DNA of 64,000 nt from positions 62,001-126,000 of the forward strand of contig NZ_POTW01000003.1 in the NCBI RefSeq assembly GCF_003236295.1, in the 5' to 3' direction. Positions 1-64,000 of the stretch are shown here, piece by piece (the stretch's first letter is position 1; each line of letters begins with the position of its first letter). The position numbers and the translations under genes were made by a program. Under the pieces are notes generated by a model, which saw only the letters and a list, made by a program, of their open reading frames with translations, did not search any database and had not been told where the DNA came from. The stretch comes from Jiangella anatolica (GTDB lineage Bacteria > Actinomycetota > Actinomycetes > Jiangellales > Jiangellaceae).

Positions 1-703
1 CGGGTTCCTCGAACCAGCCGATGTCGTAGGGCTCGAGCGCCCGGATGCACTGAATCGCCGTCGCGACGTTGAAGTTGCCGTGCAGGTCGATGAGCAGTTC
101 GACGTCCGGGCCCACGGCCTCGCGCATGGCCGCGGTGAGCGCAGCGCCGTCGCGGATCCCGCGACGGGAGATCTGCCCGCCCCGGTAGTCCAGGAACCGG
201 CGCCACATCTCCGCGAACGGGTCGTGCTTGATCGCGGTGTAGCCGTCGGCGACGACCTGCCTGGTCGTGGCCACGATCTCCTCGGGGGTCGTGCCCCACG
301 GATGCGTGTAGAGCAGGAGGTCGTCCCAGACCGGGCCGCCGAGAAGGTCGTAGAGCGGGCGGTCGAGCACCTTGCCGCGGATGTCCCACAGCGCCTGGTC
401 GATGCCGCTGATGACCGTCGTGATCAGGCCGCGGTTGCCCAGATAGGTCTGGCGATGGAACAGCTCCTGCCAGATCCGCTCGATGTGGGCCGGGTCGCGC
501 CCGATCAGGTCCCGCCGGACGATCTCCAGCGTCCTCGCGATCAGGAGGTCGCCGTGCATCGGCCAGTTCGAGCACTCGCCGACGCCGGTGACGCCCTCGT
601 CGGTGTGGACCTCGACGAACACCCAGCCGAGGCGGGCGCCGGACACCGGCTCCACCGTGTCCATGGGTGCGACGACGTGGATGCCGACATCGACGATCTT
701 CAT
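1..703 (-). CDS. Enolase-superfamily sugar-acid dehydratase (mandelate racemase/galactonate dehydratase group), C-terminus outside window
   Basis: The gene reads off the left edge, so only about 234 N-terminal residues are visible. It starts at an ATG (701-703) with an ACGGAG ribosome site, 24 nt after the SDR stop, so the two are probably one operon. The N-terminal capping domain (MKIVDVGIHVV...) leads into the barrel. TAIKHDPF sits where galactonate/gluconate dehydratase relatives carry the catalytic Lys, LLIDLHGNFN supplies the first metal-binding Asp, and GWFEEP at the edge supplies the next metal-binding Glu. Family knowledge: Mg-dependent dehydration of an acid sugar to a 2-keto-3-deoxy acid. 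Which sugar acid cannot be read from this fragment; the catalytic His in the missing half would narrow the subgroup. Confidence 0.85.
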   Translation of the reverse strand, partial: MKIVDVGIHVVAPMDTVEPVSGARLGWVFVEVHTDEGVTGVGECSNWPMHGDLLIARTLEIVRRDLIGRDPAHIERIWQELFHRQTYLGNRGLITTVISGIDQALWDIRGKVLDRPLYDLLGGPVWDDLLLYTHPWGTTPEEIVATTRQVVADGYTAIKHDPFAEMWRRFLDYRGGQISRRGIRDGAALTAAMREAVGPDVELLIDLHGNFNVATAIQCIRALEPYDIGWFEEP

Positions 704-727
704 GCCTGACTCCGTTTCGTAGCCCGT

Positions 728-1528
728 CTAGTGAGCCGTGTAGCCGCCGTCGACGGGCAGGATCGCGCCGTTGACGAAGGACGCCCGGGGTCCGGCGAGG
801 TACACCACCGCATCGGCGATCTCGCCGGAGTCGGCGATGCGCCCGACGACGGCACGGAACGGCTGCAGGTCCGCCTCGTCGGCCGGCTCGCCTTGCGATC
901 TCGTCGCACCCGGGCAGACGGCGTTGCAGCGGATGCCGTACCGCCCGTACTCCACCGCGACCTGCCGCGTGAGCTGGATCAGCCCGATCTTGCTGACGGC
1001 GTAAGGGGCGAAGCCGGCGCCGGCCACCAAGCCGTGGATCGAGGCGATGTTCACGAATACGCCGTGGCCTCCCTCGAGCAGGTGAGGGAGGGCCGCACGG
1101 GTGACCAGGTAGGGCGCGCGGGTGTTGACGGCGAGCGCGCGGTCCAGGGTGGCGGTGCTCGACTCGAGGATGGTCCCGCCGGGCTCGGTGGTGGCCGCGC
1201 AGTTCACCACGTGGGTCAGCCCGCCCAGGTGACCGGCGGCCGCCGTCACGAGGGCGGTGATCTCATCCTCGCTGGTGAGGTCGGCGACCCGGGTCCGGTG
1301 CGGATCCCCGAGCCGGCCCGCCGTTGCCGCCAGGCCGGCCGCGTCGACGTCGCTGGCCAGGACGTGGGCGCCCGCCTCGGCGAGCGCGACGGCGATGGCC
1401 CGCCCGATGCGTCCGGCCGCGCCGGTGACGAGGGCACGAGCGTCGTCCAACTCGCCGATGTCGATCAACTCCTCGTCCAGCGGTGAAGGCCCGCTCCGGG
1501 CTCGTGTCGAGTCCGGAGCGGGCCTCAT
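728..1528 (-). CDS. SDR-family oxidoreductase
   Basis: Classical short-chain dehydrogenase: a Gly-rich cofactor motif VTGAAGRIGRA near residue 34, NCAAT in place of NNAG, catalytic Ser in NIASIHG, YAVSK with the Tyr and Lys, and a C-terminal PVDGGYTAH. It probably oxidises or reduces a sugar or sugar acid, since the dehydratase gene follows by 24 nt. The annotated ATG start is doubtful: the first 14 codons lie inside a near-perfect hairpin that looks like the terminator of the upstream glycosidase gene. In-frame TTG codons at 1468 and 1450, after a GACGAGGAG stretch, are alternatives that would shorten the protein to about 240-246 residues, closer to the usual SDR length. Confidence 0.85.
   Translation of the reverse strand: MRPAPDSTRARSGPSPLDEELIDIGELDDARALVTGAAGRIGRAIAVALAEAGAHVLASDVDAAGLAATAGRLGDPHRTRVADLTSEDEITALVTAAAGHLGGLTHVVNCAATTEPGGTILESSTATLDRALAVNTRAPYLVTRAALPHLLEGGHGVFVNIASIHGLVAGAGFAPYAVSKIGLIQLTRQVAVEYGRYGIRCNAVCPGATRSQGEPADEADLQPFRAVVGRIADSGEIADAVVYLAGPRASFVNGAILPVDGGYTAH
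1487..1525 (-). terminator. GC-rich hairpin after the secreted glycosidase gene
   Basis: A perfect 13-bp inverted repeat (1487-1499 AGGCCCGCTCCGG with 1513-1525) whose loop holds a further 4-bp stem (CTCG/CGAG). It lies 32 nt downstream of the minus-strand glycosidase stop at 1557, as expected of an intrinsic terminator in a GC-rich genome, although the T-tract is weak. It also overlaps the first codons of the longest SDR reading frame. Confidence 0.65.
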
Positions 1529-1556
1529 GACGGGCTCGGTCAGACGAGCGTGGCGG

Positions 1557-3047
1557 TCACTCGCCGAGCCAGTCGACTCTGAGGAAGTCGTAGGCCAGCT
1601 TCGGGGTATTGCTCGTCGTCGCGACGCCGAAGTTGCACTGGACGTTCAGCGGCGAGGTGCAGTCGTCGTGCATGTCGTAGACGATGAAGCCTCCGCCCCA
1701 GGTGTAGGTCTTCCACTTCGCGAACTCGGAGTGCAGCAACAGCGCCTGGTCGGACTGGTACACGCACGGGTACACGGCGAAGAGCACGCACGTCGGGATG
1801 CCGGCCTCGGTGATCCAGACCTTCTTGGCGCTGTCGCCGTTCGCCACCATCAGCGAGCGGGCGGAGACCGGTGTCTCGGCCAGCTGCGACCAGGTCGAGC
1901 ACGGGTCGTAGTCGAGCAGCTGCGGCATCGTCTTCTCGCCGTCGAAGTCGAACACGTACGGATGCCAGCCGACGGCGTCGAAGTAGCCCTGCGCTCCCGC
2001 CGCGTACATCTCCTCGAGATAGTCCACCGGGTTGAGCCCGTGGCCGGTGAGATAGCCGCCGTCGGCAGTGCCGTCGCAGTCGGCGTCGTTGTATGCACTG
2101 CCGGCGCCCGACGCCAGCCCACCGACGACCACGGTGATCGACGGGTCGGCGGCCTTGATCGCGGTATACGCCGACTGCAGCATGGCGGTGTAGTGCGCCG
2201 GGTCGACCGTGTTCCCACCCCAGAAGGCCTCGCCGTTCTGCTCGTTCCAGATCTCGATGCCGGCGAGCGGCGTGAACGTGAGATCGGGGTTCGCGGCCCA
2301 GAACGCGCCGCCGGTCCCGTAGCGCTCGGCGAGCTCGCCGGCGAAGTTGCCGTAGTCGGCCGGGTCGATGGGCGGTGTGGAGAACCAGCCGGGATCGCCC
2401 TCGGTGGCGCCGGACGCCCAAGTGGGCGCGGTGTCCGCCATGAGCAGGACGCGCAGCCCGCGTTCGGCGGCGGCCCGCACGACGCTGTCCGGGAGCGTCC
2501 AGTCGAAGACGCCCTCGGTCGCCTCGATCCGGCCCCACCAGGCCTCGTCGCGGATGGTGTTGGCCCCGCTGTCGGCGGCGAGGTCGGCGACGTCGTCGAT
2601 GGCCGCGCCGGTGAGGTGCGGGATGTGCGTCATGTAGCCGCGGATCGGGCCGTTCGGATCAGGCGGCGGCGTCTCGGCTGGTGTGCCGAGAGTGGCGGCC
2701 AGTTCGTCGTTCGCCGGGCCGACGTTGCCGGACGGGTCGACGGCACGCACCTCGTAGTAGTAGACGGTCCCCGGCGTCAGCCCGGTGTCGGTCCAGGCGT
2801 GCGTGACGTTGCCGGCCACGTCCTGGACGTGGACCCCGTCGCGGTAGACCTTGTAGGTCTGGATGCCCGACGCGTCGGTCGCGCCTCCCCAGTAGACGCG
2901 GATGCTGGTGTTGGTCACATCCTTGACGCTCACCCAGGACGGCGCGGACGGTGGTGTGGTGTCGGCTGCGGCGGCCGGCTGCGCGACGAGCAGCGACCCG
3001 ACCAGGAGTAGGAGCAGAACGATCGGCCAAGCAGTGCGACGCTTCAT
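1557..3047 (-). CDS. Secreted glycoside hydrolase with FnIII domain (GH39/GH5-like clan A barrel)
   Basis: A 496-residue exported enzyme. The start ATG (3045-3047) follows GAGGAGGA and opens a signal peptide (MKRRTAWPIVLLLLLVGSLL, cleavage near AQPAAAA), so an upstream in-frame extension is unlikely. A fibronectin type III domain spans roughly residues 30-120, then a Pro-rich linker and a TIM barrel. EIWNEQN places the acid/base Glu at 269, and WITEAG places the nucleophile Glu at 414, the two-Glu arrangement of clan A families. The exact family (GH39, GH5 or a relative) and substrate are not certain. Two operators of the neighbouring LacI regulon cover its promoter, so it probably degrades the polysaccharide whose oligomers the linked GH2 enzymes finish. 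Confidence 0.82.
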   Translation of the reverse strand: MKRRTAWPIVLLLLLVGSLLVAQPAAAADTTPPSAPSWVSVKDVTNTSIRVYWGGATDASGIQTYKVYRDGVHVQDVAGNVTHAWTDTGLTPGTVYYYEVRAVDPSGNVGPANDELAATLGTPAETPPPDPNGPIRGYMTHIPHLTGAAIDDVADLAADSGANTIRDEAWWGRIEATEGVFDWTLPDSVVRAAAERGLRVLLMADTAPTWASGATEGDPGWFSTPPIDPADYGNFAGELAERYGTGGAFWAANPDLTFTPLAGIEIWNEQNGEAFWGGNTVDPAHYTAMLQSAYTAIKAADPSITVVVGGLASGAGSAYNDADCDGTADGGYLTGHGLNPVDYLEEMYAAGAQGYFDAVGWHPYVFDFDGEKTMPQLLDYDPCSTWSQLAETPVSARSLMVANGDSAKKVWITEAGIPTCVLFAVYPCVYQSDQALLLHSEFAKWKTYTWGGGFIVYDMHDDCTSPLNVQCNFGVATTSNTPKLAYDFLRVDWLGE

Positions 3048-3129
3048 GTGTCCTCCTCGACAGTGGCGGCGTCGAATGCACGTGCTGACGGGCACCTCGG
3101 GGTGCCCAGGGACGTCGGTCGGCGGCTCG

Positions 3130-3141
3130 GATAACGTTGTC
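3130..3141 (-). promoter_or_regulatory. LacI-family operator (GACAACGTTATC) at the transcription start of the secreted glycosidase gene
   Basis: On the minus strand the site reads GACAACGTTATC, the same 12-mer found before four plus-strand genes of this region and the LacI gene itself. Its AACGTT core with central CG is typical of LacI-family operators. Confidence 0.8.
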
Positions 3142-3147
3142 TCGGGG

Positions 3148-3176
3148 ACCGTAACAACGTTGTCCCATTCTGACAA
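3148..3176 (-). promoter_or_regulatory. Promoter of the secreted glycosidase gene
   Basis: On the minus strand TTGTCA (3176-3171), 17 nt, then TACGGT (3153-3148): a good housekeeping-type promoter. One LacI operator lies inside the spacer and a second begins 12 nt after the start of the -10 hexamer. Confidence 0.7.
3153..3164 (-). promoter_or_regulatory. Second LacI-family operator, inside the -35/-10 spacer
   Basis: Minus strand GACAACGTTGTT, containing the perfect palindrome ACAACGTTGT. It fills the spacer of the same promoter, so this gene alone has two operators, 23 bp apart. Confidence 0.7.
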
Positions 3177-3298
3177 GGGGTCTACTCGGGATGGACGCCC
3201 ACAGCATCAGGACGGCGTCCACGAGCAACGGGACTGGCGTCCACGCGGCGCCCGCGGCCGTGCCCGCCAACGTCGTCAGTCCGGCGTGCTAGCATCCG

Positions 3299-3310
3299 GA
3301 CAACGTTATC
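3299..3310 (+). promoter_or_regulatory. LacI-family operator before the first GH2 gene
   Basis: GACAACGTTATC, 23 nt upstream of the GH2 ATG, starting 9 nt after the start of a possible -10 TAGCAT (3290-3295). No clear -35 is visible. Confidence 0.8.
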
Positions 3311-3333
3311 TCCAGTGCCTACCTGGAGGGTGC

Positions 3334-5265
3334 ATGCGCAGGATCTGGGACTTGAGCGGCACGTGGCGGCTGGTCGGCTACTGGCCCAATGCATGGGCGG
3401 TGGCGCAGTACAGCGGGTTCGCGGCCCCGGACGAGCCCGAGCTGCCGGCGTCCGTCCCCGGCAGCGTCCGCGGCGCCCTGGTCGCCGCGGGCGTCGTCCC
3501 CGATCCACACCACGTCCTCGCGGCACGTGAGTCCGAGTGGGTCGAGCACCGGCACTGGGCGTTCACCCGCGACCTTCCCGGCGATCTCGCCGCCGAGCTG
3601 GCCGAACGGCCCGACGCCCGGGTACTGCTGCGGGCGGAGGCGCTGGACCACGCCGGAAAGATCATGGTGGACGGCCGCGAGGTGGGGGAGTGGCGCGGCT
3701 CACTGGTGCCGGTGGAGGTCGACATCACCGAGGCGGTCCGGGCCGGTGCGATGACGCTCAGTGTGCAGTTCACCGACGTTCCGGCGGAGATGGGCCTGAT
3801 CGGCTGGACCAGCCGGGTCCGCGACTGGAAGGCGCGGTGCGGCTACTACTGGGACTGGACGCCGCGGCTGGTGCAGATCGGCATCGCGGGCCCGATCGCG
3901 TTGGAACTGCGCGCCGGCACCGCGCTCGAGAACGTCCTCGTCACGACGGAGTATGACGAGGCAGCAGCGAGCGGCACGGTCGTCGTCCGTGCCGGTGTGC
4001 CCGACGGCACCGCTCTGACCGTGACTGTGCGCGGCCCGGGTGTCGACGTCCGGCACGAGCTCGACGGGCCTGGCCCGCACCGCGTCGCGGTCGGCGCCGT
4101 CGGCCTCTGGCAGCTGTTGCCCGACGAGCCGCAGCCGTTCTACGAGGTGACTGTCACGGTCACCGAGTCCGGGGGCGACAGCGAGGCCCGCCGCGTCGGG
4201 TTCCGTTCGGTCCGGTGGCAGGCCGCTGATGACGCGCCCGACGGCGCCGAACCGTGGATCTGCGTGGTCAACGGGACGCCGCGGTTCCTGGGCGGTGCGA
4301 ACTGGGTGCCGATCCGGCCCGACTACGCCGACCTCAGCGAGCACGACTACCGCATCCGCCTGGAGGCCTACCGCGACATGGGCGTGCGGATCCTGCGGGT
4401 GTGGGGCGGCGGCCCGCTGGAGTCGGAGACGTTCTACGACCTCTGCGATGAGCTGGGCATCCTGGTGTGGCAGGAGCTGCCGCTGTCGTCCAGCGGCCTG
4501 GACAACACGCCGCCGCGCGACGACGAGTACGTCCGGCAGGTCCGGGAGCTCGCGACGAGTTACGTCTACCGCCGCGCGCACCACCCGTCGCTGATCATGT
4601 GGGACACCGGCAACGAGCTGACCGACGAGGCGGACTACGTGTTCGACGTGCTGCCGCTCAGCGCCGACCACCCGGTCGCGGCTGCTGCGGCCGACGTGTT
4701 CGGCCGGCTCGATCCGGACCGCCGGTTCGTGGTGACCTCGCCGCTGGGTCCGTCGATGTGGGCGCTGCCGGACAAGTGGGGCGCCGGGATCCACCACGAC
4801 GTGCACGGACCGTGGGATCAGTTCTCCGAGACGTTCGAGGAGTGGCAGGAGTACTGGACCGCTGACGACTCGCTGATGCGCAGCGAGGTCGGCGTCAGCG
4901 GAGCGAGCCCGATGGACGTCCTCGCCGAGTACGGCCTCACCGGGCCGTTCGAGACCGAGGAGGACCGCGTCGCGCTCGAACGGCTCTGGGCGCGGTCGGC
5001 GCCCAGGTGGCTGGTCCGGCTGAAGCTGCGCGAGGCCACCGGCTCGCTGGCCGAGGTGGTTGCGGCGAACCAGCAGCGCCAGGCCAGGTTGCTGGCGTTC
5101 GCGGCCCAGCACACGGCAGACCGGTTCCCGCGCGCCGGCGGGTTCATCGTCTGGATGGGGCACGACTGCTTCCCGGTGGCCGCCAGCCAGGCCGTCCTGG
5201 ACTTTTACGGACGGCCCAAGCCGGCGGCGATCGCACTGGGGGAGGTCTTCCGCAAGGCGCCGTGA
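3334..5265 (+). CDS. GH2-family beta-mannosidase-like glycosidase
   Basis: A 643-residue enzyme without signal peptide, so probably cytoplasmic. The start ATG follows CTGGAGGG and lies just behind the operator; longer in-frame readings would cross the promoter. Domain order is that of GH2 mannosidases: N-terminal jelly-roll sugar-binding domain (WDLSGTWRL..., to about 180), immunoglobulin-like domain (about 190-290), then a TIM barrel from FLGGANWVPIRPD. WDTGNELTDE gives the acid/base Glu 428, and LMRSEVGVSG gives the nucleophile Glu 518. Family members release terminal beta-mannose (or glucosamine) from short oligomers. It is shorter than classical beta-mannosidases of 800 residues or more, ending soon after the barrel. 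A close paralogue is at 7689-9623. Confidence 0.85.
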   Translation: MRRIWDLSGTWRLVGYWPNAWAVAQYSGFAAPDEPELPASVPGSVRGALVAAGVVPDPHHVLAARESEWVEHRHWAFTRDLPGDLAAELAERPDARVLLRAEALDHAGKIMVDGREVGEWRGSLVPVEVDITEAVRAGAMTLSVQFTDVPAEMGLIGWTSRVRDWKARCGYYWDWTPRLVQIGIAGPIALELRAGTALENVLVTTEYDEAAASGTVVVRAGVPDGTALTVTVRGPGVDVRHELDGPGPHRVAVGAVGLWQLLPDEPQPFYEVTVTVTESGGDSEARRVGFRSVRWQAADDAPDGAEPWICVVNGTPRFLGGANWVPIRPDYADLSEHDYRIRLEAYRDMGVRILRVWGGGPLESETFYDLCDELGILVWQELPLSSSGLDNTPPRDDEYVRQVRELATSYVYRRAHHPSLIMWDTGNELTDEADYVFDVLPLSADHPVAAAAADVFGRLDPDRRFVVTSPLGPSMWALPDKWGAGIHHDVHGPWDQFSETFEEWQEYWTADDSLMRSEVGVSGASPMDVLAEYGLTGPFETEEDRVALERLWARSAPRWLVRLKLREATGSLAEVVAANQQRQARLLAFAAQHTADRFPRAGGFIVWMGHDCFPVAASQAVLDFYGRPKPAAIALGEVFRKAP

Positions 5266-5293
5266 CACGGCCGAGCGGCCGCCGGACGTGTCA
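5263..5293. terminator. Possible bidirectional terminator between convergent genes
   Basis: TGACACG (5263-5269) pairs with CGTGTCA (5287-5293) around a GC-rich loop with GGCC repeats, between the convergent GH2 and serine hydrolase genes, and it includes both stop codons. The stem is short, so this is only a suggestion. Confidence 0.4.
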
Positions 5294-6412
5294 GCCGCGC
5301 AGGCAGCACTCCCGTGCCGCCCGCGCGAGCTCGTCCGCCCGTGGTTCGCCGCCGGGAGGCGCGAGCCGGTTGGTGATGAAGCCGAAGGCCATGCCGACCT
5401 GCGGGTCGGCGAAGGCCAGCGAGCCGCCGGCGCCGTCGTGCCCGATCGCCTGGTAGCTGGCGAACGGCCGGCGAGGCAGCGGCTTCTGGAACACCACGCC
5501 GAAGCGCTGGACCAGTCCGCTGCACAGATCGGTCCCGTCGCAGTGGACCTGACCGAACTCGGCGACGGTGGCGGCGTCCAGCACGGGCGGCCGGTCCGCT
5601 CCGATGACGGCGGAGCTGTAGACGCGGGCGAGTCCGCGGGCCGACCCGACGCCGCCGAGGGCGGGCAGCCCGAGCGCGCGGGCGCGCCGCGAATGCGTCA
5701 ACTCGGTGTACGCCTCGGGATCGGTGATCAGCCCCGCGATCAGGTCGGCCAGCTGCCCCTGGTCGACCGGCATCGCCCCGGCCAGGGCGGACAGATCCGG
5801 AACCGGGACCTCGACGACCCGCGGTTCGTGCTCCTCGGGCAGGCCGAGGTAGGCATCGGCGTCCACCGGCCGGCGCAGCTCCCGCTCGTAGAAGGCCTGC
5901 AGCGACTCCCCGGTCACGCGGCGGCACAGCTCGCCCATGAGCACTCCGAGCGTCGCGGCGTGATAGCCGAAGGCGGAGCCGGGCCGCCAGAGCGGGCGCT
6001 GCGCGGCCAGCCGCTCCTCCGCGTGGCCGTCGACGAGGTCCTTCCAGCTCAGCCCGCCGTCCACCTCGGGCAGCCCGGCCTGGTGGGTGAGGACGGTGCG
6101 CACGGTGATGCCCGCCTTTCCGGCCGCCGCGAACTCGGGCCAGTAGTCGGCGACCGGCCGGTCGAGCTCGAGCCGGCCGCGCTGGACGAGCAGGGCCAGG
6201 CTCAGCGCGGACAGGCCCTTGGAACTGGAGAACAGGCAGACCAGCGAGTCGCGGTCCAGCTCGGGCCCGATCCATGCGTCGACCACCGGAGCGCCGCCGA
6301 CCTCGACGCACACCTGGGCCGAGAACGAGGGGTCCGCCTCGGCCTGCCGGCGCAGCGTGTCCGCGACGGCCTCGAAGCCGCGTTCCACCACCCAGTCGTC
6401 CACCAAACCCAC
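5291..6412 (-). CDS. Serine hydrolase, class C beta-lactamase/esterase family
   Basis: About 373 residues with the penicillin-binding-like fold. SSSK (Ser62-Lys65) is the catalytic SxxK, FGYHAA (Tyr150) the second motif, and GHDGAGG near the C-terminus replaces the KTG box, as in EstB-type esterases. No signal peptide, so a cytoplasmic esterase or deacylase is more likely than antibiotic resistance. The start is a GTG, either 6410-6412 or the GTG three codons later, behind GAAGGTGGGTGG. It is divergent from the LacI gene across an operator and so is probably in the same regulon; a role in removing acyl decorations from the imported glycan is inference. Confidence 0.75.
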   Translation of the reverse strand: MGLVDDWVVERGFEAVADTLRRQAEADPSFSAQVCVEVGGAPVVDAWIGPELDRDSLVCLFSSSKGLSALSLALLVQRGRLELDRPVADYWPEFAAAGKAGITVRTVLTHQAGLPEVDGGLSWKDLVDGHAEERLAAQRPLWRPGSAFGYHAATLGVLMGELCRRVTGESLQAFYERELRRPVDADAYLGLPEEHEPRVVEVPVPDLSALAGAMPVDQGQLADLIAGLITDPEAYTELTHSRRARALGLPALGGVGSARGLARVYSSAVIGADRPPVLDAATVAEFGQVHCDGTDLCSGLVQRFGVVFQKPLPRRPFASYQAIGHDGAGGSLAFADPQVGMAFGFITNRLAPPGGEPRADELARAARECCLRG

Positions 6413-6439
6413 CCACCTTCGTATACTCGGAACAGGTCG

Positions 6440-6451
6440 GACAACGTTATC
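6440..6451. promoter_or_regulatory. LacI-family operator between serine hydrolase and LacI gene
   Basis: GACAACGTTATC in the 172-nt divergent intergenic region. A plus-strand -10 TATACT (6422-6427) lies 18 nt upstream of it, so autoregulation of the LacI gene is likely. Confidence 0.8.
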
Positions 6452-6584
6452 TCAGCTCTGCCGGAGGAGCAATCACGTCCATGGCGCCCACCCCCGCTCC
6501 CGCGATGCTCGTCACGAGCCCTGGCCTGAGCCGTGGTCCGGTAGCCTCTGGAGCCATGGAGCTGGTCGTCTCGGTGGTGCGGCG

Positions 6585-7610
6585 ATGACCGGCGCGAGCG
6601 CCGGGCGGTCGGCGTCGAGTCGAGGCCGGCCGACCATGAACGACGTCGCGCGCGAGGCGGGCGTCAGCCTGAAGACCGTCTCCCGCGCCGTCAACGGCGT
6701 GCCCACGCTCGACCCCGCGCTCGCCGAGCGCGTCTTCGCGGCCATCCGCACGCTCGGGTACCGCCGCAACGAGCTCGCCGCGACGCTGCGCTCGACCGCG
6801 TCGACCGCGACCATCGGCCTGATCATCGGCGACATGCGGAACTCGTTCTACTCGTCGGTCGCCGCCGGCACCTACGAGATCGCCCGCGAGCACGGAACGC
6901 ACCTGATCACGGCCAGCGCCGAGGAACAGGTCGAGCTCGAGCAGGAGCTGGCCCTGGCGCTGTGCCAGCGGCGCGTCGACGGCCTGCTCATCTTCCCCGC
7001 GGTCGGCGACCAGAGCTACCTGCAGCCGGAGATGGACCTCGGCACGTCGGTCGTCTTCCTCGACCGGCCGGGCACCGGCGTGTCCGCCGACAGCGTGCGG
7101 CTCGACAACGTTGCCGCGGCGCACACCCTGGCGTCGATGGTGTTGGAGGAGGGACATCGCCGTGTCGGCCTCCTGCTGGACACCCTGGAGGTCCTGACCA
7201 TCCGCGAACGGCTCGACGGCGTCCGGGCGGCCTTCGAGGAGGCCGGCATGACGCTGGACGACCGGCTGATCTCGACCACCGCGCACGATCCGGAGGCCGC
7301 CACCAAGGCGACCGTCGCGATGCTCGACCTCGACGACCCGCCGACGGCCTTCATCGGCAAGAACAACCGGGCGATCATCGGCATCGTCGACGCGCTGGTC
7401 ACCAGGGGCGCACGGGCGCGCGTCGTCGGGTTCGACGATTTCGAGATGAGCCGTTTCCTGCCTCGCCCGGTGACACTGGCCAGCTTCGATGTCGTCGAGC
7501 TCGGCCGGCGCGGAGCGACGCGGCTGTTCGACCGCATCGCCGGCAGCGCCGGAGAGCCGACGACCGAACGGCTGCCGTTCACGATCGTGCAGCGCGGCAG
7601 CTACCGCTGA
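6585..7610 (+). CDS. LacI-family transcriptional regulator (first circuit)
   Basis: A 341-residue repressor. The helix-turn-helix is RPTMNDVAREAGVSLKTVS followed by RAVNG, then a hinge (LAATLRS) and a periplasmic-binding-protein-like sugar-sensing domain with the usual IGLIIGDMRNSFYSS and VVGFDDFEMS signatures. I chose the ATG at 6585 because LacI proteins usually carry a short lead before RPT; the ATG at 6636 is the alternative. Copies of one 12-bp operator stand before its own gene and at five further promoters in the first 11 kb, so it probably represses the whole mannoside set and is released by a sugar ligand that cannot be named from sequence. Confidence 0.9.
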   Translation: MTGASAGRSASSRGRPTMNDVAREAGVSLKTVSRAVNGVPTLDPALAERVFAAIRTLGYRRNELAATLRSTASTATIGLIIGDMRNSFYSSVAAGTYEIAREHGTHLITASAEEQVELEQELALALCQRRVDGLLIFPAVGDQSYLQPEMDLGTSVVFLDRPGTGVSADSVRLDNVAAAHTLASMVLEEGHRRVGLLLDTLEVLTIRERLDGVRAAFEEAGMTLDDRLISTTAHDPEAATKATVAMLDLDDPPTAFIGKNNRAIIGIVDALVTRGARARVVGFDDFEMSRFLPRPVTLASFDVVELGRRGATRLFDRIAGSAGEPTTERLPFTIVQRGSYR

Positions 7611-7658
7611 CCCGCGGCGCGCCGCCATGCCAGGTCCCCGTGGGCTGCTACTGTCGCA

Positions 7659-7670
7659 GACAACGTTATC
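7659..7670 (+). promoter_or_regulatory. LacI-family operator before the second GH2 gene
   Basis: GACAACGTTATC, 18 nt before the GTG start, beginning 10 nt after the start of a possible -10 TACTGT (7649-7654). Confidence 0.8.
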
Positions 7671-7688
7671 TCGTGCTGGGAGGCTGTC

Positions 7689-9623
7689 GTGCGGATCCGC
7701 TGGGACCTCTCGGGCGTGTGGCAGCTGACCGGCTGGCGGCAGTACGACTGGGAGCGGGCGATCGCGTTCGGCTCCGACGTGACGCCTGACGTGGATCCGG
7801 TCGAGGCGATGGTGCCGGGGAGCGTCCGGCGGGCGCTCGTCGCCGCGGGAGTCGTGCCCGACCCCTACCACGCCCGGCGGTCGCGCGAGTCGGAGTGGCT
7901 CGAACACCGGCACTGGACGTTCAGCCGCCCGCTGTCCGGCGACGTCGGCGCCGAGCTGGAGCGCCACCCCGCCGCCAGGGTCGTCATGAGGGCCGAGGTG
8001 CTCGACCATGCCGGCTCGGTGCTGGCCGGCGACCGCGTCGTGCGCGAGTTCGCCGGCGCGATGACGCCGGTCGAGGTCGACCTGACAGACGCTGTCCGAG
8101 CCGGGGCGACGACCCTCTCGATCGCGTTCACCGAGCCGCCGCAGGGCCTCGGCCAGATCGGCCGCACCAGCCGGATGCGCGCGTGGAAGGCCCGGTTCGG
8201 CTACGGCTGGGACTGGACGCCCCGGATGGTGCAGACCGGCATCGGCGGCCCGGTCACGCTGGAACTGCGCGACGGCACTCCTCTCACCGATCCCGTCGTC
8301 ACCACCGAGTTCGACGAGCGGGACCAGGCCGGTTCGGTGACGGTGCGGGCCGACGTCGGCGCCGCGGTCCGGCTGCGGGTCGCCGTCATGGGGCCCGGCG
8401 CCGGGGTGACCACGACGGTGACCGGTCCGGGTCCGCACCGGGTGCCGGTCGGACGAGTGGAGCCCTGGCTGCTGCGCCCCGCCGGTGGGCAACCCTTCTA
8501 CGACGTGACGGTGACCGTGGACGAGCCCGACGGCGACAGCGTCACGCGCCGGGTGGGGTTCCGGTCGGTGCGCTGGATGGCCGCCGACGGCGCTCCGGCG
8601 GACGCCGAGCCCTGGATCTGCGTCGTCAACGGCTCGCCCACGTTCCTGGCCGGCGTGAACTGGGTGCCGATCCGGCCCGACTACGTCGACGTCACCGAGG
8701 ACGACTACCGCCTGCGGCTCGAGGCGTATCGCGATCTGGGCGTCCGCCTGCTCCGTGTCTGGGGCGGCGCGGCGCTGGAGAGCGAGCACTTCTACGACCT
8801 GTGCGACGAGCTCGGGCTGCTCGTCTGGCAGGAGCTGCCGCTGTCGTCGAGCGCGCTGGACAACACGCCGCCGAGCGACGAGCGGTTCGCCGCCGAGGTC
8901 GCCGAGATCGCCGCGAGCTACGTCCGGCGCCGCGCCCACCATCCGTCGCTGATCATGTGGGACACCGGCAACGAGCTCACCGACGAGGCCGGTCAGGTCC
9001 TCGACGTCGTGCCGTTGAGCGCGGACCATCCGGCGGCCGCTGCCGCGGCGGCAACCTTCGGCGAGCTCGACCCCGCGCGCCGGTTCGTCGTGACCTCTCC
9101 GTCCGGCCCGTCGATCTGGGGCGTGCCCGAGAACGCCGGCAAGGGCGTGCACCACGATGTCCACGGACCGTGGGAGCAGTTTGCCGAGAACGAGCAGCAA
9201 TGGCGGCAGTACTGGGAGTCAGACGACGCGCTGATGCGCAGCGAGGTCGGGGTGTGCGGCGCCAGCCCGCTGGACCTGCTCGCCGAGTTCGGCCTGGTCC
9301 CGGACCAGGCGGCGGAGGCCGGCCGGGCGGGCATCGACGACCTGTGGGCGCACTCGTCCGCGTGGTGGCTGCGGCACGTCGAGCACTGGGACGGCAGCGG
9401 CACGCTCGCGGAGTGGGTGGACCGGAGTCAGCACCGTCAGGCCGACTACCTCGCCGTGGCGGCTCAGCTGACGGCCGACCGCTTCCCGGGCGTCGGCGGC
9501 TTCATCGTCTGGCTCGGGCACGACACGTTTCCCTGCGCGCTGAGCCTCTCGCTGCTCGACTTCCACGGCCGGCCCAAGCCCGCGGCCACCGCGCTCGGCA
9601 AGGTGTTCCGCGGGCTGCCCTGA
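7689..9623 (+). CDS. GH2-family beta-mannosidase-like glycosidase, paralogue
   Basis: 644 residues, colinear with and strongly similar to the GH2 protein at 3334-5265 from MRIRWDLSGVW to the end, with the same sugar-binding, Ig-like and barrel domains. WDTGNELTDE holds the acid/base Glu and LMRSEVGVCGA the nucleophile Glu. It starts at GTG 7689 with GGAGG seven nt upstream. There is no signal peptide. The two copies each have their own promoter and operator and are separated by the hydrolase and regulator, so this is an old duplication rather than a fresh tandem one; different linkage or chain-length preference is plausible but not shown. Confidence 0.85.
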   Translation: MRIRWDLSGVWQLTGWRQYDWERAIAFGSDVTPDVDPVEAMVPGSVRRALVAAGVVPDPYHARRSRESEWLEHRHWTFSRPLSGDVGAELERHPAARVVMRAEVLDHAGSVLAGDRVVREFAGAMTPVEVDLTDAVRAGATTLSIAFTEPPQGLGQIGRTSRMRAWKARFGYGWDWTPRMVQTGIGGPVTLELRDGTPLTDPVVTTEFDERDQAGSVTVRADVGAAVRLRVAVMGPGAGVTTTVTGPGPHRVPVGRVEPWLLRPAGGQPFYDVTVTVDEPDGDSVTRRVGFRSVRWMAADGAPADAEPWICVVNGSPTFLAGVNWVPIRPDYVDVTEDDYRLRLEAYRDLGVRLLRVWGGAALESEHFYDLCDELGLLVWQELPLSSSALDNTPPSDERFAAEVAEIAASYVRRRAHHPSLIMWDTGNELTDEAGQVLDVVPLSADHPAAAAAAATFGELDPARRFVVTSPSGPSIWGVPENAGKGVHHDVHGPWEQFAENEQQWRQYWESDDALMRSEVGVCGASPLDLLAEFGLVPDQAAEAGRAGIDDLWAHSSAWWLRHVEHWDGSGTLAEWVDRSQHRQADYLAVAAQLTADRFPGVGGFIVWLGHDTFPCALSLSLLDFHGRPKPAATALGKVFRGLP

Positions 9624-9639
9624 TCGGGTACGGTGGCCA

Positions 9640-9651
9640 GACAACGTTATC
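9640..9651 (+). promoter_or_regulatory. LacI-family operator before the isomerase gene
   Basis: GACAACGTTATC, 20 nt before the ATG, starting 11 nt after the start of a -10-like TACGGT (9629-9634). Confidence 0.8.
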
Positions 9652-9671
9652 CCGGCCAGGTTGGAGCCTCG

Positions 9672-10682
9672 ATGGATCTCGTCCCGCTCGACGCCAACCT
9701 GCCACCCGGCCTCCTCTATCGCGGCGGTGCGAAGATCGCGGCGTTCCGCGGGCTCGACCATCACGCCGACGACCGGCCGCAGGACTGGATCGCCTCGACG
9801 GTCGCGGCGTCCGGCGGGACGTCGGCCGGTCTCACCATGCTGGCGCCGGGCCGGTCGCTGGCCGACGAGATCGCCGCGGACCCCGCCGGCTGGCTCGGCG
9901 CCGAGCACGTCGAGCGCGCGGGCGCCGACCCGAAGCTGCTGGTGAAGCTGCTGGACGCCGGCCAGCGACTGCCCGTGCACGTCCACCCGGACGACGCGTT
10001 CGCCAGGGACGTCATCGGCCGGCCGTGCGGCAAGACCGAGGCGTGGTTCATGCTGGAACCAGGGACGGTCCACGTCGGCTTCAGCCGGCCGGTCGAGGCG
10101 GCGGAGCTGGCCGCCTGGGTCGAGGCCCAGGACGTCGAGGCGATGCTCGGCGCGCTGAACCAGGTGAAGGTGCCGGCCGGTGCGACCGTCGTCGTGCCGG
10201 CCGGCCTGCCGCACGTCATCGGCGAGGGCGCCTTCCTCGTGGAGCTCCAGCAGGCCAGCGACGTGTCGATCTTCATGGAGTGGCAGGAGTTCGCGGCCGG
10301 CGATCCCGGCGTCGGGCACCTCGGGCTCGGGTTCGACGCGGCACTGCGGGCGGTCGACCGCGACGCCTGGGACGCGCCACGGCTGGACGGTCTGATCACC
10401 CAACCCGGCGGTGACGATACGGGAGTGCGGAACGTGCTCTCCCCGGCGGCCGACCCGTTCTTCCGCCTGCAGCGCGTCGTCGCCGAGGCCGGACGCCCGT
10501 GCCGGCTGGAGGCCGGCTACAGCGTGCTCGTCGTCCTGTCCGGAACGGCCGAGTTGAGCAGCGCGTCGGGCGAGTCGGCGCAGGTGCGGGCCGGCGACAC
10601 CGCCGTGGTCGCCCATCGAGCCGGGGCGCTCACCGTCGACGGCGACGTGACGCTGCTGCGGTGCCGGCCGCCGCGGCCCTGA
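9672..10682 (+). CDS. Class I mannose-6-phosphate isomerase-like protein
   Basis: 336 residues of the type I phosphomannose isomerase cupin fold. PVHVHPDDAFA carries the first metal-ligand His pair, CGKTEAWFML the Glu, and VVPAGLPHVIGEG the last His; these bind Zn in the family. It would interconvert mannose-6-phosphate and fructose-6-phosphate in the cytoplasm, the step that brings mannose released by the two GH2 enzymes into glycolysis once a kinase has acted. The start ATG follows TTGGAG. It is monocistronic under the LacI operator and lies 193 nt before the transporter operon, which has its own promoter. Non-phosphorylated sugar isomerases share this fold, so the substrate is inferred. 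Confidence 0.82.
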   Translation: MDLVPLDANLPPGLLYRGGAKIAAFRGLDHHADDRPQDWIASTVAASGGTSAGLTMLAPGRSLADEIAADPAGWLGAEHVERAGADPKLLVKLLDAGQRLPVHVHPDDAFARDVIGRPCGKTEAWFMLEPGTVHVGFSRPVEAAELAAWVEAQDVEAMLGALNQVKVPAGATVVVPAGLPHVIGEGAFLVELQQASDVSIFMEWQEFAAGDPGVGHLGLGFDAALRAVDRDAWDAPRLDGLITQPGGDDTGVRNVLSPAADPFFRLQRVVAEAGRPCRLEAGYSVLVVLSGTAELSSASGESAQVRAGDTAVVAHRAGALTVDGDVTLLRCRPPRP

Positions 10683-10776
10683 GCCCATGGCCCACCACGA
10701 GGCGCCTCGTCACGGCCGGGACCGGGAGGACTCGCGAAGGCCGGCCGTCACGGTCCGGTTACGGATATCCGGGGTC

Positions 10777-10805
10777 TTGTCTCGCCGAAACCGCGCTGTT
10801 AGGGT
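10777..10805 (+). promoter_or_regulatory. Promoter of the family-5 ABC transporter operon
   Basis: TTGTCT (10777-10782), 17-nt spacer, TAGGGT (10800-10805), followed at once by the LacI operator. The first gene starts 70 nt further on. Confidence 0.65.
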
Positions 10806-10811
10806 GAGCGA

Positions 10812-10823
10812 GACAACGTTATC
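10812..10823 (+). promoter_or_regulatory. LacI-family operator before the ABC transporter operon
   Basis: GACAACGTTATC starting 12 nt after the start of the -10 hexamer, that is, over the expected transcription start. It is the seventh operator copy in the window. Confidence 0.8.
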
Positions 10824-10875
10824 CCGGCCGTGGGCGCAAGGCTTTCCTCAGGACAGAGCGGTTCGTGGAGGACAC

Positions 10876-12567
10876 ATGCAACGTCGCACGTGGAAGTCCC
10901 TCAAACCCGCTGCCGCAGTGGTCGTCGCCGTGACGACGCTGCTGGCCGCCGGCTGCACGGGTGGCGGCGAGTCAGGCGACGACGGGAACGGCGAAGCGGC
11001 CTCGGCCGAGGCGCCGCCGCTGGTCGCCGGAGCGCCGTCCGGGCCGATCACGAACAACAACAACCCGTACGTCAACACGTCGGCCGCGACAGTTCTGGGT
11101 TACTCGAAGGTCATCTTCGAGCCGCTGGCCCAGACCAACGCGGTGGACCCGACGGCCGAGCCCACGCCGTGGCTGGCGACCGAGTGGGAGTGGGCCGGCA
11201 ACTTCACCAGCCTCACCGTGACGATGCGCGACGGCGTGCAGTGGACGGACGGCGAGCCCGCCACCGCGGCCGACATCGCGTTCACGTTCGGCATGTTCAA
11301 GGACCACCCGGCGCTGAACACCCTGGCCCTGCCCGTGGCCTCGGCCACAGCCGACGGCGCGACCGCGACCATTACGTTCGCCACCTCGCAGTTCGTCAAC
11401 CAGGACAAGGTGCTGCAGGCGCTGATCGTCCCCGAGCACCTGTGGAGCACATTGCCCGACCCGGCGAAGGACACCATCGAGAACCCGGTCGGCACCGGCC
11501 CGTACACGCTCACGTCGTGGACGCAGCAGGCCGTCACCGTCGACCGCAACGAGGACTACTGGGGCGGCACGCCGGCGGTGCCGCAGATCCGCTACGTCCC
11601 CTACAACGACGGCAACGCGCTGATCACGGCCCTGGGCGAGGGCGAGGTGCAATGGACCGGGGTGGCCATTCCCGATCCGGAGGCCCAGTACCTGGGCAAG
11701 GACCCCGACAACCGCATGTGGTTCCCGTCCGGCCTGCCCGCCCGCACGCTGTTCTTCAACACCGCCGAAGGGCCGTTCAGTAACGCGGCGCTGCGCCAGG
11801 CGACAGACATGGTGATCGACCGCGAGCGCATCATCGCCGAGGCGTACAACAACGAGGGCGCCGCCATCGCCAGCCCGACCGGCATCGCCGAGCCGGCCGG
11901 TGCGGAGTTCATCGCGGCGAAGTACCAGGGCGAGAAGCACGAGGTCGACGTCGAAGGTGCGCGCGAGGTGCTCACCGACGCCGGCTACACCTACGTCGAC
12001 GATCAACTGCACGACCCCGACGGCGAGCCGGTGACGGTGACCCTCACCGACCCGACGGCGTTCAACCAGATGCTGACCGCGCTGCAGATCATCAGCCAGC
12101 AGCTGGCCGAGATCGGCGTGACCGCGACGGTGGAGCCGCAGGACGCCACCGCCTGGCAGACGTCGGTGGCCCAGGGCGACTTCGACGCGACGTTCAGCTG
12201 GACCGAGGTCGGCAGCACGCCGTACAGCCTGTACCGGACGTTCATGGACGGCGACGCGCTACAGCCCATCGGCACCCCGGCCACGGCCAACTTCGGGCGG
12301 TTCGACAACGCCGAAGCAGCCGAGGCGCTGCGGACCTACGCCACCACCGAGGACGAGGCGGTCCGTGCCGACGCCCTCGCCACGCTGCAGGACATCCAGG
12401 TGAGCGAGGTCCCGGCGATCCCGATGGCGGCGGCGCCGTTCGGCTCGGAGTTCAGCGTCAAGCACTACGTGGGCTGGCCGGACGAGAACGATCCGTACGC
12501 CAATCCACAGCCGCACGGCACCAACGCCGCCATGATCCTCATGAACCTCGAGCTCGCCGGTTCATGA
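10876..12567 (+). CDS. Family-5 ABC transporter substrate-binding lipoprotein
   Basis: 563 residues. ATG 10876 follows GTGGAGGAC; the signal peptide ends in the lipobox LLAAGC, so the mature protein is lipid-anchored outside the membrane. The body is SBP_bac_5 (oligopeptide/nickel type): EPLAQTN near the N-terminus, [16 protein letters not shown] and [10 protein letters not shown] in the middle. Family-5 proteins bind peptides but also oligosaccharides, including beta-mannosides in Thermotoga. Given the shared operator with GH2 and isomerase genes, a short mannoside or other glycan ligand is inferred. The stop overlaps the ATPase start by 4 nt (ATGA). Confidence 0.88.
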
Positions 12568-13388
12568 CGGAGTCCCCTGCCGCCGGTCCGGCCGCGCCGC
12601 TGCGGGCCGAGGCGCTCACCCGGGTCTACGGCTCGGGCGCGCTCGGCTCGCGGCACGCGGTCCACGCGGTCGCCGGCGTCGACCTGACACTCGGCGCCGG
12701 CGAGATCGTGGCGCTGGTGGGGGAGTCGGGGTCGGGCAAGTCGACGGTCGCTCGCCTGCTGGCCGGCCTCGAACGTCCGACGTCGGGCCGGGTGCTGCTG
12801 CACGGCGCCGAGGTGGGCACACTGCGGGGCCGGGCGTTCCGCCGGTACACCCGGCAGGTGCAGCTGATCTTCCAGGACCCGTTCGCGTCGCTGAACCCCG
12901 TCCACACGGTGCGGTACGTCCTGCGCCGGTCGTTGGCGATCCACCGTCCGCAGCTTCGAGGCGCGGCCCGCGACGACGCGGTGCGCGGCCTGCTCGAGCG
13001 CGTCCGTCTCACACCGGTGGACCGGTTCCTGCGCGCGTTCCCGCACGAGCTGTCCGGCGGCCAGCGCCAGCGCGTCGCGATCGCCCGGGCGCTCGGCGCG
13101 GAACCGGCCGTGCTGCTCGCCGACGAGCCGGTGTCGATGCTGGACGTGTCGCTCCGGCTCGGTGTCCTCGATCTGCTCCGCGACCTGCGGGACACGATGG
13201 GCATCGCGATCCTCTACATCACCCACGACATCGCGTCGGCGCGGTACTTCGCCGACCGGATCCTGGTCATGTACCAGGGGCAGGTGGTCGAGAGCGGCGA
13301 CAGCGAGTCAGTGACCCAGCGGCCGGAGCATCCCTACACACGGCTGCTGATCGACTCCGCGCCCGACCCCGAGCGGGTGGTGCGCTGA
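12564..13388 (+). CDS. ABC transporter ATP-binding protein (OppF/DppF type)
   Basis: 274 residues. Walker [11 protein letters not shown]-loop in [13 protein letters not shown], signature [15 protein letters not shown], Walker B VLLADEP and switch His in ITHD. The C-terminal [12 protein letters not shown] is the start of the oligopeptide-type extension, but the protein stops there and lacks the Cys-rich tail of its partner at 15388. It powers the transporter formed with the two permeases downstream. Its ATG overlaps the stop of the binding-protein gene. Confidence 0.9.
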
Positions 13389-14374
13389 TGCCGTTCCTCC
13401 TCCGCCGCCTCGCGTTCTACGCGGTGACCGCGTGGGCGGCGCTCACCATCAACTTCGTCATCCCGCGGCTCATGCCCGGCGATCCGGTGCAGGCGCTCAT
13501 CGCCCGGTTTCAGGCCACCGGCCAGGTGTCGCCCGAGCAGACCGAGTCGCTGCGGATCCTGTTCGGCCTGGACCAGGACGTCTCGCTGTGGACGCAGTAC
13601 TGGCAGTACTGGGCGCAGGTCCTGGGCGGCGACCTGGGTCTGTCGTTCACCTACTTCCCGACGCCGGTCAGCGAGGTGATCCGGCAGACCCTGCCGTGGA
13701 CGCTGATCCTCGTCGGGCTGGCGACGCTGATCAGCTTCGTCATCGGGACGTCGGCGGGCATGGTGGCCGGCTGGCGGCGCGGCTCGCTGATCGACGGGCT
13801 GTTGCCGCTGGCCACGTTCTTCGCGGCGGTCCCGTACTTCTGGCTCGGCCTCATCGCCATCGCGCTGTTCGCGGTCACGTTCCCGGTGTTCCCGACCTCG
13901 GGCGGCTACGACGTCGGGCTCACGCCGGGCTGGTCAGCGGACTTCGTCGGCTCGGCGGTGTACCACGGGATGCTGCCGGCGCTGACGATCGTCGTCAGCT
14001 CGCTCGCGCCGTGGATCCTCGGCATGCGCAACATGATGGTGACGGTCGCGAGCGAGGACTACGTCACGGTCGCGCATGCCAAGGGGCTGCCGGCGCGACG
14101 CGTGATGATGAGCTACGCCGCCCGCAACGCGATTCTGCCGAGCGTGTCCACCCTGGCACTGTCGCTGGGCTTCGTCGTCGGCGGATCGCTGGTGACCGAG
14201 ATGGTCTTCAACTACCCGGGCATCGGGCTCGCGCTGTTCCAGTCCATCAACGCGCAGGACTACCCGCTGATGCAGGCGATCTTCCTCATCCTGACGCTCG
14301 CGGTGCTGGCCGCGAACCTCGTCGCCGACGTCGCGTTCGTCCTGCTCGACCCGCGCATCAGGAGGGCGACGTGA
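13388..14374 (+). CDS. ABC transporter permease (DppB/OppB type)
   Basis: 328 residues with six predicted membrane segments, starting [13 protein letters not shown]. The cytoplasmic coupling loop is seen as [24 protein letters not shown], and the C-terminal [10 protein letters not shown] motif is typical of DppB permeases. Its start overlaps the last base of the ATPase stop codon, so translation is coupled. It is one half of the membrane channel for the family-5 importer. Confidence 0.9.
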
Positions 14375-15387
14375 CGATCCTCGGCACCGACACGGCGGTG
14401 GCCGACGCCTCGCCGGCGCCGGCCGCCGTCCGCAGCCCCCGGCGCATCGGCAGGAGGCTGCTGGCCAACGCCAAGGTCCGGATCGGCCTGACCATCGTGG
14501 CGGTGTTCTGGCTGCTGGCGATCGTCGGCGCGTGGCTGGCCCCGCATGACCCCAACGAGCTCTCGCCGGACACGCTGCAGGGTCCGTCCGCCGGCCACTG
14601 GCTGGGCACGACCACGACCGGGCAGGACATCGCCTCTCAACTGCTCGCCGGCACACGGCCGGTGATGCTGGTCGCGTTCGGGTCCGGGGCCATCGCCACC
14701 GTGATCGCGATGGTCGTGGGCGTCGCCGGCGGCTTCCTCTCCGGCTGGGCCGAAGAGGTGCTCTCCATGCTGACCAACATCTTCCTGGTGCTGCCGGCCG
14801 TGCCGCTGATGATCATCGTGGCCAGCCAGCTGCCGCAAGTGGGGTCGTGGGCCGTCGCGTTGGTCATCGCCCTGACGGGGTGGGCCTGGGGCGCGCGGAT
14901 CCTGCGGGCTCAGACGCTGTCGCTGCGCGCGCGTGACTTCGTGCAGGCCGCCCGGGCGAACGGGGAGTCGACCCGCCGGATCGTCTTCTTCGAGATCATC
15001 CCCAACCTCGCGACCGTCATCGCGACGAGCTTGGTGATGACGACGCTGTTCGCGCTGCTCGCGGTGGTGACGCTGTCGTTCATCGGCGTGACCTCGCTGA
15101 GCGACTGGAACTGGGGCACCGTCCTCTACTGGGCGCAGACGCAGCAGGCATTGCAGCGCGGGCTGTGGTGGTGGTTCATTCCCCCCGGCCTGTGCATCGC
15201 GATCCTGGGCATGGCGCTGGCACTGATCAACTTCGGCATCGACGAGTACGCCAACCCGCGGTTGCGCATCGGCTCCGTGGGCGCGGCGCGGCTGCGCCGT
15301 CAGGGCATCCGCCCGCGGGTGGGCTTCACTCCGGTGCGCCGGACGGCGCCGGCGCGCGACCCGCTGGACGAGAGGAGGGCGGGGTAG
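14371..15387 (+). CDS. ABC transporter permease (DppC/OppC type)
   Basis: 338 residues starting at GTG 14371, overlapping the previous stop by 4 nt (GTGA). N-terminal cytoplasmic segment, then [20 protein letters not shown] as the first membrane helix and the OppC-type [18 protein letters not shown] motif. The coupling loop is [24 protein letters not shown] larger in-frame reading begins at 13432, but it runs through the preceding permease in another frame and is not real. Confidence 0.9.
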
Positions 15388-16443
15388 GTGGTCACCGATC
15401 CGATCCTGGAGATCCGGGACCTGCGCGTGGACTACGGCTACGGCGCCGACGCGGTCACGGCGCTGTCCGGCGTGTCGCTGACGCTGCACCGGGGCGAGAT
15501 CCTCGGCATCGCCGGCGAGTCCGGCTGCGGGAAGTCGACGCTGGCCTACGCGGCGACCCGGCTGCTGCCGCCGCCGGGACTCGTCACCGGCGGGGCGGTA
15601 CTCCTGCACGGCGCACCGGGCACACCGCCGGTCGACCTCCTGAGCCTGCCCGACGCCGCGCTGCGGAGCCGCCGTTGGAGGGACGTCGCCGTCGTCTTCC
15701 AGGGCGCTCTGAGCTCGCTGAACCCGGTCCACCGGATCAGGACCCAGCTGACGGACGCGATCGCCGCGCACGACCCGTCGTCCACCCGCAGGTCACGGCT
15801 CGATCGCGCGCGCGAGCTGCTGGCCATGGTGAAGCTCCCGGAGGACCGGCTCTCGGCGTATCCGCACCAGCTGTCCGGCGGCATGCGGCAGCGGGTGATG
15901 ATCGCCATGGCGCTGGCCCTCGAGCCGCAGGTGCTGATCCTCGACGAGCCGACGACCGCGCTCGACGTGGTCGTGCAGAAGCAGATCGTCGAACAGCTGC
16001 TGGAGCTGCGCGAGCGGCTGGGCTTCTCTGTCGTCTTCATCACCCACGACGTCTCGCTGCTCATCTCCTACGCGGACCGGATCGCGGTGATGTACGCCGG
16101 CGAGGTCGTCGAGGTCGCGGACGCCGAGAGCATCTACCGCGAGCCACGGCATCCGTACACGCACGCCCTGCTGAACTCGTTCCCGCCGCTGCAGGGTCCG
16201 CGCCGCGTGGTCACCGGCATCGGCGGCGCGCCGCCGGACCTGGCCGCGCTGCCGCCGGGCTGCCGGTTCCACCCGCGGTGCCCCTACCGGATGCCGGCCT
16301 GCGCCGAGCGGCACCCGGGGCTCGTCGCGAGCCCCTATCCCGGCGACGACGGACGCACGGTCGCCTGCCTGCTGCACGGCACGGACGACACGACGGCGGT
16401 TCCGGCCGCGCTGGCGCCCCGAACCCGGTCCCGGTCGGCATAG
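15388..16443 (+). CDS. ABC transporter ATP-binding protein (OppD/DppD type)
   Basis: 351 residues, GTG start immediately after the permease stop. Walker A AGESGCGKST, Q-loop VVFQGALSSLNPVHRI, signature LSGGMRQRVMIAMAL, Walker B VLILDEPTTALD, switch FITHD. The C-terminal oligopeptide/dipeptide extension is complete, with the CRFHPRCPYRMPAC cysteine motif that binds an Fe-S cluster in relatives. Together with the ATPase at 12564 it forms the heterodimeric motor of the importer. Confidence 0.92.
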   Translation: MVTDPILEIRDLRVDYGYGADAVTALSGVSLTLHRGEILGIAGESGCGKSTLAYAATRLLPPPGLVTGGAVLLHGAPGTPPVDLLSLPDAALRSRRWRDVAVVFQGALSSLNPVHRIRTQLTDAIAAHDPSSTRRSRLDRARELLAMVKLPEDRLSAYPHQLSGGMRQRVMIAMALALEPQVLILDEPTTALDVVVQKQIVEQLLELRERLGFSVVFITHDVSLLISYADRIAVMYAGEVVEVADAESIYREPRHPYTHALLNSFPPLQGPRRVVTGIGGAPPDLAALPPGCRFHPRCPYRMPACAERHPGLVASPYPGDDGRTVACLLHGTDDTTAVPAALAPRTRSRSA

Positions 16444-16479
16444 CCGCCGTCATCCAACGACGACGAGGAGGTCAGCACG

Positions 16480-18096
<1,617 letters not shown>

Positions 18097-18100
18097 CCGG

Positions 18101-18895
18101 TCAGTCCAGCGCCACGCTGGTGGTGGCCAGCAGGCCGCCGTCGACACGCAGCTCGGTCCCTGTGATGAAGCTGGCGCGGTCGCTGGCGAGGAACGCGATC
18201 GCCTCGGCGACCTCCCGGGGCCGGGCCACGCGACCCAGCGGGTGCATGCGTCCCCATCGGCCGAGCACCGCGTCGATCGCCTCGGGAGTGCCGTCGGAGT
18301 GCCCGGCTGCCGACGCCCTGAGCATCGGAGTGTCGACCGACCCGGGGCAGACCGCGTTGGCCCGGATGCCGTACGGCGCCTCGTCGACGGCGATCGAGCG
18401 GGCCAGGGCGTTCAGCCCGGCCTTGCTGGACGTGTACGCCGCGACCGTCGTCTGGGCGATGGTCGCCTGCACGGACGACACGAGCACGATCGCGCCGCCG
18501 CGGGTGCGCAGCCGGGGGATGGCCGCCTTGGCAGCGAGGAAGGCGCCCTTGAGGTTGGTGTCCAGCGTCCGGTCCCAGAGGCCGACGGCCGTGTCGGCGA
18601 CCGCGCCGTAGGTCTGCACGCCGGCCGACGCGACCAGCACGTCGACGGTGCCGAACCACTCGGCCGCACGGGCCATCAGGTCGTGCATGTCCTGCTCCGA
18701 GGTGACGTCCGCGGCCACGCCGGCGACCCGGTGGCCGAGTGCGGCGAGCCGTTCCTCCGCGGCGTTCACCTCGCTCGGTTCGATGCCGCAGAACACGACC
18801 CGAGCGCCACGCTCGGCCAGCAGCTCGACGGCGGCCAGCCCGATGCCACTGCTGCCGCCCGTGACGACGGCGACCACGTCCTCGAACTCGGACAC
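18101..18895 (-). CDS. SDR-family oxidoreductase
   Basis: 264 residues. VTGGSSGIGLA binds the cofactor, ASAGV replaces NNAGV, catalytic Ser in LVSSVQA and YTSSK with Tyr and Lys; the C-terminus GTELRVDGGL is classical. The start GTG at 18895 lies 5 nt after GGAAGGAG; the much longer open frame upstream is antisense to the GntR gene. It is divergent from the GntR operon across a strong palindrome, so it probably belongs to the same sugar-acid regulon. Its 3' end is 4 nt from the convergent acyl-CoA ligase stop, leaving no room for a terminator between them. Confidence 0.87.
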   Translation of the reverse strand: MSEFEDVVAVVTGGSSGIGLAAVELLAERGARVVFCGIEPSEVNAAEERLAALGHRVAGVAADVTSEQDMHDLMARAAEWFGTVDVLVASAGVQTYGAVADTAVGLWDRTLDTNLKGAFLAAKAAIPRLRTRGGAIVLVSSVQATIAQTTVAAYTSSKAGLNALARSIAVDEAPYGIRANAVCPGSVDTPMLRASAAGHSDGTPEAIDAVLGRWGRMHPLGRVARPREVAEAIAFLASDRASFITGTELRVDGGLLATTSVALD

Positions 18896-18935
18896 GCGCA
18901 CTCCTTCCGACGGATCGGAGATCGCAGTCTTGCAG

Positions 18936-18965
18936 CGCGGGATACTTGTATGCAAGTATCCCGCG
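18936..18965. promoter_or_regulatory. Palindromic operator of the GntR/FCD regulator
   Basis: Perfect 13-bp arms CGCGGGATACTTG (18936-18948) and its complement (18953-18965) around TATG. The inner ATACTTG-CAAGTAT resembles known FadR/FCD-family sites. It lies between the divergent SDR and GntR genes and ends 2 nt before the GntR ATG, so it should control both directions. Confidence 0.8.
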
Positions 18966-18967
18966 GC

Positions 18968-19687
18968 ATGGGAGAGGGTGCGCTCGACGACGGGCGGCGG
19001 GCGGCCGTGCTGTCGCTGGTCGAACGCACCCGGCGCGGCGGCCGGGCCTCGGACCAGGTGTTCGAGCAGCTGCTCGAGGCGATCCGCGGACTGCGGTTGC
19101 TGCCGGGACAGCCGCTCAGCGAGACCGAGCTCGCCCGCGACCTGGGGGTGAGCCGCACCCCCGTCCGCGAGGCGATCGCGCGCCTGACCGATGCCGGGCT
19201 GGTCGACGTCGTGCCGCAGGTGGGCACGACTGTGGCGAAGATCCGGCTGGCGGAGGTGGAAGAGGCCCGGTTCGTCCGGGAGAGCCTGGAGATCGCGGCG
19301 ATCAAAGTGGCGATGCCGCTGGCCGCCGCCGACGTGGCCGGGCTGCGGCGGCTGATCGAGGATCAACGGCATGCTCTCGACGCCGGCGACCTGGACGGCC
19401 TTTTCGAGCTGGACGAGGCGTTGCACGGGCGGATCTTCGCGCTCAGCGGCCATCCGGGCGTCTGGGCGACGGTGCGGCGCACGAAGGTCCACCTCGATCG
19501 GATGCGCCGGCTGGTGCTCCCCGACCGCGCGCTCATCTCCGAGGTCATCGCCGAGCACGCGAGCATCGTGGACGCACTCGAGTCCGGCGACGCCATCGGC
19601 GGCGAGGACCTGGTGCGTGCCCACGCCCGCCGGGTGTCCGCGCTGACCCCGGAGCTGACCCGGCGGTTCCCGGACCACTTCGCATGA
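18968..19687 (+). CDS. GntR-family regulator with FCD domain
   Basis: 239 residues. The winged helix is VFEQLLEAIRGLRLLPGQPLSE followed by TELARDLGVSRTPVREAI, and the C-terminal all-helical FCD ligand domain (ARFVRESLEIAAI..., ELDEALHGRIF) is the FadR/UxuR branch. ATG 18968 sits directly behind the palindrome with no clear ribosome site, so the mRNA may be nearly leaderless; an in-frame ATG at 18950 inside the palindrome is less likely. The stop overlaps the kinase ATG. UxuR-type FCD regulators control hexuronate genes in other bacteria, which agrees with uxuA/uxuB-like genes in this operon. Confidence 0.9.
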   Translation: MGEGALDDGRRAAVLSLVERTRRGGRASDQVFEQLLEAIRGLRLLPGQPLSETELARDLGVSRTPVREAIARLTDAGLVDVVPQVGTTVAKIRLAEVEEARFVRESLEIAAIKVAMPLAAADVAGLRRLIEDQRHALDAGDLDGLFELDEALHGRIFALSGHPGVWATVRRTKVHLDRMRRLVLPDRALISEVIAEHASIVDALESGDAIGGEDLVRAHARRVSALTPELTRRFPDHFA

Positions 19688-20688
19688 CGGGGCGCGCTCC
19701 GGCCGGCCCGCTGCTGACCGCGGACACGGTCGTGGGCTTCCTGCGTGACCGGGGTGTGCTCGACGGCTCACCTGCGACGGCCGGCGAGCTGGCCGGCGGC
19801 GTGTCCAGCGTCGTCCTACGCGTCGACACGTCCGCCCGCTCGGTCGTCGTCAAGCAGGCGCTTCCTCGCCTGCGGGTGCGGGCCGAGTGGTGGGCCAAGC
19901 GGGAACGGACGCTGAGCGAGGCCGCCGCCCTTGCCGTCTACCACGACCTCACACCCGGCCGTGTGCCCGAGGTCGTCGCCGTCGACGAGTCGCTGATGGC
20001 GTTGGTTCTGCAGGCCGCGCCGCCCGATGCGGCCAGCTGGAAGTCGGTCCTGCTGACCGACCCGCACGCCGTGACGGGCGACGTCCCCGAGCTTCTCGGC
20101 GAGACGCTGGGCCGCTGGCACCGGGGCACCCGTGGACGGCCGGAGCTGCTGGACCGGTTCCAGGACGACGAGGCGTTCGACCAGCTGCGGCTGACGCCGT
20201 TCCACCGTGAGGTCCAGCGTCACCATCCCGCGGTGGCGGACGCCCTCGAGGCCTGCCTCGACGACCTGACCGTGAGGCGCGACTGTCTCGTCCATGGCGA
20301 CTTCTCGCCCAAGAACGTCCTGGTCGGCGGGGACCTGTGCTGGATCGTCGACGCCGAGGTCGCCAAGGCCGGCGCTCCGGCGTTCGACGTCGCGTTCATG
20401 ACTGCTCACCTGATGCTGAAGTCCGTCCTCGCGTCCCGGCCGCGGGTGTTCCGTGCCGCGGCCGGCCGGTTCGCCGCCGCGTATCAGGCGGAGGCGGGTG
20501 CCGAGGCGGCGCTGCCGCTGCTGGGCTGGCACGTCGCCGCCTTGCTGCTGGCGCGGGTGGACGGCAGATCACCCGTCGACTATCTGACCGCGGCCCGGCT
20601 CGACCAGGTCCGCCGGGCGGCGCTGCGCGTGCTGCGCGGCACCGACCCATCGACGGCGGACGTGTGGGACGCACTGGAGGAGCGATGA
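19684..20688 (+). CDS. APH-fold phosphotransferase (small-molecule kinase)
   Basis: 334 residues of the aminoglycoside-phosphotransferase/choline-kinase fold. VVVKQALP holds the ATP-binding Lys, LVHGDFSPKNVLV is the catalytic loop with Asp and Asn, and IVDAEVAKAGAPAFDVA carries the metal-binding Asp. The loop resembles methylthioribose-kinase-like members, but nothing in the operon fits methionine salvage. It overlaps both neighbours by 4 nt (ATGA). The next gene is an enolase paralogue, so a reasonable inference is that it phosphorylates an acid sugar that the enolase-like protein then uses. Substrate unknown. Confidence 0.8.
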   Translation: MTGRAPAGPLLTADTVVGFLRDRGVLDGSPATAGELAGGVSSVVLRVDTSARSVVVKQALPRLRVRAEWWAKRERTLSEAAALAVYHDLTPGRVPEVVAVDESLMALVLQAAPPDAASWKSVLLTDPHAVTGDVPELLGETLGRWHRGTRGRPELLDRFQDDEAFDQLRLTPFHREVQRHHPAVADALEACLDDLTVRRDCLVHGDFSPKNVLVGGDLCWIVDAEVAKAGAPAFDVAFMTAHLMLKSVLASRPRVFRAAAGRFAAAYQAEAGAEAALPLLGWHVAALLLARVDGRSPVDYLTAARLDQVRRAALRVLRGTDPSTADVWDALEER

Positions 20689-21959
20689 CGCGGATCGATC
20701 AGGTCGTGGCCTGGGAGGCCCTGGACTCGCGCGGCCGGCCGACCGTCGCCTGCCGGGTGACGGTGTCCGGCGGCTCGTCCGGACGGGCGGTCGTCCCCTC
20801 CGGCGCGTCGACGGGGTCGTACGAGGCGGTCGAGCTGCGCGACGGCGGCCACCGGTACGGCGGCAAGGGCGTGCGCCGCGCGGTCGAGCAGGTGAACACG
20901 GTGCTGGCCGACGCGGTGCGCGGGCTCGACACGGCCGAGCCGGACGCCGTCGACCTGCTCCTCGAGGAGCTCGACGGCAGCAGCCGCTACGCGCGCCTGG
21001 GCGGCAACGCGGTGCTCGCGGTGTCGGTCGCGGCCGCCCGGGCGGGCGCGACGGCCGCGGGCATGTCGTTGGCACGCTGGCTGCACGGGCCGGGCGCGCT
21101 GCCGCTGCCGATGCCGATGATCAATGTCATCTCCGGCGGCGCGCACGCGGGACGGGCGATCGACGTCCAGGACCTGCTCGTCATCCCCCTCGGCGCGGCC
21201 GGCTTCACCGAGGCGCTGGAGTGGTGCGCCCGGGTCCGGGAAGAGGCGCGGCGGCTGGCGCTGGCCGCCGGGCACGGCGCCGCCGTGCTGGTCGCCGACG
21301 AGGGCGGGCTGGGCGTGCCGCTCGGCGGCAATGCCGAGGCCCTCGACCTGCTCGTGCGCGCGATCGAGTCCGCCGGGTTCACGCCGGGGACCGACGTCGC
21401 GGTGGCGATCGACGTGGCGGCCAACCAACTGTGGACGGGCGACGGCTACGAGCTGGGCTCGGAGGGGCGCACGCTGGCGACCGCGGAGCTCGTCGACGAG
21501 ATCGCCGGCTGGGTCGCGCGGCACCCCGTCGTGTCCGTCGAGGACCCGCTGCACGAGGACGACTGGGACGGCTGGGCCGCGGGCACGCGGCGTCTGGCGG
21601 GCGTCCAGGTGATCGGCGACGATCTGTTCGCGACCGATCCGTCCCGGCTGGCCGAGGGCGTGCGACGGGGCGCGGCCAACGCCGTCCTGGTGAAGGTCAA
21701 CCAGAACGGCACCCTGCGCGGCGCCCGCGGCGTGCTCGACGACGCGCAGCGCGCCGGGTGGGCGACGGTGGTCTCGGCCAGATCGGGCGACACCGAGGAC
21801 GACTGGCTGGCCGACCTCGCGGTGGGCTGGCGGGCGGGCCAGATCAAGGTCGGCTCCGTGCACCGGTCCGAGCGCTGCGCGAAGTGGAACCGGCTGCTCG
21901 AGCTCGAGGCGACCGAGGACACCACGTTCACCAACCCCTGGCGGGAGGCGGCGGTATGA
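20685..21959 (+). CDS. Enolase paralogue with altered active site
   Basis: 424 residues, full enolase length and fold. Kept: the Ser loop VPSGASTGSYE, SGGAHAG with its His, metal Asp (AIDVAA), Glu (SVEDPLHEDDW) and Asp (GDDLFATD), and the catalytic Lys in LVKVNQNGT, plus RSERCAKWN at the end. Changed: the Gln-Glu of the canonical DIQEF motif is Gln-Asp (Asp163), and the His of the canonical VSHRSGET loop is Ala (VSARSGDT, Ala365). It is embedded in a sugar-acid operon with overlaps on both sides, not in a glycolytic setting. It is therefore probably not the housekeeping enolase but an enzyme for a different 2-phospho acid; this is inference. Confidence 0.85.
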   Translation: MTRIDQVVAWEALDSRGRPTVACRVTVSGGSSGRAVVPSGASTGSYEAVELRDGGHRYGGKGVRRAVEQVNTVLADAVRGLDTAEPDAVDLLLEELDGSSRYARLGGNAVLAVSVAAARAGATAAGMSLARWLHGPGALPLPMPMINVISGGAHAGRAIDVQDLLVIPLGAAGFTEALEWCARVREEARRLALAAGHGAAVLVADEGGLGVPLGGNAEALDLLVRAIESAGFTPGTDVAVAIDVAANQLWTGDGYELGSEGRTLATAELVDEIAGWVARHPVVSVEDPLHEDDWDGWAAGTRRLAGVQVIGDDLFATDPSRLAEGVRRGAANAVLVKVNQNGTLRGARGVLDDAQRAGWATVVSARSGDTEDDWLADLAVGWRAGQIKVGSVHRSERCAKWNRLLELEATEDTTFTNPWREAAV

Positions 21960-22690
21960 ACAGGTTCGACGGGCGCACGGTGGTCGTCACCGGTGCGGCG
22001 TCCGGGATCGGGTTCGAGATGGCCCGCCTGTTCGCCGAGGAGGGCGCCGTCGTGTACGCCGCGGACCGCGCGGACGGCGTTCGCCCGGCGGGGACGCGTG
22101 CGGTGCGGCTGGACGTCGTCGAGGAGCCCGCCGTGCGGGAGCTCATGGAGCGCGTGGTGGCCGAGACCGGCCGGTTGGACGTGCTGTGCAACAACGCCGG
22201 CATCGGGTCCACCGCTGACCCGGTCTCGTGCACGGCTGAGGAGTGGCGGCGGGTGTTCGACGTCAACGCGCTCGGCGTGTTCCTGTGCACCAAGTACGCA
22301 CTGCCGTCGATGCTGGCCGCCGGGCGCGGGTCGATCGTCAACACCGCGTCGGCGGCGGCCTCGGCCGGCCTGAAGGACCGGGCCGCGTACTGCGCGAGCA
22401 AGGGCGCCGTCGTGTCGTTCACCCGCGCGGTCGCGGTGCAGTACGCCGGCACCGGGGTGCGCTGCAACAGCCTGTCGCCCGGCACCGTCGACTCGCCCTG
22501 GGTGGGCCGGCTGCTGGCGGCCGCCGACGACGCCGACGCGGCGCGGGCTCGGCTGGTCGCCCGTCAGCCGATGGGCCGCCTGGGCGATCCTACGGAGATC
22601 GCGAAGGCCGCGCTGTATCTCGCGTCCGACGACGCCGACTTCGTCACAGGCACCGACCTGGTCGTCGACGGCGGCCTGCTGGCCGGCTAG
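21956..22690 (+). CDS. SDR-family oxidoreductase
   Basis: 244 residues. VTGAASGIGFEMA, CNNAGIGS, catalytic Ser in NTASAAA, YCASK, and the C-terminal TGTDLVVDGGLLAG mark a classical SDR. The ATG overlaps the enolase-paralogue stop. In a sugar-acid operon this type often acts as an aldose/uronate or 3-deoxy-keto-acid dehydrogenase; the exact substrate cannot be read. It is not unusually close to the SDRs at 728 or 18101, so the three are separate family members rather than recent copies. Confidence 0.87.
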   Translation: MNRFDGRTVVVTGAASGIGFEMARLFAEEGAVVYAADRADGVRPAGTRAVRLDVVEEPAVRELMERVVAETGRLDVLCNNAGIGSTADPVSCTAEEWRRVFDVNALGVFLCTKYALPSMLAAGRGSIVNTASAAASAGLKDRAAYCASKGAVVSFTRAVAVQYAGTGVRCNSLSPGTVDSPWVGRLLAAADDADAARARLVARQPMGRLGDPTEIAKAALYLASDDADFVTGTDLVVDGGLLAG

Positions 22691-22701
22691 GGAGGGACGG
22701 G

Positions 22702-23748
22702 GTGGGCATGCGGCTGGCCATGGGCCACATCGACGAGCTCGACGACACAGTGCTGGCGTTCGCCCGGCAGCTGGGGCTGAGCAGCGTCCAGTTCCACACG
22801 CCGAGCAACCTGAGCGGCGAGCACGGCTACTGGGAGGTGGACGAGCTCGTTGCACTGCGCCGGCGGTGCGAGGACGCGGGCCTGCGGGTCGAGGGCATCG
22901 AGAACGTGCCGCTCTGGCACTGGGACAAGGTGCTGTTCGGCCGGCCGGGCCGCGAGGCCCAGCTGGCCAACTACTGCCGGACGATCCGCAATCTGGCCGC
23001 GGCCGGCATCACTGTGCTCGGGCACCACTTCCTGCCTGGCTACGTGTGGCGCACGGACCTGCGCGCCGCCGGCCGCGGCGGGGCGCTGGTCACGGCGTTC
23101 GACGCGGACCGCGTCGACGAGGGCAATGCGCTCGCCGCCTACAAGCTGACCCCGTCGGCGACCGGTGCCGAGCCGATCGCCGCCGAGCAATTGTGGGACC
23201 ACTATCGGGTCTTCCTGGAGACCGTGCTCCCGGTCGCCGAGGAGGCCGGCGTGCGGCTGGCGTTGCACCCGGACGACCCACCCGTCGACCGGCCGCTCGG
23301 CGGCATCGCCCGGATCCTGTCCAGCCCGGAGGGACTCGAGCGCGCACACGAGCTGTCCGGCGGCAGCCCGGCCTGGGGACTGAACCTCTGCCTGGGCAGC
23401 GTGTCGGAGCTGGCCGGTCACGAGAGCGTCGACCGGGTCATCGACTACTTCGGACCGCGCGGGAAGATCTTCTACGTGCACTTCCGCGACGTGCGCGGCA
23501 CCGTGCCGCGGTTCGAGGAGTGCTTCCTCGGCGAGGGCAACCTCGACCCGGCGGCGGTCCTCAGGCGGCTCGCCGCCGTCGGCTTCGACGGGTTCATCAT
23601 CGACGACCATGTTCCGGCCATGGTGGGCGACGCCGACACGTGGGGCGACACCTCGCCGGCCGCGTACTGCAGCCGGGGCCGCGCCCACGCGATCGGCTAC
23701 CTGCAGGGCGTCCTGAACGCGCTTGGGACCGCGCCGGCGGAGGTGTGA
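22702..23748 (+). CDS. uxuA: Mannonate dehydratase (UxuA family)
   Basis: 348 residues from GTG 22702, which sits 6 nt behind GGAGG; ATG 22708 is the alternative. It is a xylose-isomerase-like TIM barrel of the UxuA type: IENVPLW near residue 70, GHHFLPGY, LALHPDDPP with the conserved His-Pro-Asp-Asp, GLNLCLGS with the metal Cys region, YVHFRDVRG with the His, and IIDDHVP. Family reaction: D-mannonate to 2-keto-3-deoxy-D-gluconate, needing Fe/Mn. With the UxuB-like enzyme two genes on it completes the fructuronate branch of hexuronate degradation. No KDG kinase of the PfkB type or KDPG aldolase is in this operon. Confidence 0.85.
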   Translation: MGMRLAMGHIDELDDTVLAFARQLGLSSVQFHTPSNLSGEHGYWEVDELVALRRRCEDAGLRVEGIENVPLWHWDKVLFGRPGREAQLANYCRTIRNLAAAGITVLGHHFLPGYVWRTDLRAAGRGGALVTAFDADRVDEGNALAAYKLTPSATGAEPIAAEQLWDHYRVFLETVLPVAEEAGVRLALHPDDPPVDRPLGGIARILSSPEGLERAHELSGGSPAWGLNLCLGSVSELAGHESVDRVIDYFGPRGKIFYVHFRDVRGTVPRFEECFLGEGNLDPAAVLRRLAAVGFDGFIIDDHVPAMVGDADTWGDTSPAAYCSRGRAHAIGYLQGVLNALGTAPAEV

Positions 23749-24795
23749 ATGACCGAGCTCGTCGTCGTCGGGACGTTCACCGCCGCCGCCGGCGGCCGGG
23801 GCGCCGGAATCCACGGGTTTGCGCGCGACGCGCGGACCGGTGACCTGCGCGAGCTCGCCCCGCCCGTGCCGGCCGACGAGCCGAGCTTCCTCGCCGGCAG
23901 TGCGGACGGCCGATTCCTCTACGCGGTCGACGGGTGGGATGCCGGCGGCGTCCGGACGCTCGCGATCACGCCGTCGGGTGCCTTGCAGGATCTCGGCGTG
24001 CGGCCGGCGGGCGGCGCCGTCCCGTGTCACCTCACGGTGTCGCCGGACGGCGGGTTCGTCCTCGTGGCGCACTACGGCTCCGGCTCCGTCAGCGTCCACC
24101 GGGTGAACGCCGGCGGCCGCCTCGCCGAGCGCACCGACCTGGTCTCGTTCGAGGGGTCGGGGTCGGTCCGGGGCCGTCAGGACGCTCCCCATGCCCACCA
24201 CGTGTCGACGGGTCCGGACGGCACGGTCCGGGTCACCGACCTCGGCGCCGACGCGATTCGCGCCTTCACCCTCGACCATGGGCGGCTCCGCCCGGGGCCC
24301 GTGACGGCGACCCGGCCGGGCAGCGGACCGCGCCATCTCGCCACCCATCCCGACGGCCGGCTGTTCGTCGCGAACGAGCTCGACGCGACGGTGAGCATGT
24401 ACCGGGTGGCCGGCTCGGGAGAGCTGCGGGAGGAGGCCACGGTGGCATCGACCGTCTCGCCGGGCCGGAATCGCACCTACCCGAGCGAGCTGGCCGTCTC
24501 ACCCGATGGCCGGTTCCTGTACGTCGCCAACCGCGGCGCCGACACCGTCACCACCTTCGGCGCCGCCGGCGTCGCCGTCGAGCCGCTGTCGGAGACACCC
24601 GTCGAGGGTGAATGGCCGCGCCACCTGGCGCTGATCGGCGATCACCTGTACGTCGCCAACGAACGGTCGCACACGGTCGCGATCTTCGCGGTCGACGCCC
24701 GCACCGGCGTGCCGTCGTTCACCGGCCGCGCGGCGGACGTGGCGAGCCCGGCCTGCGTCGTCGCTGTGCAGGGCACGCGGGTGGCCGGGCCGTGA
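23749..24795 (+). CDS. Seven-bladed beta-propeller lactonase (6-phosphogluconolactonase-like)
   Basis: 348 residues of the Pgl/YbhE lactonase family. Repeating blades are visible as LTVSPDGGFVLVAHYGSG, LATHPDGRLFVANELD and LAVSPDGRFLYVANRG. Family members hydrolyse sugar-acid lactones, with 6-phosphogluconolactone as the known substrate. Here, next to mannonate dehydratase and a fructuronate reductase-like gene, hydrolysis of an aldono- or uronolactone formed by one of the neighbouring dehydrogenases is more likely. ATG 23749 follows the uxuA stop with no gap, and the stop overlaps the next GTG by 4 nt. Confidence 0.85.
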   Translation: MTELVVVGTFTAAAGGRGAGIHGFARDARTGDLRELAPPVPADEPSFLAGSADGRFLYAVDGWDAGGVRTLAITPSGALQDLGVRPAGGAVPCHLTVSPDGGFVLVAHYGSGSVSVHRVNAGGRLAERTDLVSFEGSGSVRGRQDAPHAHHVSTGPDGTVRVTDLGADAIRAFTLDHGRLRPGPVTATRPGSGPRHLATHPDGRLFVANELDATVSMYRVAGSGELREEATVASTVSPGRNRTYPSELAVSPDGRFLYVANRGADTVTTFGAAGVAVEPLSETPVEGEWPRHLALIGDHLYVANERSHTVAIFAVDARTGVPSFTGRAADVASPACVVAVQGTRVAGP

Positions 24796-26165
24796 CCGCC
24801 GCGGCACCGCTCTCGCGGGCGGCGCTCGCCGCGCGCGGCGTCGACCTGCCCGAGCCCGAGATCCGCATGGTCCACCTGGGCGTCGGCGCGTTCCACCGGG
24901 CCCATCAGGCCTGGTACACGGCGCACGCGGCCGAGCCGGGGGAGTGGGGCATCCTGGGGTTCACCGGCCGTTCGCGGGAGACGGCCGACCGGCTCACGTC
25001 CCAGGACGGGCTGTACACCCTGGTCGAGCGCGGGCCGGACGGCGACCGGTTCGAGGTCATCGGCAGCATCGCGCGGGCCGAGCCGGGCGAGCGGGTCGAC
25101 GAGCTCGCCGCGGCGCTGGGGCGTGCGCGGACGGCCGTCGTCACCCTCACCATCACCGAAGCCGGATACCGGCTGGGCGGCGACGGCACGCCGGACCGGA
25201 CCGATCCCGCCGTCGCCGCTGACCTGCGCCTGCTCGGCGAGGCGATCCCCGCGGGCGCCGATCCGGCCGCGCTGCGGCCGGTGACCGTGCTGGGCCGCCT
25301 GGTTGCCGGCCTGGAGGCGCGCCGCCGGACCGGGGCCGGGCCGATCGCGCTGGTGTCCTGCGACAACCTGCCCGACAACGCCGGGCTGCTGGCCGGCGCG
25401 ATCGGAACGTTCGCCGACGCGGCGTCGGCGGAGCTGGCCCGCTGGGTGTCGCGTGAGGTGGCCTACGTGGCGACGTCGGTCGACCGGATCACGCCGCGCA
25501 GCGAGCCGAGCCTCTCGGAGGCGGTCCGTGACGCGACCGGCTGGCTGGACGTCGCGCCGGTCGTCACCGAGCCGTTCTCGGACTGGGTACTCGCCGGCGA
25601 GTTCCCGGCCGGGCGGCCCGCCTGGGAGGAGGCCGCGGCCCGGTTCGTGGCCCGGATCGAACCCTGGGAACTGCGCAAGCTCTGGCTGCTCAACGGCGCC
25701 CATTCCCTGCTGTCGTTCGCCGGGCCGCTGCGCGGCTGCCGGACGGTGGCCGACGCGATCGCCGACCCGTGGTGCCGGCGGGCGGTGGAGCGGTTGTGGG
25801 CGGACGGCGTCCGCCAGCTCCCGTCCGGGCTCGACCTCGACCGCTACCGGGTGCAGCTGATGGCGCGATTCGAGAACCCGCGCATCGCGCACCGGCTCGA
25901 CCAGATCGCGATCGACGGGCTCACCAAGGTGCGGCTGCGGGTGGTCCCGGTGGCGCGCCGCGAGCTGGCCACCGGCGGTAACGCCCTCGGCTGCGCTCAG
26001 GCGCTCGGCGCCTGGGTCGCGTCGACCCTGGCCGGGACCGTCGAACCGGGCGCGACGATCGGGGACCTGCTCGGCCGGGTGGACGCCGACCTGGCCCGCG
26101 ACGGGCGGTTCGCCGCCCGGGTCGAGTCGGCCGTACGCACGCTCCTCGACCGGCCGCTCGTGTGA
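24792..26165 (+). CDS. Mannitol dehydrogenase/fructuronate reductase family protein
   Basis: 457 residues of the long-chain polyol dehydrogenase family, GTG start overlapping the lactonase stop. The N-terminal HLGVGAFHRAHQAWYT is the cofactor motif, VSCDNLPDNA and VDRITP are characteristic middle motifs, and KLWLLNGAHSLLSF carries the catalytic Lys, Asn and His. Relatives reduce D-fructuronate to D-mannonate (UxuB), tagaturonate to altronate, or fructose to mannitol. Directly linked to mannonate dehydratase, the UxuB role is most likely. It is the last intact gene of the GntR-led operon. Confidence 0.85.
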   Translation: MTAAAPLSRAALAARGVDLPEPEIRMVHLGVGAFHRAHQAWYTAHAAEPGEWGILGFTGRSRETADRLTSQDGLYTLVERGPDGDRFEVIGSIARAEPGERVDELAAALGRARTAVVTLTITEAGYRLGGDGTPDRTDPAVAADLRLLGEAIPAGADPAALRPVTVLGRLVAGLEARRRTGAGPIALVSCDNLPDNAGLLAGAIGTFADAASAELARWVSREVAYVATSVDRITPRSEPSLSEAVRDATGWLDVAPVVTEPFSDWVLAGEFPAGRPAWEEAAARFVARIEPWELRKLWLLNGAHSLLSFAGPLRGCRTVADAIADPWCRRAVERLWADGVRQLPSGLDLDRYRVQLMARFENPRIAHRLDQIAIDGLTKVRLRVVPVARRELATGGNALGCAQALGAWVASTLAGTVEPGATIGDLLGRVDADLARDGRFAARVESAVRTLLDRPLV

Positions 26166-26206
26166 CCGCGTGGCCGACCTCTGAAGCGGAGGAGGCGTCG
26201 TGACGG

Positions 26207-26473
26207 GACCGAGTCCAGGCTGGGCGACGTCTCGCCGTACCAGTTCGGGTTCGGCTTCTCGATGATCGCGACGTCGGGCTGGACCTCGTCGATGAAGTAG
26301 GGCCCGCCCGACCACTCGGGGACGTTGTTCGTCAGCCCCTCGTTGAAGCTGGTCGCCAGTCCCTCCGGGGTCGCGAGGTCGCCGTACGTGGCCGCCACAT
26401 GTGCCGGCAGCAGGATCGAGAACAGCGTCTGCCACGGCGCGTACGGCGTCTCGAACACGACGGTGACGGTCAG
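26207..26473 (-). pseudogene. Remnant of a family-5 ABC substrate-binding protein gene
   Basis: On the minus strand about 89 codons read LTVTVVFETPYAPWQ, then LLPAHVAATYGD and SGGPYFIDEVQPD, and end in NPNWYGETSPSLDSV. This is the central region of an SBP_bac_5 protein (compare VPEHLWS and [10 protein letters not shown] in the intact protein at 10876). There is no start, signal peptide or C-terminal half: a TAA closes the frame upstream at 26483-26485 and the similarity stops near 26207, close to the end of the fructuronate reductase-like gene. It is not a close copy of the 10876 gene, so it comes from a different transporter, probably cut by a deletion here. Confidence 0.72.
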
Positions 26474-26632
26474 AGGCTGGCGTTACATACTCGTGGTAGC
26501 ACCCCTGGATGGTCGGCGATATGCGATCAATTGTCGCCATTGCGTGATTCAGGGATGTGTCGGCAATGATCTTCACCACGTGTTCACCGATGAGTCAAGA
26601 TCCACTTGGCGAATATCGCCATCGACTCGCTG
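26474..26632. other. AT-richer non-coding stretch at a deletion or insertion junction
   Basis: About 160 nt between the pseudogene fragment and the regulator stop, clearly lower in GC than its surroundings (for example ATATGCGATCAATTGTCGCC at 26519). No open frame of note, no clear terminator hairpin or known repeat was seen. Confidence 0.4.
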
Positions 26633-27469
26633 TCAGCGGAGCGTGCCGAGGACGGAGAGCAGTTGCAGCTTCTCGTAGCTCTCGCTGCCGGGAACGGCGG
26701 TGTAGACGAGCAGGAAGTGCGACTGGTCCTGGTCGTACAGCGTCTGGCAGTGCAGGTCCAGCCGGCCGACCTCGGGGTGGACGAAGCGCTTGGCGTCGCT
26801 GGGGCGGACACCGATCTCGTGCTCGTTCCAGAGACCGCGGAACTCTTCGCTCCGCGCGAGGAGGAGGTCCGCGTACTGCGCCGCCCTGGAGCCGGGGCCG
26901 CGGAGCGTGACCACCTGGCGCAGGCCGGAGGCGTAAGAGCGCGACAGCAGTGAGTGGTCCTCCGGCGCGTACAGGTCGCGGGTCGAGGGGTCGGTGAACC
27001 AGCGGTAGCCGATGCTGCGCGCCGGGCCGGTGTACTGGGTCCGGTCGCCGGTGAGTGCGACGCCGAGCGGGGTCTGGCGCAGCGTCTCGCCGAGCTCCGT
27101 GACGATCTCCGCGGGAGTGTCGTGCAGGCGGTCGAGGATGCGCAGCAGGCCGGGGCCGATGTGCTCGCCGGACGGGCCCCGGACCGGCGGGTGGTGACCG
27201 GCCAGCCGGAACAGATGGTCGCGTTCGTCGAGGGAGAGGTGCAGGCCCTGCGCGATCGAGGCGATCATCTGCTCCGACGGTTGCGGCCCCTGCTCGCGTT
27301 CCAGCCGCGCGTAGTAGTCGGTCGACATGTGGCAGAGGGCGGCCACTTCCTCGCGTCGTAGCCCGCTGGTCCGGCGCCGCCGGCCGCGCGGAAGGCCGAC
27401 GTCCTCGGGCTGCAGCGACTCGCGGCGGTGCCGGAGGAACGCCGCCAGTCCCGGCCGGTCGATGAGCAT
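26633..27469 (-). CDS. XRE-type regulator with MmyB-like ligand domain
   Basis: 278 residues. An N-terminal helix-turn-helix (LAAFLRHRRESL..., GLRREEVAALCHMSTDYYARLE) is followed by the MmyB-like domain from about residue 110, which is thought to bind a fatty-acid-like ligand. Such regulators usually control a divergent oxidoreductase gene, and here an SDR gene lies divergently 166 nt away. Start ATG at 27469. Confidence 0.88.
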   Translation of the reverse strand: MLIDRPGLAAFLRHRRESLQPEDVGLPRGRRRRTSGLRREEVAALCHMSTDYYARLEREQGPQPSEQMIASIAQGLHLSLDERDHLFRLAGHHPPVRGPSGEHIGPGLLRILDRLHDTPAEIVTELGETLRQTPLGVALTGDRTQYTGPARSIGYRWFTDPSTRDLYAPEDHSLLSRSYASGLRQVVTLRGPGSRAAQYADLLLARSEEFRGLWNEHEIGVRPSDAKRFVHPEVGRLDLHCQTLYDQDQSHFLLVYTAVPGSESYEKLQLLSVLGTLR

Positions 27470-27635
27470 GCGTGTCCTTCTCTCGTGATGTGGACCTTTC
27501 TACCGGCTGCGCGGCGCCGGAACCACGGATCGTCGATCAGTGGATCAGGAGGCCCTTCATCCGCGCGCGGCGAGGTCGCAGCCTGAACGCAGGCCGATCC
27601 GCGGCGGACCCGCCGCGAAACGAAGGAGACCACCC

Positions 27636-28571
27636 ATGGCTCGGACCATCGACATCGACATCCCCGATCAGACCGGCAGGCTCGCCGTCGTCACCGGAGC
27701 CAGCGACGGCATCGGGTTCGTCATCGCCACCCGGCTCGCCGCGGCGGGCGCGGAGGTGATCATGCCGGTGCGCAACCCCGCCAAGGGCGCGGACGCCGCC
27801 GACCGGATCCGCGGTCTCGTTCCGGGCGCGACGATCGTCACCCGGGCCCTCGACCTGTCCTCGCTCGAGTCGGTGGCGGGCCTCGCCGATCACCTGGTGG
27901 GCGACGGCCGTCCGATCCACCTCCTCGTCAACAACGCCGGCGTGATGACCCCGCCCAGCCGGCAGCTCACCAAGGACGGGTTCGAGCTGCAGTTCGGCAC
28001 CAACCACCTCGGCCACTTCGCGCTGACCCTGGGACTCCTGCCGTTGCTGCGGCAGGGCCGGGCGAGGGTCACGCACCAGACGAGCGTCGCCGCCCGCAGC
28101 GGCGCGATCAACTGGGGCGACCTGAACTGGGAACGCGGCTACGACGCGATGAAGGCCTACCGGCAGTCGAAGATCGCCGTGGGCCTGTTCGCCCGCGAGC
28201 TCGACCAGCGCAGCGCCGTGGCGGGGTGGGGCGTCACCAGCAACCTGTCCCACCCCGGGGTCTCTCCGACGAACCTGCTCTCCGCTCAGCCCGGCATGGG
28301 GCGGCAGAAGGACACCGGCTCGGTCCGCATGATCCGGGTGCTCTCGCGCCTGGGCCTGGCGGGTACGCCGGACACCGCCGCGCTGCCGGCACTGCTGGCC
28401 GCGACCGGCCCGGCCGCGCGGGGGAGCGAGTTCTACGGTCCCAGGCGACGCGGCGACATGAGCGGCCCGCCCGCCCGTCGGGACCTGTGGGAGCCGCTGC
28501 GCAGCATGGACGACGCCCGCCGGCTCTGGGAGGTCTCCGAGGGCCTGGTCGGCGTGCGGTTCCCGGTCTGA
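27636..28571 (+). CDS. SDR-family oxidoreductase (retinol-dehydrogenase-like)
   Basis: 311 residues starting at ATG 27636 behind [39 protein letters not shown] and the YRQSK catalytic pair match the atypical retinol-dehydrogenase-like branch with long C-terminus. Divergent from, and probably controlled by, the MmyB-like regulator; the pair is a common actinobacterial arrangement, perhaps for redox detoxification. Substrate unknown. Confidence 0.87.
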
Positions 28572-28573
28572 GG

Positions 28574-28611
28574 CGTGCCCAGGCTCCGTCACGGGGGAGC
28601 CCGGGCACGCG
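28574..28611. terminator. Bidirectional terminator hairpin
   Basis: GCGTGCCCAGGCTCC (28574-28588) pairs with GGAGCCCGGGCACGC (28597-28611) with one mismatch and an 8-nt loop. It lies between the convergent SDR and GH172 genes. Confidence 0.75.
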
Positions 28612-28631
28612 CTCCTGGACCAGCCGCGGCC

Positions 28632-29729
28632 TCAGCGTGGTTCGCGCCGAGCGGCTGGTGGCAGGGAGGGCCCCTGGCCGCCGGGGGCGTCCTGGTACCA
28701 GTAGGCCGTCGTGCAGACGTCGTCGGCGCGTTCGAACAGCAGGCCCCCGCGGTCGCCGATCTGCTGGAGGGTGACCCGCAGGCCGGTGCCGAACCGGATC
28801 GGGTCGGGCAGGTGCCAGCGGTACATGCCGTGGCTGGGCGGCATCGTCGTGTCGTACGGCGAGATGGCGGTCTCGTCCTCGACCAGGCGCTGGTGGTAGC
28901 CCAGATAGGCGGTGCTGAAGGTCTGGCTCCGCGGCACCGGGACGGCGCCGAGGTGGTCCTGGAACGCCCATGCCCCGCCGACGTAGTCCTCCAGGCCGGT
29001 GCCGCAGATCGTCGGCAGGCTCTCGTCGTCGTCGATGAAGAACTTCAGCTCGCCCTCGCCCCACCAGAACCGCTCGAGCGCGGTGACGCCGATGTAGGTG
29101 CCGACGTAGGCGCCGCGCCCGCTGACGTCGTCGAGCACGACGTGGTCGGTGCCGCGCGGCACGTCCGGCCCGGTCCGCCGCCACTGCGCGTGCAGGTAGC
29201 CGAGGTCGTCCTCCAGCGCGTCGCCGAGGGAGTAGGAGACCTGGTAGAACACCCCCTCGATCGGGCCGGCGTGCTCGTTGCGCAGCTCGATCCGCGCGGC
29301 CCGCCGGAACGGCATCGGCAGATAGCAGTTGAAGCCGCCGTTGGGCGCGACCACCATCGGCGCGGAGTACACCGGCGACGCGGTGGCGAACCCGCTGAGG
29401 AAGAAGTCGCCGAACGGGACCTCGACGGCGGGCGCGTCGGCGTCGTCCCAGGTGATCCGCAGGACGAGGTCGCGCAGCACGTACGGGCCGGCGGCGGTGG
29501 CCCGCGGCAGCGTGAACCAGAGATGCCGGATGACGCCCGGCCCGTCGATCGCCGCGATCGTCGCCGTCTCGCCGGCGCCGATCGTGATGCACGGCCGGCC
29601 CTTGCGTCCGGGACCCAGCCGCGAGGCGGCGGCGCCACCGGCGCCGGGCGCACCGGTGGGGTTCTCCGCGCTGATGGATCGGCTCCGGGTGCGGTCCAGG
29701 CGGGCGTAGGCGGGCAGATCGAGAGACAC
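28632..29729 (-). CDS. GH172-family (DUF2961) glycosidase
   Basis: About 365 residues without signal peptide. DUF2961 signatures: IDGPGVIRHLWFTLP, PFGDFF, NCYLPMPF, FWWGEGELKFFIDDD and CGTGLEDYVGGAW; the Glu of GEGE and of LEDY are in the positions of the catalytic pair proposed for GH172. Characterised GH172 members are a difructose-dianhydride-I synthase/hydrolase (alpha-fructofuranosidase) and alpha-D-arabinofuranosidases. I chose GTG 29729, 7 nt behind GGAG; GTG 29771, overlapping the permease stop, would add 14 residues. It is the last gene of the minus-strand transporter operon 29768-32905. Confidence 0.85.
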   Translation of the reverse strand: MSLDLPAYARLDRTRSRSISAENPTGAPGAGGAAASRLGPGRKGRPCITIGAGETATIAAIDGPGVIRHLWFTLPRATAAGPYVLRDLVLRITWDDADAPAVEVPFGDFFLSGFATASPVYSAPMVVAPNGGFNCYLPMPFRRAARIELRNEHAGPIEGVFYQVSYSLGDALEDDLGYLHAQWRRTGPDVPRGTDHVVLDDVSGRGAYVGTYIGVTALERFWWGEGELKFFIDDDESLPTICGTGLEDYVGGAWAFQDHLGAVPVPRSQTFSTAYLGYHQRLVEDETAISPYDTTMPPSHGMYRWHLPDPIRFGTGLRVTLQQIGDRGGLLFERADDVCTTAYWYQDAPGGQGPSLPPAARREPR

Positions 29730-29767
29730 AGGCGAGCTCCAGAAGGTCGGTACGGCGGCCGGAGCGC

Positions 29768-30628
29768 TCACTTGACGGCCCCGGCGGTGACTCCGCGCGT
29801 GAGGGTGCGCTGGAAGAGGAAGAAGAAGACCAGCGTCGGCAGCAGCGACAGCAGTGACGCCGCGGCCAGCTGGGTGACGTCGAGGGTGTTCTGTCCCTTG
29901 AGGGCGGCCAGCGCGATCGGGATCGTCTGCGCGTCCGGCGTGATGAGCATGATCATCGGGATGAAGAACTCGTTCCACGTCCAGACGAAGAAGAACACCA
30001 GCAGCACCGACATGGTCGGCCGCAGCACCGGCGCGACGATGCGGGTGAGGATCACCCAGCGGTTCGCGCCGTCGACGCGGGCGGCCTCGAGCAGCTCCGC
30101 CGGGAACGTGCCGAGCACCGAGCTGAGCAGGTAGGTGCCGAAGGCCGCCTGCAGCACGATGAAGATGATCACGACCGACCAGACCGAGTTCTGCAGCCCG
30201 ACGGCCTGCGCACCGGTGAACAGCGGGTAGATCAGCGCCTCCTGCGGCAGGATCGTCGCCATCAGCAGGACGAACACCACCCAGGTCCGCCCGCGCACGC
30301 GGCCGATCCCGATGGCGTAGGCGCTGAGCATCGACACCGCCACGCCCACGACGGCCACGACGCCGGCGATCAGCACGGAGTTCGTCAGCAGCCGCGGGTA
30401 ATCGACGCTGCCGAGGTAGCGGTCGAACGCCGAGAACGTCCACGGCTCGGGCAACGCGAGCGGGCCGCGCTGCGAGTAGTCCGCGCCGGTCTTGAACGCG
30501 TTGCTGACCAGCAGGTAGAACGGCACCAGCATCACCACGGCGACCAGCGCCGCGACGATCAGCAGCGCCCACCGCCGGGTGGTCAGCAGCGCCACGACGC
30601 GCCGGTCGCGACGTCGCCGGGTGCTCAT
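29768..30628 (-). CDS. CUT1 sugar ABC transporter permease (MalG type)
   Basis: 286 residues with six membrane helices; the coupling loop is ELLEAARVDGANRWVILTRIVAPVLRP (EAA motif) and the N-terminus MSTRRRRDRR is a short basic cytoplasmic tail. ATG overlaps the partner permease stop (ATGA). Forms the membrane channel with the product of 30625-31566. Confidence 0.9.
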   Translation of the reverse strand: MSTRRRRDRRVVALLTTRRWALLIVAALVAVVMLVPFYLLVSNAFKTGADYSQRGPLALPEPWTFSAFDRYLGSVDYPRLLTNSVLIAGVVAVVGVAVSMLSAYAIGIGRVRGRTWVVFVLLMATILPQEALIYPLFTGAQAVGLQNSVWSVVIIFIVLQAAFGTYLLSSVLGTFPAELLEAARVDGANRWVILTRIVAPVLRPTMSVLLVFFFVWTWNEFFIPMIMLITPDAQTIPIALAALKGQNTLDVTQLAAASLLSLLPTLVFFFLFQRTLTRGVTAGAVK

Positions 30629-31566
30629 CGCTCCTCCATCGAACGCGCCTGCCAGAAGATCAGCCCCGCCGCGACCAGCCCGATGACGATCGCCAGCGTG
30701 GTCGCCGAGGCCGCGCCGTAGCCGACCCGGGACAGCTCGAAGAAGTTCCGGTACGAGAAGTACGACGGGACGTACGTCGAGCTCTCGGGGCCGCCTTTGG
30801 TGAGGATCAGGATCGGCGCGAACAGCTTCATCGCCCCGATCGTGGCGGTGAGCACGACGACGTAGATGTCGGTGCGGATGTGCGGGACGGTGATCGCCCG
30901 GAACCGGCGCCACCAGCCGGCGCCGTCGAGCTCGGCCGCCTCGTGGAGCTCCGGTTCGACCCGCTGCAGCGCGGACATGAAGATCACGACCGGGTAGCCG
31001 ATCTGCAGCCAGATCAGCATGATCATGACCGAGCGCAGCGCGATGTCCGGGTCGCCGAGCCAGTCCGGGCCGCCGGCGATCCCGAGCGCCCGCAGCGTCG
31101 AGTTCAGCGCGCCGTCGCGGGTCTCCAGGATCCACGCCCACACGACGCCGGCCACGGCGATGGGCAGGATCTGCGGGAGGTAGTAGCTGGCCCGCAGCAC
31201 CGAGGCGACCCGCGGCCCGAACAACCGGCCGAGGTAGTCGAACAGCAGCGCGGCCAGGAGCAGCCCGATCAGCGTCGGCACGACGGCGATCGCGACGATC
31301 AGGTAGAGCGTGTTGCCGAACGAGCTCCAGAAGACGTCGTCGCGCAGCAGCTCGCGGTAGTTGTCCAGGCCGACCCAGGTCCTGGGCGCCGCGCCGCCCT
31401 TCCAGTCGAAGAAGCTGTAGTACAGGTTCATCGCGAAGGGCACGAGGACGATCGCGCCGAAGCCGATCCCGATGGGTACCAGATACGCCCAGTAGGTCAC
31501 CGGGCGGCGCCGGCGACCCGCCTCGGTGACAGGCGCGGTGGCGGGCGCGGTGGAGATCAAGGTCAT
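30625..31566 (-). CDS. CUT1 sugar ABC transporter permease (MalF type)
   Basis: 313 residues: VTYWAYLVPIGIGFGAIVLV as the first helix, five more, and the coupling loop PELHEAAELDGAGWWRRFRAITVPHIR. It lies 55 nt after the binding-protein stop. The local operon has no ATPase gene, so it must rely on a shared ATPase such as MsiK encoded elsewhere. Confidence 0.9.
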   Translation of the reverse strand: MTLISTAPATAPVTEAGRRRRPVTYWAYLVPIGIGFGAIVLVPFAMNLYYSFFDWKGGAAPRTWVGLDNYRELLRDDVFWSSFGNTLYLIVAIAVVPTLIGLLLAALLFDYLGRLFGPRVASVLRASYYLPQILPIAVAGVVWAWILETRDGALNSTLRALGIAGGPDWLGDPDIALRSVMIMLIWLQIGYPVVIFMSALQRVEPELHEAAELDGAGWWRRFRAITVPHIRTDIYVVVLTATIGAMKLFAPILILTKGGPESSTYVPSYFSYRNFFELSRVGYGAASATTLAIVIGLVAAGLIFWQARSMEER

Positions 31567-31621
31567 GGCTGCTCCGGTTCGGCGCCCGGACCCGCGGCGG
31601 CGCGGGTCCGGGCGGAGATGG

Positions 31622-32905
31622 TCAGGACTGGCTGCCGGAGTCGTAGAACTCCTGCATGTCCGCCAGGAACGAGGCGGCGTCCGTCGAGCCGTTGGCCAGC
31701 GCCTGCAGCCCGCTCATCTGGAAGTCGAGCAGGCCGGGCACCGGATAGTCGGGGTAGAACGAGAGCGCGTCGCGCTCGCGGATGGCGTCGAACTGCTCGT
31801 TCAGCTCCCGCATGCGCGGGTCCTCGATCGACGCGGTGTCGCCGGCCACGGGGATGCCGCCGAGCGCGGCGATCTCGTTCTGCACCTCGGGCGAGAGCGT
31901 GGTCTCGATCCAGTCGTAGGCCAGGTCCTTGTTCTTCGCGTTGGCCGGCACCGACCACAGGTGGCCCGACGCCCCGGCGTTGAGCGCGGACTCGGGGAAG
32001 GCGAAGGTGCCCCACTCGAAGCTCGCCTCCTCGCTGACCCGGGCGAACGACCAGGTGCCGTTGGCCATGAACGGGAACTCGCCGGCGATGAACGCCCGCT
32101 CCATCTCGTCGGCCTTGATCCCCGCGAGCTGCGTGCCGAGGTAGCCGGCCTCGATCCAGTCCTGCAGGTGCTGGGTGCCCTCGAGGAACGCGCCGGAGGT
32201 CACGTCGGGCTCGCCGTCGACGAAGATGAAGTCGTCGATGGCCGGCCGGTCCGCGACGGCCGAGATCAGCTGCCACCAGGTCTGCAGGACGGCGTGCTCG
32301 CCGGCGTTGCTGGACACCGGCGTGACGCCGTCGGCGAGGAAGGCGTCGAACATCGCCTCCAGCTCCGCCATCGTCTCCGGCGGGCCGTCGAAGCCGTGCT
32401 CGGCGAGCAGGTCGGCGTTGTAGTAGAAGGTGAAGAACGACGCGACGTTCGGCACGCCGTACCAGTCGCCCGAGCCGGCGTGGCCGGTCTCGTCGTAGAC
32501 GGCCAGCGACCGGACCGAGCCGGTGATGCGCTCGTCCCACCCGCGCTCCTCGACGACGTCGGTCAGCGGGTCGATCAGGCCCTGGGCGGCCAGCTGGCCG
32601 CCGTCGGCGTTGCCGGTGTTCACCAGCATGACGTCCGGCACGTCGTCGCCGGTGAGCAGGATCTTCGCGTTCGACCGGATCGAGTCGAAGCTGGTGCTGG
32701 CGAACTCGACCTCGACGTCGGGATGCTCCTCCCGGAAGATCTCCAGCGCGCGCTGCCACCCCCGGTACTGCGCCGTCGAGGTGGTCTCGTACTGCAGGAT
32801 CGTGAACGTCTCGTCGTCGGATCCAGAACCCGAACAGGCGGTGAGGCCCGCGGCGAGAGCGAGCACAGCCGCTCCTGCCGCCATCCGTTGCCTCGTCTTC
32901 GTCAC
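31622..32905 (-). CDS. Sugar ABC transporter substrate-binding lipoprotein (family 1)
   Basis: 427 residues with signal peptide and lipobox LTAC (MTKTRQRMAAGAAVLALAAGLTAC). The body is SBP_bac_1: FTILQYETTSTAQYRGWQRALE, GDDVPDVMLVNTG, AGEFPFMANGTWSF. It binds the oligosaccharide for the following two permeases; because the operon ends in a GH172 enzyme, a fructose- or arabinose-containing saccharide is inferred. It is divergent from the LacI gene at 33071, with candidate operators between them. Confidence 0.9.
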   Translation of the reverse strand: MTKTRQRMAAGAAVLALAAGLTACSGSGSDDETFTILQYETTSTAQYRGWQRALEIFREEHPDVEVEFASTSFDSIRSNAKILLTGDDVPDVMLVNTGNADGGQLAAQGLIDPLTDVVEERGWDERITGSVRSLAVYDETGHAGSGDWYGVPNVASFFTFYYNADLLAEHGFDGPPETMAELEAMFDAFLADGVTPVSSNAGEHAVLQTWWQLISAVADRPAIDDFIFVDGEPDVTSGAFLEGTQHLQDWIEAGYLGTQLAGIKADEMERAFIAGEFPFMANGTWSFARVSEEASFEWGTFAFPESALNAGASGHLWSVPANAKNKDLAYDWIETTLSPEVQNEIAALGGIPVAGDTASIEDPRMRELNEQFDAIRERDALSFYPDYPVPGLLDFQMSGLQALANGSTDAASFLADMQEFYDSGSQS

Positions 32906-32972
32906 AGCGTCCTCCCACGTCGTCTCTGACCGTTCGAACGTTGGCGCCCGCCGTGACCCGGCCGCCAGCGGT

Positions 32973-32984
32973 GGTAACGCTACC
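32973..32984. promoter_or_regulatory. Candidate LacI operator (GGTAACGCTACC), transporter side
   Basis: An imperfect palindrome, GGTAACGCTACC, 67 nt before the binding-protein start. It shares GGTAACG..ACC with a second site 65 nt away. On the minus strand it overlaps a weak -10-like TAGCGT. Confidence 0.65.
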
Positions 32985-33037
32985 TTTCGGATTGTGGCGC
33001 GTCCAGCAGGATGTTCGTAGCACTACGGTCACGCCTT

Positions 33038-33049
33038 GGTAACGTGACC
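33038..33049. promoter_or_regulatory. Candidate LacI operator (GGTAACGTGACC), regulator side
   Basis: Same GGTAACG..ACC pattern, 21 nt before the LacI GTG, 14 nt after the start of a -10-like TACGGT (33024-33029). The matching -35 is weak. Confidence 0.65.
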
Positions 33050-33070
33050 TCAGAATTGGAGGAGGGTCTT

Positions 33071-34075
33071 GTGGCGACGATCAACGACGTGGCCCGGCTG
33101 GCCGGCGTCAGCCCCATGACGGCATCGCGCGTCGTCAACGGGACCGGCAACGTCCGCCCGGAGTCGCGCGAGAAGGTGCTGCGGGCGGTCGAGGCGCTCG
33201 GCTACACCCGCAACTATGCCGCGTCCGCGCTGCGCCGTCGCGGCACGCCCACCTGGACCGTCGGCCTCGTCCTCGAGGACGTCGCCAACCCCTATCAGGC
33301 GCAGCTGCACCGCCAGATCGAGGACGCCGTGCGTGAGCGCGGCTCGCTCGTGCTCGCGGCCAGCACCGACGAGGACCCGCGGCGCATGAGCGACCTCATC
33401 CTGGAGCTCCGGTCACGCCAGGTCGACGGCCTCGTTGTCGCGCCGCCGCCGGGCGACCAGTCGTACCTGGCGGCGGGGCAGCGTCAGGGCATCCCGCTCG
33501 TCCTCGTCGACCGGCCGGCCGTCGGCATCGCCGCGCCGGCCGTGCTGTCCGACGGCAGGCGCGGCACCCGCGACGCCGTCGGCCATCTCGTCGCGCACGG
33601 ACACCGCCGCATCGCCTACATCACCGACCTGCGCTCGGCGACGATGCGCGAGCGGCACGCCGGCTTCCTCGACGGGCTGCGCGAGCACGGGCTGGCTCCC
33701 GACGACGCGCTGGTGCGCACCGACGTCGAGGCGCCCGAGCTCGCCGCCGCGACCGTCCGCGAGCTGCTTGCGCTCCCGGAACCGCCCAGCGCGCTGATCA
33801 CCGGCCGCGACGGCACCACCGTCGGCGCGGTCCGGGGGCTGCACGCCGCCGGCGCCCAGCACCGGGTGGCGATGGTCGGCTTCGACGACGTCGAGCTCGC
33901 CGACCTCCTCGAGCCCGGCCTGACGGTCGTCGCCCAGGATCCCGCGGCGGTCGGCCGCAACGCCGCGCAACTGCTGCTGCGGCAGCTCGCCGATCCGGCC
34001 ACGCCGGTCGAGGGTGTCCGGGTCCCGACGACGCTCATCCCGCGCGGCTCCGGCGAGCTCCCGGCGCCGGGCTGA
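33071..34075 (+). CDS. LacI-family transcriptional regulator (second circuit)
   Basis: 334 residues from GTG 33071 behind GGAGGAGGG. Helix-turn-helix ATINDVARLAGVSPMTASRV, hinge with YAASALRRRG, then the sugar-binding domain (VGLVLEDVANPYQ..., MVGFDDVELADLL). It is divergent from the CUT1/GH172 operon 28632-32905 and probably represses it and itself through the GGTAACG..ACC sites. Confidence 0.9.
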   Translation: MATINDVARLAGVSPMTASRVVNGTGNVRPESREKVLRAVEALGYTRNYAASALRRRGTPTWTVGLVLEDVANPYQAQLHRQIEDAVRERGSLVLAASTDEDPRRMSDLILELRSRQVDGLVVAPPPGDQSYLAAGQRQGIPLVLVDRPAVGIAAPAVLSDGRRGTRDAVGHLVAHGHRRIAYITDLRSATMRERHAGFLDGLREHGLAPDDALVRTDVEAPELAAATVRELLALPEPPSALITGRDGTTVGAVRGLHAAGAQHRVAMVGFDDVELADLLEPGLTVVAQDPAAVGRNAAQLLLRQLADPATPVEGVRVPTTLIPRGSGELPAPG

Positions 34076-34198
34076 TCGCCGCTCTTGGGCCGGGGCGGCG
34101 ACGGCAGTTGCCGCGTCGGCCCGCGGTGGTGCAATGGGCCGTTGTGCTGCGGTGGCCGTCCCCCTGCTGCCCATTTTCTTAGCCGGGCCGGCGCGCCT

Positions 34199-34253
34199 CA
34201 AGTCCGCGGCCTCTGCTGGTCATTGGGTGTTTGTGGTTGGGGGCGCGGACTTG
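34199..34253. repeat. Inverted repeat CAAGTCCGCG/CGCGGACTTG
   Basis: A perfect 10-bp inverted repeat (34199-34208 and 34244-34253) with a T/G-rich 35-nt loop, 124 nt after the LacI stop. It may be that gene's terminator or a protein site; nothing else marks it. The region 34076-34380 has no supported gene. Confidence 0.4.
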
Positions 34254-34387
34254 ACCCGCGCCGTCCCGGCCAAGAACGGGCAGCTATCAGGGGGACGGGG
34301 GGAGTGTGGCGACGGGCCGTCGGAGCTCCCGCGTGGTCCGTTTGGGGTTTGGGTGCCACACGCTGGCCGGAGAGGGAGCGAACGTGG

Positions 34388-34522
34388 CCCGGGAAACCGG
34401 CGGACGCCCGGGAAACCGGCAGACGCCCTGGATCCGGCGGATGCCCCGGAATCCGGCGGACAACGTCCCGATCTGGCTCGCGAACGTCGGTTTCCGGGGC
34501 ATCCGCCGGTTTCCCGGGCGTC
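34388..34522. repeat. Array of ~18-19 bp imperfect repeats in both orientations
   Basis: Starting at 34388 four tandem units (CCCGGGAAACCGGCGGACG, then CCCGGGAAACCGGCAGACG, CCCTGGATCCGGCGGATG, CCCCGGAATCCGGCGGA) are followed, after about 40 nt, by two inverted units. Two 18-bp arms pair perfectly: 34403-34420 with 34505-34522, and 34434-34451 with 34492-34509. The array can form a large cruciform or RNA stem. It lies in the 592-nt gene-free gap before the fructosidase operon. Function unknown; a REP-like element or terminator cluster are options. Confidence 0.7.
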
Positions 34523-34591
34523 GGAAGATCACCTGGGTGGGGTCGTATCGGCCGGCGCGACGGCGCCGGCTGATTGCCGTCACGTTTTCCC

Positions 34592-34621
34592 TTGCGTTGC
34601 GCCCGGGGCACCCACTATGGT
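34592..34621 (+). promoter_or_regulatory. Promoter of the 34668-42769 operon
   Basis: TTGCGT (34592-34597), 18-nt spacer, TATGGT (34616-34621), with the operator pair beginning 11 nt after the start of the -10. Confidence 0.6.
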
Positions 34622-34626
34622 CCCGT

Positions 34627-34654
34627 TTAATCGCTTAACCACTTAAGCGCTTAA
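34627..34654. promoter_or_regulatory. Paired LacI-type operators (TTAATCGCTTAA and TTAAGCGCTTAA)
   Basis: Two 12-bp palindromic sites, 34627-34638 (one mismatch) and 34643-34654 (perfect), 16 bp apart centre to centre, together forming a wider inverted repeat with flanking CCCGTTTAA/TTAAACGG. They end 13 nt before the GH32 ATG. The LacI regulator of the same operon (39323) is the likely ligand. Confidence 0.8.
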
Positions 34655-34667
34655 ACGGACGGGAACG

Positions 34668-36125
34668 ATGACGGACTCGATCTTCTTCAGGCCGGCCCGG
34701 GGATGGGTGGGCGATGTCATCCCGCTGCATCACGAGGGTGAGTACTGGCTGTTCTACCTGCACGATCGTCGCGATCCGGCGCAGCCGGGGACGGCGTGGA
34801 ACCTGGTGCGCACGCGGGACTTCGTGGAGTACGAGGACGCCGGCGTCGCGCTGCCGCACGGTGACGCGTCGAGCCAGGACCTGAACGCGTACACGGGCAG
34901 CGTCGTGGCCGACGGCGGCCGTCATCACCTCTTCTACACCGGCTACAACCCCGCCTTCACCGACGAGGCGACCGGGACGCCGCTCCAGGTGGTCATGCAC
35001 GCGGTGAGCGACGACGGGATGCGCAGCTGGACGAAGCTGCCGGAGGACACCTTCGGCGCACCCGGCGCGGGCTACGAGCCGGGGGACTGGCGCGACCCGT
35101 TCGTCTTCCGCACGTCGCCCGGCGAGCCGTGGCGGATGCTGCTGGCGGCCCGCCGCGACAGCGGGCCCGAGCGGCGGCGCGGGCTGATCGCCGAGTGCCG
35201 CTCGGACGACCTGCGGTCGTGGACGACGGTGGAGCCGTTCTGGGACCCGTCGCTCTACGTCGCGCACGAGTGCCCGGACGTGTTCCGGATCGGCGACTGG
35301 TGGTACCTCGTGTACTCGGAGTTCTCCGACCGCTTCTGCACGCGGTACCGGATGGCGCGGACGCCGGACGGTCCGTGGCAGGCGCCCGCACACGACGCGC
35401 TCGACGGCCGCGCCTTCTACGCGGCCAAGACCGCGGGTGACGCGGGCCGGCGCTTCGCGTTCGGCTGGATCCCCAGCCGGGAGGACGAGCGCGACGACGG
35501 CGCCTGGCAGTGGGCCGGCGACCTCGCCGTCCACGAGCTCGTCCAGCAGCGGGACGGCACGCTCGCCGTCGCGCTGCCCGGCGAGGTCAGGGCCGCGTTC
35601 GCCCAGGAGACGCCGACGGTGTTCCGGCCCGTGCTCGGCACGTGGGCCGGCGACGGGCCGAGCTGGCGAGCCGAGGCGCCGGACGCGTACGCGGTGCTCG
35701 TCACCGACGACGACCTCCCGGACCAGTGCCTGGTCAGCGTCGTCGTCGACATCGCACCCGGCACGACGGAGTGCGGCGTCCTGCTGCGCACCTCGGCGGA
35801 CGGCGACGAGGGTTACGTCGTGCGCCTGGAGCCGCGACGGCAGCGGATGGTGTTCGACCGCTGGCCCCGCCGCCGCACCGGGCCCATGCAGTGGCAGATC
35901 TCCGGCGACGTCCCGCACGCCGTCGAGCTGGAGCGTCCGTGCGACCTGCCGCCCGGCCGCCACGTGCTCGACATCGTGGTGGACGGCACGGCCTGCATCG
36001 CTTACCTGGACGGGCGCGTCGCGATGAGCGCCCGCAGCTACGACCGGCGCGGGGGCGGGCTCGGTCTATTCGTCGGCGAGGGCTCTGCGTCCTTCACCGG
36101 CATCACGGTCACTACCCGCACATGA
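34668..36125 (+). CDS. GH32-family fructosidase, divergent subgroup
   Basis: 485 residues, no signal peptide. The five-bladed propeller starts at once: GWVGDVIPLHHEGEYWLFY replaces the usual WxNDPNG but keeps the nucleophile Asp (Asp16). DWRDPFVF gives the transition-state Asp143, and HECPDVF the acid/base Glu201. A C-terminal beta-sandwich follows (to HVLDIVVDGTACIAYLDGR). Substrate is probably a beta-fructoside, but the altered first motif means the specificity is uncertain. First gene of an operon with a CUT1 transporter, LacI, fructokinase and another GH32. Confidence 0.82.
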   Translation: MTDSIFFRPARGWVGDVIPLHHEGEYWLFYLHDRRDPAQPGTAWNLVRTRDFVEYEDAGVALPHGDASSQDLNAYTGSVVADGGRHHLFYTGYNPAFTDEATGTPLQVVMHAVSDDGMRSWTKLPEDTFGAPGAGYEPGDWRDPFVFRTSPGEPWRMLLAARRDSGPERRRGLIAECRSDDLRSWTTVEPFWDPSLYVAHECPDVFRIGDWWYLVYSEFSDRFCTRYRMARTPDGPWQAPAHDALDGRAFYAAKTAGDAGRRFAFGWIPSREDERDDGAWQWAGDLAVHELVQQRDGTLAVALPGEVRAAFAQETPTVFRPVLGTWAGDGPSWRAEAPDAYAVLVTDDDLPDQCLVSVVVDIAPGTTECGVLLRTSADGDEGYVVRLEPRRQRMVFDRWPRRRTGPMQWQISGDVPHAVELERPCDLPPGRHVLDIVVDGTACIAYLDGRVAMSARSYDRRGGGLGLFVGEGSASFTGITVTTRT

Positions 36126-36144
36126 GAACCCCAGGAGGTCCCTC

Positions 36145-37491
36145 ATGAGGTCCATTCGCTTCGCCGCCGCGACCGCGGCGGCCATCGCCACGGCGCTGAC
36201 ACTGGCCGCCTGCGGGGGCGCTTCGTCGTCCTCCAACACCGACCCCGGCGACGTCGAGGGCGAGATCGAGCCGCGGGAGATCTCGTGGCTGCTGTCCCGG
36301 CCCGCCGACGGCGCCGTCATCGCGACGGTCGAGCAGATCGCCGCGGACTACGCCGAGCAGCATCCGGGCTTCTCGCTGAACCTGGTGACGACGCCCGACC
36401 GGCCCTCGTACCTGCAGAAGCTGGAGACGCTCGCCGCCGCGCGGGAGCTGCCGGAGCTGTTCGACTCCGACGCCACGCCGTTCGCGGCCAAGCTGCGCGA
36501 CCAGGACCTGATGGTCGACGTCGAGGCCCTGCTCGAGGAGCTGGACCTGCGCGACGACTACCGGCCGCTCGCGCTGGACTACCAGCGCTTCGACGACGGC
36601 GGGCTGTACCTGCTGCCGTTCGAGTTCGAGATCGAGGTGTTCTGGTACAACCGCGCGCTGTTCGAGCAGGCCGGCGTCGAGGTCCCCGCCACGCTGGACG
36701 ACATGGTCGGCCTGTGCGGCCCGCTGCGTGATGCGGGCGTCGTGCCGATCGCCGTCGACGGCCAGGACCAGTGGCCGCTGGAGCGCTATCTGGCGTACTA
36801 CCCGTTCCGGCTTGCCGGGCCCGACTACGTCACCGAGCTCAAGCGGGGCGAGGCGGCCCTGAGCGACCCGCCGGGCCGGGCCGCGGCGGAGTGGATCGAG
36901 GCGCTGGGCGCGGCGGGCTGCTTCCCCGACGGGTTCTCCTCGCAGGGCTACACCGACGCCCGCGACCTGTTCACCACCGGCCGCGCCGCCGTCTACAACA
37001 TGGGCACGTGGGAGCTGTCGGCGCTGACCAGCCCGGACCTCCCGGCCGACGTCAGGGACAACATCGGCTACTTCACGCTGCCGACGGCGGACGGCGCGGT
37101 GACCGAGGACAACGAGTACGTCGTGGTCTCCGGTATCGGGATGGCGATCAACGCGCAGACGTTCGACCCGCTGGTGAAGGACTTCGTGACCTACCTGCTC
37201 CAGGAGTACCCGGCGCGGTACGCCGCCACGGGCCGGTTCTCGCCGACGATCGGCCAGGAGACACCGGTGCCTGAAGGCGCGTCGCCGCTGTTCACCGAGG
37301 TGGCGGCGGAGATCGAGAACCTCGGCGACCGGGTGGCGATGCCGTGGGACACCCAGCTGGACCCGACGTCGAACACGCGGCTGCAGCAGGAACTCACGCT
37401 GCTGGCCCAGGGCGACATCACCGCCGACCAGTTCATCGAGACCGTCGACGCGACCATCGCCGACAACGCGCCGCGCTACTTCGGCGACTGA
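36145..37491 (+). CDS. Sugar ABC transporter substrate-binding lipoprotein (family 1)
   Basis: 448 residues with signal peptide and lipobox LAAC (MRSIRFAAATAAAIATALTL then AACGG). SBP_bac_1 body: AADYAEQHPGFSLNLVTTPD, FEIEVFWYNRALFEQAG, FTTGRAAVYNMGTWEL. ATG 36145 follows AGGAGG. It would deliver a fructo-oligosaccharide or related sugar to the permeases 37506 and 38390. Confidence 0.9.
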   Translation: MRSIRFAAATAAAIATALTLAACGGASSSSNTDPGDVEGEIEPREISWLLSRPADGAVIATVEQIAADYAEQHPGFSLNLVTTPDRPSYLQKLETLAAARELPELFDSDATPFAAKLRDQDLMVDVEALLEELDLRDDYRPLALDYQRFDDGGLYLLPFEFEIEVFWYNRALFEQAGVEVPATLDDMVGLCGPLRDAGVVPIAVDGQDQWPLERYLAYYPFRLAGPDYVTELKRGEAALSDPPGRAAAEWIEALGAAGCFPDGFSSQGYTDARDLFTTGRAAVYNMGTWELSALTSPDLPADVRDNIGYFTLPTADGAVTEDNEYVVVSGIGMAINAQTFDPLVKDFVTYLLQEYPARYAATGRFSPTIGQETPVPEGASPLFTEVAAEIENLGDRVAMPWDTQLDPTSNTRLQQELTLLAQGDITADQFIETVDATIADNAPRYFGD

Positions 37492-37505
37492 CCGGAGGCT
37501 CGAGC

Positions 37506-38393
37506 ATGCTGCCCAGCCGCTCCAGGACGTCGGTCCTGGTCTTCCTCCTCCCGCCGCTGCTGCTGTACCTGGTGGCGGTGGTGGCGCCCGTCGGGCAGTC
37601 GCTGTTCCTCAGCTTCTTCCGGTGGGACGGCATCACCGACATGCAGTTCGTCGGCCTTGACAACTACACCCGGATGCTGACCGGCGACGACGTGTTCTGG
37701 CGGGCGTTCGGCAACGCCCTGGGCTACCTCGCCATCAGCCTGTTCTTCCAGCTCGGCGTCGCGCTGCTGCTGGCGAACCTGCTGACGTACGTGCGCCGCG
37801 GCAAGGAGGTGGTGAAGACGCTGTACCTGCTGCCGGCCATCGTGTCGACGGTCGCGATCGGCTTCCTGTTCCAGCGCGTCTACTCCTTCGAGCCAACCGG
37901 GTTCGTCAACCAGGTGCTGCAGGCCGTCGGGCTGGACGGCCTCGCCCGGCCCTGGCTGTCGGACGTGAACACCGTGCTGGCCGCGGTGTCGGTGCCCGAG
38001 GGGTGGCGGTTCACCGGCCTGTACATGCTGATCCTGTACGCGGCCATCCTGGCAGTGCCGGCGGAGCTGGAGGAGGCGGCCAAGCTCGACGGCGCGTCGG
38101 CGTGGAAGGTCTTCCGGCACGTCCGCTTCCCGTACATCCGGCCGGTCTGGATCACCACGACGATCATGGCGGCCACCTACAGCCTGCGCGGGTTCGACAT
38201 CCCGTACCTGCTCACCAACGGCGGGCCCGGCCAGGCGTCGGAGCTGCTCACCACGTACATGTACAAGACGGCCTTCACCAGCACCGACTTCGGTTATGCG
38301 AGCACCATCTCGGTGTTCATCGTGGTCGAGTGTGTGGCCGCGGTCGCGCTGATCGTCGGGCTGCTGCGCCGGCGGGGAGGTGTGCTGCTGTGA
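37506..38393 (+). CDS. CUT1 sugar ABC transporter permease (MalF type)
   Basis: 295 residues, six membrane helices from VLVFLLPPLLLYLVAVVAP, coupling loop AELEEAAKLDGASAWKVFRHVRFPYIRP, and the typical PYLLTNGGPGQASE motif. ATG 37506 lies 14 nt after the binding-protein stop, behind GGAGGCTCGAGC. Confidence 0.9.
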   Translation: MLPSRSRTSVLVFLLPPLLLYLVAVVAPVGQSLFLSFFRWDGITDMQFVGLDNYTRMLTGDDVFWRAFGNALGYLAISLFFQLGVALLLANLLTYVRRGKEVVKTLYLLPAIVSTVAIGFLFQRVYSFEPTGFVNQVLQAVGLDGLARPWLSDVNTVLAAVSVPEGWRFTGLYMLILYAAILAVPAELEEAAKLDGASAWKVFRHVRFPYIRPVWITTTIMAATYSLRGFDIPYLLTNGGPGQASELLTTYMYKTAFTSTDFGYASTISVFIVVECVAAVALIVGLLRRRGGVLL

Positions 38394-39283
38394 CCCTGCT
38401 CGACACCCACCGCCCCTCGCCCGTCCGCCCCGCGTCCGGCGGCCGGCCGCCGCGACGGCTCGCCGTCGCCAGGCGCCTGACGACGGTGCTGGTCGCCGTC
38501 ATCGTCGCGGTCCAGGTCTACCCGCTGCTGTGGATCTTCCTCGCCAGCGTCCGCCCGGCCCAGGAGTTCGCGGCCGGCAACCCGTTCGCGCTGCCGTCGT
38601 CGATCACCCTGGAGAACTTCACCCGGGCGTTCGAGCTGGCCGACCTGCCGCGGTACATCGTCAACAGCCTGATCGTCACGCTGGCCTCCAACGTGCTGAT
38701 CGTGGCGCTGGGCATGATGGCGGCGTACGCGATCCAGGTGCTGGGCTTCCGGTTCAGCCGCGGCGTCCTCGCCCTGTTCCTCGTCGGGATCATCGTGCCG
38801 GTGCAGGTGGCCCTGGTGCCGCTGTTCATCAACTACTCGCGCGTCGGCCTGCTGGACACCTACCAGTCGATGATCCTGCCGCTGGTCGGGTTCGCGCTGC
38901 CGATCTCGGTGTACCTGTTCACGTCGTTCTTCCAGTACATCCCGCGGGAGACGTACGAGGCGGCGTCGCTGGACGGAGCGGGGCCGTACCGGGTCTTCTT
39001 CCGCATCACTGCGCCGCTGTCGGTGAACACCGTCGTCACCGTGGTGTTCGTGAACAGCATCTTCATCTGGAACGACTTCGTCTTCGCCAACACGTTCGTG
39101 CTGTCCGAGGAGCTCAAGACGATCCCGCTCGGCCTGCAGAACTACATCGGGGCCATGGGCGCGACGGACTGGTCGGCGACGTTCGCCGCCGTCTGCGTCA
39201 CCGTGACGCCGTTGCTGCTCGTCTTCCTCGTGCTGAACCGCGCGATCATCTACGGCCTGGAGAGCGGCGCCACCAAGGGATAG
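38390..39283 (+). CDS. CUT1 sugar ABC transporter permease (MalG type)
   Basis: 297 residues. GTG 38390 overlaps the partner stop (GTGA). N-terminal basic tail, then TTVLVAVIVAVQVYPLLWIF; coupling loop RETYEAASLDGAGPYRVFFRITAPLS; C-terminal ATKG. No ATPase gene accompanies the pair. Confidence 0.9.
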   Translation: MTLLDTHRPSPVRPASGGRPPRRLAVARRLTTVLVAVIVAVQVYPLLWIFLASVRPAQEFAAGNPFALPSSITLENFTRAFELADLPRYIVNSLIVTLASNVLIVALGMMAAYAIQVLGFRFSRGVLALFLVGIIVPVQVALVPLFINYSRVGLLDTYQSMILPLVGFALPISVYLFTSFFQYIPRETYEAASLDGAGPYRVFFRITAPLSVNTVVTVVFVNSIFIWNDFVFANTFVLSEELKTIPLGLQNYIGAMGATDWSATFAAVCVTVTPLLLVFLVLNRAIIYGLESGATKG

Positions 39284-39322
39284 GAGGACGATGATCGACC
39301 GGGACGAGAGGAGCGGGGACGG

Positions 39323-40351
39323 ATGACGAGCAGACGGCGCCGCGGCGAGCGCAGGGTCACCATCGAGGACGTCGCCCGCGCCGCCGGCGTGTCGTCGGCC
39401 ACGGTGTCCTTCGTCGTCAACGACAAGCCCGGGGTGCGGCTGACCGACGGCACCAAGGAACGCGTCTGGCGGGCCGTCGAGGAGCTGGGCTACCGGCCGA
39501 ACGCGATGGCCCAGACGCTCAGCCGCGGCCGGTCCAGCTTCATCGGACTGGTCGCCGACGCCATCGCGACGACGCCGTTCGCCGGCCAGATCATCCGCGG
39601 CGCCCAGGACGAGGCGTGGCGGCACGGATACGTCCTGCTGGTCGCGAACACCGAGGGCGTGGGCGACGTCGAGGCCAACGCGCTGGCGATGATGCACGAG
39701 CACCGGGTCACCGGCGTCCTCTACTCGACGTGGTACCACCGCAAGGTCGAGCCGCCGGCCGGCCTCGGCGAGCTGTCGCACGTCCTGGTCGACTGCTACG
39801 CCGACGACCCCGACGTGCCCGCCGTCGTGCCCGACGAGGTCCAGGGCGGGCGCCTGGCCACCACGGTCCTGCTCGACCGCGGGCACCGGCGCATCGCGTT
39901 CATCACCTCCACCGAACCGGCGCCGGCGACGTTCGGGCGCCTCGCGGGCTACGAGGGCGCCCTGACCGACCGGGGCCTGACGCTCGACCCGGACCTGGTG
40001 GTCGCGGTCCACCCCGAGCAGGAGGGCGGCTACACGGCCGCGGCCACGCTGCTCGATCGGCCCGATCCGCCCACCGCGGTGTTCTGCTACAACGACCGCG
40101 TCGCGATGGGCCTCTACGACGCCCTGCGTGAGCGCGGCCTGTCGGTGCCCGGCGACGTCGCCGTCGTCGGCTTCGACAACCAGGAGGTCATCGCCGGACA
40201 CCTCCGGCCGCCGCTGTCGACCGTCGCGCTGCCGCACTACGAGCTCGGCGTCGAGGGCGTGCGCATGCTGCTGGCCCTGCGGGCCGGCGAGCTGGAGCCG
40301 CCGATGCGCCGCCTGATCACCTGCCCGCCCGTCATGCGCAGCTCGGTGTGA
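39323..40351 (+). CDS. LacI-family transcriptional regulator (third circuit)
   Basis: 342 residues. Helix-turn-helix RRVTIEDVARAAGVSSATVS then FVVNDKPG; hinge MAQTLSRGRS; sugar-binding domain with FIGLVADAIATTPF and VVGFDNQEVIAGHLRPPLST. It is the fifth gene of its operon, 39 nt after the permease stop, and overlaps the fructokinase. The paired TTAAGCGCTTAA sites in front of the operon are its likely targets, giving feedback control of the whole unit. Confidence 0.9.
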   Translation: MTSRRRRGERRVTIEDVARAAGVSSATVSFVVNDKPGVRLTDGTKERVWRAVEELGYRPNAMAQTLSRGRSSFIGLVADAIATTPFAGQIIRGAQDEAWRHGYVLLVANTEGVGDVEANALAMMHEHRVTGVLYSTWYHRKVEPPAGLGELSHVLVDCYADDPDVPAVVPDEVQGGRLATTVLLDRGHRRIAFITSTEPAPATFGRLAGYEGALTDRGLTLDPDLVVAVHPEQEGGYTAAATLLDRPDPPTAVFCYNDRVAMGLYDALRERGLSVPGDVAVVGFDNQEVIAGHLRPPLSTVALPHYELGVEGVRMLLALRAGELEPPMRRLITCPPVMRSSV

Positions 40352-41277
40352 CCGGCCCCGTGCTCGTGGTCGGTGAGGCGCTCATCGACCTGGTGCGCCG
40401 GCGGGACGCAGGCGCGGCGGAGCACCCCGGCGGCAGCCCCGCGAACGTGGCGCTGACGCTGGGCCGGCTGGGCTGGGACGCGCGGCTGGCGACGTGGATC
40501 GGCGCGGACGCGCGGGGTGCGGCGATCCGGTCCTGGCTGGCGGAGTCGGGTGTCCGGCTCGTGCCGGGCAGCGACGGCGCGGCGCGCACGCCGGTGGCGA
40601 CCGCGACGCTCGACGCGGCCGGCGCGGCGGCCTACGAGTTCGACCTGGAGTGGCGGCTGCCCGCGGACGTGCCGGTGGACGGCGTCGTCGCCGTGCACAC
40701 CGGATCGATCGCCGCGGTGCTGGAGCCGGGCGGACCGGCGGTGGTCGAGCTGGTGCGCCGGGCCCGCCCGCACGCCACCGTCACGTACGACCCGAACCTG
40801 CGCCCGGCGCTGATGGGGGAGCCGGCGGCCGTGCGCGACCGGGTCGAGGCCTGCGTAGCGCTCGCCGACGTGGTCAAGGTCAGCGACGAGGACCTGGGCT
40901 GGCTGTTCCCCGGCGCCGACCCGATGGCCGTGGCGCGCCGGTGGCTCGCGGCCGGGCCGTCGGTGGTGGTGGTCACGTTCGGTGGCGACGGCGCCGCCGG
41001 CGTCGCCGCGAGCGGGCCGGTCCGGGTGACGGCGCCGCCGGTCGCGGTCGTCGACACCGTCGGCGCCGGCGACTCGTTCATGGGGGCGCTGATCCACGGG
41101 CTCGGGCGGGCCGGGCTCCTGGGCGCCGGCCGCCGCGACCGGCTGCGCGGCATCGACGGCGCGACGCTGACGTCCCTGCTGCAGCTCGGCGTCGACGTGG
41201 CCGCCGTGACCGTCGCCCGGCCCGGCGCCGACCCGCCGCGCCTGGCCGAGCTGCCGCCGTCGCCGTCCGTACCGTAG
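40348..41277 (+). CDS. PfkB-family carbohydrate kinase, probable fructokinase
   Basis: 309 residues from GTG 40348, overlapping the LacI stop. VVGEALIDLV and GGSPANVALTLGRLG are the N-terminal PfkB signature; VDTVGAGDSFMGALIHGL carries the anion-hole GAGD with catalytic Asp242. GGSPANVA is typical of bacterial fructokinases. It would phosphorylate fructose released by the GH32 enzymes in the same operon to fructose-6-phosphate. Linkage supports the assignment; other ribokinase-family sugars cannot be excluded. Confidence 0.87.
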   Translation: MTGPVLVVGEALIDLVRRRDAGAAEHPGGSPANVALTLGRLGWDARLATWIGADARGAAIRSWLAESGVRLVPGSDGAARTPVATATLDAAGAAAYEFDLEWRLPADVPVDGVVAVHTGSIAAVLEPGGPAVVELVRRARPHATVTYDPNLRPALMGEPAAVRDRVEACVALADVVKVSDEDLGWLFPGADPMAVARRWLAAGPSVVVVTFGGDGAAGVAASGPVRVTAPPVAVVDTVGAGDSFMGALIHGLGRAGLLGAGRRDRLRGIDGATLTSLLQLGVDVAAVTVARPGADPPRLAELPPSPSVP

Positions 41278-41287
41278 GAGCGCCCTC

Positions 41288-42769
41288 GTGACCCATGAGT
41301 CCACCCTCGGTCCGTCGAGCGCGCTGGCCGCGCACGACCCGCAGCGGCCGCGGTTCCACTTCCTGCCGCCGGCCGGCTGGCTCAACGACCCGAACGGCCT
41401 CACCCAGTGGAACGGCACCTACCACCTCTTCTACCAGCACAATCCGCACGCCCCGGTGCACGAGCGGATCCATTGGGGGCATGCGACGAGCGCGGATCTG
41501 GTGACCTGGGCGCACGAGCCGACGGCACTGACGCCGAGCGCCGGTCCGGACGAGGACGGCTGCTGGTCCGGCGTGCTCGTCGACGACGGCGGCACGCCCA
41601 CGATCGTCTACTCCGGCCATCGCGGTGGTCGCGAGCTTCCGTGCGTCGCCACCGGTTCGGCGGACCTGCGGACCTGGCGGAAGCTCCCGGACAACCCGGT
41701 GATCGCCGGCCCGCCGGACGGGCTGGACCTGACCGCCTTCCGCGACCACTGCGTCTGGCGGGAGGGCGGGCGCTGGCGCCAGCTCATCGGCTCCGGGATC
41801 CGCGGCGTGGGCGGCGCGGCCCTGCTGTACGAGTCGGCCGACCTGCGCCGCTGGGAGTACGTCGGCCCGCTGCTCACCGGTGACGTCACCCACGGCTCCA
41901 CCGACGACCTGAGCTGGTCCGGCAGCATGTGGGAGTGCGTCGACCTGTTCCGGCTGGGCCCGGACGGGGCGGCCGGCGCCGACGTGCTGGTGGCGTCGGC
42001 CTGGCACGAGGGCGCCACGCACTACCCGCTCTACTGGACCGGTGACTACCGGGGCGATCGGTTCCAGCCCGTCCACCAGGGGCCGCTCGACCTCGGCGGA
42101 CGCTACTTCTACGCGCCGCAGTCCTTCCGCGACGAGCACGACCGGCGCATCATGTTCGGCTGGCTGCAGGAGGGCCGGGACGAGTCGACCGTCGCTGCGG
42201 CGGGCTGGTCGGGCGTGATGTCGCTGCCGCGCGTCGTCACCCTCGGTGCCGACGGACGGCCGGCGCTGGCTCCGGCGGCCGAGGTGACCATGCTGCGGAC
42301 CGACCCGGTCACCGTCGCGGCCGGTCCGCTCGGCGACGCCGATCCGCGCCGGCTGTGGCTCGGCGACCAGTTCGACGTCGAGGCGCGGCTGGTGCTCGAT
42401 CCCGGAGCCGCGGTCGACCTGGTCGTGCGCGCGACCGAGGACGGCGCCGAGCGCACCGTCGTCACCGTCAGCCGCGCCGCGGACGGGCCCGGCGGCCGGA
42501 TCGCCGTCGACCGCGCGGCCGGCAGCCTGGACCCGTCAGTGGACGCGACGCCACGCGGCGGCCCGGTCCCCCTCGGCCCGGGCGGCGAGGTCGACCTGCG
42601 CGTGATCGTCGACCACTCCGCCGTCGAGATCTTCGCCAACGGGCGCGCCCTCACGACGCGCGTCTATCCGACCCGGCCGGACGCCGGCGGCGTCGAGCTG
42701 CGCGGTCGTGCCGGCGGCAGCCGGGTGGAGCGGGCCGGCGCCTGGCGGATGACCGACATCTGGGCCTGA
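41288..42769 (+). CDS. GH32 beta-fructofuranosidase (sucrose-6-phosphate hydrolase/invertase type)
   Basis: 493 residues, GTG start 10 nt after the kinase stop, no signal peptide. GWLNDPNG gives nucleophile Asp34, FRDHCVW (RDP variant, Asp153) the transition-state residue, MWECVDLF the acid/base Glu216. The C-terminal sandwich ends with VDHSAVEIFANGR, the usual GH32C motif. It splits terminal beta-fructose from sucrose or fructo-oligomers in the cytoplasm. Last gene of the operon; the next promoter starts 8 nt beyond its stop. Confidence 0.9.
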   Translation: MTHESTLGPSSALAAHDPQRPRFHFLPPAGWLNDPNGLTQWNGTYHLFYQHNPHAPVHERIHWGHATSADLVTWAHEPTALTPSAGPDEDGCWSGVLVDDGGTPTIVYSGHRGGRELPCVATGSADLRTWRKLPDNPVIAGPPDGLDLTAFRDHCVWREGGRWRQLIGSGIRGVGGAALLYESADLRRWEYVGPLLTGDVTHGSTDDLSWSGSMWECVDLFRLGPDGAAGADVLVASAWHEGATHYPLYWTGDYRGDRFQPVHQGPLDLGGRYFYAPQSFRDEHDRRIMFGWLQEGRDESTVAAAGWSGVMSLPRVVTLGADGRPALAPAAEVTMLRTDPVTVAAGPLGDADPRRLWLGDQFDVEARLVLDPGAAVDLVVRATEDGAERTVVTVSRAADGPGGRIAVDRAAGSLDPSVDATPRGGPVPLGPGGEVDLRVIVDHSAVEIFANGRALTTRVYPTRPDAGGVELRGRAGGSRVERAGAWRMTDIWA

Positions 42770-42776
42770 CGAGGTA

Positions 42777-42805
42777 TTGACGGCGGGTTCGCCCGGCCTT
42801 AAAGT
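42777..42805 (+). promoter_or_regulatory. Promoter of the 42858-49878 operon
   Basis: TTGACG (42777-42782), 17-nt spacer, TAAAGT (42800-42805): one of the best promoter matches in the window. Confidence 0.78.
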
Positions 42806-42808
42806 CTG

Positions 42809-42834
42809 CGTAATCGATTACGCAATCGATTACG
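42809..42834. promoter_or_regulatory. Paired LacI-type operators (CGTAATCGATTACG and CGCAATCGATTACG)
   Basis: A perfect 14-bp palindrome at 42809-42822 and an adjoining near-copy at 42821-42834. The first begins 9 nt after the start of the -10, over the expected start point, and the pair ends 23 nt before the LacI ATG at 42858, so autoregulation of that operon is likely. Confidence 0.85.
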
Positions 42835-42857
42835 TTCGGAGCCCGAGGGAGTGCCTC

Positions 42858-43886
42858 ATGAGCGGACCCACGTATCGGGACGTCGCCAGGGAGCTGGGCG
42901 TCTCGACGGCGACGGTGTCCCGCGCGCTCGCCGGCGAGATCGGCGTGAGTGAGGAGCTGGCCGAGCGGGTGCGGCGGACGGCCGAGGCGCTGGGCTACCG
43001 CTCCAACCGGGCGGCCCGGGCGCTGCGGAAGAAGCGCGCCGAGGCGATCGGCCTGGTCATCTCCGACGTCGAGAACCCGTTCTTCGCCTCGCTGGCCCGG
43101 ACGGTCGAAGGCGTCGCCGCCGAGCGGCGGCACGCGGTGCTGCTGTGCAACACCGACGAGGACCTCGACCAGGAGCGGCTCTACCTCGACCTGCTGATCG
43201 AGGAGAACGTCGCGGGCGTCATCGTGGCGCCCTCGGCCGAGGAGATCGGGCCGCTCGCGCAGCTGCGCCAGCAGGGCATCCCCACGATCACGCTGGACCG
43301 CCGCGTCGAGGACGATCCCTTCGACGCCGTCCTCGTCGACCACCGTGCCGGCGCGCGGGAGCTCGTCGCGCACCTGCTCGAGCACGGGCACCGCAGCATC
43401 GCCGCCGTCATGGGCACGACGGCGGCCACACCCAGCCGGGAACGCCTGGCCGGCTGCCGCGAGGCCATCGACGCCGTCGGCGGCGCCCAGCTCAGCGTCG
43501 TCGAGGGCGAGATGCGCGACGCCGTCGGCGTTCAGGGCACCTTCGAGCTGGGCGAGCGCCTGGCGATGGAGATGCTGACCGGCGACGACCGCCCGAGTGC
43601 GGTGTTCTGTGCCAACGGCCTGCTCTCGCTCGGTGTCCTGCGCGCGGTGCGCCGGCTCGGGCTGCGCGTGCCGGATGACATCGCGGTCGTCGGCTTCGAC
43701 GACCAGCCGTTCTTCGACCTGCTGGACCCGCCGCTCAGCGTCGCGGCCCAGCCACTGGACCAGCTGGGACGGACCGCCGTCGAACTCCTCTTCGAGCGGA
43801 TCGCCCACCCCGACCGGGACGTCAGCTCGGTCGTCCTGCCGCCCGAGCTGCGACTGCGCCGCTCGTGCGGCTGCTCGGGCACGTGA
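42858..43886 (+). CDS. LacI-family transcriptional regulator (fourth circuit)
   Basis: 342 residues. ATG 42858 follows GAGGGAG, and upstream in-frame codons would run through the operators. Helix-turn-helix TYRDVARELGVSTATVSRAL, hinge AARALRKKRAE, sensing domain (IGLVISDVENPFFASLARTV..., VVGFDDQPFFDLLDPPLSVAAQP). First gene of an operon with a CUT1 transporter, GH172 and GH32; it probably represses this operon through the CGTAATCGATTACG pair. Confidence 0.9.
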   Translation: MSGPTYRDVARELGVSTATVSRALAGEIGVSEELAERVRRTAEALGYRSNRAARALRKKRAEAIGLVISDVENPFFASLARTVEGVAAERRHAVLLCNTDEDLDQERLYLDLLIEENVAGVIVAPSAEEIGPLAQLRQQGIPTITLDRRVEDDPFDAVLVDHRAGARELVAHLLEHGHRSIAAVMGTTAATPSRERLAGCREAIDAVGGAQLSVVEGEMRDAVGVQGTFELGERLAMEMLTGDDRPSAVFCANGLLSLGVLRAVRRLGLRVPDDIAVVGFDDQPFFDLLDPPLSVAAQPLDQLGRTAVELLFERIAHPDRDVSSVVLPPELRLRRSCGCSGT

Positions 43887-43903
43887 CCGAAAGGACCAAG
43901 CTC

Positions 43904-45313
43904 ATGAACGCTCTGTGGACGCCCACCCGGCGCCGGTTCCTGTCCGGCTCGCTGGCCCTCGGAGCCGGCGCCCTGGCCGGGGGCACCCTGCTCTCCGCCT
44001 GCGGCAGCGGCGACGACGGCACCAGCGGCGACAACGCCACCATCGACTTCTGGCAGTGGTACTCGCCGCAGGAGGGCGGCAGCTACTCCGTCGCGGCACA
44101 GAGCACCTGGTTCGCCGACCTGGCCGACGAGTGGAACGCCCGCGGCGGCGCGCAGGTGCGACTCACCTACATCCCGATTGCGGAGTACATCGAGGGCACG
44201 CAGCTGCAGTCCGCGTTCTCCGCGGGCGAGGGGCCGGACATGTTCGTCATCAGTCCCGGCGACTTCCTGCGCTACTACAACGGCGACGTGCTCTACGACC
44301 TGACCGACGCGCTCGGCGACGGGGCCGGCGACTTCTACGCGTCGGCCATGAGCAGCCGGACGGTCGACGGCCGCGTCTACGGCATCCCGATGGAGAGCGA
44401 GCCGCTGACGATGTTCTACAGCGTCGCCGCGTTCGAGGAGGCCGGGTTGTCCGAGGGCGACATCCCCGCCACCTGGGACCAGCTGCTGACCGTCGCCGAG
44501 CGCCTCACCACCGGCAACCGGTTCGGCGTGCTGTTCGAGACCAGCCCGAACGTCTACCAGAACTTCACCTGGTACCCGTTCCTCTGGCAGGGCGGCGGCG
44601 ACGTCGTCGACGACAGCGGGCTGGCGTCGGCGTTCGACTCGCCGGCCGCGGCGGCGGCGCTGCAGTTCTGGCAGGACGCCATCGCCGCGGGCGTCGCGCC
44701 GCGGACCATGCAGGGCGGCGGTGGCGGCGACCTCGTCGCCAACCTCGCCAGCGGCTACGCCGCGATGGCGCAGATGGTGACGGCGGGCGGCTCGTTCCTC
44801 GAGGCCGGCGCGCCGGACTTCGAGTACGGCATGTTCCCGCTGCCGGTCCCCGAGGCCGTCGCCGACCCCGTCACGGACATGGGCGGCTGGGCGTTCTGCG
44901 TCAACAAGAACAGCGCGAACGCCGAGGCGGCGGCGGAGTTCTGCGCCTGGGCGCTGTCCGGCGACGAGAGCGTCGACCGGATGGTGTCCTGGGCGTTCGA
45001 CGCCAAGAAGAGCCTGCCGGTGCGCAAGTCGGTGATGCAGAAGGCCGCCGACGACGGGCTGTTCGAGCAGGACTCCCTGATGGCCTACGCCGCGTTCGAG
45101 GTCGTCGGGCTCGACCCGGCCGCCCTCGACAGCGACGACACCCCGTACGGCCGCGGCGAGCCGCGGTTCACGCCCGAGGTGGTCAAGGCGGTCACCGACG
45201 CCATCCAGGCCGCGCAGCTCGACGGCGTCGACCCGGCCGAGGCGGCCGGACAGGCCCACGAGCAGATCGACGCCGCGCTGGCCGGGTACGACGGCGCGCC
45301 GCTGGGCTCGTAG
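43904..45313 (+). CDS. Sugar ABC transporter substrate-binding lipoprotein (family 1)
   Basis: 469 residues. The signal TRRRFLSGSLALGAGALAGG then TLLSAC combines a twin-arginine-like motif with a lipobox, so export may be through Tat. SBP_bac_1 body: IDFWQWYSPQEGGSY, GEGPDMFVISPGDFLRYY, DVVDDSGLASAF. It starts 17 nt after the LacI stop and feeds the permeases at 45316 and 46253. Confidence 0.9.
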   Translation: MNALWTPTRRRFLSGSLALGAGALAGGTLLSACGSGDDGTSGDNATIDFWQWYSPQEGGSYSVAAQSTWFADLADEWNARGGAQVRLTYIPIAEYIEGTQLQSAFSAGEGPDMFVISPGDFLRYYNGDVLYDLTDALGDGAGDFYASAMSSRTVDGRVYGIPMESEPLTMFYSVAAFEEAGLSEGDIPATWDQLLTVAERLTTGNRFGVLFETSPNVYQNFTWYPFLWQGGGDVVDDSGLASAFDSPAAAAALQFWQDAIAAGVAPRTMQGGGGGDLVANLASGYAAMAQMVTAGGSFLEAGAPDFEYGMFPLPVPEAVADPVTDMGGWAFCVNKNSANAEAAAEFCAWALSGDESVDRMVSWAFDAKKSLPVRKSVMQKAADDGLFEQDSLMAYAAFEVVGLDPAALDSDDTPYGRGEPRFTPEVVKAVTDAIQAAQLDGVDPAEAAGQAHEQIDAALAGYDGAPLGS

Positions 45314-45315
45314 TC

Positions 45316-46272
45316 ATGGCCATGACCCTGCAGCGTCCGCCCGCGGCCGGCGCTGCCACGCCGCAGCCGCGGCGCCGGTCCCGGCGTCGCCGGGAGGCGC
45401 TGGCCGGCTACGCCTTCGTGGCGCCGTCGGCCATCGGCGTGGGCGTCTTCGTGCTGGTGCCGATGCTGCTGGCGTTCGGGCTGAGCTTCACCACCGCCGA
45501 CGGCTTCGGCCGCATGGAGTTCGCCGGCCTGGAGAACTACCGGCGGATGTTCGCCGACCCGCTGTTCACCAACAGCCTGAAGGTCACGCTCCTGTACGTG
45601 GGCGCCTTCGTGCCGGGCCTCTACGTCCTGGCACTGATCATGGCGCTGCTCGTGCACGGCGACCTGCCCGGGCGGGCGTTCTTCCGGGCGGCGTTCTTCG
45701 CGCCGTACACGGTGAGCCTGGTGGTCGTCGGGCTGATCTGGCGCTACATGCTGGCCGACCGGGTCGGCGTCGTGGACACCGTGCTGCGCCGGTTCGGCGT
45801 GGAGCAGCCGCCGTCGTTCCTCGGCGATCCGGACCTCGCGCTGTGGACGGTCGTGTTCATCAGCATCTGGTTCTTCGTCGGCTTCTACATGATCATCCTG
45901 CTCGGCGGCCTGCAGGACATCCCGTCGGAGCTGTTCGAGGCCGCGAAGCTCGACGGCGCCGGCTACGCGCGGACGGTGGTCAGCGTGGTGCTGCCGCTGC
46001 TGCGGCCGACGACGTTCTTCGCGCTGGTCCTGGCCACCATCGCCGGGCTGGCGGGGCTGCAGGCGTTCGACCTGATCTTCGTGATGACCGAAGGCGGCCC
46101 GGCCAACTCGACCAGCCTCGGCATCTACTACATCTACCAGCAGGCCTTCCGCGGCAACCAGTTCGGCTACGCCTCGGCGATGGCGGTCTGGTACGCGCTG
46201 GCGCTCATCGCGCTGACCGGCATCGCCTTCTGGCTGACGAAGGGGGGCCGCTTTGACTCCGCTGACCGCTGA
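45316..46272 (+). CDS. CUT1 sugar ABC transporter permease (MalF type)
   Basis: 318 residues. A basic N-terminal tail (QPRRRSRRRREALAG) precedes YAFVAPSAIGVGVFVLVPML; coupling loop SELFEAAKLDGAGYARTVVSVVLPLLRP and the FVMTEGGPANST motif are typical. ATG 45316 lies 2 nt after the binding-protein stop; MTLQ two codons later is an alternative start. Confidence 0.9.
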   Translation: MAMTLQRPPAAGAATPQPRRRSRRRREALAGYAFVAPSAIGVGVFVLVPMLLAFGLSFTTADGFGRMEFAGLENYRRMFADPLFTNSLKVTLLYVGAFVPGLYVLALIMALLVHGDLPGRAFFRAAFFAPYTVSLVVVGLIWRYMLADRVGVVDTVLRRFGVEQPPSFLGDPDLALWTVVFISIWFFVGFYMIILLGGLQDIPSELFEAAKLDGAGYARTVVSVVLPLLRPTTFFALVLATIAGLAGLQAFDLIFVMTEGGPANSTSLGIYYIYQQAFRGNQFGYASAMAVWYALALIALTGIAFWLTKGGRFDSADR

Positions 46273-47125
46273 CGCGGCCGTCGGCTCCGGCGAACGGCGC
46301 CGGCGACGGCGCGGGCGGCGGGTCTCCACCGCCCTGGCGGTCGTCCTGGCCTCCGTGCTGGCGTTCGTGCAGCTGTTCCCGCTGATCTGGATGGTGTCCG
46401 GCGCGCTGAAACCGTCGGGGGAGACGGCCGGGGCGAGCCTCGTCCCGGCGAACCCGACGCTGGACAACCTCGTCACCGTCTTCACCCGCATCCCGTTCGC
46501 GCGCTACCTGCTCAACAGCTTCCTCACCTCCGTCGCCGTGACGGTGCTGCTGGTCGGCCTCGGGGCGCTGGCCGGCTACGCGCTGGCCCGGTTGCGCTTC
46601 CCCGGCCGGGGCGTGGTGTTCGGCATGTTCTTCGCGACGCTGCTGGTGGCCCTACCGGTGATCCTGGTCCCGCTGTTCTACGTGGTGAGCCGGATGGGCC
46701 TGACGAACAGCTACGCCGGGCTGATCCTGCCGGTGGCGTTCACCGCGTTCCCGGTCTTCCTGATGCGGCAGTTCTACCTCTCGTTCCCCACCGAGCTGGA
46801 GGAGGCGGCCGACCTCGACGGGGCCGGCTACCTGCGCCGGTTCGCCCAGGTCGTGCTGCCGCTGAGCGCGCCGATGCTGGCGTCGCTGAGCGTCATCACG
46901 TTCCTGGCCACGTGGAACAGCTTCCTGTGGCCGCTCACCGTCGCCCGCGACAGCGACCTGTGGGTCGTGCAGGTCGGCATCGCCTCGTTCCAGAGCCAGT
47001 ACGGCGGCGAGTGGAACCTGGTGATGGCCGCGTCGCTGCTCGCCGCCGTCCCCACGCTGCTCGTCTTCCTGGTGCTCCAGCGCCAGATCATCGAATCGAT
47101 CAAGGCCTCCGGACTCAAAGGCTGA
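46253..47125 (+). CDS. CUT1 sugar ABC transporter permease (MalG type)
   Basis: 290 residues starting at TTG 46253 behind AAGGGGGG, overlapping the partner gene by 20 nt in another frame. Basic tail (GERRRRRRGRR), first helix TALAVVLASVLAFVQLFPLI, coupling loop TELEEAADLDGAGYLRRFAQVVLPLSAP. No ATPase gene is near. Confidence 0.88.
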   Translation: MTPLTADAAVGSGERRRRRRGRRVSTALAVVLASVLAFVQLFPLIWMVSGALKPSGETAGASLVPANPTLDNLVTVFTRIPFARYLLNSFLTSVAVTVLLVGLGALAGYALARLRFPGRGVVFGMFFATLLVALPVILVPLFYVVSRMGLTNSYAGLILPVAFTAFPVFLMRQFYLSFPTELEEAADLDGAGYLRRFAQVVLPLSAPMLASLSVITFLATWNSFLWPLTVARDSDLWVVQVGIASFQSQYGGEWNLVMAASLLAAVPTLLVFLVLQRQIIESIKASGLKG

Positions 47126-47137
47126 AAGGACTGTCTC

Positions 47138-48514
47138 GTGCCCGATTCCCTCCCCTTCGCCCTCGGTGACGACCTGCTCGGCCGCGTCGCCAAGCGTCGT
47201 CGCGCCCGCTCCGCCCGCGTCTCCAGCTGGGACCAGACCGGCGGCAACGAGGACGCCTTCGTCGTCATGCCGGGCGAGACCGCGGTGCTCGCCGACATCG
47301 AGGGACCGGGCTGCATCACGCACCTGTGGTTCACCCAGACCTGCCGGCGCATCATCGGGCCCGGGCTCATCGACCCCACGCAGGCCGGCGTCGCGATGCT
47401 GGAGATCCACAACGCGCTCGGGGTGAACTGGGAGATCACCGACCCGGACTACTACCGCAAGGTGATCATCCGGATGTACTGGGACGACCAGGAGCACCCG
47501 AGCGTCGTCGCGCCGCTGGGCGACTTCTTCTGCGTCGGCAACTCCATCGCGGGCAACTTCGCGTCGCTGCCGTTCACCGTCTCGGTCAAGGACGACGAGC
47601 GCCTGAAGTTCGGCGGACCGGCCGCGCTGAACTGCTACCTGCCGATGCCGTTCAACAGCCGGGCCCGCATCGAGGTCGAGAACCAGAACGATGTCGCCTA
47701 CGTGCAGTACTACTACGTCGACTACGAGCTCTACGTCGACCCGCTGCCCGACGACCTGCTGTACTTCCACGCGCACTGGCGGCGCGAGAACCCGTGCGAC
47801 GGCTGGGGCCCGGACCTGCAGGTGAACAGCCTGGAGACGCAGGTGCCCAACCTCGACGGCGCGGGCAACTACGTCATCCTCGAGACCGAGGGCGCCGGCA
47901 ACTACATCGGCTGCAACCACTCCGTCGCGCACTTCCCGGGCACCTGGTGGGGCGAGGGCGACGACATGATCTTCATCGACGACGACGTCTGGCCGCCGAG
48001 CATGCACGGCACCGGCGGCGAGGACTACTTCAACCAGGCCTGGGGCATGCAGCGCAACGCGTACCCGTTCTGCGGGACCATCGTGCACGAGGGCGACGTG
48101 CCCGGCTACCAGGTCAGCTACCGGTTCCACCTGGCCGACCCGGTCCGGTTCGACAAGCGCATCCGCGTGACCATGGAGCACGGGCACGCCAACCACCTCG
48201 CCGACGACTGGGCGTCGACGGCGTACTGGTACCAGACGCTGCCCGGCCCCCGGCTGGACATCCCGCCGGTGGAGCAGCGGCTGCCCCGCCGGCCGCGGAC
48301 GCCGCCGTCGGACGGCATCGTGGCGCCGGGCCGCACCGGGCTGGACGAGGTCCGCCAGGCGATGCTGCGTCAGCGCGACGAGCGGATGGGCGAGTTCGAG
48401 CGCAAGCGCGCCGAGTGGCTCGAGCGACGGGCCCGCGACACCCGGGCCCGTCAGGTCGCCAACGCCGAGCAGGCCCGCCGGATCCGCGCCGCCTACCTCG
48501 ACGGCCTGCGATGA
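47138..48514 (+). CDS. GH172-family (DUF2961) glycosidase with long C-terminal tail
   Basis: 458 residues, GTG 47138 behind GAAAGGA, no signal peptide. DUF2961 signatures: IEGPGCITHLWFTQT, PLGDFF, NCYLPMPFNSRARIE, TWWGEGDDMIFIDDD and HGTGGEDYFNQAWG, with Glu in GEG and GED as the probable catalytic pair. After about residue 370 a Pro-rich linker leads to a 70-residue Arg/Glu-rich segment (RDERMGEFERKRAEWLERRA) that looks helical or coiled-coil and is missing from the GH172 at 28632. The stop overlaps the GH32 start, so the two enzymes are made together. Substrates known for GH172 are difructose dianhydrides and D-arabinofuranosides; linked GH32 favours the former. Confidence 0.87.
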   Translation: MPDSLPFALGDDLLGRVAKRRRARSARVSSWDQTGGNEDAFVVMPGETAVLADIEGPGCITHLWFTQTCRRIIGPGLIDPTQAGVAMLEIHNALGVNWEITDPDYYRKVIIRMYWDDQEHPSVVAPLGDFFCVGNSIAGNFASLPFTVSVKDDERLKFGGPAALNCYLPMPFNSRARIEVENQNDVAYVQYYYVDYELYVDPLPDDLLYFHAHWRRENPCDGWGPDLQVNSLETQVPNLDGAGNYVILETEGAGNYIGCNHSVAHFPGTWWGEGDDMIFIDDDVWPPSMHGTGGEDYFNQAWGMQRNAYPFCGTIVHEGDVPGYQVSYRFHLADPVRFDKRIRVTMEHGHANHLADDWASTAYWYQTLPGPRLDIPPVEQRLPRRPRTPPSDGIVAPGRTGLDEVRQAMLRQRDERMGEFERKRAEWLERRARDTRARQVANAEQARRIRAAYLDGLR

Positions 48515-49878
48515 CGCAGCGAGCACCGGCGCACGCGGAGACCGCCGTCGCCCCCGATCACTGGCGGCCTCGGTACCACGTCACCGGCGTCCGGAACTGG
48601 ATCAACGACCCCAACGGGCCGGTACACCTCGACGGCCGCTACCACCTGTTCTTCCAGGCCAACCCGCAGGCGCCGGCGTGGGGACCGCCGCACTGGGGGC
48701 ACGTCAGCTCCGCCGACCTGGTGCACTGGACCCGCCACCCCACGGCGCTGGCGCCGTCGCCCGGCGGGCCCGACGCCGACGGCTGCTGGTCCGGCTGCCT
48801 GCGGGTCGTCGACGGCCGGCCGGCCATCTACTACACCGGCGTCGTGGGCGAGGACGACGACCGGGTGGAGTCGGTCTGCCGGGCCTGGGGCTCACCGGAC
48901 CTGCTGACCTGGTCGAAGGAGCCGGAGCCGTTGCTGGCCGGACCGCCGCCCGAGCTCGGCAGCGGCTTCCACCGCGACCCGTTCCTCTGGCACGACGGCT
49001 CTGGCTGGCAGCTGCTGCTCGGCAGCGGCACCACCGCGGGGGAGCGACACGGCCAGGTGCTGCGTTACGACTCGCCGGACGGTTCCCGCTGGCGGTACCG
49101 GGGTGTCTTCTTCGCCGCGCCGCGATGGGCCGGCGGGCTGGATCTCGGTGAGCTGTGGGAGTGCCCGCAGCTCGTGGTCTCCGGATCGTCGGTGGCGCTC
49201 GTGGTCAGCTGCCAGGTGCCCGGCGCGCCGCGCCCGCTGACGCACGCCGCCGGCTTCGTCGGCTCGATCCACGACGGGCGCTTCCAGGGCGAGCCGGCCG
49301 GGATCCTCGATCAGGGCGACGCGTTCTACGCCCCCGCGGTCACGACGGACGCGGCGGGGCGGACGCTGTTGTGGGGCTGGGCGCAGGAGGCGGTGCAGCC
49401 GTCGACCCAGGCGACGATGGGCCAGGTCGGCGCGTTGACGGTGCCGCGGCAGCTGACCGTCGTCGACGGCCGGCTCGACCAGGAGCCGGTGGCCGAGCTC
49501 ACGGCGCTGCGGCGTGCGGAGCTCCGGCCCGGTGACCCGCCGGCCGAGCCCGTGCTCGAGCTGGCCGGGTCGCCGGACGGCGACGGCTGGACGGTGACCG
49601 ACGACGTGGCGCGGCTGCGGGTCGGGGCCGGCCCGGACGGGCTCGCGGTCGAGGTGGCCGACCCGATCGGCGGCGAACGATCCTTCACGTTACGGCGGCC
49701 CGCCGGCGCGCCGGTCCGCGTGTTCGTCGACGGATCGCTGGTCGAGGTGTTCAGCGGGGGCGCCGCTCTGACCACGAGAACGTACTGGGCGCGGCCGCGG
49801 GTGCGGCTGAGCGCGTCACGGCGCGGCGACCTTCAGGCCTGGCAGCTCGACGCCGGCGGCCCGCGGTCAGCGGAGTAG
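48511..49878 (+). CDS. GH32 beta-fructosidase
   Basis: 455 residues, ATG overlapping the GH172 stop, no signal peptide. NWINDPNGP gives nucleophile Asp33, GFHRDPFLW Asp156, LWECPQL the acid/base Glu217; the C-terminal sandwich ends with VRVFVDGSLVEVFSGG. It would release fructose from the product made by the preceding GH172 enzyme or from an imported fructan oligomer. Last gene of its operon; the 3' end overlaps the convergent TetR gene by 12 nt. Confidence 0.9.
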   Translation: MTQRAPAHAETAVAPDHWRPRYHVTGVRNWINDPNGPVHLDGRYHLFFQANPQAPAWGPPHWGHVSSADLVHWTRHPTALAPSPGGPDADGCWSGCLRVVDGRPAIYYTGVVGEDDDRVESVCRAWGSPDLLTWSKEPEPLLAGPPPELGSGFHRDPFLWHDGSGWQLLLGSGTTAGERHGQVLRYDSPDGSRWRYRGVFFAAPRWAGGLDLGELWECPQLVVSGSSVALVVSCQVPGAPRPLTHAAGFVGSIHDGRFQGEPAGILDQGDAFYAPAVTTDAAGRTLLWGWAQEAVQPSTQATMGQVGALTVPRQLTVVDGRLDQEPVAELTALRRAELRPGDPPAEPVLELAGSPDGDGWTVTDDVARLRVGAGPDGLAVEVADPIGGERSFTLRRPAGAPVRVFVDGSLVEVFSGGAALTTRTYWARPRVRLSASRRGDLQAWQLDAGGPRSAE

Positions 49879-50427
49879 GTGGAGCACCATCTCGGTCAGT
49901 GCGGCGACGTCGGCCTCGGCCATCGGCGCGCCGGTCATGCCCATCCGGTGCAGCACGGTTCCGACGATGACGTCGACGAGGAGCAGGACCCGGTCTGTGG
50001 GCTGGCCCAGCAGCTCCTGGAGCACGAGCCGGCCGGGCTCCTGCAGCCGCGTCTCCAGGATGTCGCGCAGACCCGGATCACTCATGGCGTCGACGAAAAC
50101 GCCGGCGAACGCCGCGCCCACGCCGGGCTCGCCGACCTTCGCCACGATCACGCGGACGAGCCAGGACACGATATCCTCGCGGGTGGCGCCGTCCGGTGGC
50201 GCCTCCGGGCCGAACGCGTCGACGACGCAGTCGGTGATCAGGGCGCCCTTCGACGGCCATCGGCGGTAGATCGTCGTCTTGGCGACGCCGGCCGCCGCCG
50301 CGATGCGATCCATCGTCGCGTCGGCATAGCCCAGCTCGTGCACGGTGCGCAGCGTCGCCGCGAACACGGTCGCGTTCAGGTCCGAGCGAGGCCGCCCGGG
50401 CGCGGACGGTGTGGAGGCCGGCACCAC
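49867..50427 (-). CDS. TetR-family transcriptional regulator
   Basis: 186 residues from a GTG. The N-terminal helix-turn-helix is TMDRIAAAAGVAKTTIYRRW followed by PSKGALI; the C-terminal half is helical, typical of the TetR/AcrR ligand domain. Divergent from the alpha/beta hydrolase gene across a perfect inverted repeat, so it is probably the repressor of that gene and itself. Confidence 0.9.
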   Translation of the reverse strand: MVPASTPSAPGRPRSDLNATVFAATLRTVHELGYADATMDRIAAAAGVAKTTIYRRWPSKGALITDCVVDAFGPEAPPDGATREDIVSWLVRVIVAKVGEPGVGAAFAGVFVDAMSDPGLRDILETRLQEPGRLVLQELLGQPTDRVLLLVDVIVGTVLHRMGMTGAPMAEADVAALTEMVLHLLR

Positions 50428-50445
50428 GGCAGGCTATCCTGAGGC

Positions 50446-50470
50446 ATTACGCTACCGCGAGTAGCGTAAT
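50446..50470. promoter_or_regulatory. TetR operator
   Basis: Perfect 10-bp inverted repeat ATTACGCTAC (50446-50455) and GTAGCGTAAT (50461-50470) with 5-nt spacer, in the 60-nt divergent intergenic region. Confidence 0.82.
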
Positions 50471-50487
50471 TGACTTCGGGAGGACGC

Positions 50488-51450
50488 ATGAGCGGCAAGG
50501 CGCCACTGGGCACCCGGATCCTGCGGGACACCCGCGACTGGGAGACCATGACCGACGACGAGGCGATCGCCGCACGCGAGCAGGCCAACCGCGCCGGATC
50601 GTCCCGGCTCGCCCGCATCGTCACCGGCCGGCCGGACCGTCACGCCCGCATCGAGCAGGCCACGATCGATCTTCCGGGTCGCCGCCTGACGCTGCGGGTG
50701 CACCGCCCGAAGCGCCCGGACCGGCGGCTGCCGCTGATCGTCTCGTTCCACGGCGGCGCCTTCATCGCGGGCACCGCCGCACAGAACGACTGGCTCAACA
50801 GCCGGCTCGCGGCGCACTGCCCGGCGGTGGTCGTCTCGGTGGAGTACCGCCTCGCGCCGGAGCACCCGCTGCCCGAGCCGGTCGACGACGGCTACGACAC
50901 GCTCGTCCGGATCGTCGACGACCCCGTCGGCTGGGGCATCGACCCCGCCGCGGTGGCCGTCATGGGCGAGAGCGTCGGCGGCATGATCGCCGCGCTGATC
51001 GCGTTGCGGGCCCGCAAGGACGGCCCGCCACTGCGTGCGCAGGTGCTCAACTACCCGACCACGGACTGGACCGAGACCATGACCGACTACCCGTCGATCA
51101 CCGAGAACGCCGCCAATCCCACCCTCCCGCTGTCGCGCCTGCGCGCGGGGCGGAAGCTGAGTCTGCAGCCGACGCTCGACCCGCGCGACGTGTCCCCGCT
51201 GAGCTTCGAGAGCCTCGCCGACCTGCCGCCGGCCCTGGTCGTCACCGCCGCACTGGACCCGGTGGCCGACCACGGACGTCTCTACGCCGAACGGCTCCGT
51301 GGGGACGGCACCCATGTGCGAATGACCTGTTGGCCGAGGGCCACCCACACCTTCCTCAGCACCCCCGGCCTGGTGCCGGCCGCCCGGCCCGCCAGCCGCG
51401 AGATCCTCAGCTTCCTGCGCGACCGGCTGCATCCGGCTCCGCGAGGGTAG
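50488..51450 (+). CDS. Alpha/beta hydrolase (HSL/acetyl-hydrolase type)
   Basis: 320 residues from ATG 50488 behind GGGAGGA. SFHGGAFIAG is the HGG oxyanion motif and VMGESVGGM the nucleophile elbow (GESVG), with VVTAALDPVADHG and ATHTFL giving the acid and His. This is the hormone-sensitive-lipase-like branch: cytoplasmic esterases or acetyl hydrolases for small esters. Under probable TetR control. The 3' end overlaps the convergent NTF2-like gene by 44 nt. Confidence 0.87.
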   Translation: MSGKAPLGTRILRDTRDWETMTDDEAIAAREQANRAGSSRLARIVTGRPDRHARIEQATIDLPGRRLTLRVHRPKRPDRRLPLIVSFHGGAFIAGTAAQNDWLNSRLAAHCPAVVVSVEYRLAPEHPLPEPVDDGYDTLVRIVDDPVGWGIDPAAVAVMGESVGGMIAALIALRARKDGPPLRAQVLNYPTTDWTETMTDYPSITENAANPTLPLSRLRAGRKLSLQPTLDPRDVSPLSFESLADLPPALVVTAALDPVADHGRLYAERLRGDGTHVRMTCWPRATHTFLSTPGLVPAARPASREILSFLRDRLHPAPRG

Positions 51451-51868
51451 CGGCGGTGCGGGCGAGTGCGTCCCGGAGCCGGGCGGTGTCCTCGAGGACG
51501 TAGTCGTCGACCATGCGGCCCCAGCGGATGCGAACCCACTGCACGCCCTCGTTGGTGTAGGCGCTGCCGTCGGCCAGGGTGGCACTGATCGCGAGCCTGA
51601 CCACCACGGTCGTGTTCCACGGCCAGCCCTTGACCAGGATCTCGGTCGGTTCCAGGTGCAGCCCGGGCAAGATCTCGGCCGCCCGTGCGAACCAGCGGGC
51701 GAACTCCTCCCGCCCGGTGAGGTCCGCGCCGAGAGCGGAGTCGCCGACGAACCGGAACCGCACGTCGGGAGCCGCCTGAGCCACCGCGGGCCGGAAGTCG
51801 CCGGTCTCGGCGATGCGGGTCCAGAGCCGCCGCACCTTCGCTCTGACGATCGCGTGGTACACGGCCAT
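51407..51868 (-). CDS. NTF2-like (SnoaL-type) protein, copy 1
   Basis: 153 residues. The conical alpha+beta barrel pattern is seen in VRRLWTRIAETGDF, VRFRFVGDSALG, EEFARWFARAAEILPGL and the repeated strands TTVVVRLAISATLADGS. No clear catalytic residues. Divergent from the HxlR gene with two palindromic sites between them; a nearly identical gene (140 residues, shorter C-terminus) sits in the same arrangement at 62975. Probably small-molecule binding or isomerase-like; function unknown. Confidence 0.82.
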   Translation of the reverse strand: MAVYHAIVRAKVRRLWTRIAETGDFRPAVAQAAPDVRFRFVGDSALGADLTGREEFARWFARAAEILPGLHLEPTEILVKGWPWNTTVVVRLAISATLADGSAYTNEGVQWVRIRWGRMVDDYVLEDTARLRDALARTAATLAEPDAAGRAGS

Positions 51869-51887
51869 CCCTCCCGGCCCACGCGTG

Positions 51888-51948
51888 ACTTGCTGTCTGC
51901 AAGCTGCCTTGTCGGGAGCCTATGCCGCGTTACTTGCTGACTGCAAGT
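51888..51948. promoter_or_regulatory. Paired HxlR operators, copy 1
   Basis: Two ACTTGC-N5-GCAAG(T) sites: 51888-51903 and 51932-51948, the second a perfect 6-bp repeat around TGACT. They sit between the divergent NTF2-like and HxlR genes; the same word recurs at the second copy of the module. Confidence 0.8.
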
Positions 51949-51963
51949 GACTATTCTGGGGTC

Positions 51964-52461
51964 ATGGACCGTGATCGTTTCGCCGGTATCTCCTGTTCGG
52001 TGGCGCGGGCGGCGGGAGTCGTCGGCGACCCGTGGGCGCTGCTCGTCCTGCGCGATCTCTACCTCGGCCTGACCAAGTACGACGAGCTGCGCCGTGACCT
52101 CGGTGTGGCCACCAATGTCCTGGCCGACCGGCTGAACCGGCTCGTGACGGCGGGCCTGGTGACGCGCGAGGCCTACCGGGACGCGCCGGTGCGGCACGAG
52201 TACCGCCTCACCGAGGCCGGCCACGATCTCTACGGCGTCGTGGTCGCGCTGATGGCGTGGGGCGACCGGCATCTGGCGCCGGACGGGCCGCCGATGCTCC
52301 TGGTCCACGCCGGCTGCGGCGAGGTCACGGTGCCCACCGTCGTGTGTGACACGTGCGGCGGACCGCTGACCGATGACACCGTCACGGTCCGTCCCGGGCC
52401 CGGCGGGCGGCACGCCCCGGGCACCGCCGTCATCGCCGAACGGCTGGCCGCAAGCGCGTAG
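51964..52461 (+). CDS. HxlR-family regulator, copy 1
   Basis: 165 residues from ATG 51964. Winged helix: CSVARAAGVVGDPWALLVLRDLYLGLTKYDELRRDLGV..., ATNVLADRLNRLVTAGLVTRE, YRLTEAGHDLYGVV. A C-terminal tail with CGE and CDTCGGPL has spaced cysteines that could bind zinc. HxlR proteins often sense electrophiles or oxidants. Divergent from the NTF2-like gene, which it probably represses. A highly similar second copy is at 63493. Confidence 0.9.
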   Translation: MDRDRFAGISCSVARAAGVVGDPWALLVLRDLYLGLTKYDELRRDLGVATNVLADRLNRLVTAGLVTREAYRDAPVRHEYRLTEAGHDLYGVVVALMAWGDRHLAPDGPPMLLVHAGCGEVTVPTVVCDTCGGPLTDDTVTVRPGPGGRHAPGTAVIAERLAASA

Positions 52462-52471
52462 AGCGGGTCAC

Positions 52472-52487
52472 TGTGATCGTGGTCACA
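52472..52487. promoter_or_regulatory. Crp-like site
   Basis: TGTGA-TCGTGG-TCACA, the Crp/GlxR consensus palindrome, 140 nt before the MalT-like gene and 10 nt after the HxlR stop. Confidence 0.6.
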
Positions 52488-52626
52488 TTTACCGGGATGG
52501 CGTGCTGACGAGCGCCGCGGTGCCCTCTTCTATGGGAACGGCCGCTCGGAGTTGTGCGGCAGCCCGCGTGCGCGAAGGGCGTGCTCGACTCTCAGCGGTG
52601 TGCGGAGTCAATGAGGAGTTGCCGAG

Positions 52627-55209
52627 TTGTCCTTGCTCGACCAGTCGAGCATTCGTGTCTCGGGCCTGTACGGCGCCCCCCGCCTGCCGGCCCCTCTCGT
52701 GGAGCGCCCGCGGTTGCTCCAGTTGCTCGACGGGCCCCAGTCGCTCACCGTGCTGCGCGCGCCCGCCGGTTTCGGCAAGACGACGCTGGTCTCGCAGTGG
52801 GTACGGAGCCACCGGCGGCCAGGCGTGTGGATGACGGTCGACGCCGACTGCGGGACCAGGTTGGGCTTCTGGCGACGCCTCGAAGAGCTGTTCCGAGCGG
52901 CCGGCGAGGGCCTCCTGCAGACAACCGAAGGACGTGCCGCCCTCGACCTGCGCGGCCGGGTGATCCGGCTGGCCGCTGCGGTGTCGAGGCCGACCGTCGT
53001 GGTCGTCGACGACATCGACCGAATCGAGGACGGCGGGGTCCTCGACGACCTCCTGGTCCTGTTGCGGCACGGCGAACGGATCAGACTCGTCGTGATGACC
53101 CGTACCTCGGCGGCCTTCTCCGAGCCGGAGGTCCGCCTCGAGTTCCAGCCTCAGGTGATCGAGGGGGGTGACCTCTGTTTCACTCCGGCGGAGACGGCGA
53201 GCGCCCTGGCCGGCGCGGGCGCGCTCGACATCGACTCCGATCTCGTCCGCGACGTGACCGCGGGAGTTCCCTTCGCCGTCAGGACTCTGGCCGCAGAGGC
53301 GTCGCCGGCCGACGGCGGCGCGGCGCTGGCAGAGCTGCTGGACCAGCACGTGAAGCGCATGCTGCGCCGCTCCTACGGCCGCTCGGCCTTCGGGCGCTTC
53401 CTCCTTCGGACGTCGCCGGCGGAGGAGTTCGACGCCGACGTCGCCGCCGACCTCGCGCAGGTGACCCGCCCGGCCGCCGTGCGGTATCTCGCCCAGGCCG
53501 AGGCCGACGGTCTGGGATCGTGGACCGGTGGCCGGGCGGGCGACCCCGACGCCCGGTTCACGTTCCTTCCACTGGTCCGCTCCGCGTTGTGGTCGCAGCT
53601 ACGGCATGACGGCCCCGATCTGGCCAACGAGCTGAGCCGGCGCTACGCCCGCTGGTCGATGACCCACGGCAGTCCGTACTCCGCGACGATCGCGGCGGTC
53701 CGTGGGGGTGACCTGACCCTCGCCGCCAGGGCGATCTGGCCGGGCTTCTTCTCGGTGAGTGCGCACGACTCGGCCCGGACGGTGGCGGCGCTGGAGACCA
53801 TCCCGTGGCGCACGTTGCACGAGTATCCGGCGTTGGCGCTGTTCCTGGCCACGCAGTACGGCGCGTCGGACACCGGGCGCGCCCGGGCGCGACGGCTGTA
53901 CACACTCGCCGCTGCCTCGGCACGCCGCCTGCTGCAGGCGGCCACCCTGGGCGAGGTCGAGCGGTTCGCCTTCTCCGTGATCGAGATGGTGTCCTCCCGG
54001 ATGATCGGGCGCACCGAGGCGGCAGTGGCAGCGGCGGGGCGCGTCCTGCAGGTGTACCGGGGCTTCTCGGCGGCTGCTCGACAGGAGTTGGACGGGATGC
54101 TCGCCTCCCGGCTCATGCTGGCCGGGCATCAGTTCTGGCAGGCCGGGGAGATCGGCCGGGCGATCGAGGTCTACACCGAGGCGAATCTTCTTGCTGCCGA
54201 CGAGGACGCCGAAGCCTTCACGGTTCCGCTCCTCGCGGCTGGAGCGGCGGTGCTGGGGAACCTGCCGCTCGCGCAGGAGTGGATCGCACGCGCGCGCCGG
54301 CTCGACTGGCCGGTCGACGAGAAGGACGACTATCTCGGTTCGCCCTATCACCTGGCCGAGGCGATCGCCGCGCTGGAGCGGTTCGATCTCACCGCGGCCG
54401 AACTCCACGTCCAGGCCGTGGAGCAGACCTTCTCGGCGTACGAGTACTGGGCGTGGTTCCTGCCGGTTCAGGCGTTCGTTCACGCGGCCAGGGGCAGGCC
54501 GCACGCGGCGCTGGTGCGGCTGCGGGCGGCGAGAGAGGACACGGAGCGTCCGCCCGCGACCGCTGAGCTGCGAGCCGTTCACGATGTCGTCGCAGGCCTG
54601 CTCCACGTCAGCGCCGGCGAGCTCGTGCTGGCCGAGCGGGCGGTGGCCGGTCGATCGCCCGCGTCCGCGGGCGCGCTGATGGTGAAGGCTCTCTCGGCCC
54701 TGGCCAGCGGGTCCGCCGAGCCGGCGGCCGAACTGGCGCGGGCCGCGCGCAGCCGGGCCCGGGATCCGCGGTCGACGGCGATCGCCCTGCTCCTGCACGC
54801 GGCGGCAACGATCCGGCTCGGTGAGCAGAAGGTGGCGTCCGTGAGCCTCGAGCGAGCCGCCGCGGTGATGGACCTGAACGACCTTCGCACGCCACTGGCA
54901 TTCCTTCCGCCCGGGGACCTGCGTGCCGTCGGCGACGTCGGCGTCCTGCCCACGGCCTGGTTGAGCGGTGTGCCCCGGCTCTTTCCGGACGCGGCTCCGC
55001 GCTACGACCTCACCGCGCGGGAGACGCGTCTCCTGACCAGACTCGCCACGTCGGACGCCACCTTGGCCGATCTCGCCGCGGACCTGCATGTCTCGGTCAA
55101 CACCCTGCGCGCTCAGCGCGCCAGTCTCTATCGCAAGCTGGGTGTGCGATGCCGCACCGAGGCGGTGGAGGTGGCCGAGGCCGCCGGGATCCTCACGGAC
55201 GCGCCCTGA
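52627..55209 (+). CDS. Large ATP-binding LuxR-type regulator (MalT-like)
   Basis: 860 residues. Walker A PAGFGKTTL near residue 48, Walker B VVVVDDIDR near 128, a long helical TPR-like middle region, and a C-terminal LuxR helix-turn-helix (LTARETRLLTRL..., ADLHVSVNTLRAQ, ASLYRKLGV). This is the STAND architecture of MalT: ATP and a ligand drive oligomerisation and activation. Start TTG 52627 with GAGGAG 8 nt upstream; no ATG fits. It stands alone with a Crp-like site upstream; the target genes are unknown, and the adjoining GPH symporter is a candidate. The 3' end overlaps that convergent gene by 17 nt. Confidence 0.85.
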   Translation: MSLLDQSSIRVSGLYGAPRLPAPLVERPRLLQLLDGPQSLTVLRAPAGFGKTTLVSQWVRSHRRPGVWMTVDADCGTRLGFWRRLEELFRAAGEGLLQTTEGRAALDLRGRVIRLAAAVSRPTVVVVDDIDRIEDGGVLDDLLVLLRHGERIRLVVMTRTSAAFSEPEVRLEFQPQVIEGGDLCFTPAETASALAGAGALDIDSDLVRDVTAGVPFAVRTLAAEASPADGGAALAELLDQHVKRMLRRSYGRSAFGRFLLRTSPAEEFDADVAADLAQVTRPAAVRYLAQAEADGLGSWTGGRAGDPDARFTFLPLVRSALWSQLRHDGPDLANELSRRYARWSMTHGSPYSATIAAVRGGDLTLAARAIWPGFFSVSAHDSARTVAALETIPWRTLHEYPALALFLATQYGASDTGRARARRLYTLAAASARRLLQAATLGEVERFAFSVIEMVSSRMIGRTEAAVAAAGRVLQVYRGFSAAARQELDGMLASRLMLAGHQFWQAGEIGRAIEVYTEANLLAADEDAEAFTVPLLAAGAAVLGNLPLAQEWIARARRLDWPVDEKDDYLGSPYHLAEAIAALERFDLTAAELHVQAVEQTFSAYEYWAWFLPVQAFVHAARGRPHAALVRLRAAREDTERPPATAELRAVHDVVAGLLHVSAGELVLAERAVAGRSPASAGALMVKALSALASGSAEPAAELARAARSRARDPRSTAIALLLHAAATIRLGEQKVASVSLERAAAVMDLNDLRTPLAFLPPGDLRAVGDVGVLPTAWLSGVPRLFPDAAPRYDLTARETRLLTRLATSDATLADLAADLHVSVNTLRAQRASLYRKLGVRCRTEAVEVAEAAGILTDAP

Positions 55210-56572
55210 AGCGGCTCGGCGACCCGGCATCGGCGGCGACGTCCTCGCGCGCGGCGAGGTCGGCCCTGATGCGGGGGAGCTGCCGGTCCACCGTGTAGGA
55301 CAGCAGCAGCACGGCGACCAGCACCCAGACGACGACCGGGAGCCCGTAGAAGCAGAACCGGATGGCGGCGACGGCGGCGGCTGACTGCCGATCGGCGTCC
55401 GGCCGATAGCCTCCCGCCGCCAGCAGCCAGCCGAGGGCCGCGCCGCCCAGCGCGGAACCGGCCTTGGCGGAGAACGCGGCCAAGGCGGCGATCAGACCCT
55501 CGGCCCGCACGCCGCAGCGCCACTGGCTGTAGTCGACGATGTCGGCCAGCACCGCGTACTCCACGGAGATCAGCAACCCGAGCGCGGCGCTCGCCAGCGC
55601 CGTTCCGGCCAGCACCGGGGCGATGTCTTGTCCGAACGGTATCGGCAGGGCGAAGCCGATCACTTGGATCATCAGTGCGGCGATGAGGGTGTTGCGCTTG
55701 CCGAACCGTCGCGCCAACGGTCCGGCCACGACGAGTCCGGCGACCATGAGGACGGGCAGGAGCCCGAGGATCGGAACGAGGTCCTCGCGGCCCAGATAAT
55801 CGCGGCAGAAGTACACCGTCGAGGCGACCCGCGTGATCGACGCCGCGTTGATGAGTACGCCGGCGGCGATCATGATCTTGACTGGGCGATTGGCCCGGAG
55901 CACCTGCCTGACCCCCGCGAGCCGCAGCCGGTGATCCACGGAGGCGCGTTCCCGCAACGTGGCGAACGCGAACAGGAACAGGACCAGGGAGAGACAGCCG
56001 AGCAGGCACAGGGTCAGCGTGTAGCCGCGGCGGTCGTCGCCGCCGCCGAGCCACGCCACCAGGGGGAGTGCGGCGGCCCCGGCGGCGACCGACGTGACGA
56101 GGTTGCCCGCGGTCCGGGCAGCCGACAGGCGGACCCGCTCGCGATCGTCCGTCGTCATCCCGGCCAGAATCGAGATCACCGGGATCGTGGCGGCCGAGTA
56201 CACGAGACTCAGCAACAGATAGGTGACGTAGGCCCACGCCAGCCGGCCCGACTCGGACCAGTCGGGTACCGAGAAGGTGAGCACGGCCAGGCTCGCGAAC
56301 GGCACGCTCACCCACAGGAAGTACGGACGGGACCGCCCCCACCGCGTACGGGTGCGGTCGATGACGACGCCGATCACCGGATCCACGAGGGCGTCGAGCA
56401 ATCGCACCAGCAGGAACAACGTTCCCACCGCCGCGGCGGGGATGCCGGCCACGTCGGTGTAGTAGACGACGAGGTAACCGCCGACCACGGTCCAGATCAT
56501 CGTGGCCGCGCCATCGGCTGCGGCATAGGCGACGAGCGGGGATCGGACGGTTAGCGACCGGCGGTACGACAC
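55193..56572 (-). CDS. GPH-family sugar:cation symporter (MFS)
   Basis: About 459 residues and twelve membrane helices. LVDPVIGVVIDRTRTRWGRS followed by RPYFLW is the diagnostic glycoside-pentoside-hexuronide motif, repeated in degenerate form by VLADIVDYSQWRCGVRAEG in the second half. It would import a glycoside or hexuronide with Na+ or H+. Start uncertain: the longest frame begins at GTG 56638, but a 14-bp palindrome at 56620-56633 lies there, so I prefer GTG 56572 (VSYRRSLTVRSP). Convergent with the MalT-like regulator. Confidence 0.85.
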   Translation of the reverse strand: MSYRRSLTVRSPLVAYAAADGAATMIWTVVGGYLVVYYTDVAGIPAAAVGTLFLLVRLLDALVDPVIGVVIDRTRTRWGRSRPYFLWVSVPFASLAVLTFSVPDWSESGRLAWAYVTYLLLSLVYSAATIPVISILAGMTTDDRERVRLSAARTAGNLVTSVAAGAAALPLVAWLGGGDDRRGYTLTLCLLGCLSLVLFLFAFATLRERASVDHRLRLAGVRQVLRANRPVKIMIAAGVLINAASITRVASTVYFCRDYLGREDLVPILGLLPVLMVAGLVVAGPLARRFGKRNTLIAALMIQVIGFALPIPFGQDIAPVLAGTALASAALGLLISVEYAVLADIVDYSQWRCGVRAEGLIAALAAFSAKAGSALGGAALGWLLAAGGYRPDADRQSAAAVAAIRFCFYGLPVVVWVLVAVLLLSYTVDRQLPRIRADLAAREDVAADAGSPSRFRARP

Positions 56573-56619
56573 GGCGCCGATTCTTCCAGTCGCCGCATTC
56601 CTAGGAGGACTAAGTCCGA

Positions 56620-56633
56620 GGGTGAATTCACCC
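56620..56633. promoter_or_regulatory. 14-bp palindrome before the symporter gene
   Basis: GGGTGAATTCACCC, perfect, in the upstream region of the symporter. Probably a regulator site; no adjacent regulator gene is an obvious match. Confidence 0.5.
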
Positions 56634-56876
56634 AGCACATCGTCGGCCTTTGTCCTTTTTCGACCGCTTTATCGGTCAATGGGATAGGGCAGCGGCGAGC
56701 ACCTTGACGCATTACTGACCACGGATTCGTCCGATTCTCTTACGTTCTTGCCGCTGGTGCTCCGGCGGCGTATCCACGTCGGCCGGGGCATCGGCTGCGG
56801 GCGACTGGAGCCATGGTCGCGGAGTCAAGCGCGCAGCGCTTGGCGAGGGTGGCCGCATAGCACGAAGGAGAGCCTC

Positions 56877-59800
56877 GTGAACTCGAAAGCATCCCGTCAT
56901 ATCGATTCGCCTCGCCGATGGCGCCGATCGGCCCTACCTGACCACTCGGTACGCCGCGGCACCGCACTGGGTCTGGTGCTGGCGCTGCTGTCGAGCCTCT
57001 TCGTGCTCCTGGGCGGTGCGGGCGTGGCGCAGGCGGCGACGCCGGTCTACGAGATCACCACGGCGTGGGTGGATCCGCCGGCCAGCGTGACCAACGGCAC
57101 GCCGGTGGTCGCCGAGTGGCGCATCAACGTGAACGACGCCGACAACCCGCCGAGCAACGAGCCGGTGGACAACGTCACGGCCACGTTCAGGGTGGACAAG
57201 GCGTTCTTCGACCAGATCCCCGACATCTGCAAGACCGAGGGCGTCGACCCCGTGTCCAGCCTGAACGAGGCCAAGACGGAACTGACGTGCAACTTCGGCC
57301 AGGTCGCCATGGGCACCGCTCTGGTGTTGCAGACGCCAGTGGTGGCCAACGGCAACACCAACGACCAGATCGTGCTGGACGGCACCAGCCCGGGCGGTGA
57401 GAACCTCGAGCTGCCGCCGATCCTGATCCGCAACCCGTTCCAGATGGACATCGAATGGGTCACCACCACGGCGTACGAGCGGTGGAACAGCCTCGTCGAC
57501 GGCGAGCGTGAGTACGTCGACGTCGACCTCACCTGGTCGATCCGCACGATCCGGGGCTCGGATCGTGGGCCGGACGATGTGGAATACCGGCTGCGGATCG
57601 TGGACTCGAACGGCAACCCGGTGACGGTCGGAACACACCCGACAGACCAGGGCCACGTGGACTGGCGCGGCGTGGTCGGTTGCACGGCCCACGACATGGG
57701 CCCGGTGCCGGGGCACCCGTACTCCAGCCAGCCGGGCGTCAACGAGCTCCACGGGAACTTCCTCGCCCCCGGCGGCACCTGCACGCTGACCCCGGTCGCC
57801 GGCCAGCCGGGCTTCTTCGACCTCGAGATCAACGGCATCAACTACGACCTGGCCGACGCGGCTTCGCGGGACTCGGTGAACAACCTGCTGCCGCCGAACT
57901 GGAGCTACGTGGCCACGGGTTCGGTCTGGGTGCGGGTGCTCACGGACGTGGCGGGGTCGGTGGCTCTGTCGATTCCGGACCCGCCCACGTATGAGTCGCC
58001 CGTGGGTAACCAGGAGTCCGCGGACCTGCCGGGTAACAACACCGCCAACAAGCCATACAACCTGCCGGGCGGGTTCAGCGCGGGCTGGGTCCGGCCGTTC
58101 ACTGAGAGCGGCGGGCAGGTTCACGACGACACGTACCGCGTCCCGCCGGGGACGACGATCCAGACCTACACCGCGCTGGGCCGCGGCAACGACGCCGCCG
58201 CGAACGAGCCTCGCGGCCTCTGCACCGTGCTGGACACGGCCTACGTCGACTTCGACCCGAACACGCCGATCGAGTTCTGGGCGTCGCGGCCGAATGGTGG
58301 CGCGGACCAGGTTCCGGGGACGTTCGGCCAGCTGCAGTACTACACCGGCCCGGTCGGCGATCCGAACGACTTCAACTGCGGCACCGGAACGTGGAGCGCC
58401 AGCCTCCCGCCGAACCCGGCGACCTCGGTGACGGCGGTGCGGTTCATCTACCAGTTCGAGGACTACGGCGCTCTCAACTCGCCCCTCCTGCAGTTCCGGG
58501 TGCCGATGACGGTCCAGCAGAACACTCCGATCGGCCAGGACGTCTGGACATTCGGCTCATTCATGTTGAACAACAACTGGCCCGACCTCAGTGGCGACGG
58601 CACCATCGTCACCCCGACCGACGATGCCCGCTACGACCACACCAACGGGCGACGCGACATCGTGCGGATCGTCACCGCGGCGCCGTACATCGAGAAGGAG
58701 GCGTCGGTCGCGACCGCGACCTACGGGGTGCCGGTGGAGTTCACGCTGACCTACTCGGCGACCGGCTCCGGCAACATTCCGCCGACCGTCGACGACTACG
58801 GCATCCGTGACGTGCTGCCGCTGGGCATGACGTACGAGCCCGGTTCGGCCGATCCGGAACCGGTCGTGACGACCGACCCGCAGGGCCGGCAGGTGCTGAC
58901 CTGGACGCTGGACGGCGTGACGACCAACGTGGATCACACGCTGACGTACCAGGCGGTGGTGGACTCCAGTGTGCCGCCGGGCACGCCGCTGACGAACACG
59001 GCGGAGTCCAGTCTGGCCGGGTTCACCTCGACGCCGGTCGACGCGACGGTGACGACCACGACCAACGGCTACACCTTCATCATGAAGATGGCCGACCCGA
59101 CCTACATCCCGTTCGTCAACGACGAGGGTGTCGGGACGGGCTCGTGGACGGTGACCATCGAGTCGCGCGACCCGGCGCCGCAGGCGTTCACCGACACGAT
59201 CGACATCCTGCCCTACATCGGTGACCAGCGCGGCACGGCCTTCCACGGCACCTACACGCTGTCCGACGTGGTGCTGCCCAACGGTGGCACGGTGTACTAC
59301 ACCGACGCCGACCCGGCGACGCTGTCCGACGATCCGGCGGCCGAGGCGAACGGCGCCCCGAACGCTCCCTCGGACCTGTGGACCACGACGCGGCCGGAGA
59401 ACCCGACGGCGATCCGCGTCATCGGCGGTGAGCTGCCGCCCGGTGAGGCGTTCGGGTTCCAGGTGGTCATCGAGACCGAGGGCGCGCAGCCGCAGGACGT
59501 GTATGTCAACCGGGCGCAGGCCCGGGCGGGGCACACCGAGTTGGTGATGCGCACGTCGGCGCCGCTGTACGTGTCGGACTACGCGGTGGCGAAGACGTCG
59601 GACCCGGCTCCGGGGTCGACGGTGAAGCCGGGTGACACGATCACCTACACGATCACCGTCACCCAGGAGGGACCCGTCCCGGCGGCGGCCGTGTTCACCG
59701 ACACGCTGGCCGAGGTCCTCGACGACGCGGTCTACAACAACGACGTGACCGCGGACATCGGCACCGCGACCTACGCCGACGGGGTGCTCTCGTGGGAGGG

Positions 59801-61724
59801 CGTCGTCCCCGTTGGAGAGGTCGCGACCATCACGTTCTCGGTGACGGCGAAGGACGTCCCGGCGCTCGAGGCGGACGGTGCCGACACCATCATCGACAAC
59901 TCGGTGTGGTCGCCGGTCTGCCCGGACGAGGTGCCCGAGGGTGAGGAGAACCCGTGCGAGCCGCCGCCGCTGCTGCTCGGCTACTACACGGTCTCCAAGA
60001 CCTCCGACCCCGCGCCCGGCACCACCGTGGGCCTCGGCGACGTGATCACCTACCAGGTGCAGATCACCCAGGTTGGTGAGGGCGCGGTGGAGCACGCGTT
60101 CACCGACGACAACATGACCGCGGTGCTCGACGACGCCACCTACAACGACGACGCCGTGGCGACGTCCGGCGAGGTGACGTACTCGGAGCCGACGCTGAGC
60201 TGGGACGGTCCACTAGCCGTCGGGGAGGTCGTGGACCTCACCTACTCGGTGACGGTCACCGGTGAGGGCGACTACGAGCTGAAGAACGTCGTGACGTCGG
60301 AGTGCGCGGAGGACGACCCCGACTGCCTCGAAGGGATCTGCGTGCCGGCGCCGGACCAGAACCCGGACTGCACGACGATCCACTGGTACGGCGACTACGA
60401 GGTGATGAAGACCTCCGACCCGGTCACCGGCTCCGAGGTGGAGCCCGGTGACGTGATCACCTACACGGTCACCGTGACTCATAAGGGCATCGCCGACGTC
60501 GAGGCCGGGTTCGACGACGACCTCACCCAGGTGCTCGACGATGCCACCTGGAACGACGACGTCGAGGCGTCGTTGGGTGAGTTCTCCTACGAGGAGCCGA
60601 CGCTGACGTGGTCGAGCGTGCTGTCCCAGGGAGACGTGGCTACGGTGACCTACTCGGTGACCGTGACCGCCGAGGGCGATCGGTATCTGGAGAACGTGGT
60701 CACCCCGGACGACCCGGAGAAGTGCGTGCCGGCGCCGGACCAGGACGAGGCGTGCAAGACCGTTCACATCAACGGCTCGTACACCTACTCCAAGACGTCG
60801 GACCCGGTCCCCGGGTCGGTGGTCGAGGAGGACGGCGTGATCACCTACACGGTGCTCATCTCGCACGTCGGTGAGGCACCGGTGGAGGGCGCCTGGATCG
60901 AGGACGACCTGTCCGCGGTCCTGGACGACGCGGTCTGGAACGACGACGCCACGGCGGACTCCGGCGAGGTGTCATTCGAGGGGACGACGTTGCGGTGGGA
61001 CGGCGACCTCGCGATCGACCAGGTCGTCACGCTCACCTACTCGGTGACGGCCAACGCTGTCGGCGAGGGCGACGACGAGCTGCGCAACATCGTCACCACC
61101 GACGACGAGCGGGGCGTGTGCGTGCCGGCGCCGGACGGCAACCCGGACTGCAAGACCGACCACTACCAGGGCGAGTACGTCTACTCCAAGACATCGGACC
61201 CCGAACCGGGGTCGGAGGTCGAGGAGGGCGAGGTGGTGACGTACACCGTCACCGTCGAGCACGTCGGCGCCGCTCCCATCGAGGACGCCATCGTGGTCGA
61301 CGACCTCTCCCAGGTCGCTCCGGTCGCGGACTGGAACGACGACGCCACGGCGACGTCGGGTTCGGTGAGCATGGCCGACGAGCAGGTCACCTGGACCGGT
61401 GACCTCGCGGTCGGTCAGGTCGTCACGATCACCTACTCGGTGACCGTCGGCGACGAGCCCAACGCCACCATGCGCAACGTGGTCACCAGCCCCGACGACC
61501 GCGCGGTGTGCGTCCCGGCTGCGGACGGCAACCCCGACTGCAGGACCGACCACCACACGCCCGATGCGCCGCCGGCTCCCGACCTGCCGGACACCGGCGC
61601 CGGCCTCACCGGCTGGTTCGTCACCGGCGGGATGGTCCTGCTGATCGGCGGTCTGGTCCTCGTGGCCACGCACCGTCGCCGGCCGCTCGGCGGCTCGGGA
61701 GGCCCGCTGGACCCGGTCTCCTAG
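56877..61724 (+). CDS. Sortase-anchored surface protein with DUF11-type repeats
   Basis: 1615 residues. GTG 56877 follows GAAGGAG; a signal peptide (RGTALGLVLALLSSLFVLLG, cleavage near AQAATP) opens the protein. The first 550 residues are beta-rich with no family I recognise, then DUF11-like modules. Five consecutive repeats, each starting xKTSDPxPG, begin near residues 904, 1040, 1177, 1304 and 1437, joined by segments like CVPAPDxNPDCKT with paired Cys. The end is LPDTG (from residue 1570), a membrane helix and RRR, the sortase signal. A cell-wall stalk or adhesin; acidic and Asp/Thr-rich throughout. An AT-richer region of about 120 nt before it may hold the promoter, with no confident hexamers. 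Confidence 0.87.
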   Translation: MNSKASRHIDSPRRWRRSALPDHSVRRGTALGLVLALLSSLFVLLGGAGVAQAATPVYEITTAWVDPPASVTNGTPVVAEWRINVNDADNPPSNEPVDNVTATFRVDKAFFDQIPDICKTEGVDPVSSLNEAKTELTCNFGQVAMGTALVLQTPVVANGNTNDQIVLDGTSPGGENLELPPILIRNPFQMDIEWVTTTAYERWNSLVDGEREYVDVDLTWSIRTIRGSDRGPDDVEYRLRIVDSNGNPVTVGTHPTDQGHVDWRGVVGCTAHDMGPVPGHPYSSQPGVNELHGNFLAPGGTCTLTPVAGQPGFFDLEINGINYDLADAASRDSVNNLLPPNWSYVATGSVWVRVLTDVAGSVALSIPDPPTYESPVGNQESADLPGNNTANKPYNLPGGFSAGWVRPFTESGGQVHDDTYRVPPGTTIQTYTALGRGNDAAANEPRGLCTVLDTAYVDFDPNTPIEFWASRPNGGADQVPGTFGQLQYYTGPVGDPNDFNCGTGTWSASLPPNPATSVTAVRFIYQFEDYGALNSPLLQFRVPMTVQQNTPIGQDVWTFGSFMLNNNWPDLSGDGTIVTPTDDARYDHTNGRRDIVRIVTAAPYIEKEASVATATYGVPVEFTLTYSATGSGNIPPTVDDYGIRDVLPLGMTYEPGSADPEPVVTTDPQGRQVLTWTLDGVTTNVDHTLTYQAVVDSSVPPGTPLTNTAESSLAGFTSTPVDATVTTTTNGYTFIMKMADPTYIPFVNDEGVGTGSWTVTIESRDPAPQAFTDTIDILPYIGDQRGTAFHGTYTLSDVVLPNGGTVYYTDADPATLSDDPAAEANGAPNAPSDLWTTTRPENPTAIRVIGGELPPGEAFGFQVVIETEGAQPQDVYVNRAQARAGHTELVMRTSAPLYVSDYAVAKTSDPAPGSTVKPGDTITYTITVTQEGPVPAAAVFTDTLAEVLDDAVYNNDVTADIGTATYADGVLSWEGVVPVGEVATITFSVTAKDVPALEADGADTIIDNSVWSPVCPDEVPEGEENPCEPPPLLLGYYTVSKTSDPAPGTTVGLGDVITYQVQITQVGEGAVEHAFTDDNMTAVLDDATYNDDAVATSGEVTYSEPTLSWDGPLAVGEVVDLTYSVTVTGEGDYELKNVVTSECAEDDPDCLEGICVPAPDQNPDCTTIHWYGDYEVMKTSDPVTGSEVEPGDVITYTVTVTHKGIADVEAGFDDDLTQVLDDATWNDDVEASLGEFSYEEPTLTWSSVLSQGDVATVTYSVTVTAEGDRYLENVVTPDDPEKCVPAPDQDEACKTVHINGSYTYSKTSDPVPGSVVEEDGVITYTVLISHVGEAPVEGAWIEDDLSAVLDDAVWNDDATADSGEVSFEGTTLRWDGDLAIDQVVTLTYSVTANAVGEGDDELRNIVTTDDERGVCVPAPDGNPDCKTDHYQGEYVYSKTSDPEPGSEVEEGEVVTYTVTVEHVGAAPIEDAIVVDDLSQVAPVADWNDDATATSGSVSMADEQVTWTGDLAVGQVVTITYSVTVGDEPNATMRNVVTSPDDRAVCVPAADGNPDCRTDHHTPDAPPAPDLPDTGAGLTGWFVTGGMVLLIGGLVLVATHRRRPLGGSGGPLDPVS

Positions 61725-61735
61725 TCCAGCAGGCC

Positions 61736-61780
61736 GCTGTGCGGTGCCACCGTCAACGGGGGACCGTGGCACCGCACAGC
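61736..61780 (+). terminator. Terminator hairpin after the surface protein gene
   Basis: Perfect 15-bp stem GCTGTGCGGTGCCAC (61736-61750) with 61766-61780 and a 15-nt loop, 12 nt after the stop. It separates the surface protein gene from the sigma factor gene. Confidence 0.78.
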
Positions 61781-61798
61781 CGGGGGGCGAGGCGAGTC

Positions 61799-62299
61799 GT
61801 GCCAGCTGCCGATGCACCGGACGGCGAGGCGATCGCGGCCCTGTATCGCCGCTGGGCGCCGCAGCTCAGGCAGCTGGCCGCGGGCATCCTGAACAGCGTC
61901 GACGATGCCGAGGACGTGGTTCAGGAGACGTTCTACGCCATGTGCCTCGCCGCCCGGAACGGCAGAGGGCCGAACAGGTCGGCCGCCGGCTACCTCTATA
62001 CCGTTGCCAGGCACGCCGCCCACCGCCAGTTGACGCGCAACGAACAGCTCGTCGGCATCGGCGTGCCGATCGAGCCATCGAACGATCCGCAGGCAGCGCA
62101 ACTGGAGGACCCGACCGCGGCCGCCTTCGCCGGTCTACCGCGCCGATGGCGCGCCGTCCTGTGGCTCATCGAGGTCGAGGGATACTCACCCGCCGAGCTC
62201 GCCCCGGCGATGGCCATGACGCCCAATGCTGTCTCGAGCCTCGCGACGCGTGCACGCCGAGCCCTCCGCACGGCCTATCGGCAGCAAGGTCGCGGCTAG
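61799..62299 (+). CDS. ECF-type RNA polymerase sigma factor
   Basis: 166 residues from GTG 61799. Region 2: LYRRWAPQLRQLAAGILNSV, DDAEDVVQETFYAM, AAGYLYTVARHAAHRQ. Region 4: LPRRWRAVLWLIEVEGYSPA followed by ELAPAMAMTPNAVSSLATRA. No anti-sigma gene follows. It is 19 nt after the terminator of the surface protein gene, so it may be expressed by read-through or its own promoter, which I do not see clearly. Confidence 0.85.
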   Translation: MPAADAPDGEAIAALYRRWAPQLRQLAAGILNSVDDAEDVVQETFYAMCLAARNGRGPNRSAAGYLYTVARHAAHRQLTRNEQLVGIGVPIEPSNDPQAAQLEDPTAAAFAGLPRRWRAVLWLIEVEGYSPAELAPAMAMTPNAVSSLATRARRALRTAYRQQGRG

Positions 62300-62643
62300 T
62301 TGCCGGGCGGCTCGGACCCGGCGATCGGCCGGGTCGCGACGCCGAGACTGCTCAGGAGCGCGAGTACCCGGCGCTCGATCTCGTCGCGGATCGGCCGGAC
62401 GGCGTCGAGGCCTTGGCCGGCCTTGTACCGCCGGACGGGCACACCGAACTCGGCCATGATCTCGAGCAGCGCCTGCCGGTCGGCCGCGATGTCGTCAGCC
62501 AGGCGGCGCAGCTGCGTCGCGGCGCCCGGATCACGGTGGGAACCGGCGAGCCGGCGGGTCAGCTCCACGCCACCGGTCGCGCCGCCCAGATGGTCGTTGA
62601 GGTAGATGGCCAGCGCCCGGCTGCCGGTTCGAGGTCGAGCCAT
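62296..62643 (-). CDS. Small conserved-looking hypothetical protein
   Basis: 115 residues from ATG 62643 behind TGAGGCG. Mostly helical: ALAIYLNDHLGGATGGVELT, QLRRLADDIAADRQALLEIM, IRDEIERRVLALLSSLG. No recognised family. Convergent with the sigma factor (4-nt overlap of stops) and 11 nt downstream of the Cys-rich gene, so probably an operon with it. Confidence 0.6.
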   Translation of the reverse strand: MARPRTGSRALAIYLNDHLGGATGGVELTRRLAGSHRDPGAATQLRRLADDIAADRQALLEIMAEFGVPVRRYKAGQGLDAVRPIRDEIERRVLALLSSLGVATRPIAGSEPPGN

Positions 62644-62654
62644 GCGGCCACGCC

Positions 62655-62906
62655 TCAGGTCAGCGCGTGGTCGGCGTTGTCGGCGACGGACGTGACGCCG
62701 CTCTGCTGAGCGCAGTGGGCGCAGCAGTACACCTGCTCGCCGGCCTGGATGCCGTGTCCGATGACCTTGCAGCCGCAGTGGGCGCAGGCCGGCGCGCAAC
62801 GGTGGATGGCGCACTCGAAGCTGTCGAAGACGAGCTCCTGGCCATCGGCGGTGCGCAGGGTGAAGGCGTTCCGGTACTCGTTTCCGCAGACGTCACAGCG
62901 GTTCAT
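62655..62906 (-). CDS. Small Cys-rich zinc-binding-type protein
   Basis: 83 residues, ATG 62906 behind GTCAGGAGGATCAC. CDVCGNEY, then CAIHRCAPACAHCGC and CCAHC give at least ten Cys with CxxC pairs and neighbouring His; it resembles short Zn-ribbon or metallothionein-like actinobacterial proteins (FDSFECAIHRCAP). Metal storage or a structural zinc protein is likely; no further function visible. Confidence 0.78.
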   Translation of the reverse strand: MNRCDVCGNEYRNAFTLRTADGQELVFDSFECAIHRCAPACAHCGCKVIGHGIQAGEQVYCCAHCAQQSGVTSVADNADHALT

Positions 62907-62974
62907 GTGATCCTCCTGACGGCCGTCGGCGACTGTTGTCGCACGGTGGCGTCGTACCCGTCCCGCCGGATCTG

Positions 62975-63397
62975 TCACGCGGCGTTGCGCGCGAGCGCGT
63001 CGCGCAGCCGGGCGGTGTCCTCGAGGACGTAGTCGTCGACCATGCGGCCCCAGCGGATGCGGACCCACTGCACGCCCTCGTTGGTGTAGGCGCTGCCGTC
63101 GGCCAGGGTCGCGCTGACAGCGAGCCTGACCACCACGGTGGTGTTCCACGGCCAGCCCTTGACCATGATCTCGGCGGGTTCCAGGCGCAGCCCGGGCAGC
63201 GTCTCGGCGGCCCGGGCGAACCATCGCGCGAACTCGTCGCGCCCGGTGAGCTCCGCACCGAGAGCGGAGTCGCCGACGAACCGGAAGCGCACGTCGGGAG
63301 CCGCCTGCGCCACCGCGTGCCGGAAGTCGCCGGTCTCGGCGATGCGGGTCCAGAGCCGCCGCACCTTCGCCCTGACGATCGCGTGGTACACGGCCAT
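62975..63397 (-). CDS. NTF2-like (SnoaL-type) protein, copy 2
   Basis: 140 residues, nearly identical to the first 140 of the protein at 51407-51868 (MAVYHAIVRAKVRRLWTRIA... throughout), but ending RNAA without the extra C-terminal 13 residues. Divergent from the second HxlR gene with the same operator words. Confidence 0.82.
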   Translation of the reverse strand: MAVYHAIVRAKVRRLWTRIAETGDFRHAVAQAAPDVRFRFVGDSALGAELTGRDEFARWFARAAETLPGLRLEPAEIMVKGWPWNTTVVVRLAVSATLADGSAYTNEGVQWVRIRWGRMVDDYVLEDTARLRDALARNAA

Positions 63398-63416
63398 CCC
63401 TCCCGGCCCGGACGTG

Positions 63417-63477
63417 ACTTGCTGTCTGCAAGTGACGTCGTCAGCAGCCTATTCCGGCTGCCTTGCCGACCGCAAGT
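63417..63477. promoter_or_regulatory. Paired HxlR operators, copy 2
   Basis: ACTTGC-TGTCT-GCAAGT (63417-63433, perfect) and CCTTGC-CGACC-GCAAGT (63461-63477, one mismatch), in the same spacing as at copy 1. Confidence 0.8.
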
Positions 63478-63492
63478 GACTACGCTGGAGCC

Positions 63493-63990
63493 ATGGATCG
63501 TGATCGTTTCGCCGGCATCTCCTGTTCGGTGGCGCGGGCCGCGGGCATCGTCGGCGACCCGTGGGCGCTGCTCGTCCTGCGCGATCTGTTCCTCGGGCTG
63601 ACCCGGTACGACGAGCTCCAGCGCGACCTCGGCGTGGCCACCAACGTCCTGGCCGACCGGCTGAACCGGCTCCTGACGGCGGGGCTGGTGACGCGCGAGG
63701 CGTACAGCGACGCGCCGGTGCGGCACGAGTACCGGCTCACCGAGGCCGGCCACGATCTCTACGGCGTCGTCGTCGCGCTGATGGCCTGGGGCGACCGCCA
63801 CCTGGCGCCGGACGGCCCGCCGATGGTCCTGGTCCACGACGACTGCGGCGAGGCCACGGCGCCCACCGTGGTGTGCGACCGCTGCGGCCGGCCGCTGACC
63901 GACGACGCCGTCACGGTCCGCCCGGGACCCGGCGGGCGCCACGCCCCGGGCACCGCCGTCATCGCCGAACGCCTGGCGGCTCAGGGATAG
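63493..63990 (+). CDS. HxlR-family regulator, copy 2
   Basis: 165 residues from ATG 63493, nearly identical to the HxlR protein at 51964: CSVARAAGIVGDPWALLVLRDLFLGL in the same frame, and the same Cys-bearing tail (DDCGEATAPTVVCDRCGRPL). It ends 10 nt before the right edge. Confidence 0.9.
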   Translation: MDRDRFAGISCSVARAAGIVGDPWALLVLRDLFLGLTRYDELQRDLGVATNVLADRLNRLLTAGLVTREAYSDAPVRHEYRLTEAGHDLYGVVVALMAWGDRHLAPDGPPMVLVHDDCGEATAPTVVCDRCGRPLTDDAVTVRPGPGGRHAPGTAVIAERLAAQG

Positions 63991-64000
63991 GTCGAGCCTT

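Follow-up and report, generated by a model that had tools for sequence, protein, structure and literature searches.

Jiangella is a soil actinobacterium, and the window, the whole stretch of 64,000 nucleotides analysed here, carries a sugar-use locus that divides into three modules, A, B and C (Table 1). A Pfam scan recovered every gene listed by the first-pass annotation, namely two GH172, three GH32, a PfkB kinase and three CUT1 importers, together with three LacI regulators, and their coordinates were set. Both GH172 copies match full-length DUF2961 over the Pfam cut-off (27 bits). The top NCBIfam model for the PfkB kinase is fructokinase PRK09434, at 116.3 bits, below that model's cut-off of 450. 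Since all domain scores lie far over their cut-offs and other genera show the same gene order, chance is ruled out as an explanation.

Table 1. Features of the locus, in window positions
Feature	Position	Strand	Evidence or remark
Module A	28632-34075
GH172a (DUF2961)	28632..29771	-	Pfam 272.9 bits
CUT1 permease A2	29768..30628	-	BPD_transp_1
CUT1 permease A1	30625..31566	-	BPD_transp_1
SBP_A, sugar-binding lipoprotein	31622..32905	-	SBP_bac_8/SBP_bac_1; lipobox pattern
Weak candidate LacI operator	32929..32942	.	near-palindrome between SBP_A and LacI_A
LacI-family regulator A (LacI_A)	33011..34075	+	LacI + Peripla_BP_3; divergent from module A; real start may be later
Module B	34627-42769
Three tandem candidate LacI operators, TTAANCGNTTAA	34627..34654	+	upstream of GH32a; two exact, one with one mismatch
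GH32a, endo-levanase-like	34668..36125	+	Glyco_hydro_32N/C, Pfam 107.9 bits
SBP_B, sugar-binding lipoprotein	36145..37491	+	SBP_bac_1; lipobox pattern
CUT1 permease B1	37506..38393	+	BPD_transp_1
CUT1 permease B2	38390..39283	+	BPD_transp_1
LacI-family regulator B (LacI_B)	39323..40351	+	LacI + Peripla_BP_3
PfkB sugar kinase, probably fructokinase	40348..41277	+	PfkB 139.4 bits
GH32b, beta-fructofuranosidase type	41288..42769	+	Glyco_hydro_32N 253.6 bits; PDB 7VCO 201.6 bits
Module C	42777-49878
LacI-family regulator C	42777..43886	+	LacI + Peripla_BP_3; first start of the ORF, real start may be later
SBP_C, sugar-binding lipoprotein	43865..45313	+	SBP_bac_1; lipobox pattern; first start of the ORF, real start may be later
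CUT1 permease C1	45322..46272	+	BPD_transp_1
CUT1 permease C2	46253..47125	+	BPD_transp_1
GH172b, DFA I synthase/hydrolase relative	47138..48514	+	DUF2961 285.3 bits; 7V1V 564.9 bits
GH32c, beta-fructofuranosidase type	48511..49878	+	Glyco_hydro_32N 204 bits (longer ORF); PDB 1UYP 154.7 bits

Each CUT1 set consists of one binding protein and two permeases, and none of the 18 locus proteins scanned with Pfam is an ABC ATPase, so the importers would need a shared ATPase encoded elsewhere. None of the three binding proteins closely resembles a protein with established fructan specificity, which tells against a fructan reading; an obvious signal peptide is absent from all five glycosidases. The first-pass annotation had left the modules unseparated; three sugar-specific modules are told apart here where family names alone lump them. 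We infer the substrates of all three, strongly for module C, moderately for B and weakly for A.

Module C and its probable DFA I enzymes

GH172b is strongly indicated, by its sequence, to be a relative of the difructose dianhydride (DFA) I synthase/hydrolase alphaFFase1, a kind already published. The two align with 53.2% identity over 432 of 458 residues, and E89, K151, Y191, W270, E273, E295, D296, W302 and G303 of GH172b match alphaFFase1. These include the acid/base (E273), the nucleophile (E295), two residues of the +1 subsite (E89 and K151) and the gate residue (Gly303, at alphaFFase1 position 299), while the sole pocket change is that of the calcium-site Asn272 of alphaFFase1 to Asp (Asp275 in GH172b). 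GH172b thus falls within the limits by which alphaFFase1-type sequences were selected in the accessible part of PMC8605356 (identity >47%, coverage >79%, catalytic pocket conserved). The neighbourhood extracts of 81 unique GH172b-type sequences contain GH32 in 71 cases, GH91 in 15 and GH183 in none. The direct overlap of a GH172 gene with a GH32 gene, described earlier, is real: the ATG of GH32c stands at 48511, so that the two genes share 4 bp. For this module the DFA/fructan reading of the first-pass annotation is strongly upheld by the identity, the kept pocket and the accompanying GH32.

In the proposed route, transporter C would import DFA I (alpha-D-Fruf-1,2':2,1'-beta-D-Fruf), GH172b would open its alpha bond to give inulobiose, GH32c (or GH32b) would split inulobiose to fructose, and PfkB would phosphorylate the fructose.

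Module B and a probable levan-derived substrate

GH32a differs in kind from the other GH32 enzymes and is endo-levanase-like, a five-bladed propeller with an Asp/Asp/Glu triad (D16/D143/E201) whose alignment columns are invariant or nearly so. Its best PDB match by both sequence and fold is 6R3R and its kin, the endo-levanase BT1760 of Bacteroides thetaiotaomicron (PMC6560043), to which the GH32a model aligns with Z 41.5, the next enzyme reaching 34.9; identity over the aligned structure is 27-28%, which does not fix endo-levanase specificity (EC 3.2.1.65). The triad columns are kept between the two, but BT1760 has a signal peptide and cleaves levan outside the cell (PMC6560043), whereas GH32a shows no obvious signal peptide and lies beside a CUT1 importer.

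The order GH32a, SBP_B, permease B1, second permease and LacI_B recurs in 9/9 loci with a GH32a match of at least 523 bits. In two of these loci genes of the levan fructotransferase type flank the operon: L203 has a levan fructotransferase scoring 782.2 bits against 4FFF together with a 54% relative, and L200 has a 53-55% relative; the endolevanase LevB1 (9H8I, 339.7 bits) lies in the same sequence neighbourhood as these flanking relatives. Fold and neighbours moderately support a levan-derived sugar as the imported substrate, DFA IV being one candidate, and to that extent they bear out the earlier fructan reading for this module. Transporter B would take up DFA IV or a levanbiose-type sugar, and GH32a would cleave its beta-2,6 bonds. 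That the module instead serves linear levan oligosaccharides, with GH32a as their intracellular hydrolase, has only slightly less than an even chance of being right: the nearest solved structure is an endo-levanase, and no levan fructotransferase match reaches 50% identity anywhere in seven of the nine GH32a genomes, although where levan-acting enzymes do flank the operon (L203 and L200) they are levan fructotransferase and its relatives. GH32a and transporter B are candidates for the cleavage and uptake of levan-derived sugars, DFA IV included.

LacI_B may act on the tandem operator-like sites ahead of GH32a, a putative regulator-site pairing. The TTAANCGNTTAA motif has 3 matches in the window against 0.01 expected, and it stands upstream of GH32a in L189 too (4957-4968). 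It also occurs in L072, L074 and L076, all without GH32a, and is not specific to GH32a loci.

Module A and the gate residue of GH172a

GH172a may start at GTG 29771 (379 aa, overlapping the permease stop) or at GTG 29729 (365 aa), and the 365-aa form was used for all comparisons and residue numbers. A 646-aa ORF (28632-30572) was rejected as a single gene, because the DUF2961 match covers residues 366-627 only and the part upstream of them runs over a permease gene in another frame. The near-palindrome between SBP_A and LacI_A is matched in 4/100 shuffles of the window as well.

The two GH172 copies differ in kind and are 41.8% identical over 318 aligned residues. The nearest PDB entry to GH172a is 8IC8 (48.5% over 330), the GH172 exo-alpha-D-arabinofuranosidase ExoMA1 of Microbacterium arabinogalactanolyticum (PMC10509167). 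The first-pass annotation had proposed a structure prediction to compare the Glu pair; the model of GH172a (pLDDT 87.2) has 8IC8 as its nearest fold (VIA-align Z 44.2; alphaFFase1 reaches 37.8), and the catalytic pair is kept, aligning as E225/E247 in GH172a and E273/E295 in GH172b. In the alignment, the Glu85 segment of the alphaFFase1 +1 subsite is absent from GH172a and Lys147 is not kept. ExoMA1 and GH172a differ in Tyr161, which becomes Phe161, and in Asn253, which becomes Ala255 at the gate. An Asn at the alphaFFase1 Gly299 position is said, in the accessible part of PMC10509167, to block fructose; this Asn, required of the ExoMA1 type, is replaced by Ala in GH172a and in 4/4 relatives.

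Context may differ along with the gate. The five unique GH172a clade members, all with Ala, have GH32 in four extracts and GH183 in none, against one and eleven, respectively, of 40 extracts for Asn-gate ExoMA1-like sequences. In three of the four nearest relatives found, covering at least two other genera, GH172a stands within the GH32a operon (L188 and L189) or beside it (L186); fructan genes are absent from the 19.9-kb extract of the fourth, L187. Beyond the clade, the Ala-gate GH172 of L209 has neither GH32 nor GH183 nearby, and among the 12 sequences on the ExoMA1 side with an Ala or Gly gate, six lack GH32 nearby. The association of gate with context amounts to 2 independent pairs on supported branches and 3 on all (sign test, median p 1), so too few independent lineages stand behind it. 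In a tree with long branches and no bootstrap, GH172a falls in an eight-row set (SH-aLRT 96) beside the ExoMA1 set (89); the five Ala rows are joined there by three Firmicutes rows with a Gly gate, whose branch has a length of 2.4.

The Ala at the gate, in place of the fructose-blocking Asn, and the place of most of the closest relatives with the GH32a operon weakly suggest an alpha-fructofuranoside as the substrate, for instance another DFA (DFA III or DFA V); transporter A would then import a further alpha-furanosidic sugar for GH172a to cleave. Here the earlier fructose reading stands divided, as gate residue and neighbours alone favour it while, among characterised enzymes, GH172a is closest to a D-arabinofuranosidase in both sequence and fold. 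GH172a might accordingly be an ordinary exo-alpha-D-arabinofuranosidase in a module importing D-arabinan oligosaccharides, its fructan neighbours a genomic accident, a tenable if doubtful reading. It draws on the kinship with ExoMA1, which in the accessible part of PMC10509167 lacks a signal sequence and belongs to a PUL that includes an ABC transporter, and on the L187 copy away from fructan genes. It is opposed by the clade-wide Ala, by the recurrent GH32a linkage and by the lack of GH183 near all five members; two GH183 (DUF4185) queries found none in positions 18001-60000 of the window, where the neighbours are fructan genes. The host, moreover, already has a D-arabinan-type locus: the three GH183 matches that pass the Pfam cut-off, two of them strong and the third marginal, are all on contig C227, where its own Asn-gate GH172 adjoins GH183 and GH116. 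GH172a represents a rare, uncharacterised GH172 branch in which a single gate residue predicts a testable D-arabinose/D-fructose switch.

Probable DFA scavenging and related systems

Searches of the host genome for GH91 and levan fructotransferase, run also at E 0.001, returned 0 matches while positive controls matched, although distant homologues could be missed; neither enzyme was found in the four genomes with GH172a (the host and three others). As the glycosidases lack an obvious signal peptide and no DFA-forming enzyme was found in the genome, the host probably scavenges DFAs and does not make them itself, and the locus suggests such scavenging by strains without DFA-forming enzymes. Taken as a whole, it is fairly likely that the three modules serve the intracellular use of DFAs and of sugars derived from fructans, in a host that seemingly makes no DFAs. 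A general inulin/FOS locus, with GH172b serving mainly to form DFA I from inulobiose that has been imported, is improbable, since the GH32 overlapping GH172b would drain the inulobiose and its own transporter and the GH91 in 15/81 homologue extracts point to imported DFA I, even though the equilibrium favours DFA I over inulobiose 9:1 in alphaFFase1 (PMC8605356, accessible part) and no GH91 was found in the host.

A bolder extension of the scavenging reading, which we consider unlikely, would make the GH172a clade a third functional GH172 type, an alpha-fructofuranosidase for DFA III or DFA V with an origin on the D-arabinofuranosidase side of the family, independent of alphaFFase1, and GH32a an intracellular DFA IV hydrolase completing a levan-to-DFA IV pathway; if true, the locus would be a scavenging station for several DFAs in one strain. 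In a literature search covering few subscription journals, no paper combined levan fructotransferase, DFA IV and a gene cluster, no title among the matches listed named a DFA IV hydrolase, and no GH172 paper title concerned a fructan-associated branch on the ExoMA1 side.

The closest parallel to module C is the Bifidobacterium dentium locus BBDE_2039-2043 (PMC8605356, accessible part; PDB 7V1V), which likewise combines LacI, GH32, GH172 and an ABC importer, is without obvious signal peptides and has no GH91 reported in that part of the paper, which also quotes unpublished data on growth of B. dentium on DFA I. Unlike that locus, the present one has overlapping GH172 and GH32 genes, a PfkB close by and modules A and B adjoining. 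The three-stage DFA I pathway proposed for Streptomyces davawensis (GH91, GH172 and GH32; same source) shares the intracellular GH172 and GH32, whereas its first, extracellular stage is missing from this genome, in which no GH91 was detected. The DFA III cluster of Blautia (GH91 DFA-IIIase, GH32 and ABC genes; PMC11538131) follows the same logic of importer, ring-opening enzyme and GH32, but its ring opener is a GH91 and here it is a GH172.

Organisation of the locus and predicted site of sugar cleavage

The locus lies in a host genome of 7.0 Mb in 256 contigs, within a window of about 68-75% GC per 4 kb, and it holds the two GH172 genes, three GH32 genes, kinase and three CUT1 transporter sets listed by the first-pass annotation. 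Modules B and C form a single plus-strand run with small gaps or overlaps, and in module A the regulator gene is divergent from the others. The 646-aa ORF that ends module A is not a single protein, as its DUF2961 match covers residues 366-627 only and its upstream part overlaps a permease in another frame.

Positions of the features in the window and of related GH172 loci in the host genome (G000)
Feature	Sequence	Position	Strand	Content
Window	G000:C190	62001-126000		Modules A, B and C
Module A	Window	28632-34075	Minus; LacI_A divergent	SBP_A, permA1, permA2, GH172a; LacI_A
ORF with DUF2961 match	Window	28632-30572	Minus	DUF2961 match at residues 366-627
TTAANCGNTTAA repeats	Window	34627-34654		Three tandem copies
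Module B	Window	34627-42769	Plus	GH32a, SBP_B, permB1, permB2, LacI_B, PfkB, GH32b
Module C	Window	42777-49878	Plus	LacI_C, SBP_C, permC1, permC2, GH172b, GH32c
Run of modules B and C	Window	34668-49878	Plus	GH32a to GH32c
Repeated gene pair, first copy	Window	51407-52461		MAVYHAIVRAKVRRL... protein; second ORF on opposite strand
Repeated gene pair, second copy	Window	62975-63990		As first copy
D-arabinan-type locus (L119)	G000:C227:8000-27900	~9.5-19.9 kb		LacI, Asn-gate GH172, GH116, CUT1 set
Shortened GH172 relative (L120)	G000:C11:61000-80000	9209-10095		Two pieces

Signal peptides were called from hydrophobicity and a lipobox pattern only. None of the five glycosidases has a hydrophobic N-terminus (within the first 45 residues, the 13-residue Kyte-Doolittle mean never exceeds 0.78), and all three binding proteins carry the lipobox pattern. 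Because of this distribution, the sugars appear, from the protein sequences, to be imported small and then cleaved inside the cell. The binding proteins themselves were no guide to the substrate, as searches of the PDB (SBP_A and SBP_B) and NCBIfam (all three) matched distant sugar-binding proteins only.

Directly 5' of GH32a, TTAANCGNTTAA stands three times in tandem, one copy with a mismatch, where 0.01 was expected. Among 262 loci, the exact motif recurs 5' of GH32a in an Acrocarpospora locus (L189) and in three loci of Bacilli that lack GH32a (L072, L074 and L076), and, apart from the window's own copy (L195), nowhere else. The three sites are candidate LacI_B operators. Further downstream, a pair of genes, one for a small protein (MAVYHAIVRAKVRRL...) and the other an ORF on the opposite strand, is repeated about 11.5 kb apart, with nearly identical starts.

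Module C as a predicted DFA I module

GH172b matches the B. dentium DFA I synthase/hydrolase alphaFFase1 over nearly its full length (564.9 bits, residues 17-453 of 458; 53.2% identity over 432 residues). All checked residues of the active-site pocket named in PMC8605356 are kept, save the calcium-site N272, which is Asp here and in many homologues. The gate residue is Gly303, corresponding to alphaFFase1 position 299, where Gly is described as admitting fructose (PMC10509167). Among the best 79 of 592 pattern matches, which form the GH172b locus set, the closest named relative is that of Jiangella aurantiaca (97% identical, L045), and GH91 is not a constant neighbour, being found in only 15 of the 79 loci.

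Neighbourhoods were compared across 149 unique GH172 sequences, identical ones being counted once. A gene was scored as near if it lay anywhere in the extract, which spanned about 20 kb (several were shorter at contig ends, and that of the window was 42 kb); only extracts longer than 6 kb were used, and a GH172 match had to reach about 250 aa to be classed, which excluded, among others, the broken copies in L120, L186 and L082. Since GH183, GH116, GH91, GH32, levan fructotransferase and PfkB were sought with few single-sequence queries (E 1e-8), the counts are lower bounds.

Unique GH172 sequences with GH32, GH91 or GH183 in the extract (lower bounds)
GH172 class	Sequences	GH32	GH91	GH183
alphaFFase1-like (Glu85 and Gly299)	81	71	15	0
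ExoMA1-like, Asn gate	40	1		11
Pro gate	7	0		4
GH172a clade	5	4		0
Outside these classes (gate: 2 Glu, 11 Gly, 1 Asp, 1 Ala, 1 Cys)	16	4		0

The GH32 and GH91 neighbours of the alphaFFase1-like sequences back, on more genomes, the GH91/GH172/GH32 pathway proposed by Kashima et al. for Streptomyces davawensis (PMC8605356). Given the likeness of GH172b to alphaFFase1, its pocket and these neighbours, module C is a predicted DFA I module of an already published kind; the earlier reading of the locus as one for DFA or fructan was right for this module and is plausible for module B.

Several alphaFFase1-like loci have features of their own. The GH91 gene of L082 encodes a relative of inulin fructotransferase (851.7 bits to 8HSN), and the less similar GH91 genes of L050, L051, L056, L062, L063 and L109 (264-280 bits to the L082 enzyme) possibly encode DFA III hydrolases rather than fructotransferases. 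GH116 lies near a GH172b-type gene in L052, L073, L079 and L111/L189 (Pfam was run on the L189 protein only); since this family includes a beta-D-arabinofuranosidase (PMC10509167), a beta-D-fructofuranosidase role could be asked of these members. In three enterobacterial loci (L078, L083 and L100), Arg replaces Lys147, no GH32 was found nearby, and a recurrent 450-aa protein, membrane transporter-like by eye, adjoins the gene. Blautia and other Lachnospirales-type loci (L087, L107 and L117) combine two different GH172 genes with a CUT1 set, and a GH32 was detected in none of them; beside the L117 genes lies a 931-aa protein with hairpin-glycosidase-type domains, which has relatives in L084, L087, L107 and L116. 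When unmatched ORFs near GH172b homologues were clustered, the outcome was mostly antisense noise.

The GH32a operon and an Ala-gate GH172 branch

GH32a carries the motif WVGDVIP; GH32b, GH32c and ordinary GH32 enzymes have WLNDPNG or WINDPNG. Its closest solved relatives by sequence are entries of the endo-levanase BT1760 (155.4 bits), which is also the closest fold to its AlphaFold model (Z 41.5, 2.6 A over 452 residues; next enzyme Z 34.9). Orthologues are rare, with matches at E <=1e-40 in four of 392 other class genomes sampled; that sample included 11 other Jiangella genomes, all without such a match.

Where GH32a does occur, the operon is conserved. In all nine loci at or above 523 bits (the window, L061, L186, L188, L189, L200, L201, L202 and L203), the genes after GH32a are, in order, SBP_B, permB1, a second permease and LacI_B; outside the window the second permease was recognised by its likeness to permC2, permB2 not serving as a query, and the weaker best matches in L052, L055, L084 and L095 (64-322 bits) were excluded. 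In L203 the operon has as flanking genes a levan fructotransferase (782.2 bits to 4FFF) and its 54% relative, and in L200 an 847-aa relative (53% identity by blastp, 55% in a second comparison); the N-termini of such relatives were inspected by eye for signal peptides. DFA IV is described as the product of levan fructotransferase (PMC6245366). We infer a levan product, either DFA IV or linear oligosaccharides, as the substrate of transporter B and GH32a. A GH172b-type gene lies within about 12.5 kb of the operon in four of the nine loci (the window, L061, L188 and L189); the two systems thus tend to occur side by side, though none was found in the extracts of the other five.

GH172a is nearest to the exo-alpha-D-arabinofuranosidase ExoMA1 (48.5% identity over 330 residues), and its predicted fold scores Z 44.2 to ExoMA1 versus 37.8 to alphaFFase1. 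Both comparisons of folds rest on monomer models and on re-alignment of Foldseek's own top chains only, so that absences from them carry no meaning, and the GH172 active site is reported to sit between protomers (PMC8605356). A role of GH172a as a second DFA I enzyme was rejected, the alphaFFase1 +1-subsite residues being absent. Ala255 occupies the gate position of the ExoMA1 Asn, which is said to exclude fructose (PMC10509167), and Ala is found in all five unique clade members.

Besides the host, at least 57% identity to GH172a was found only in L186 to L189: two copies in Streptomyces shenzhenensis (L187 and L188), one in Acrocarpospora (L189), and one in a presumed Streptomyces (L186) with a second, broken copy nearby. 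The next best match, at 56%, is the host's own copy on contig C227. At this threshold, the host alone was positive among 393 class genomes, one genome among 295 of the presumed Streptomyces genus, and Acrocarpospora alone among 249 of its order. The GH32a operons of L188 and L189 each include GH172a, placed after the second permease and before LacI_B. In L186, module A keeps its order (LacI, SBP_A, permA1, permA2, GH172a) and directly adjoins a GH32a operon, which at 2.7-6.9 kb has the broken GH172a before LacI_B and is interrupted by a transposase-like ORF (by eye) between permB2 and permB1; L187 holds module A alone. Merging L081 and L111 with L188 and L189, the longer extracts of the same genes, raised the count of clade members near GH32a from two to four of five. 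What is clearly new is an Ala-gate GH172 branch: few genomes carry it, and in most of these it is tied to a conserved operon of the endo-levanase-like GH32.

Host background and D-arabinan-type loci

No levan fructotransferase and no GH91 was matched in the four genomes bearing GH172a (G000, G419, G671 and G672; E 1e-10, positive controls in the same run). The former query was positive in six of 11 genomes, four of them with weaker relatives only (<=48% identity), and the latter in three of 13. As neither enzyme was found in these four, the host looks like a scavenger. In J. aurantiaca, module C occurs without A and B, PfkB following GH32c, and neither GH172a nor GH32a has a close relative in the 11 other Jiangella genomes; modules A and B thus look like an accessory block beside a DFA I module common to a relative.

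The D-arabinan-type locus of the host includes two clear GH183 genes and a third, marginal match. Given this separate C227 locus, with its Asn-gate GH172, GH183 and GH116, D-arabinan use appears to be kept apart from the window locus. The wider contrast between gate and context is not to be leaned on: correction for phylogeny on the ExoMA1-side tree leaves two independent supported pairs (three on all branches) and no power, six of 12 Ala- or Gly-gate sequences on that side lack a nearby GH32, and no GH183 was found for 29 of the 40 Asn-gate sequences. The uncorrected Fisher test of gate against GH32 neighbourhood (p 0.0002) is likewise not to be leaned on; for a small gate versus GH183, p was 0.10.

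The shortened GH172 relative on contig C11 is apparently a decaying gene. Pro-gate GH172 genes with GH183 nearby occur in L123, L125 and L127, from the host's genus and family, and are a second D-arabinan-type GH172 lineage.
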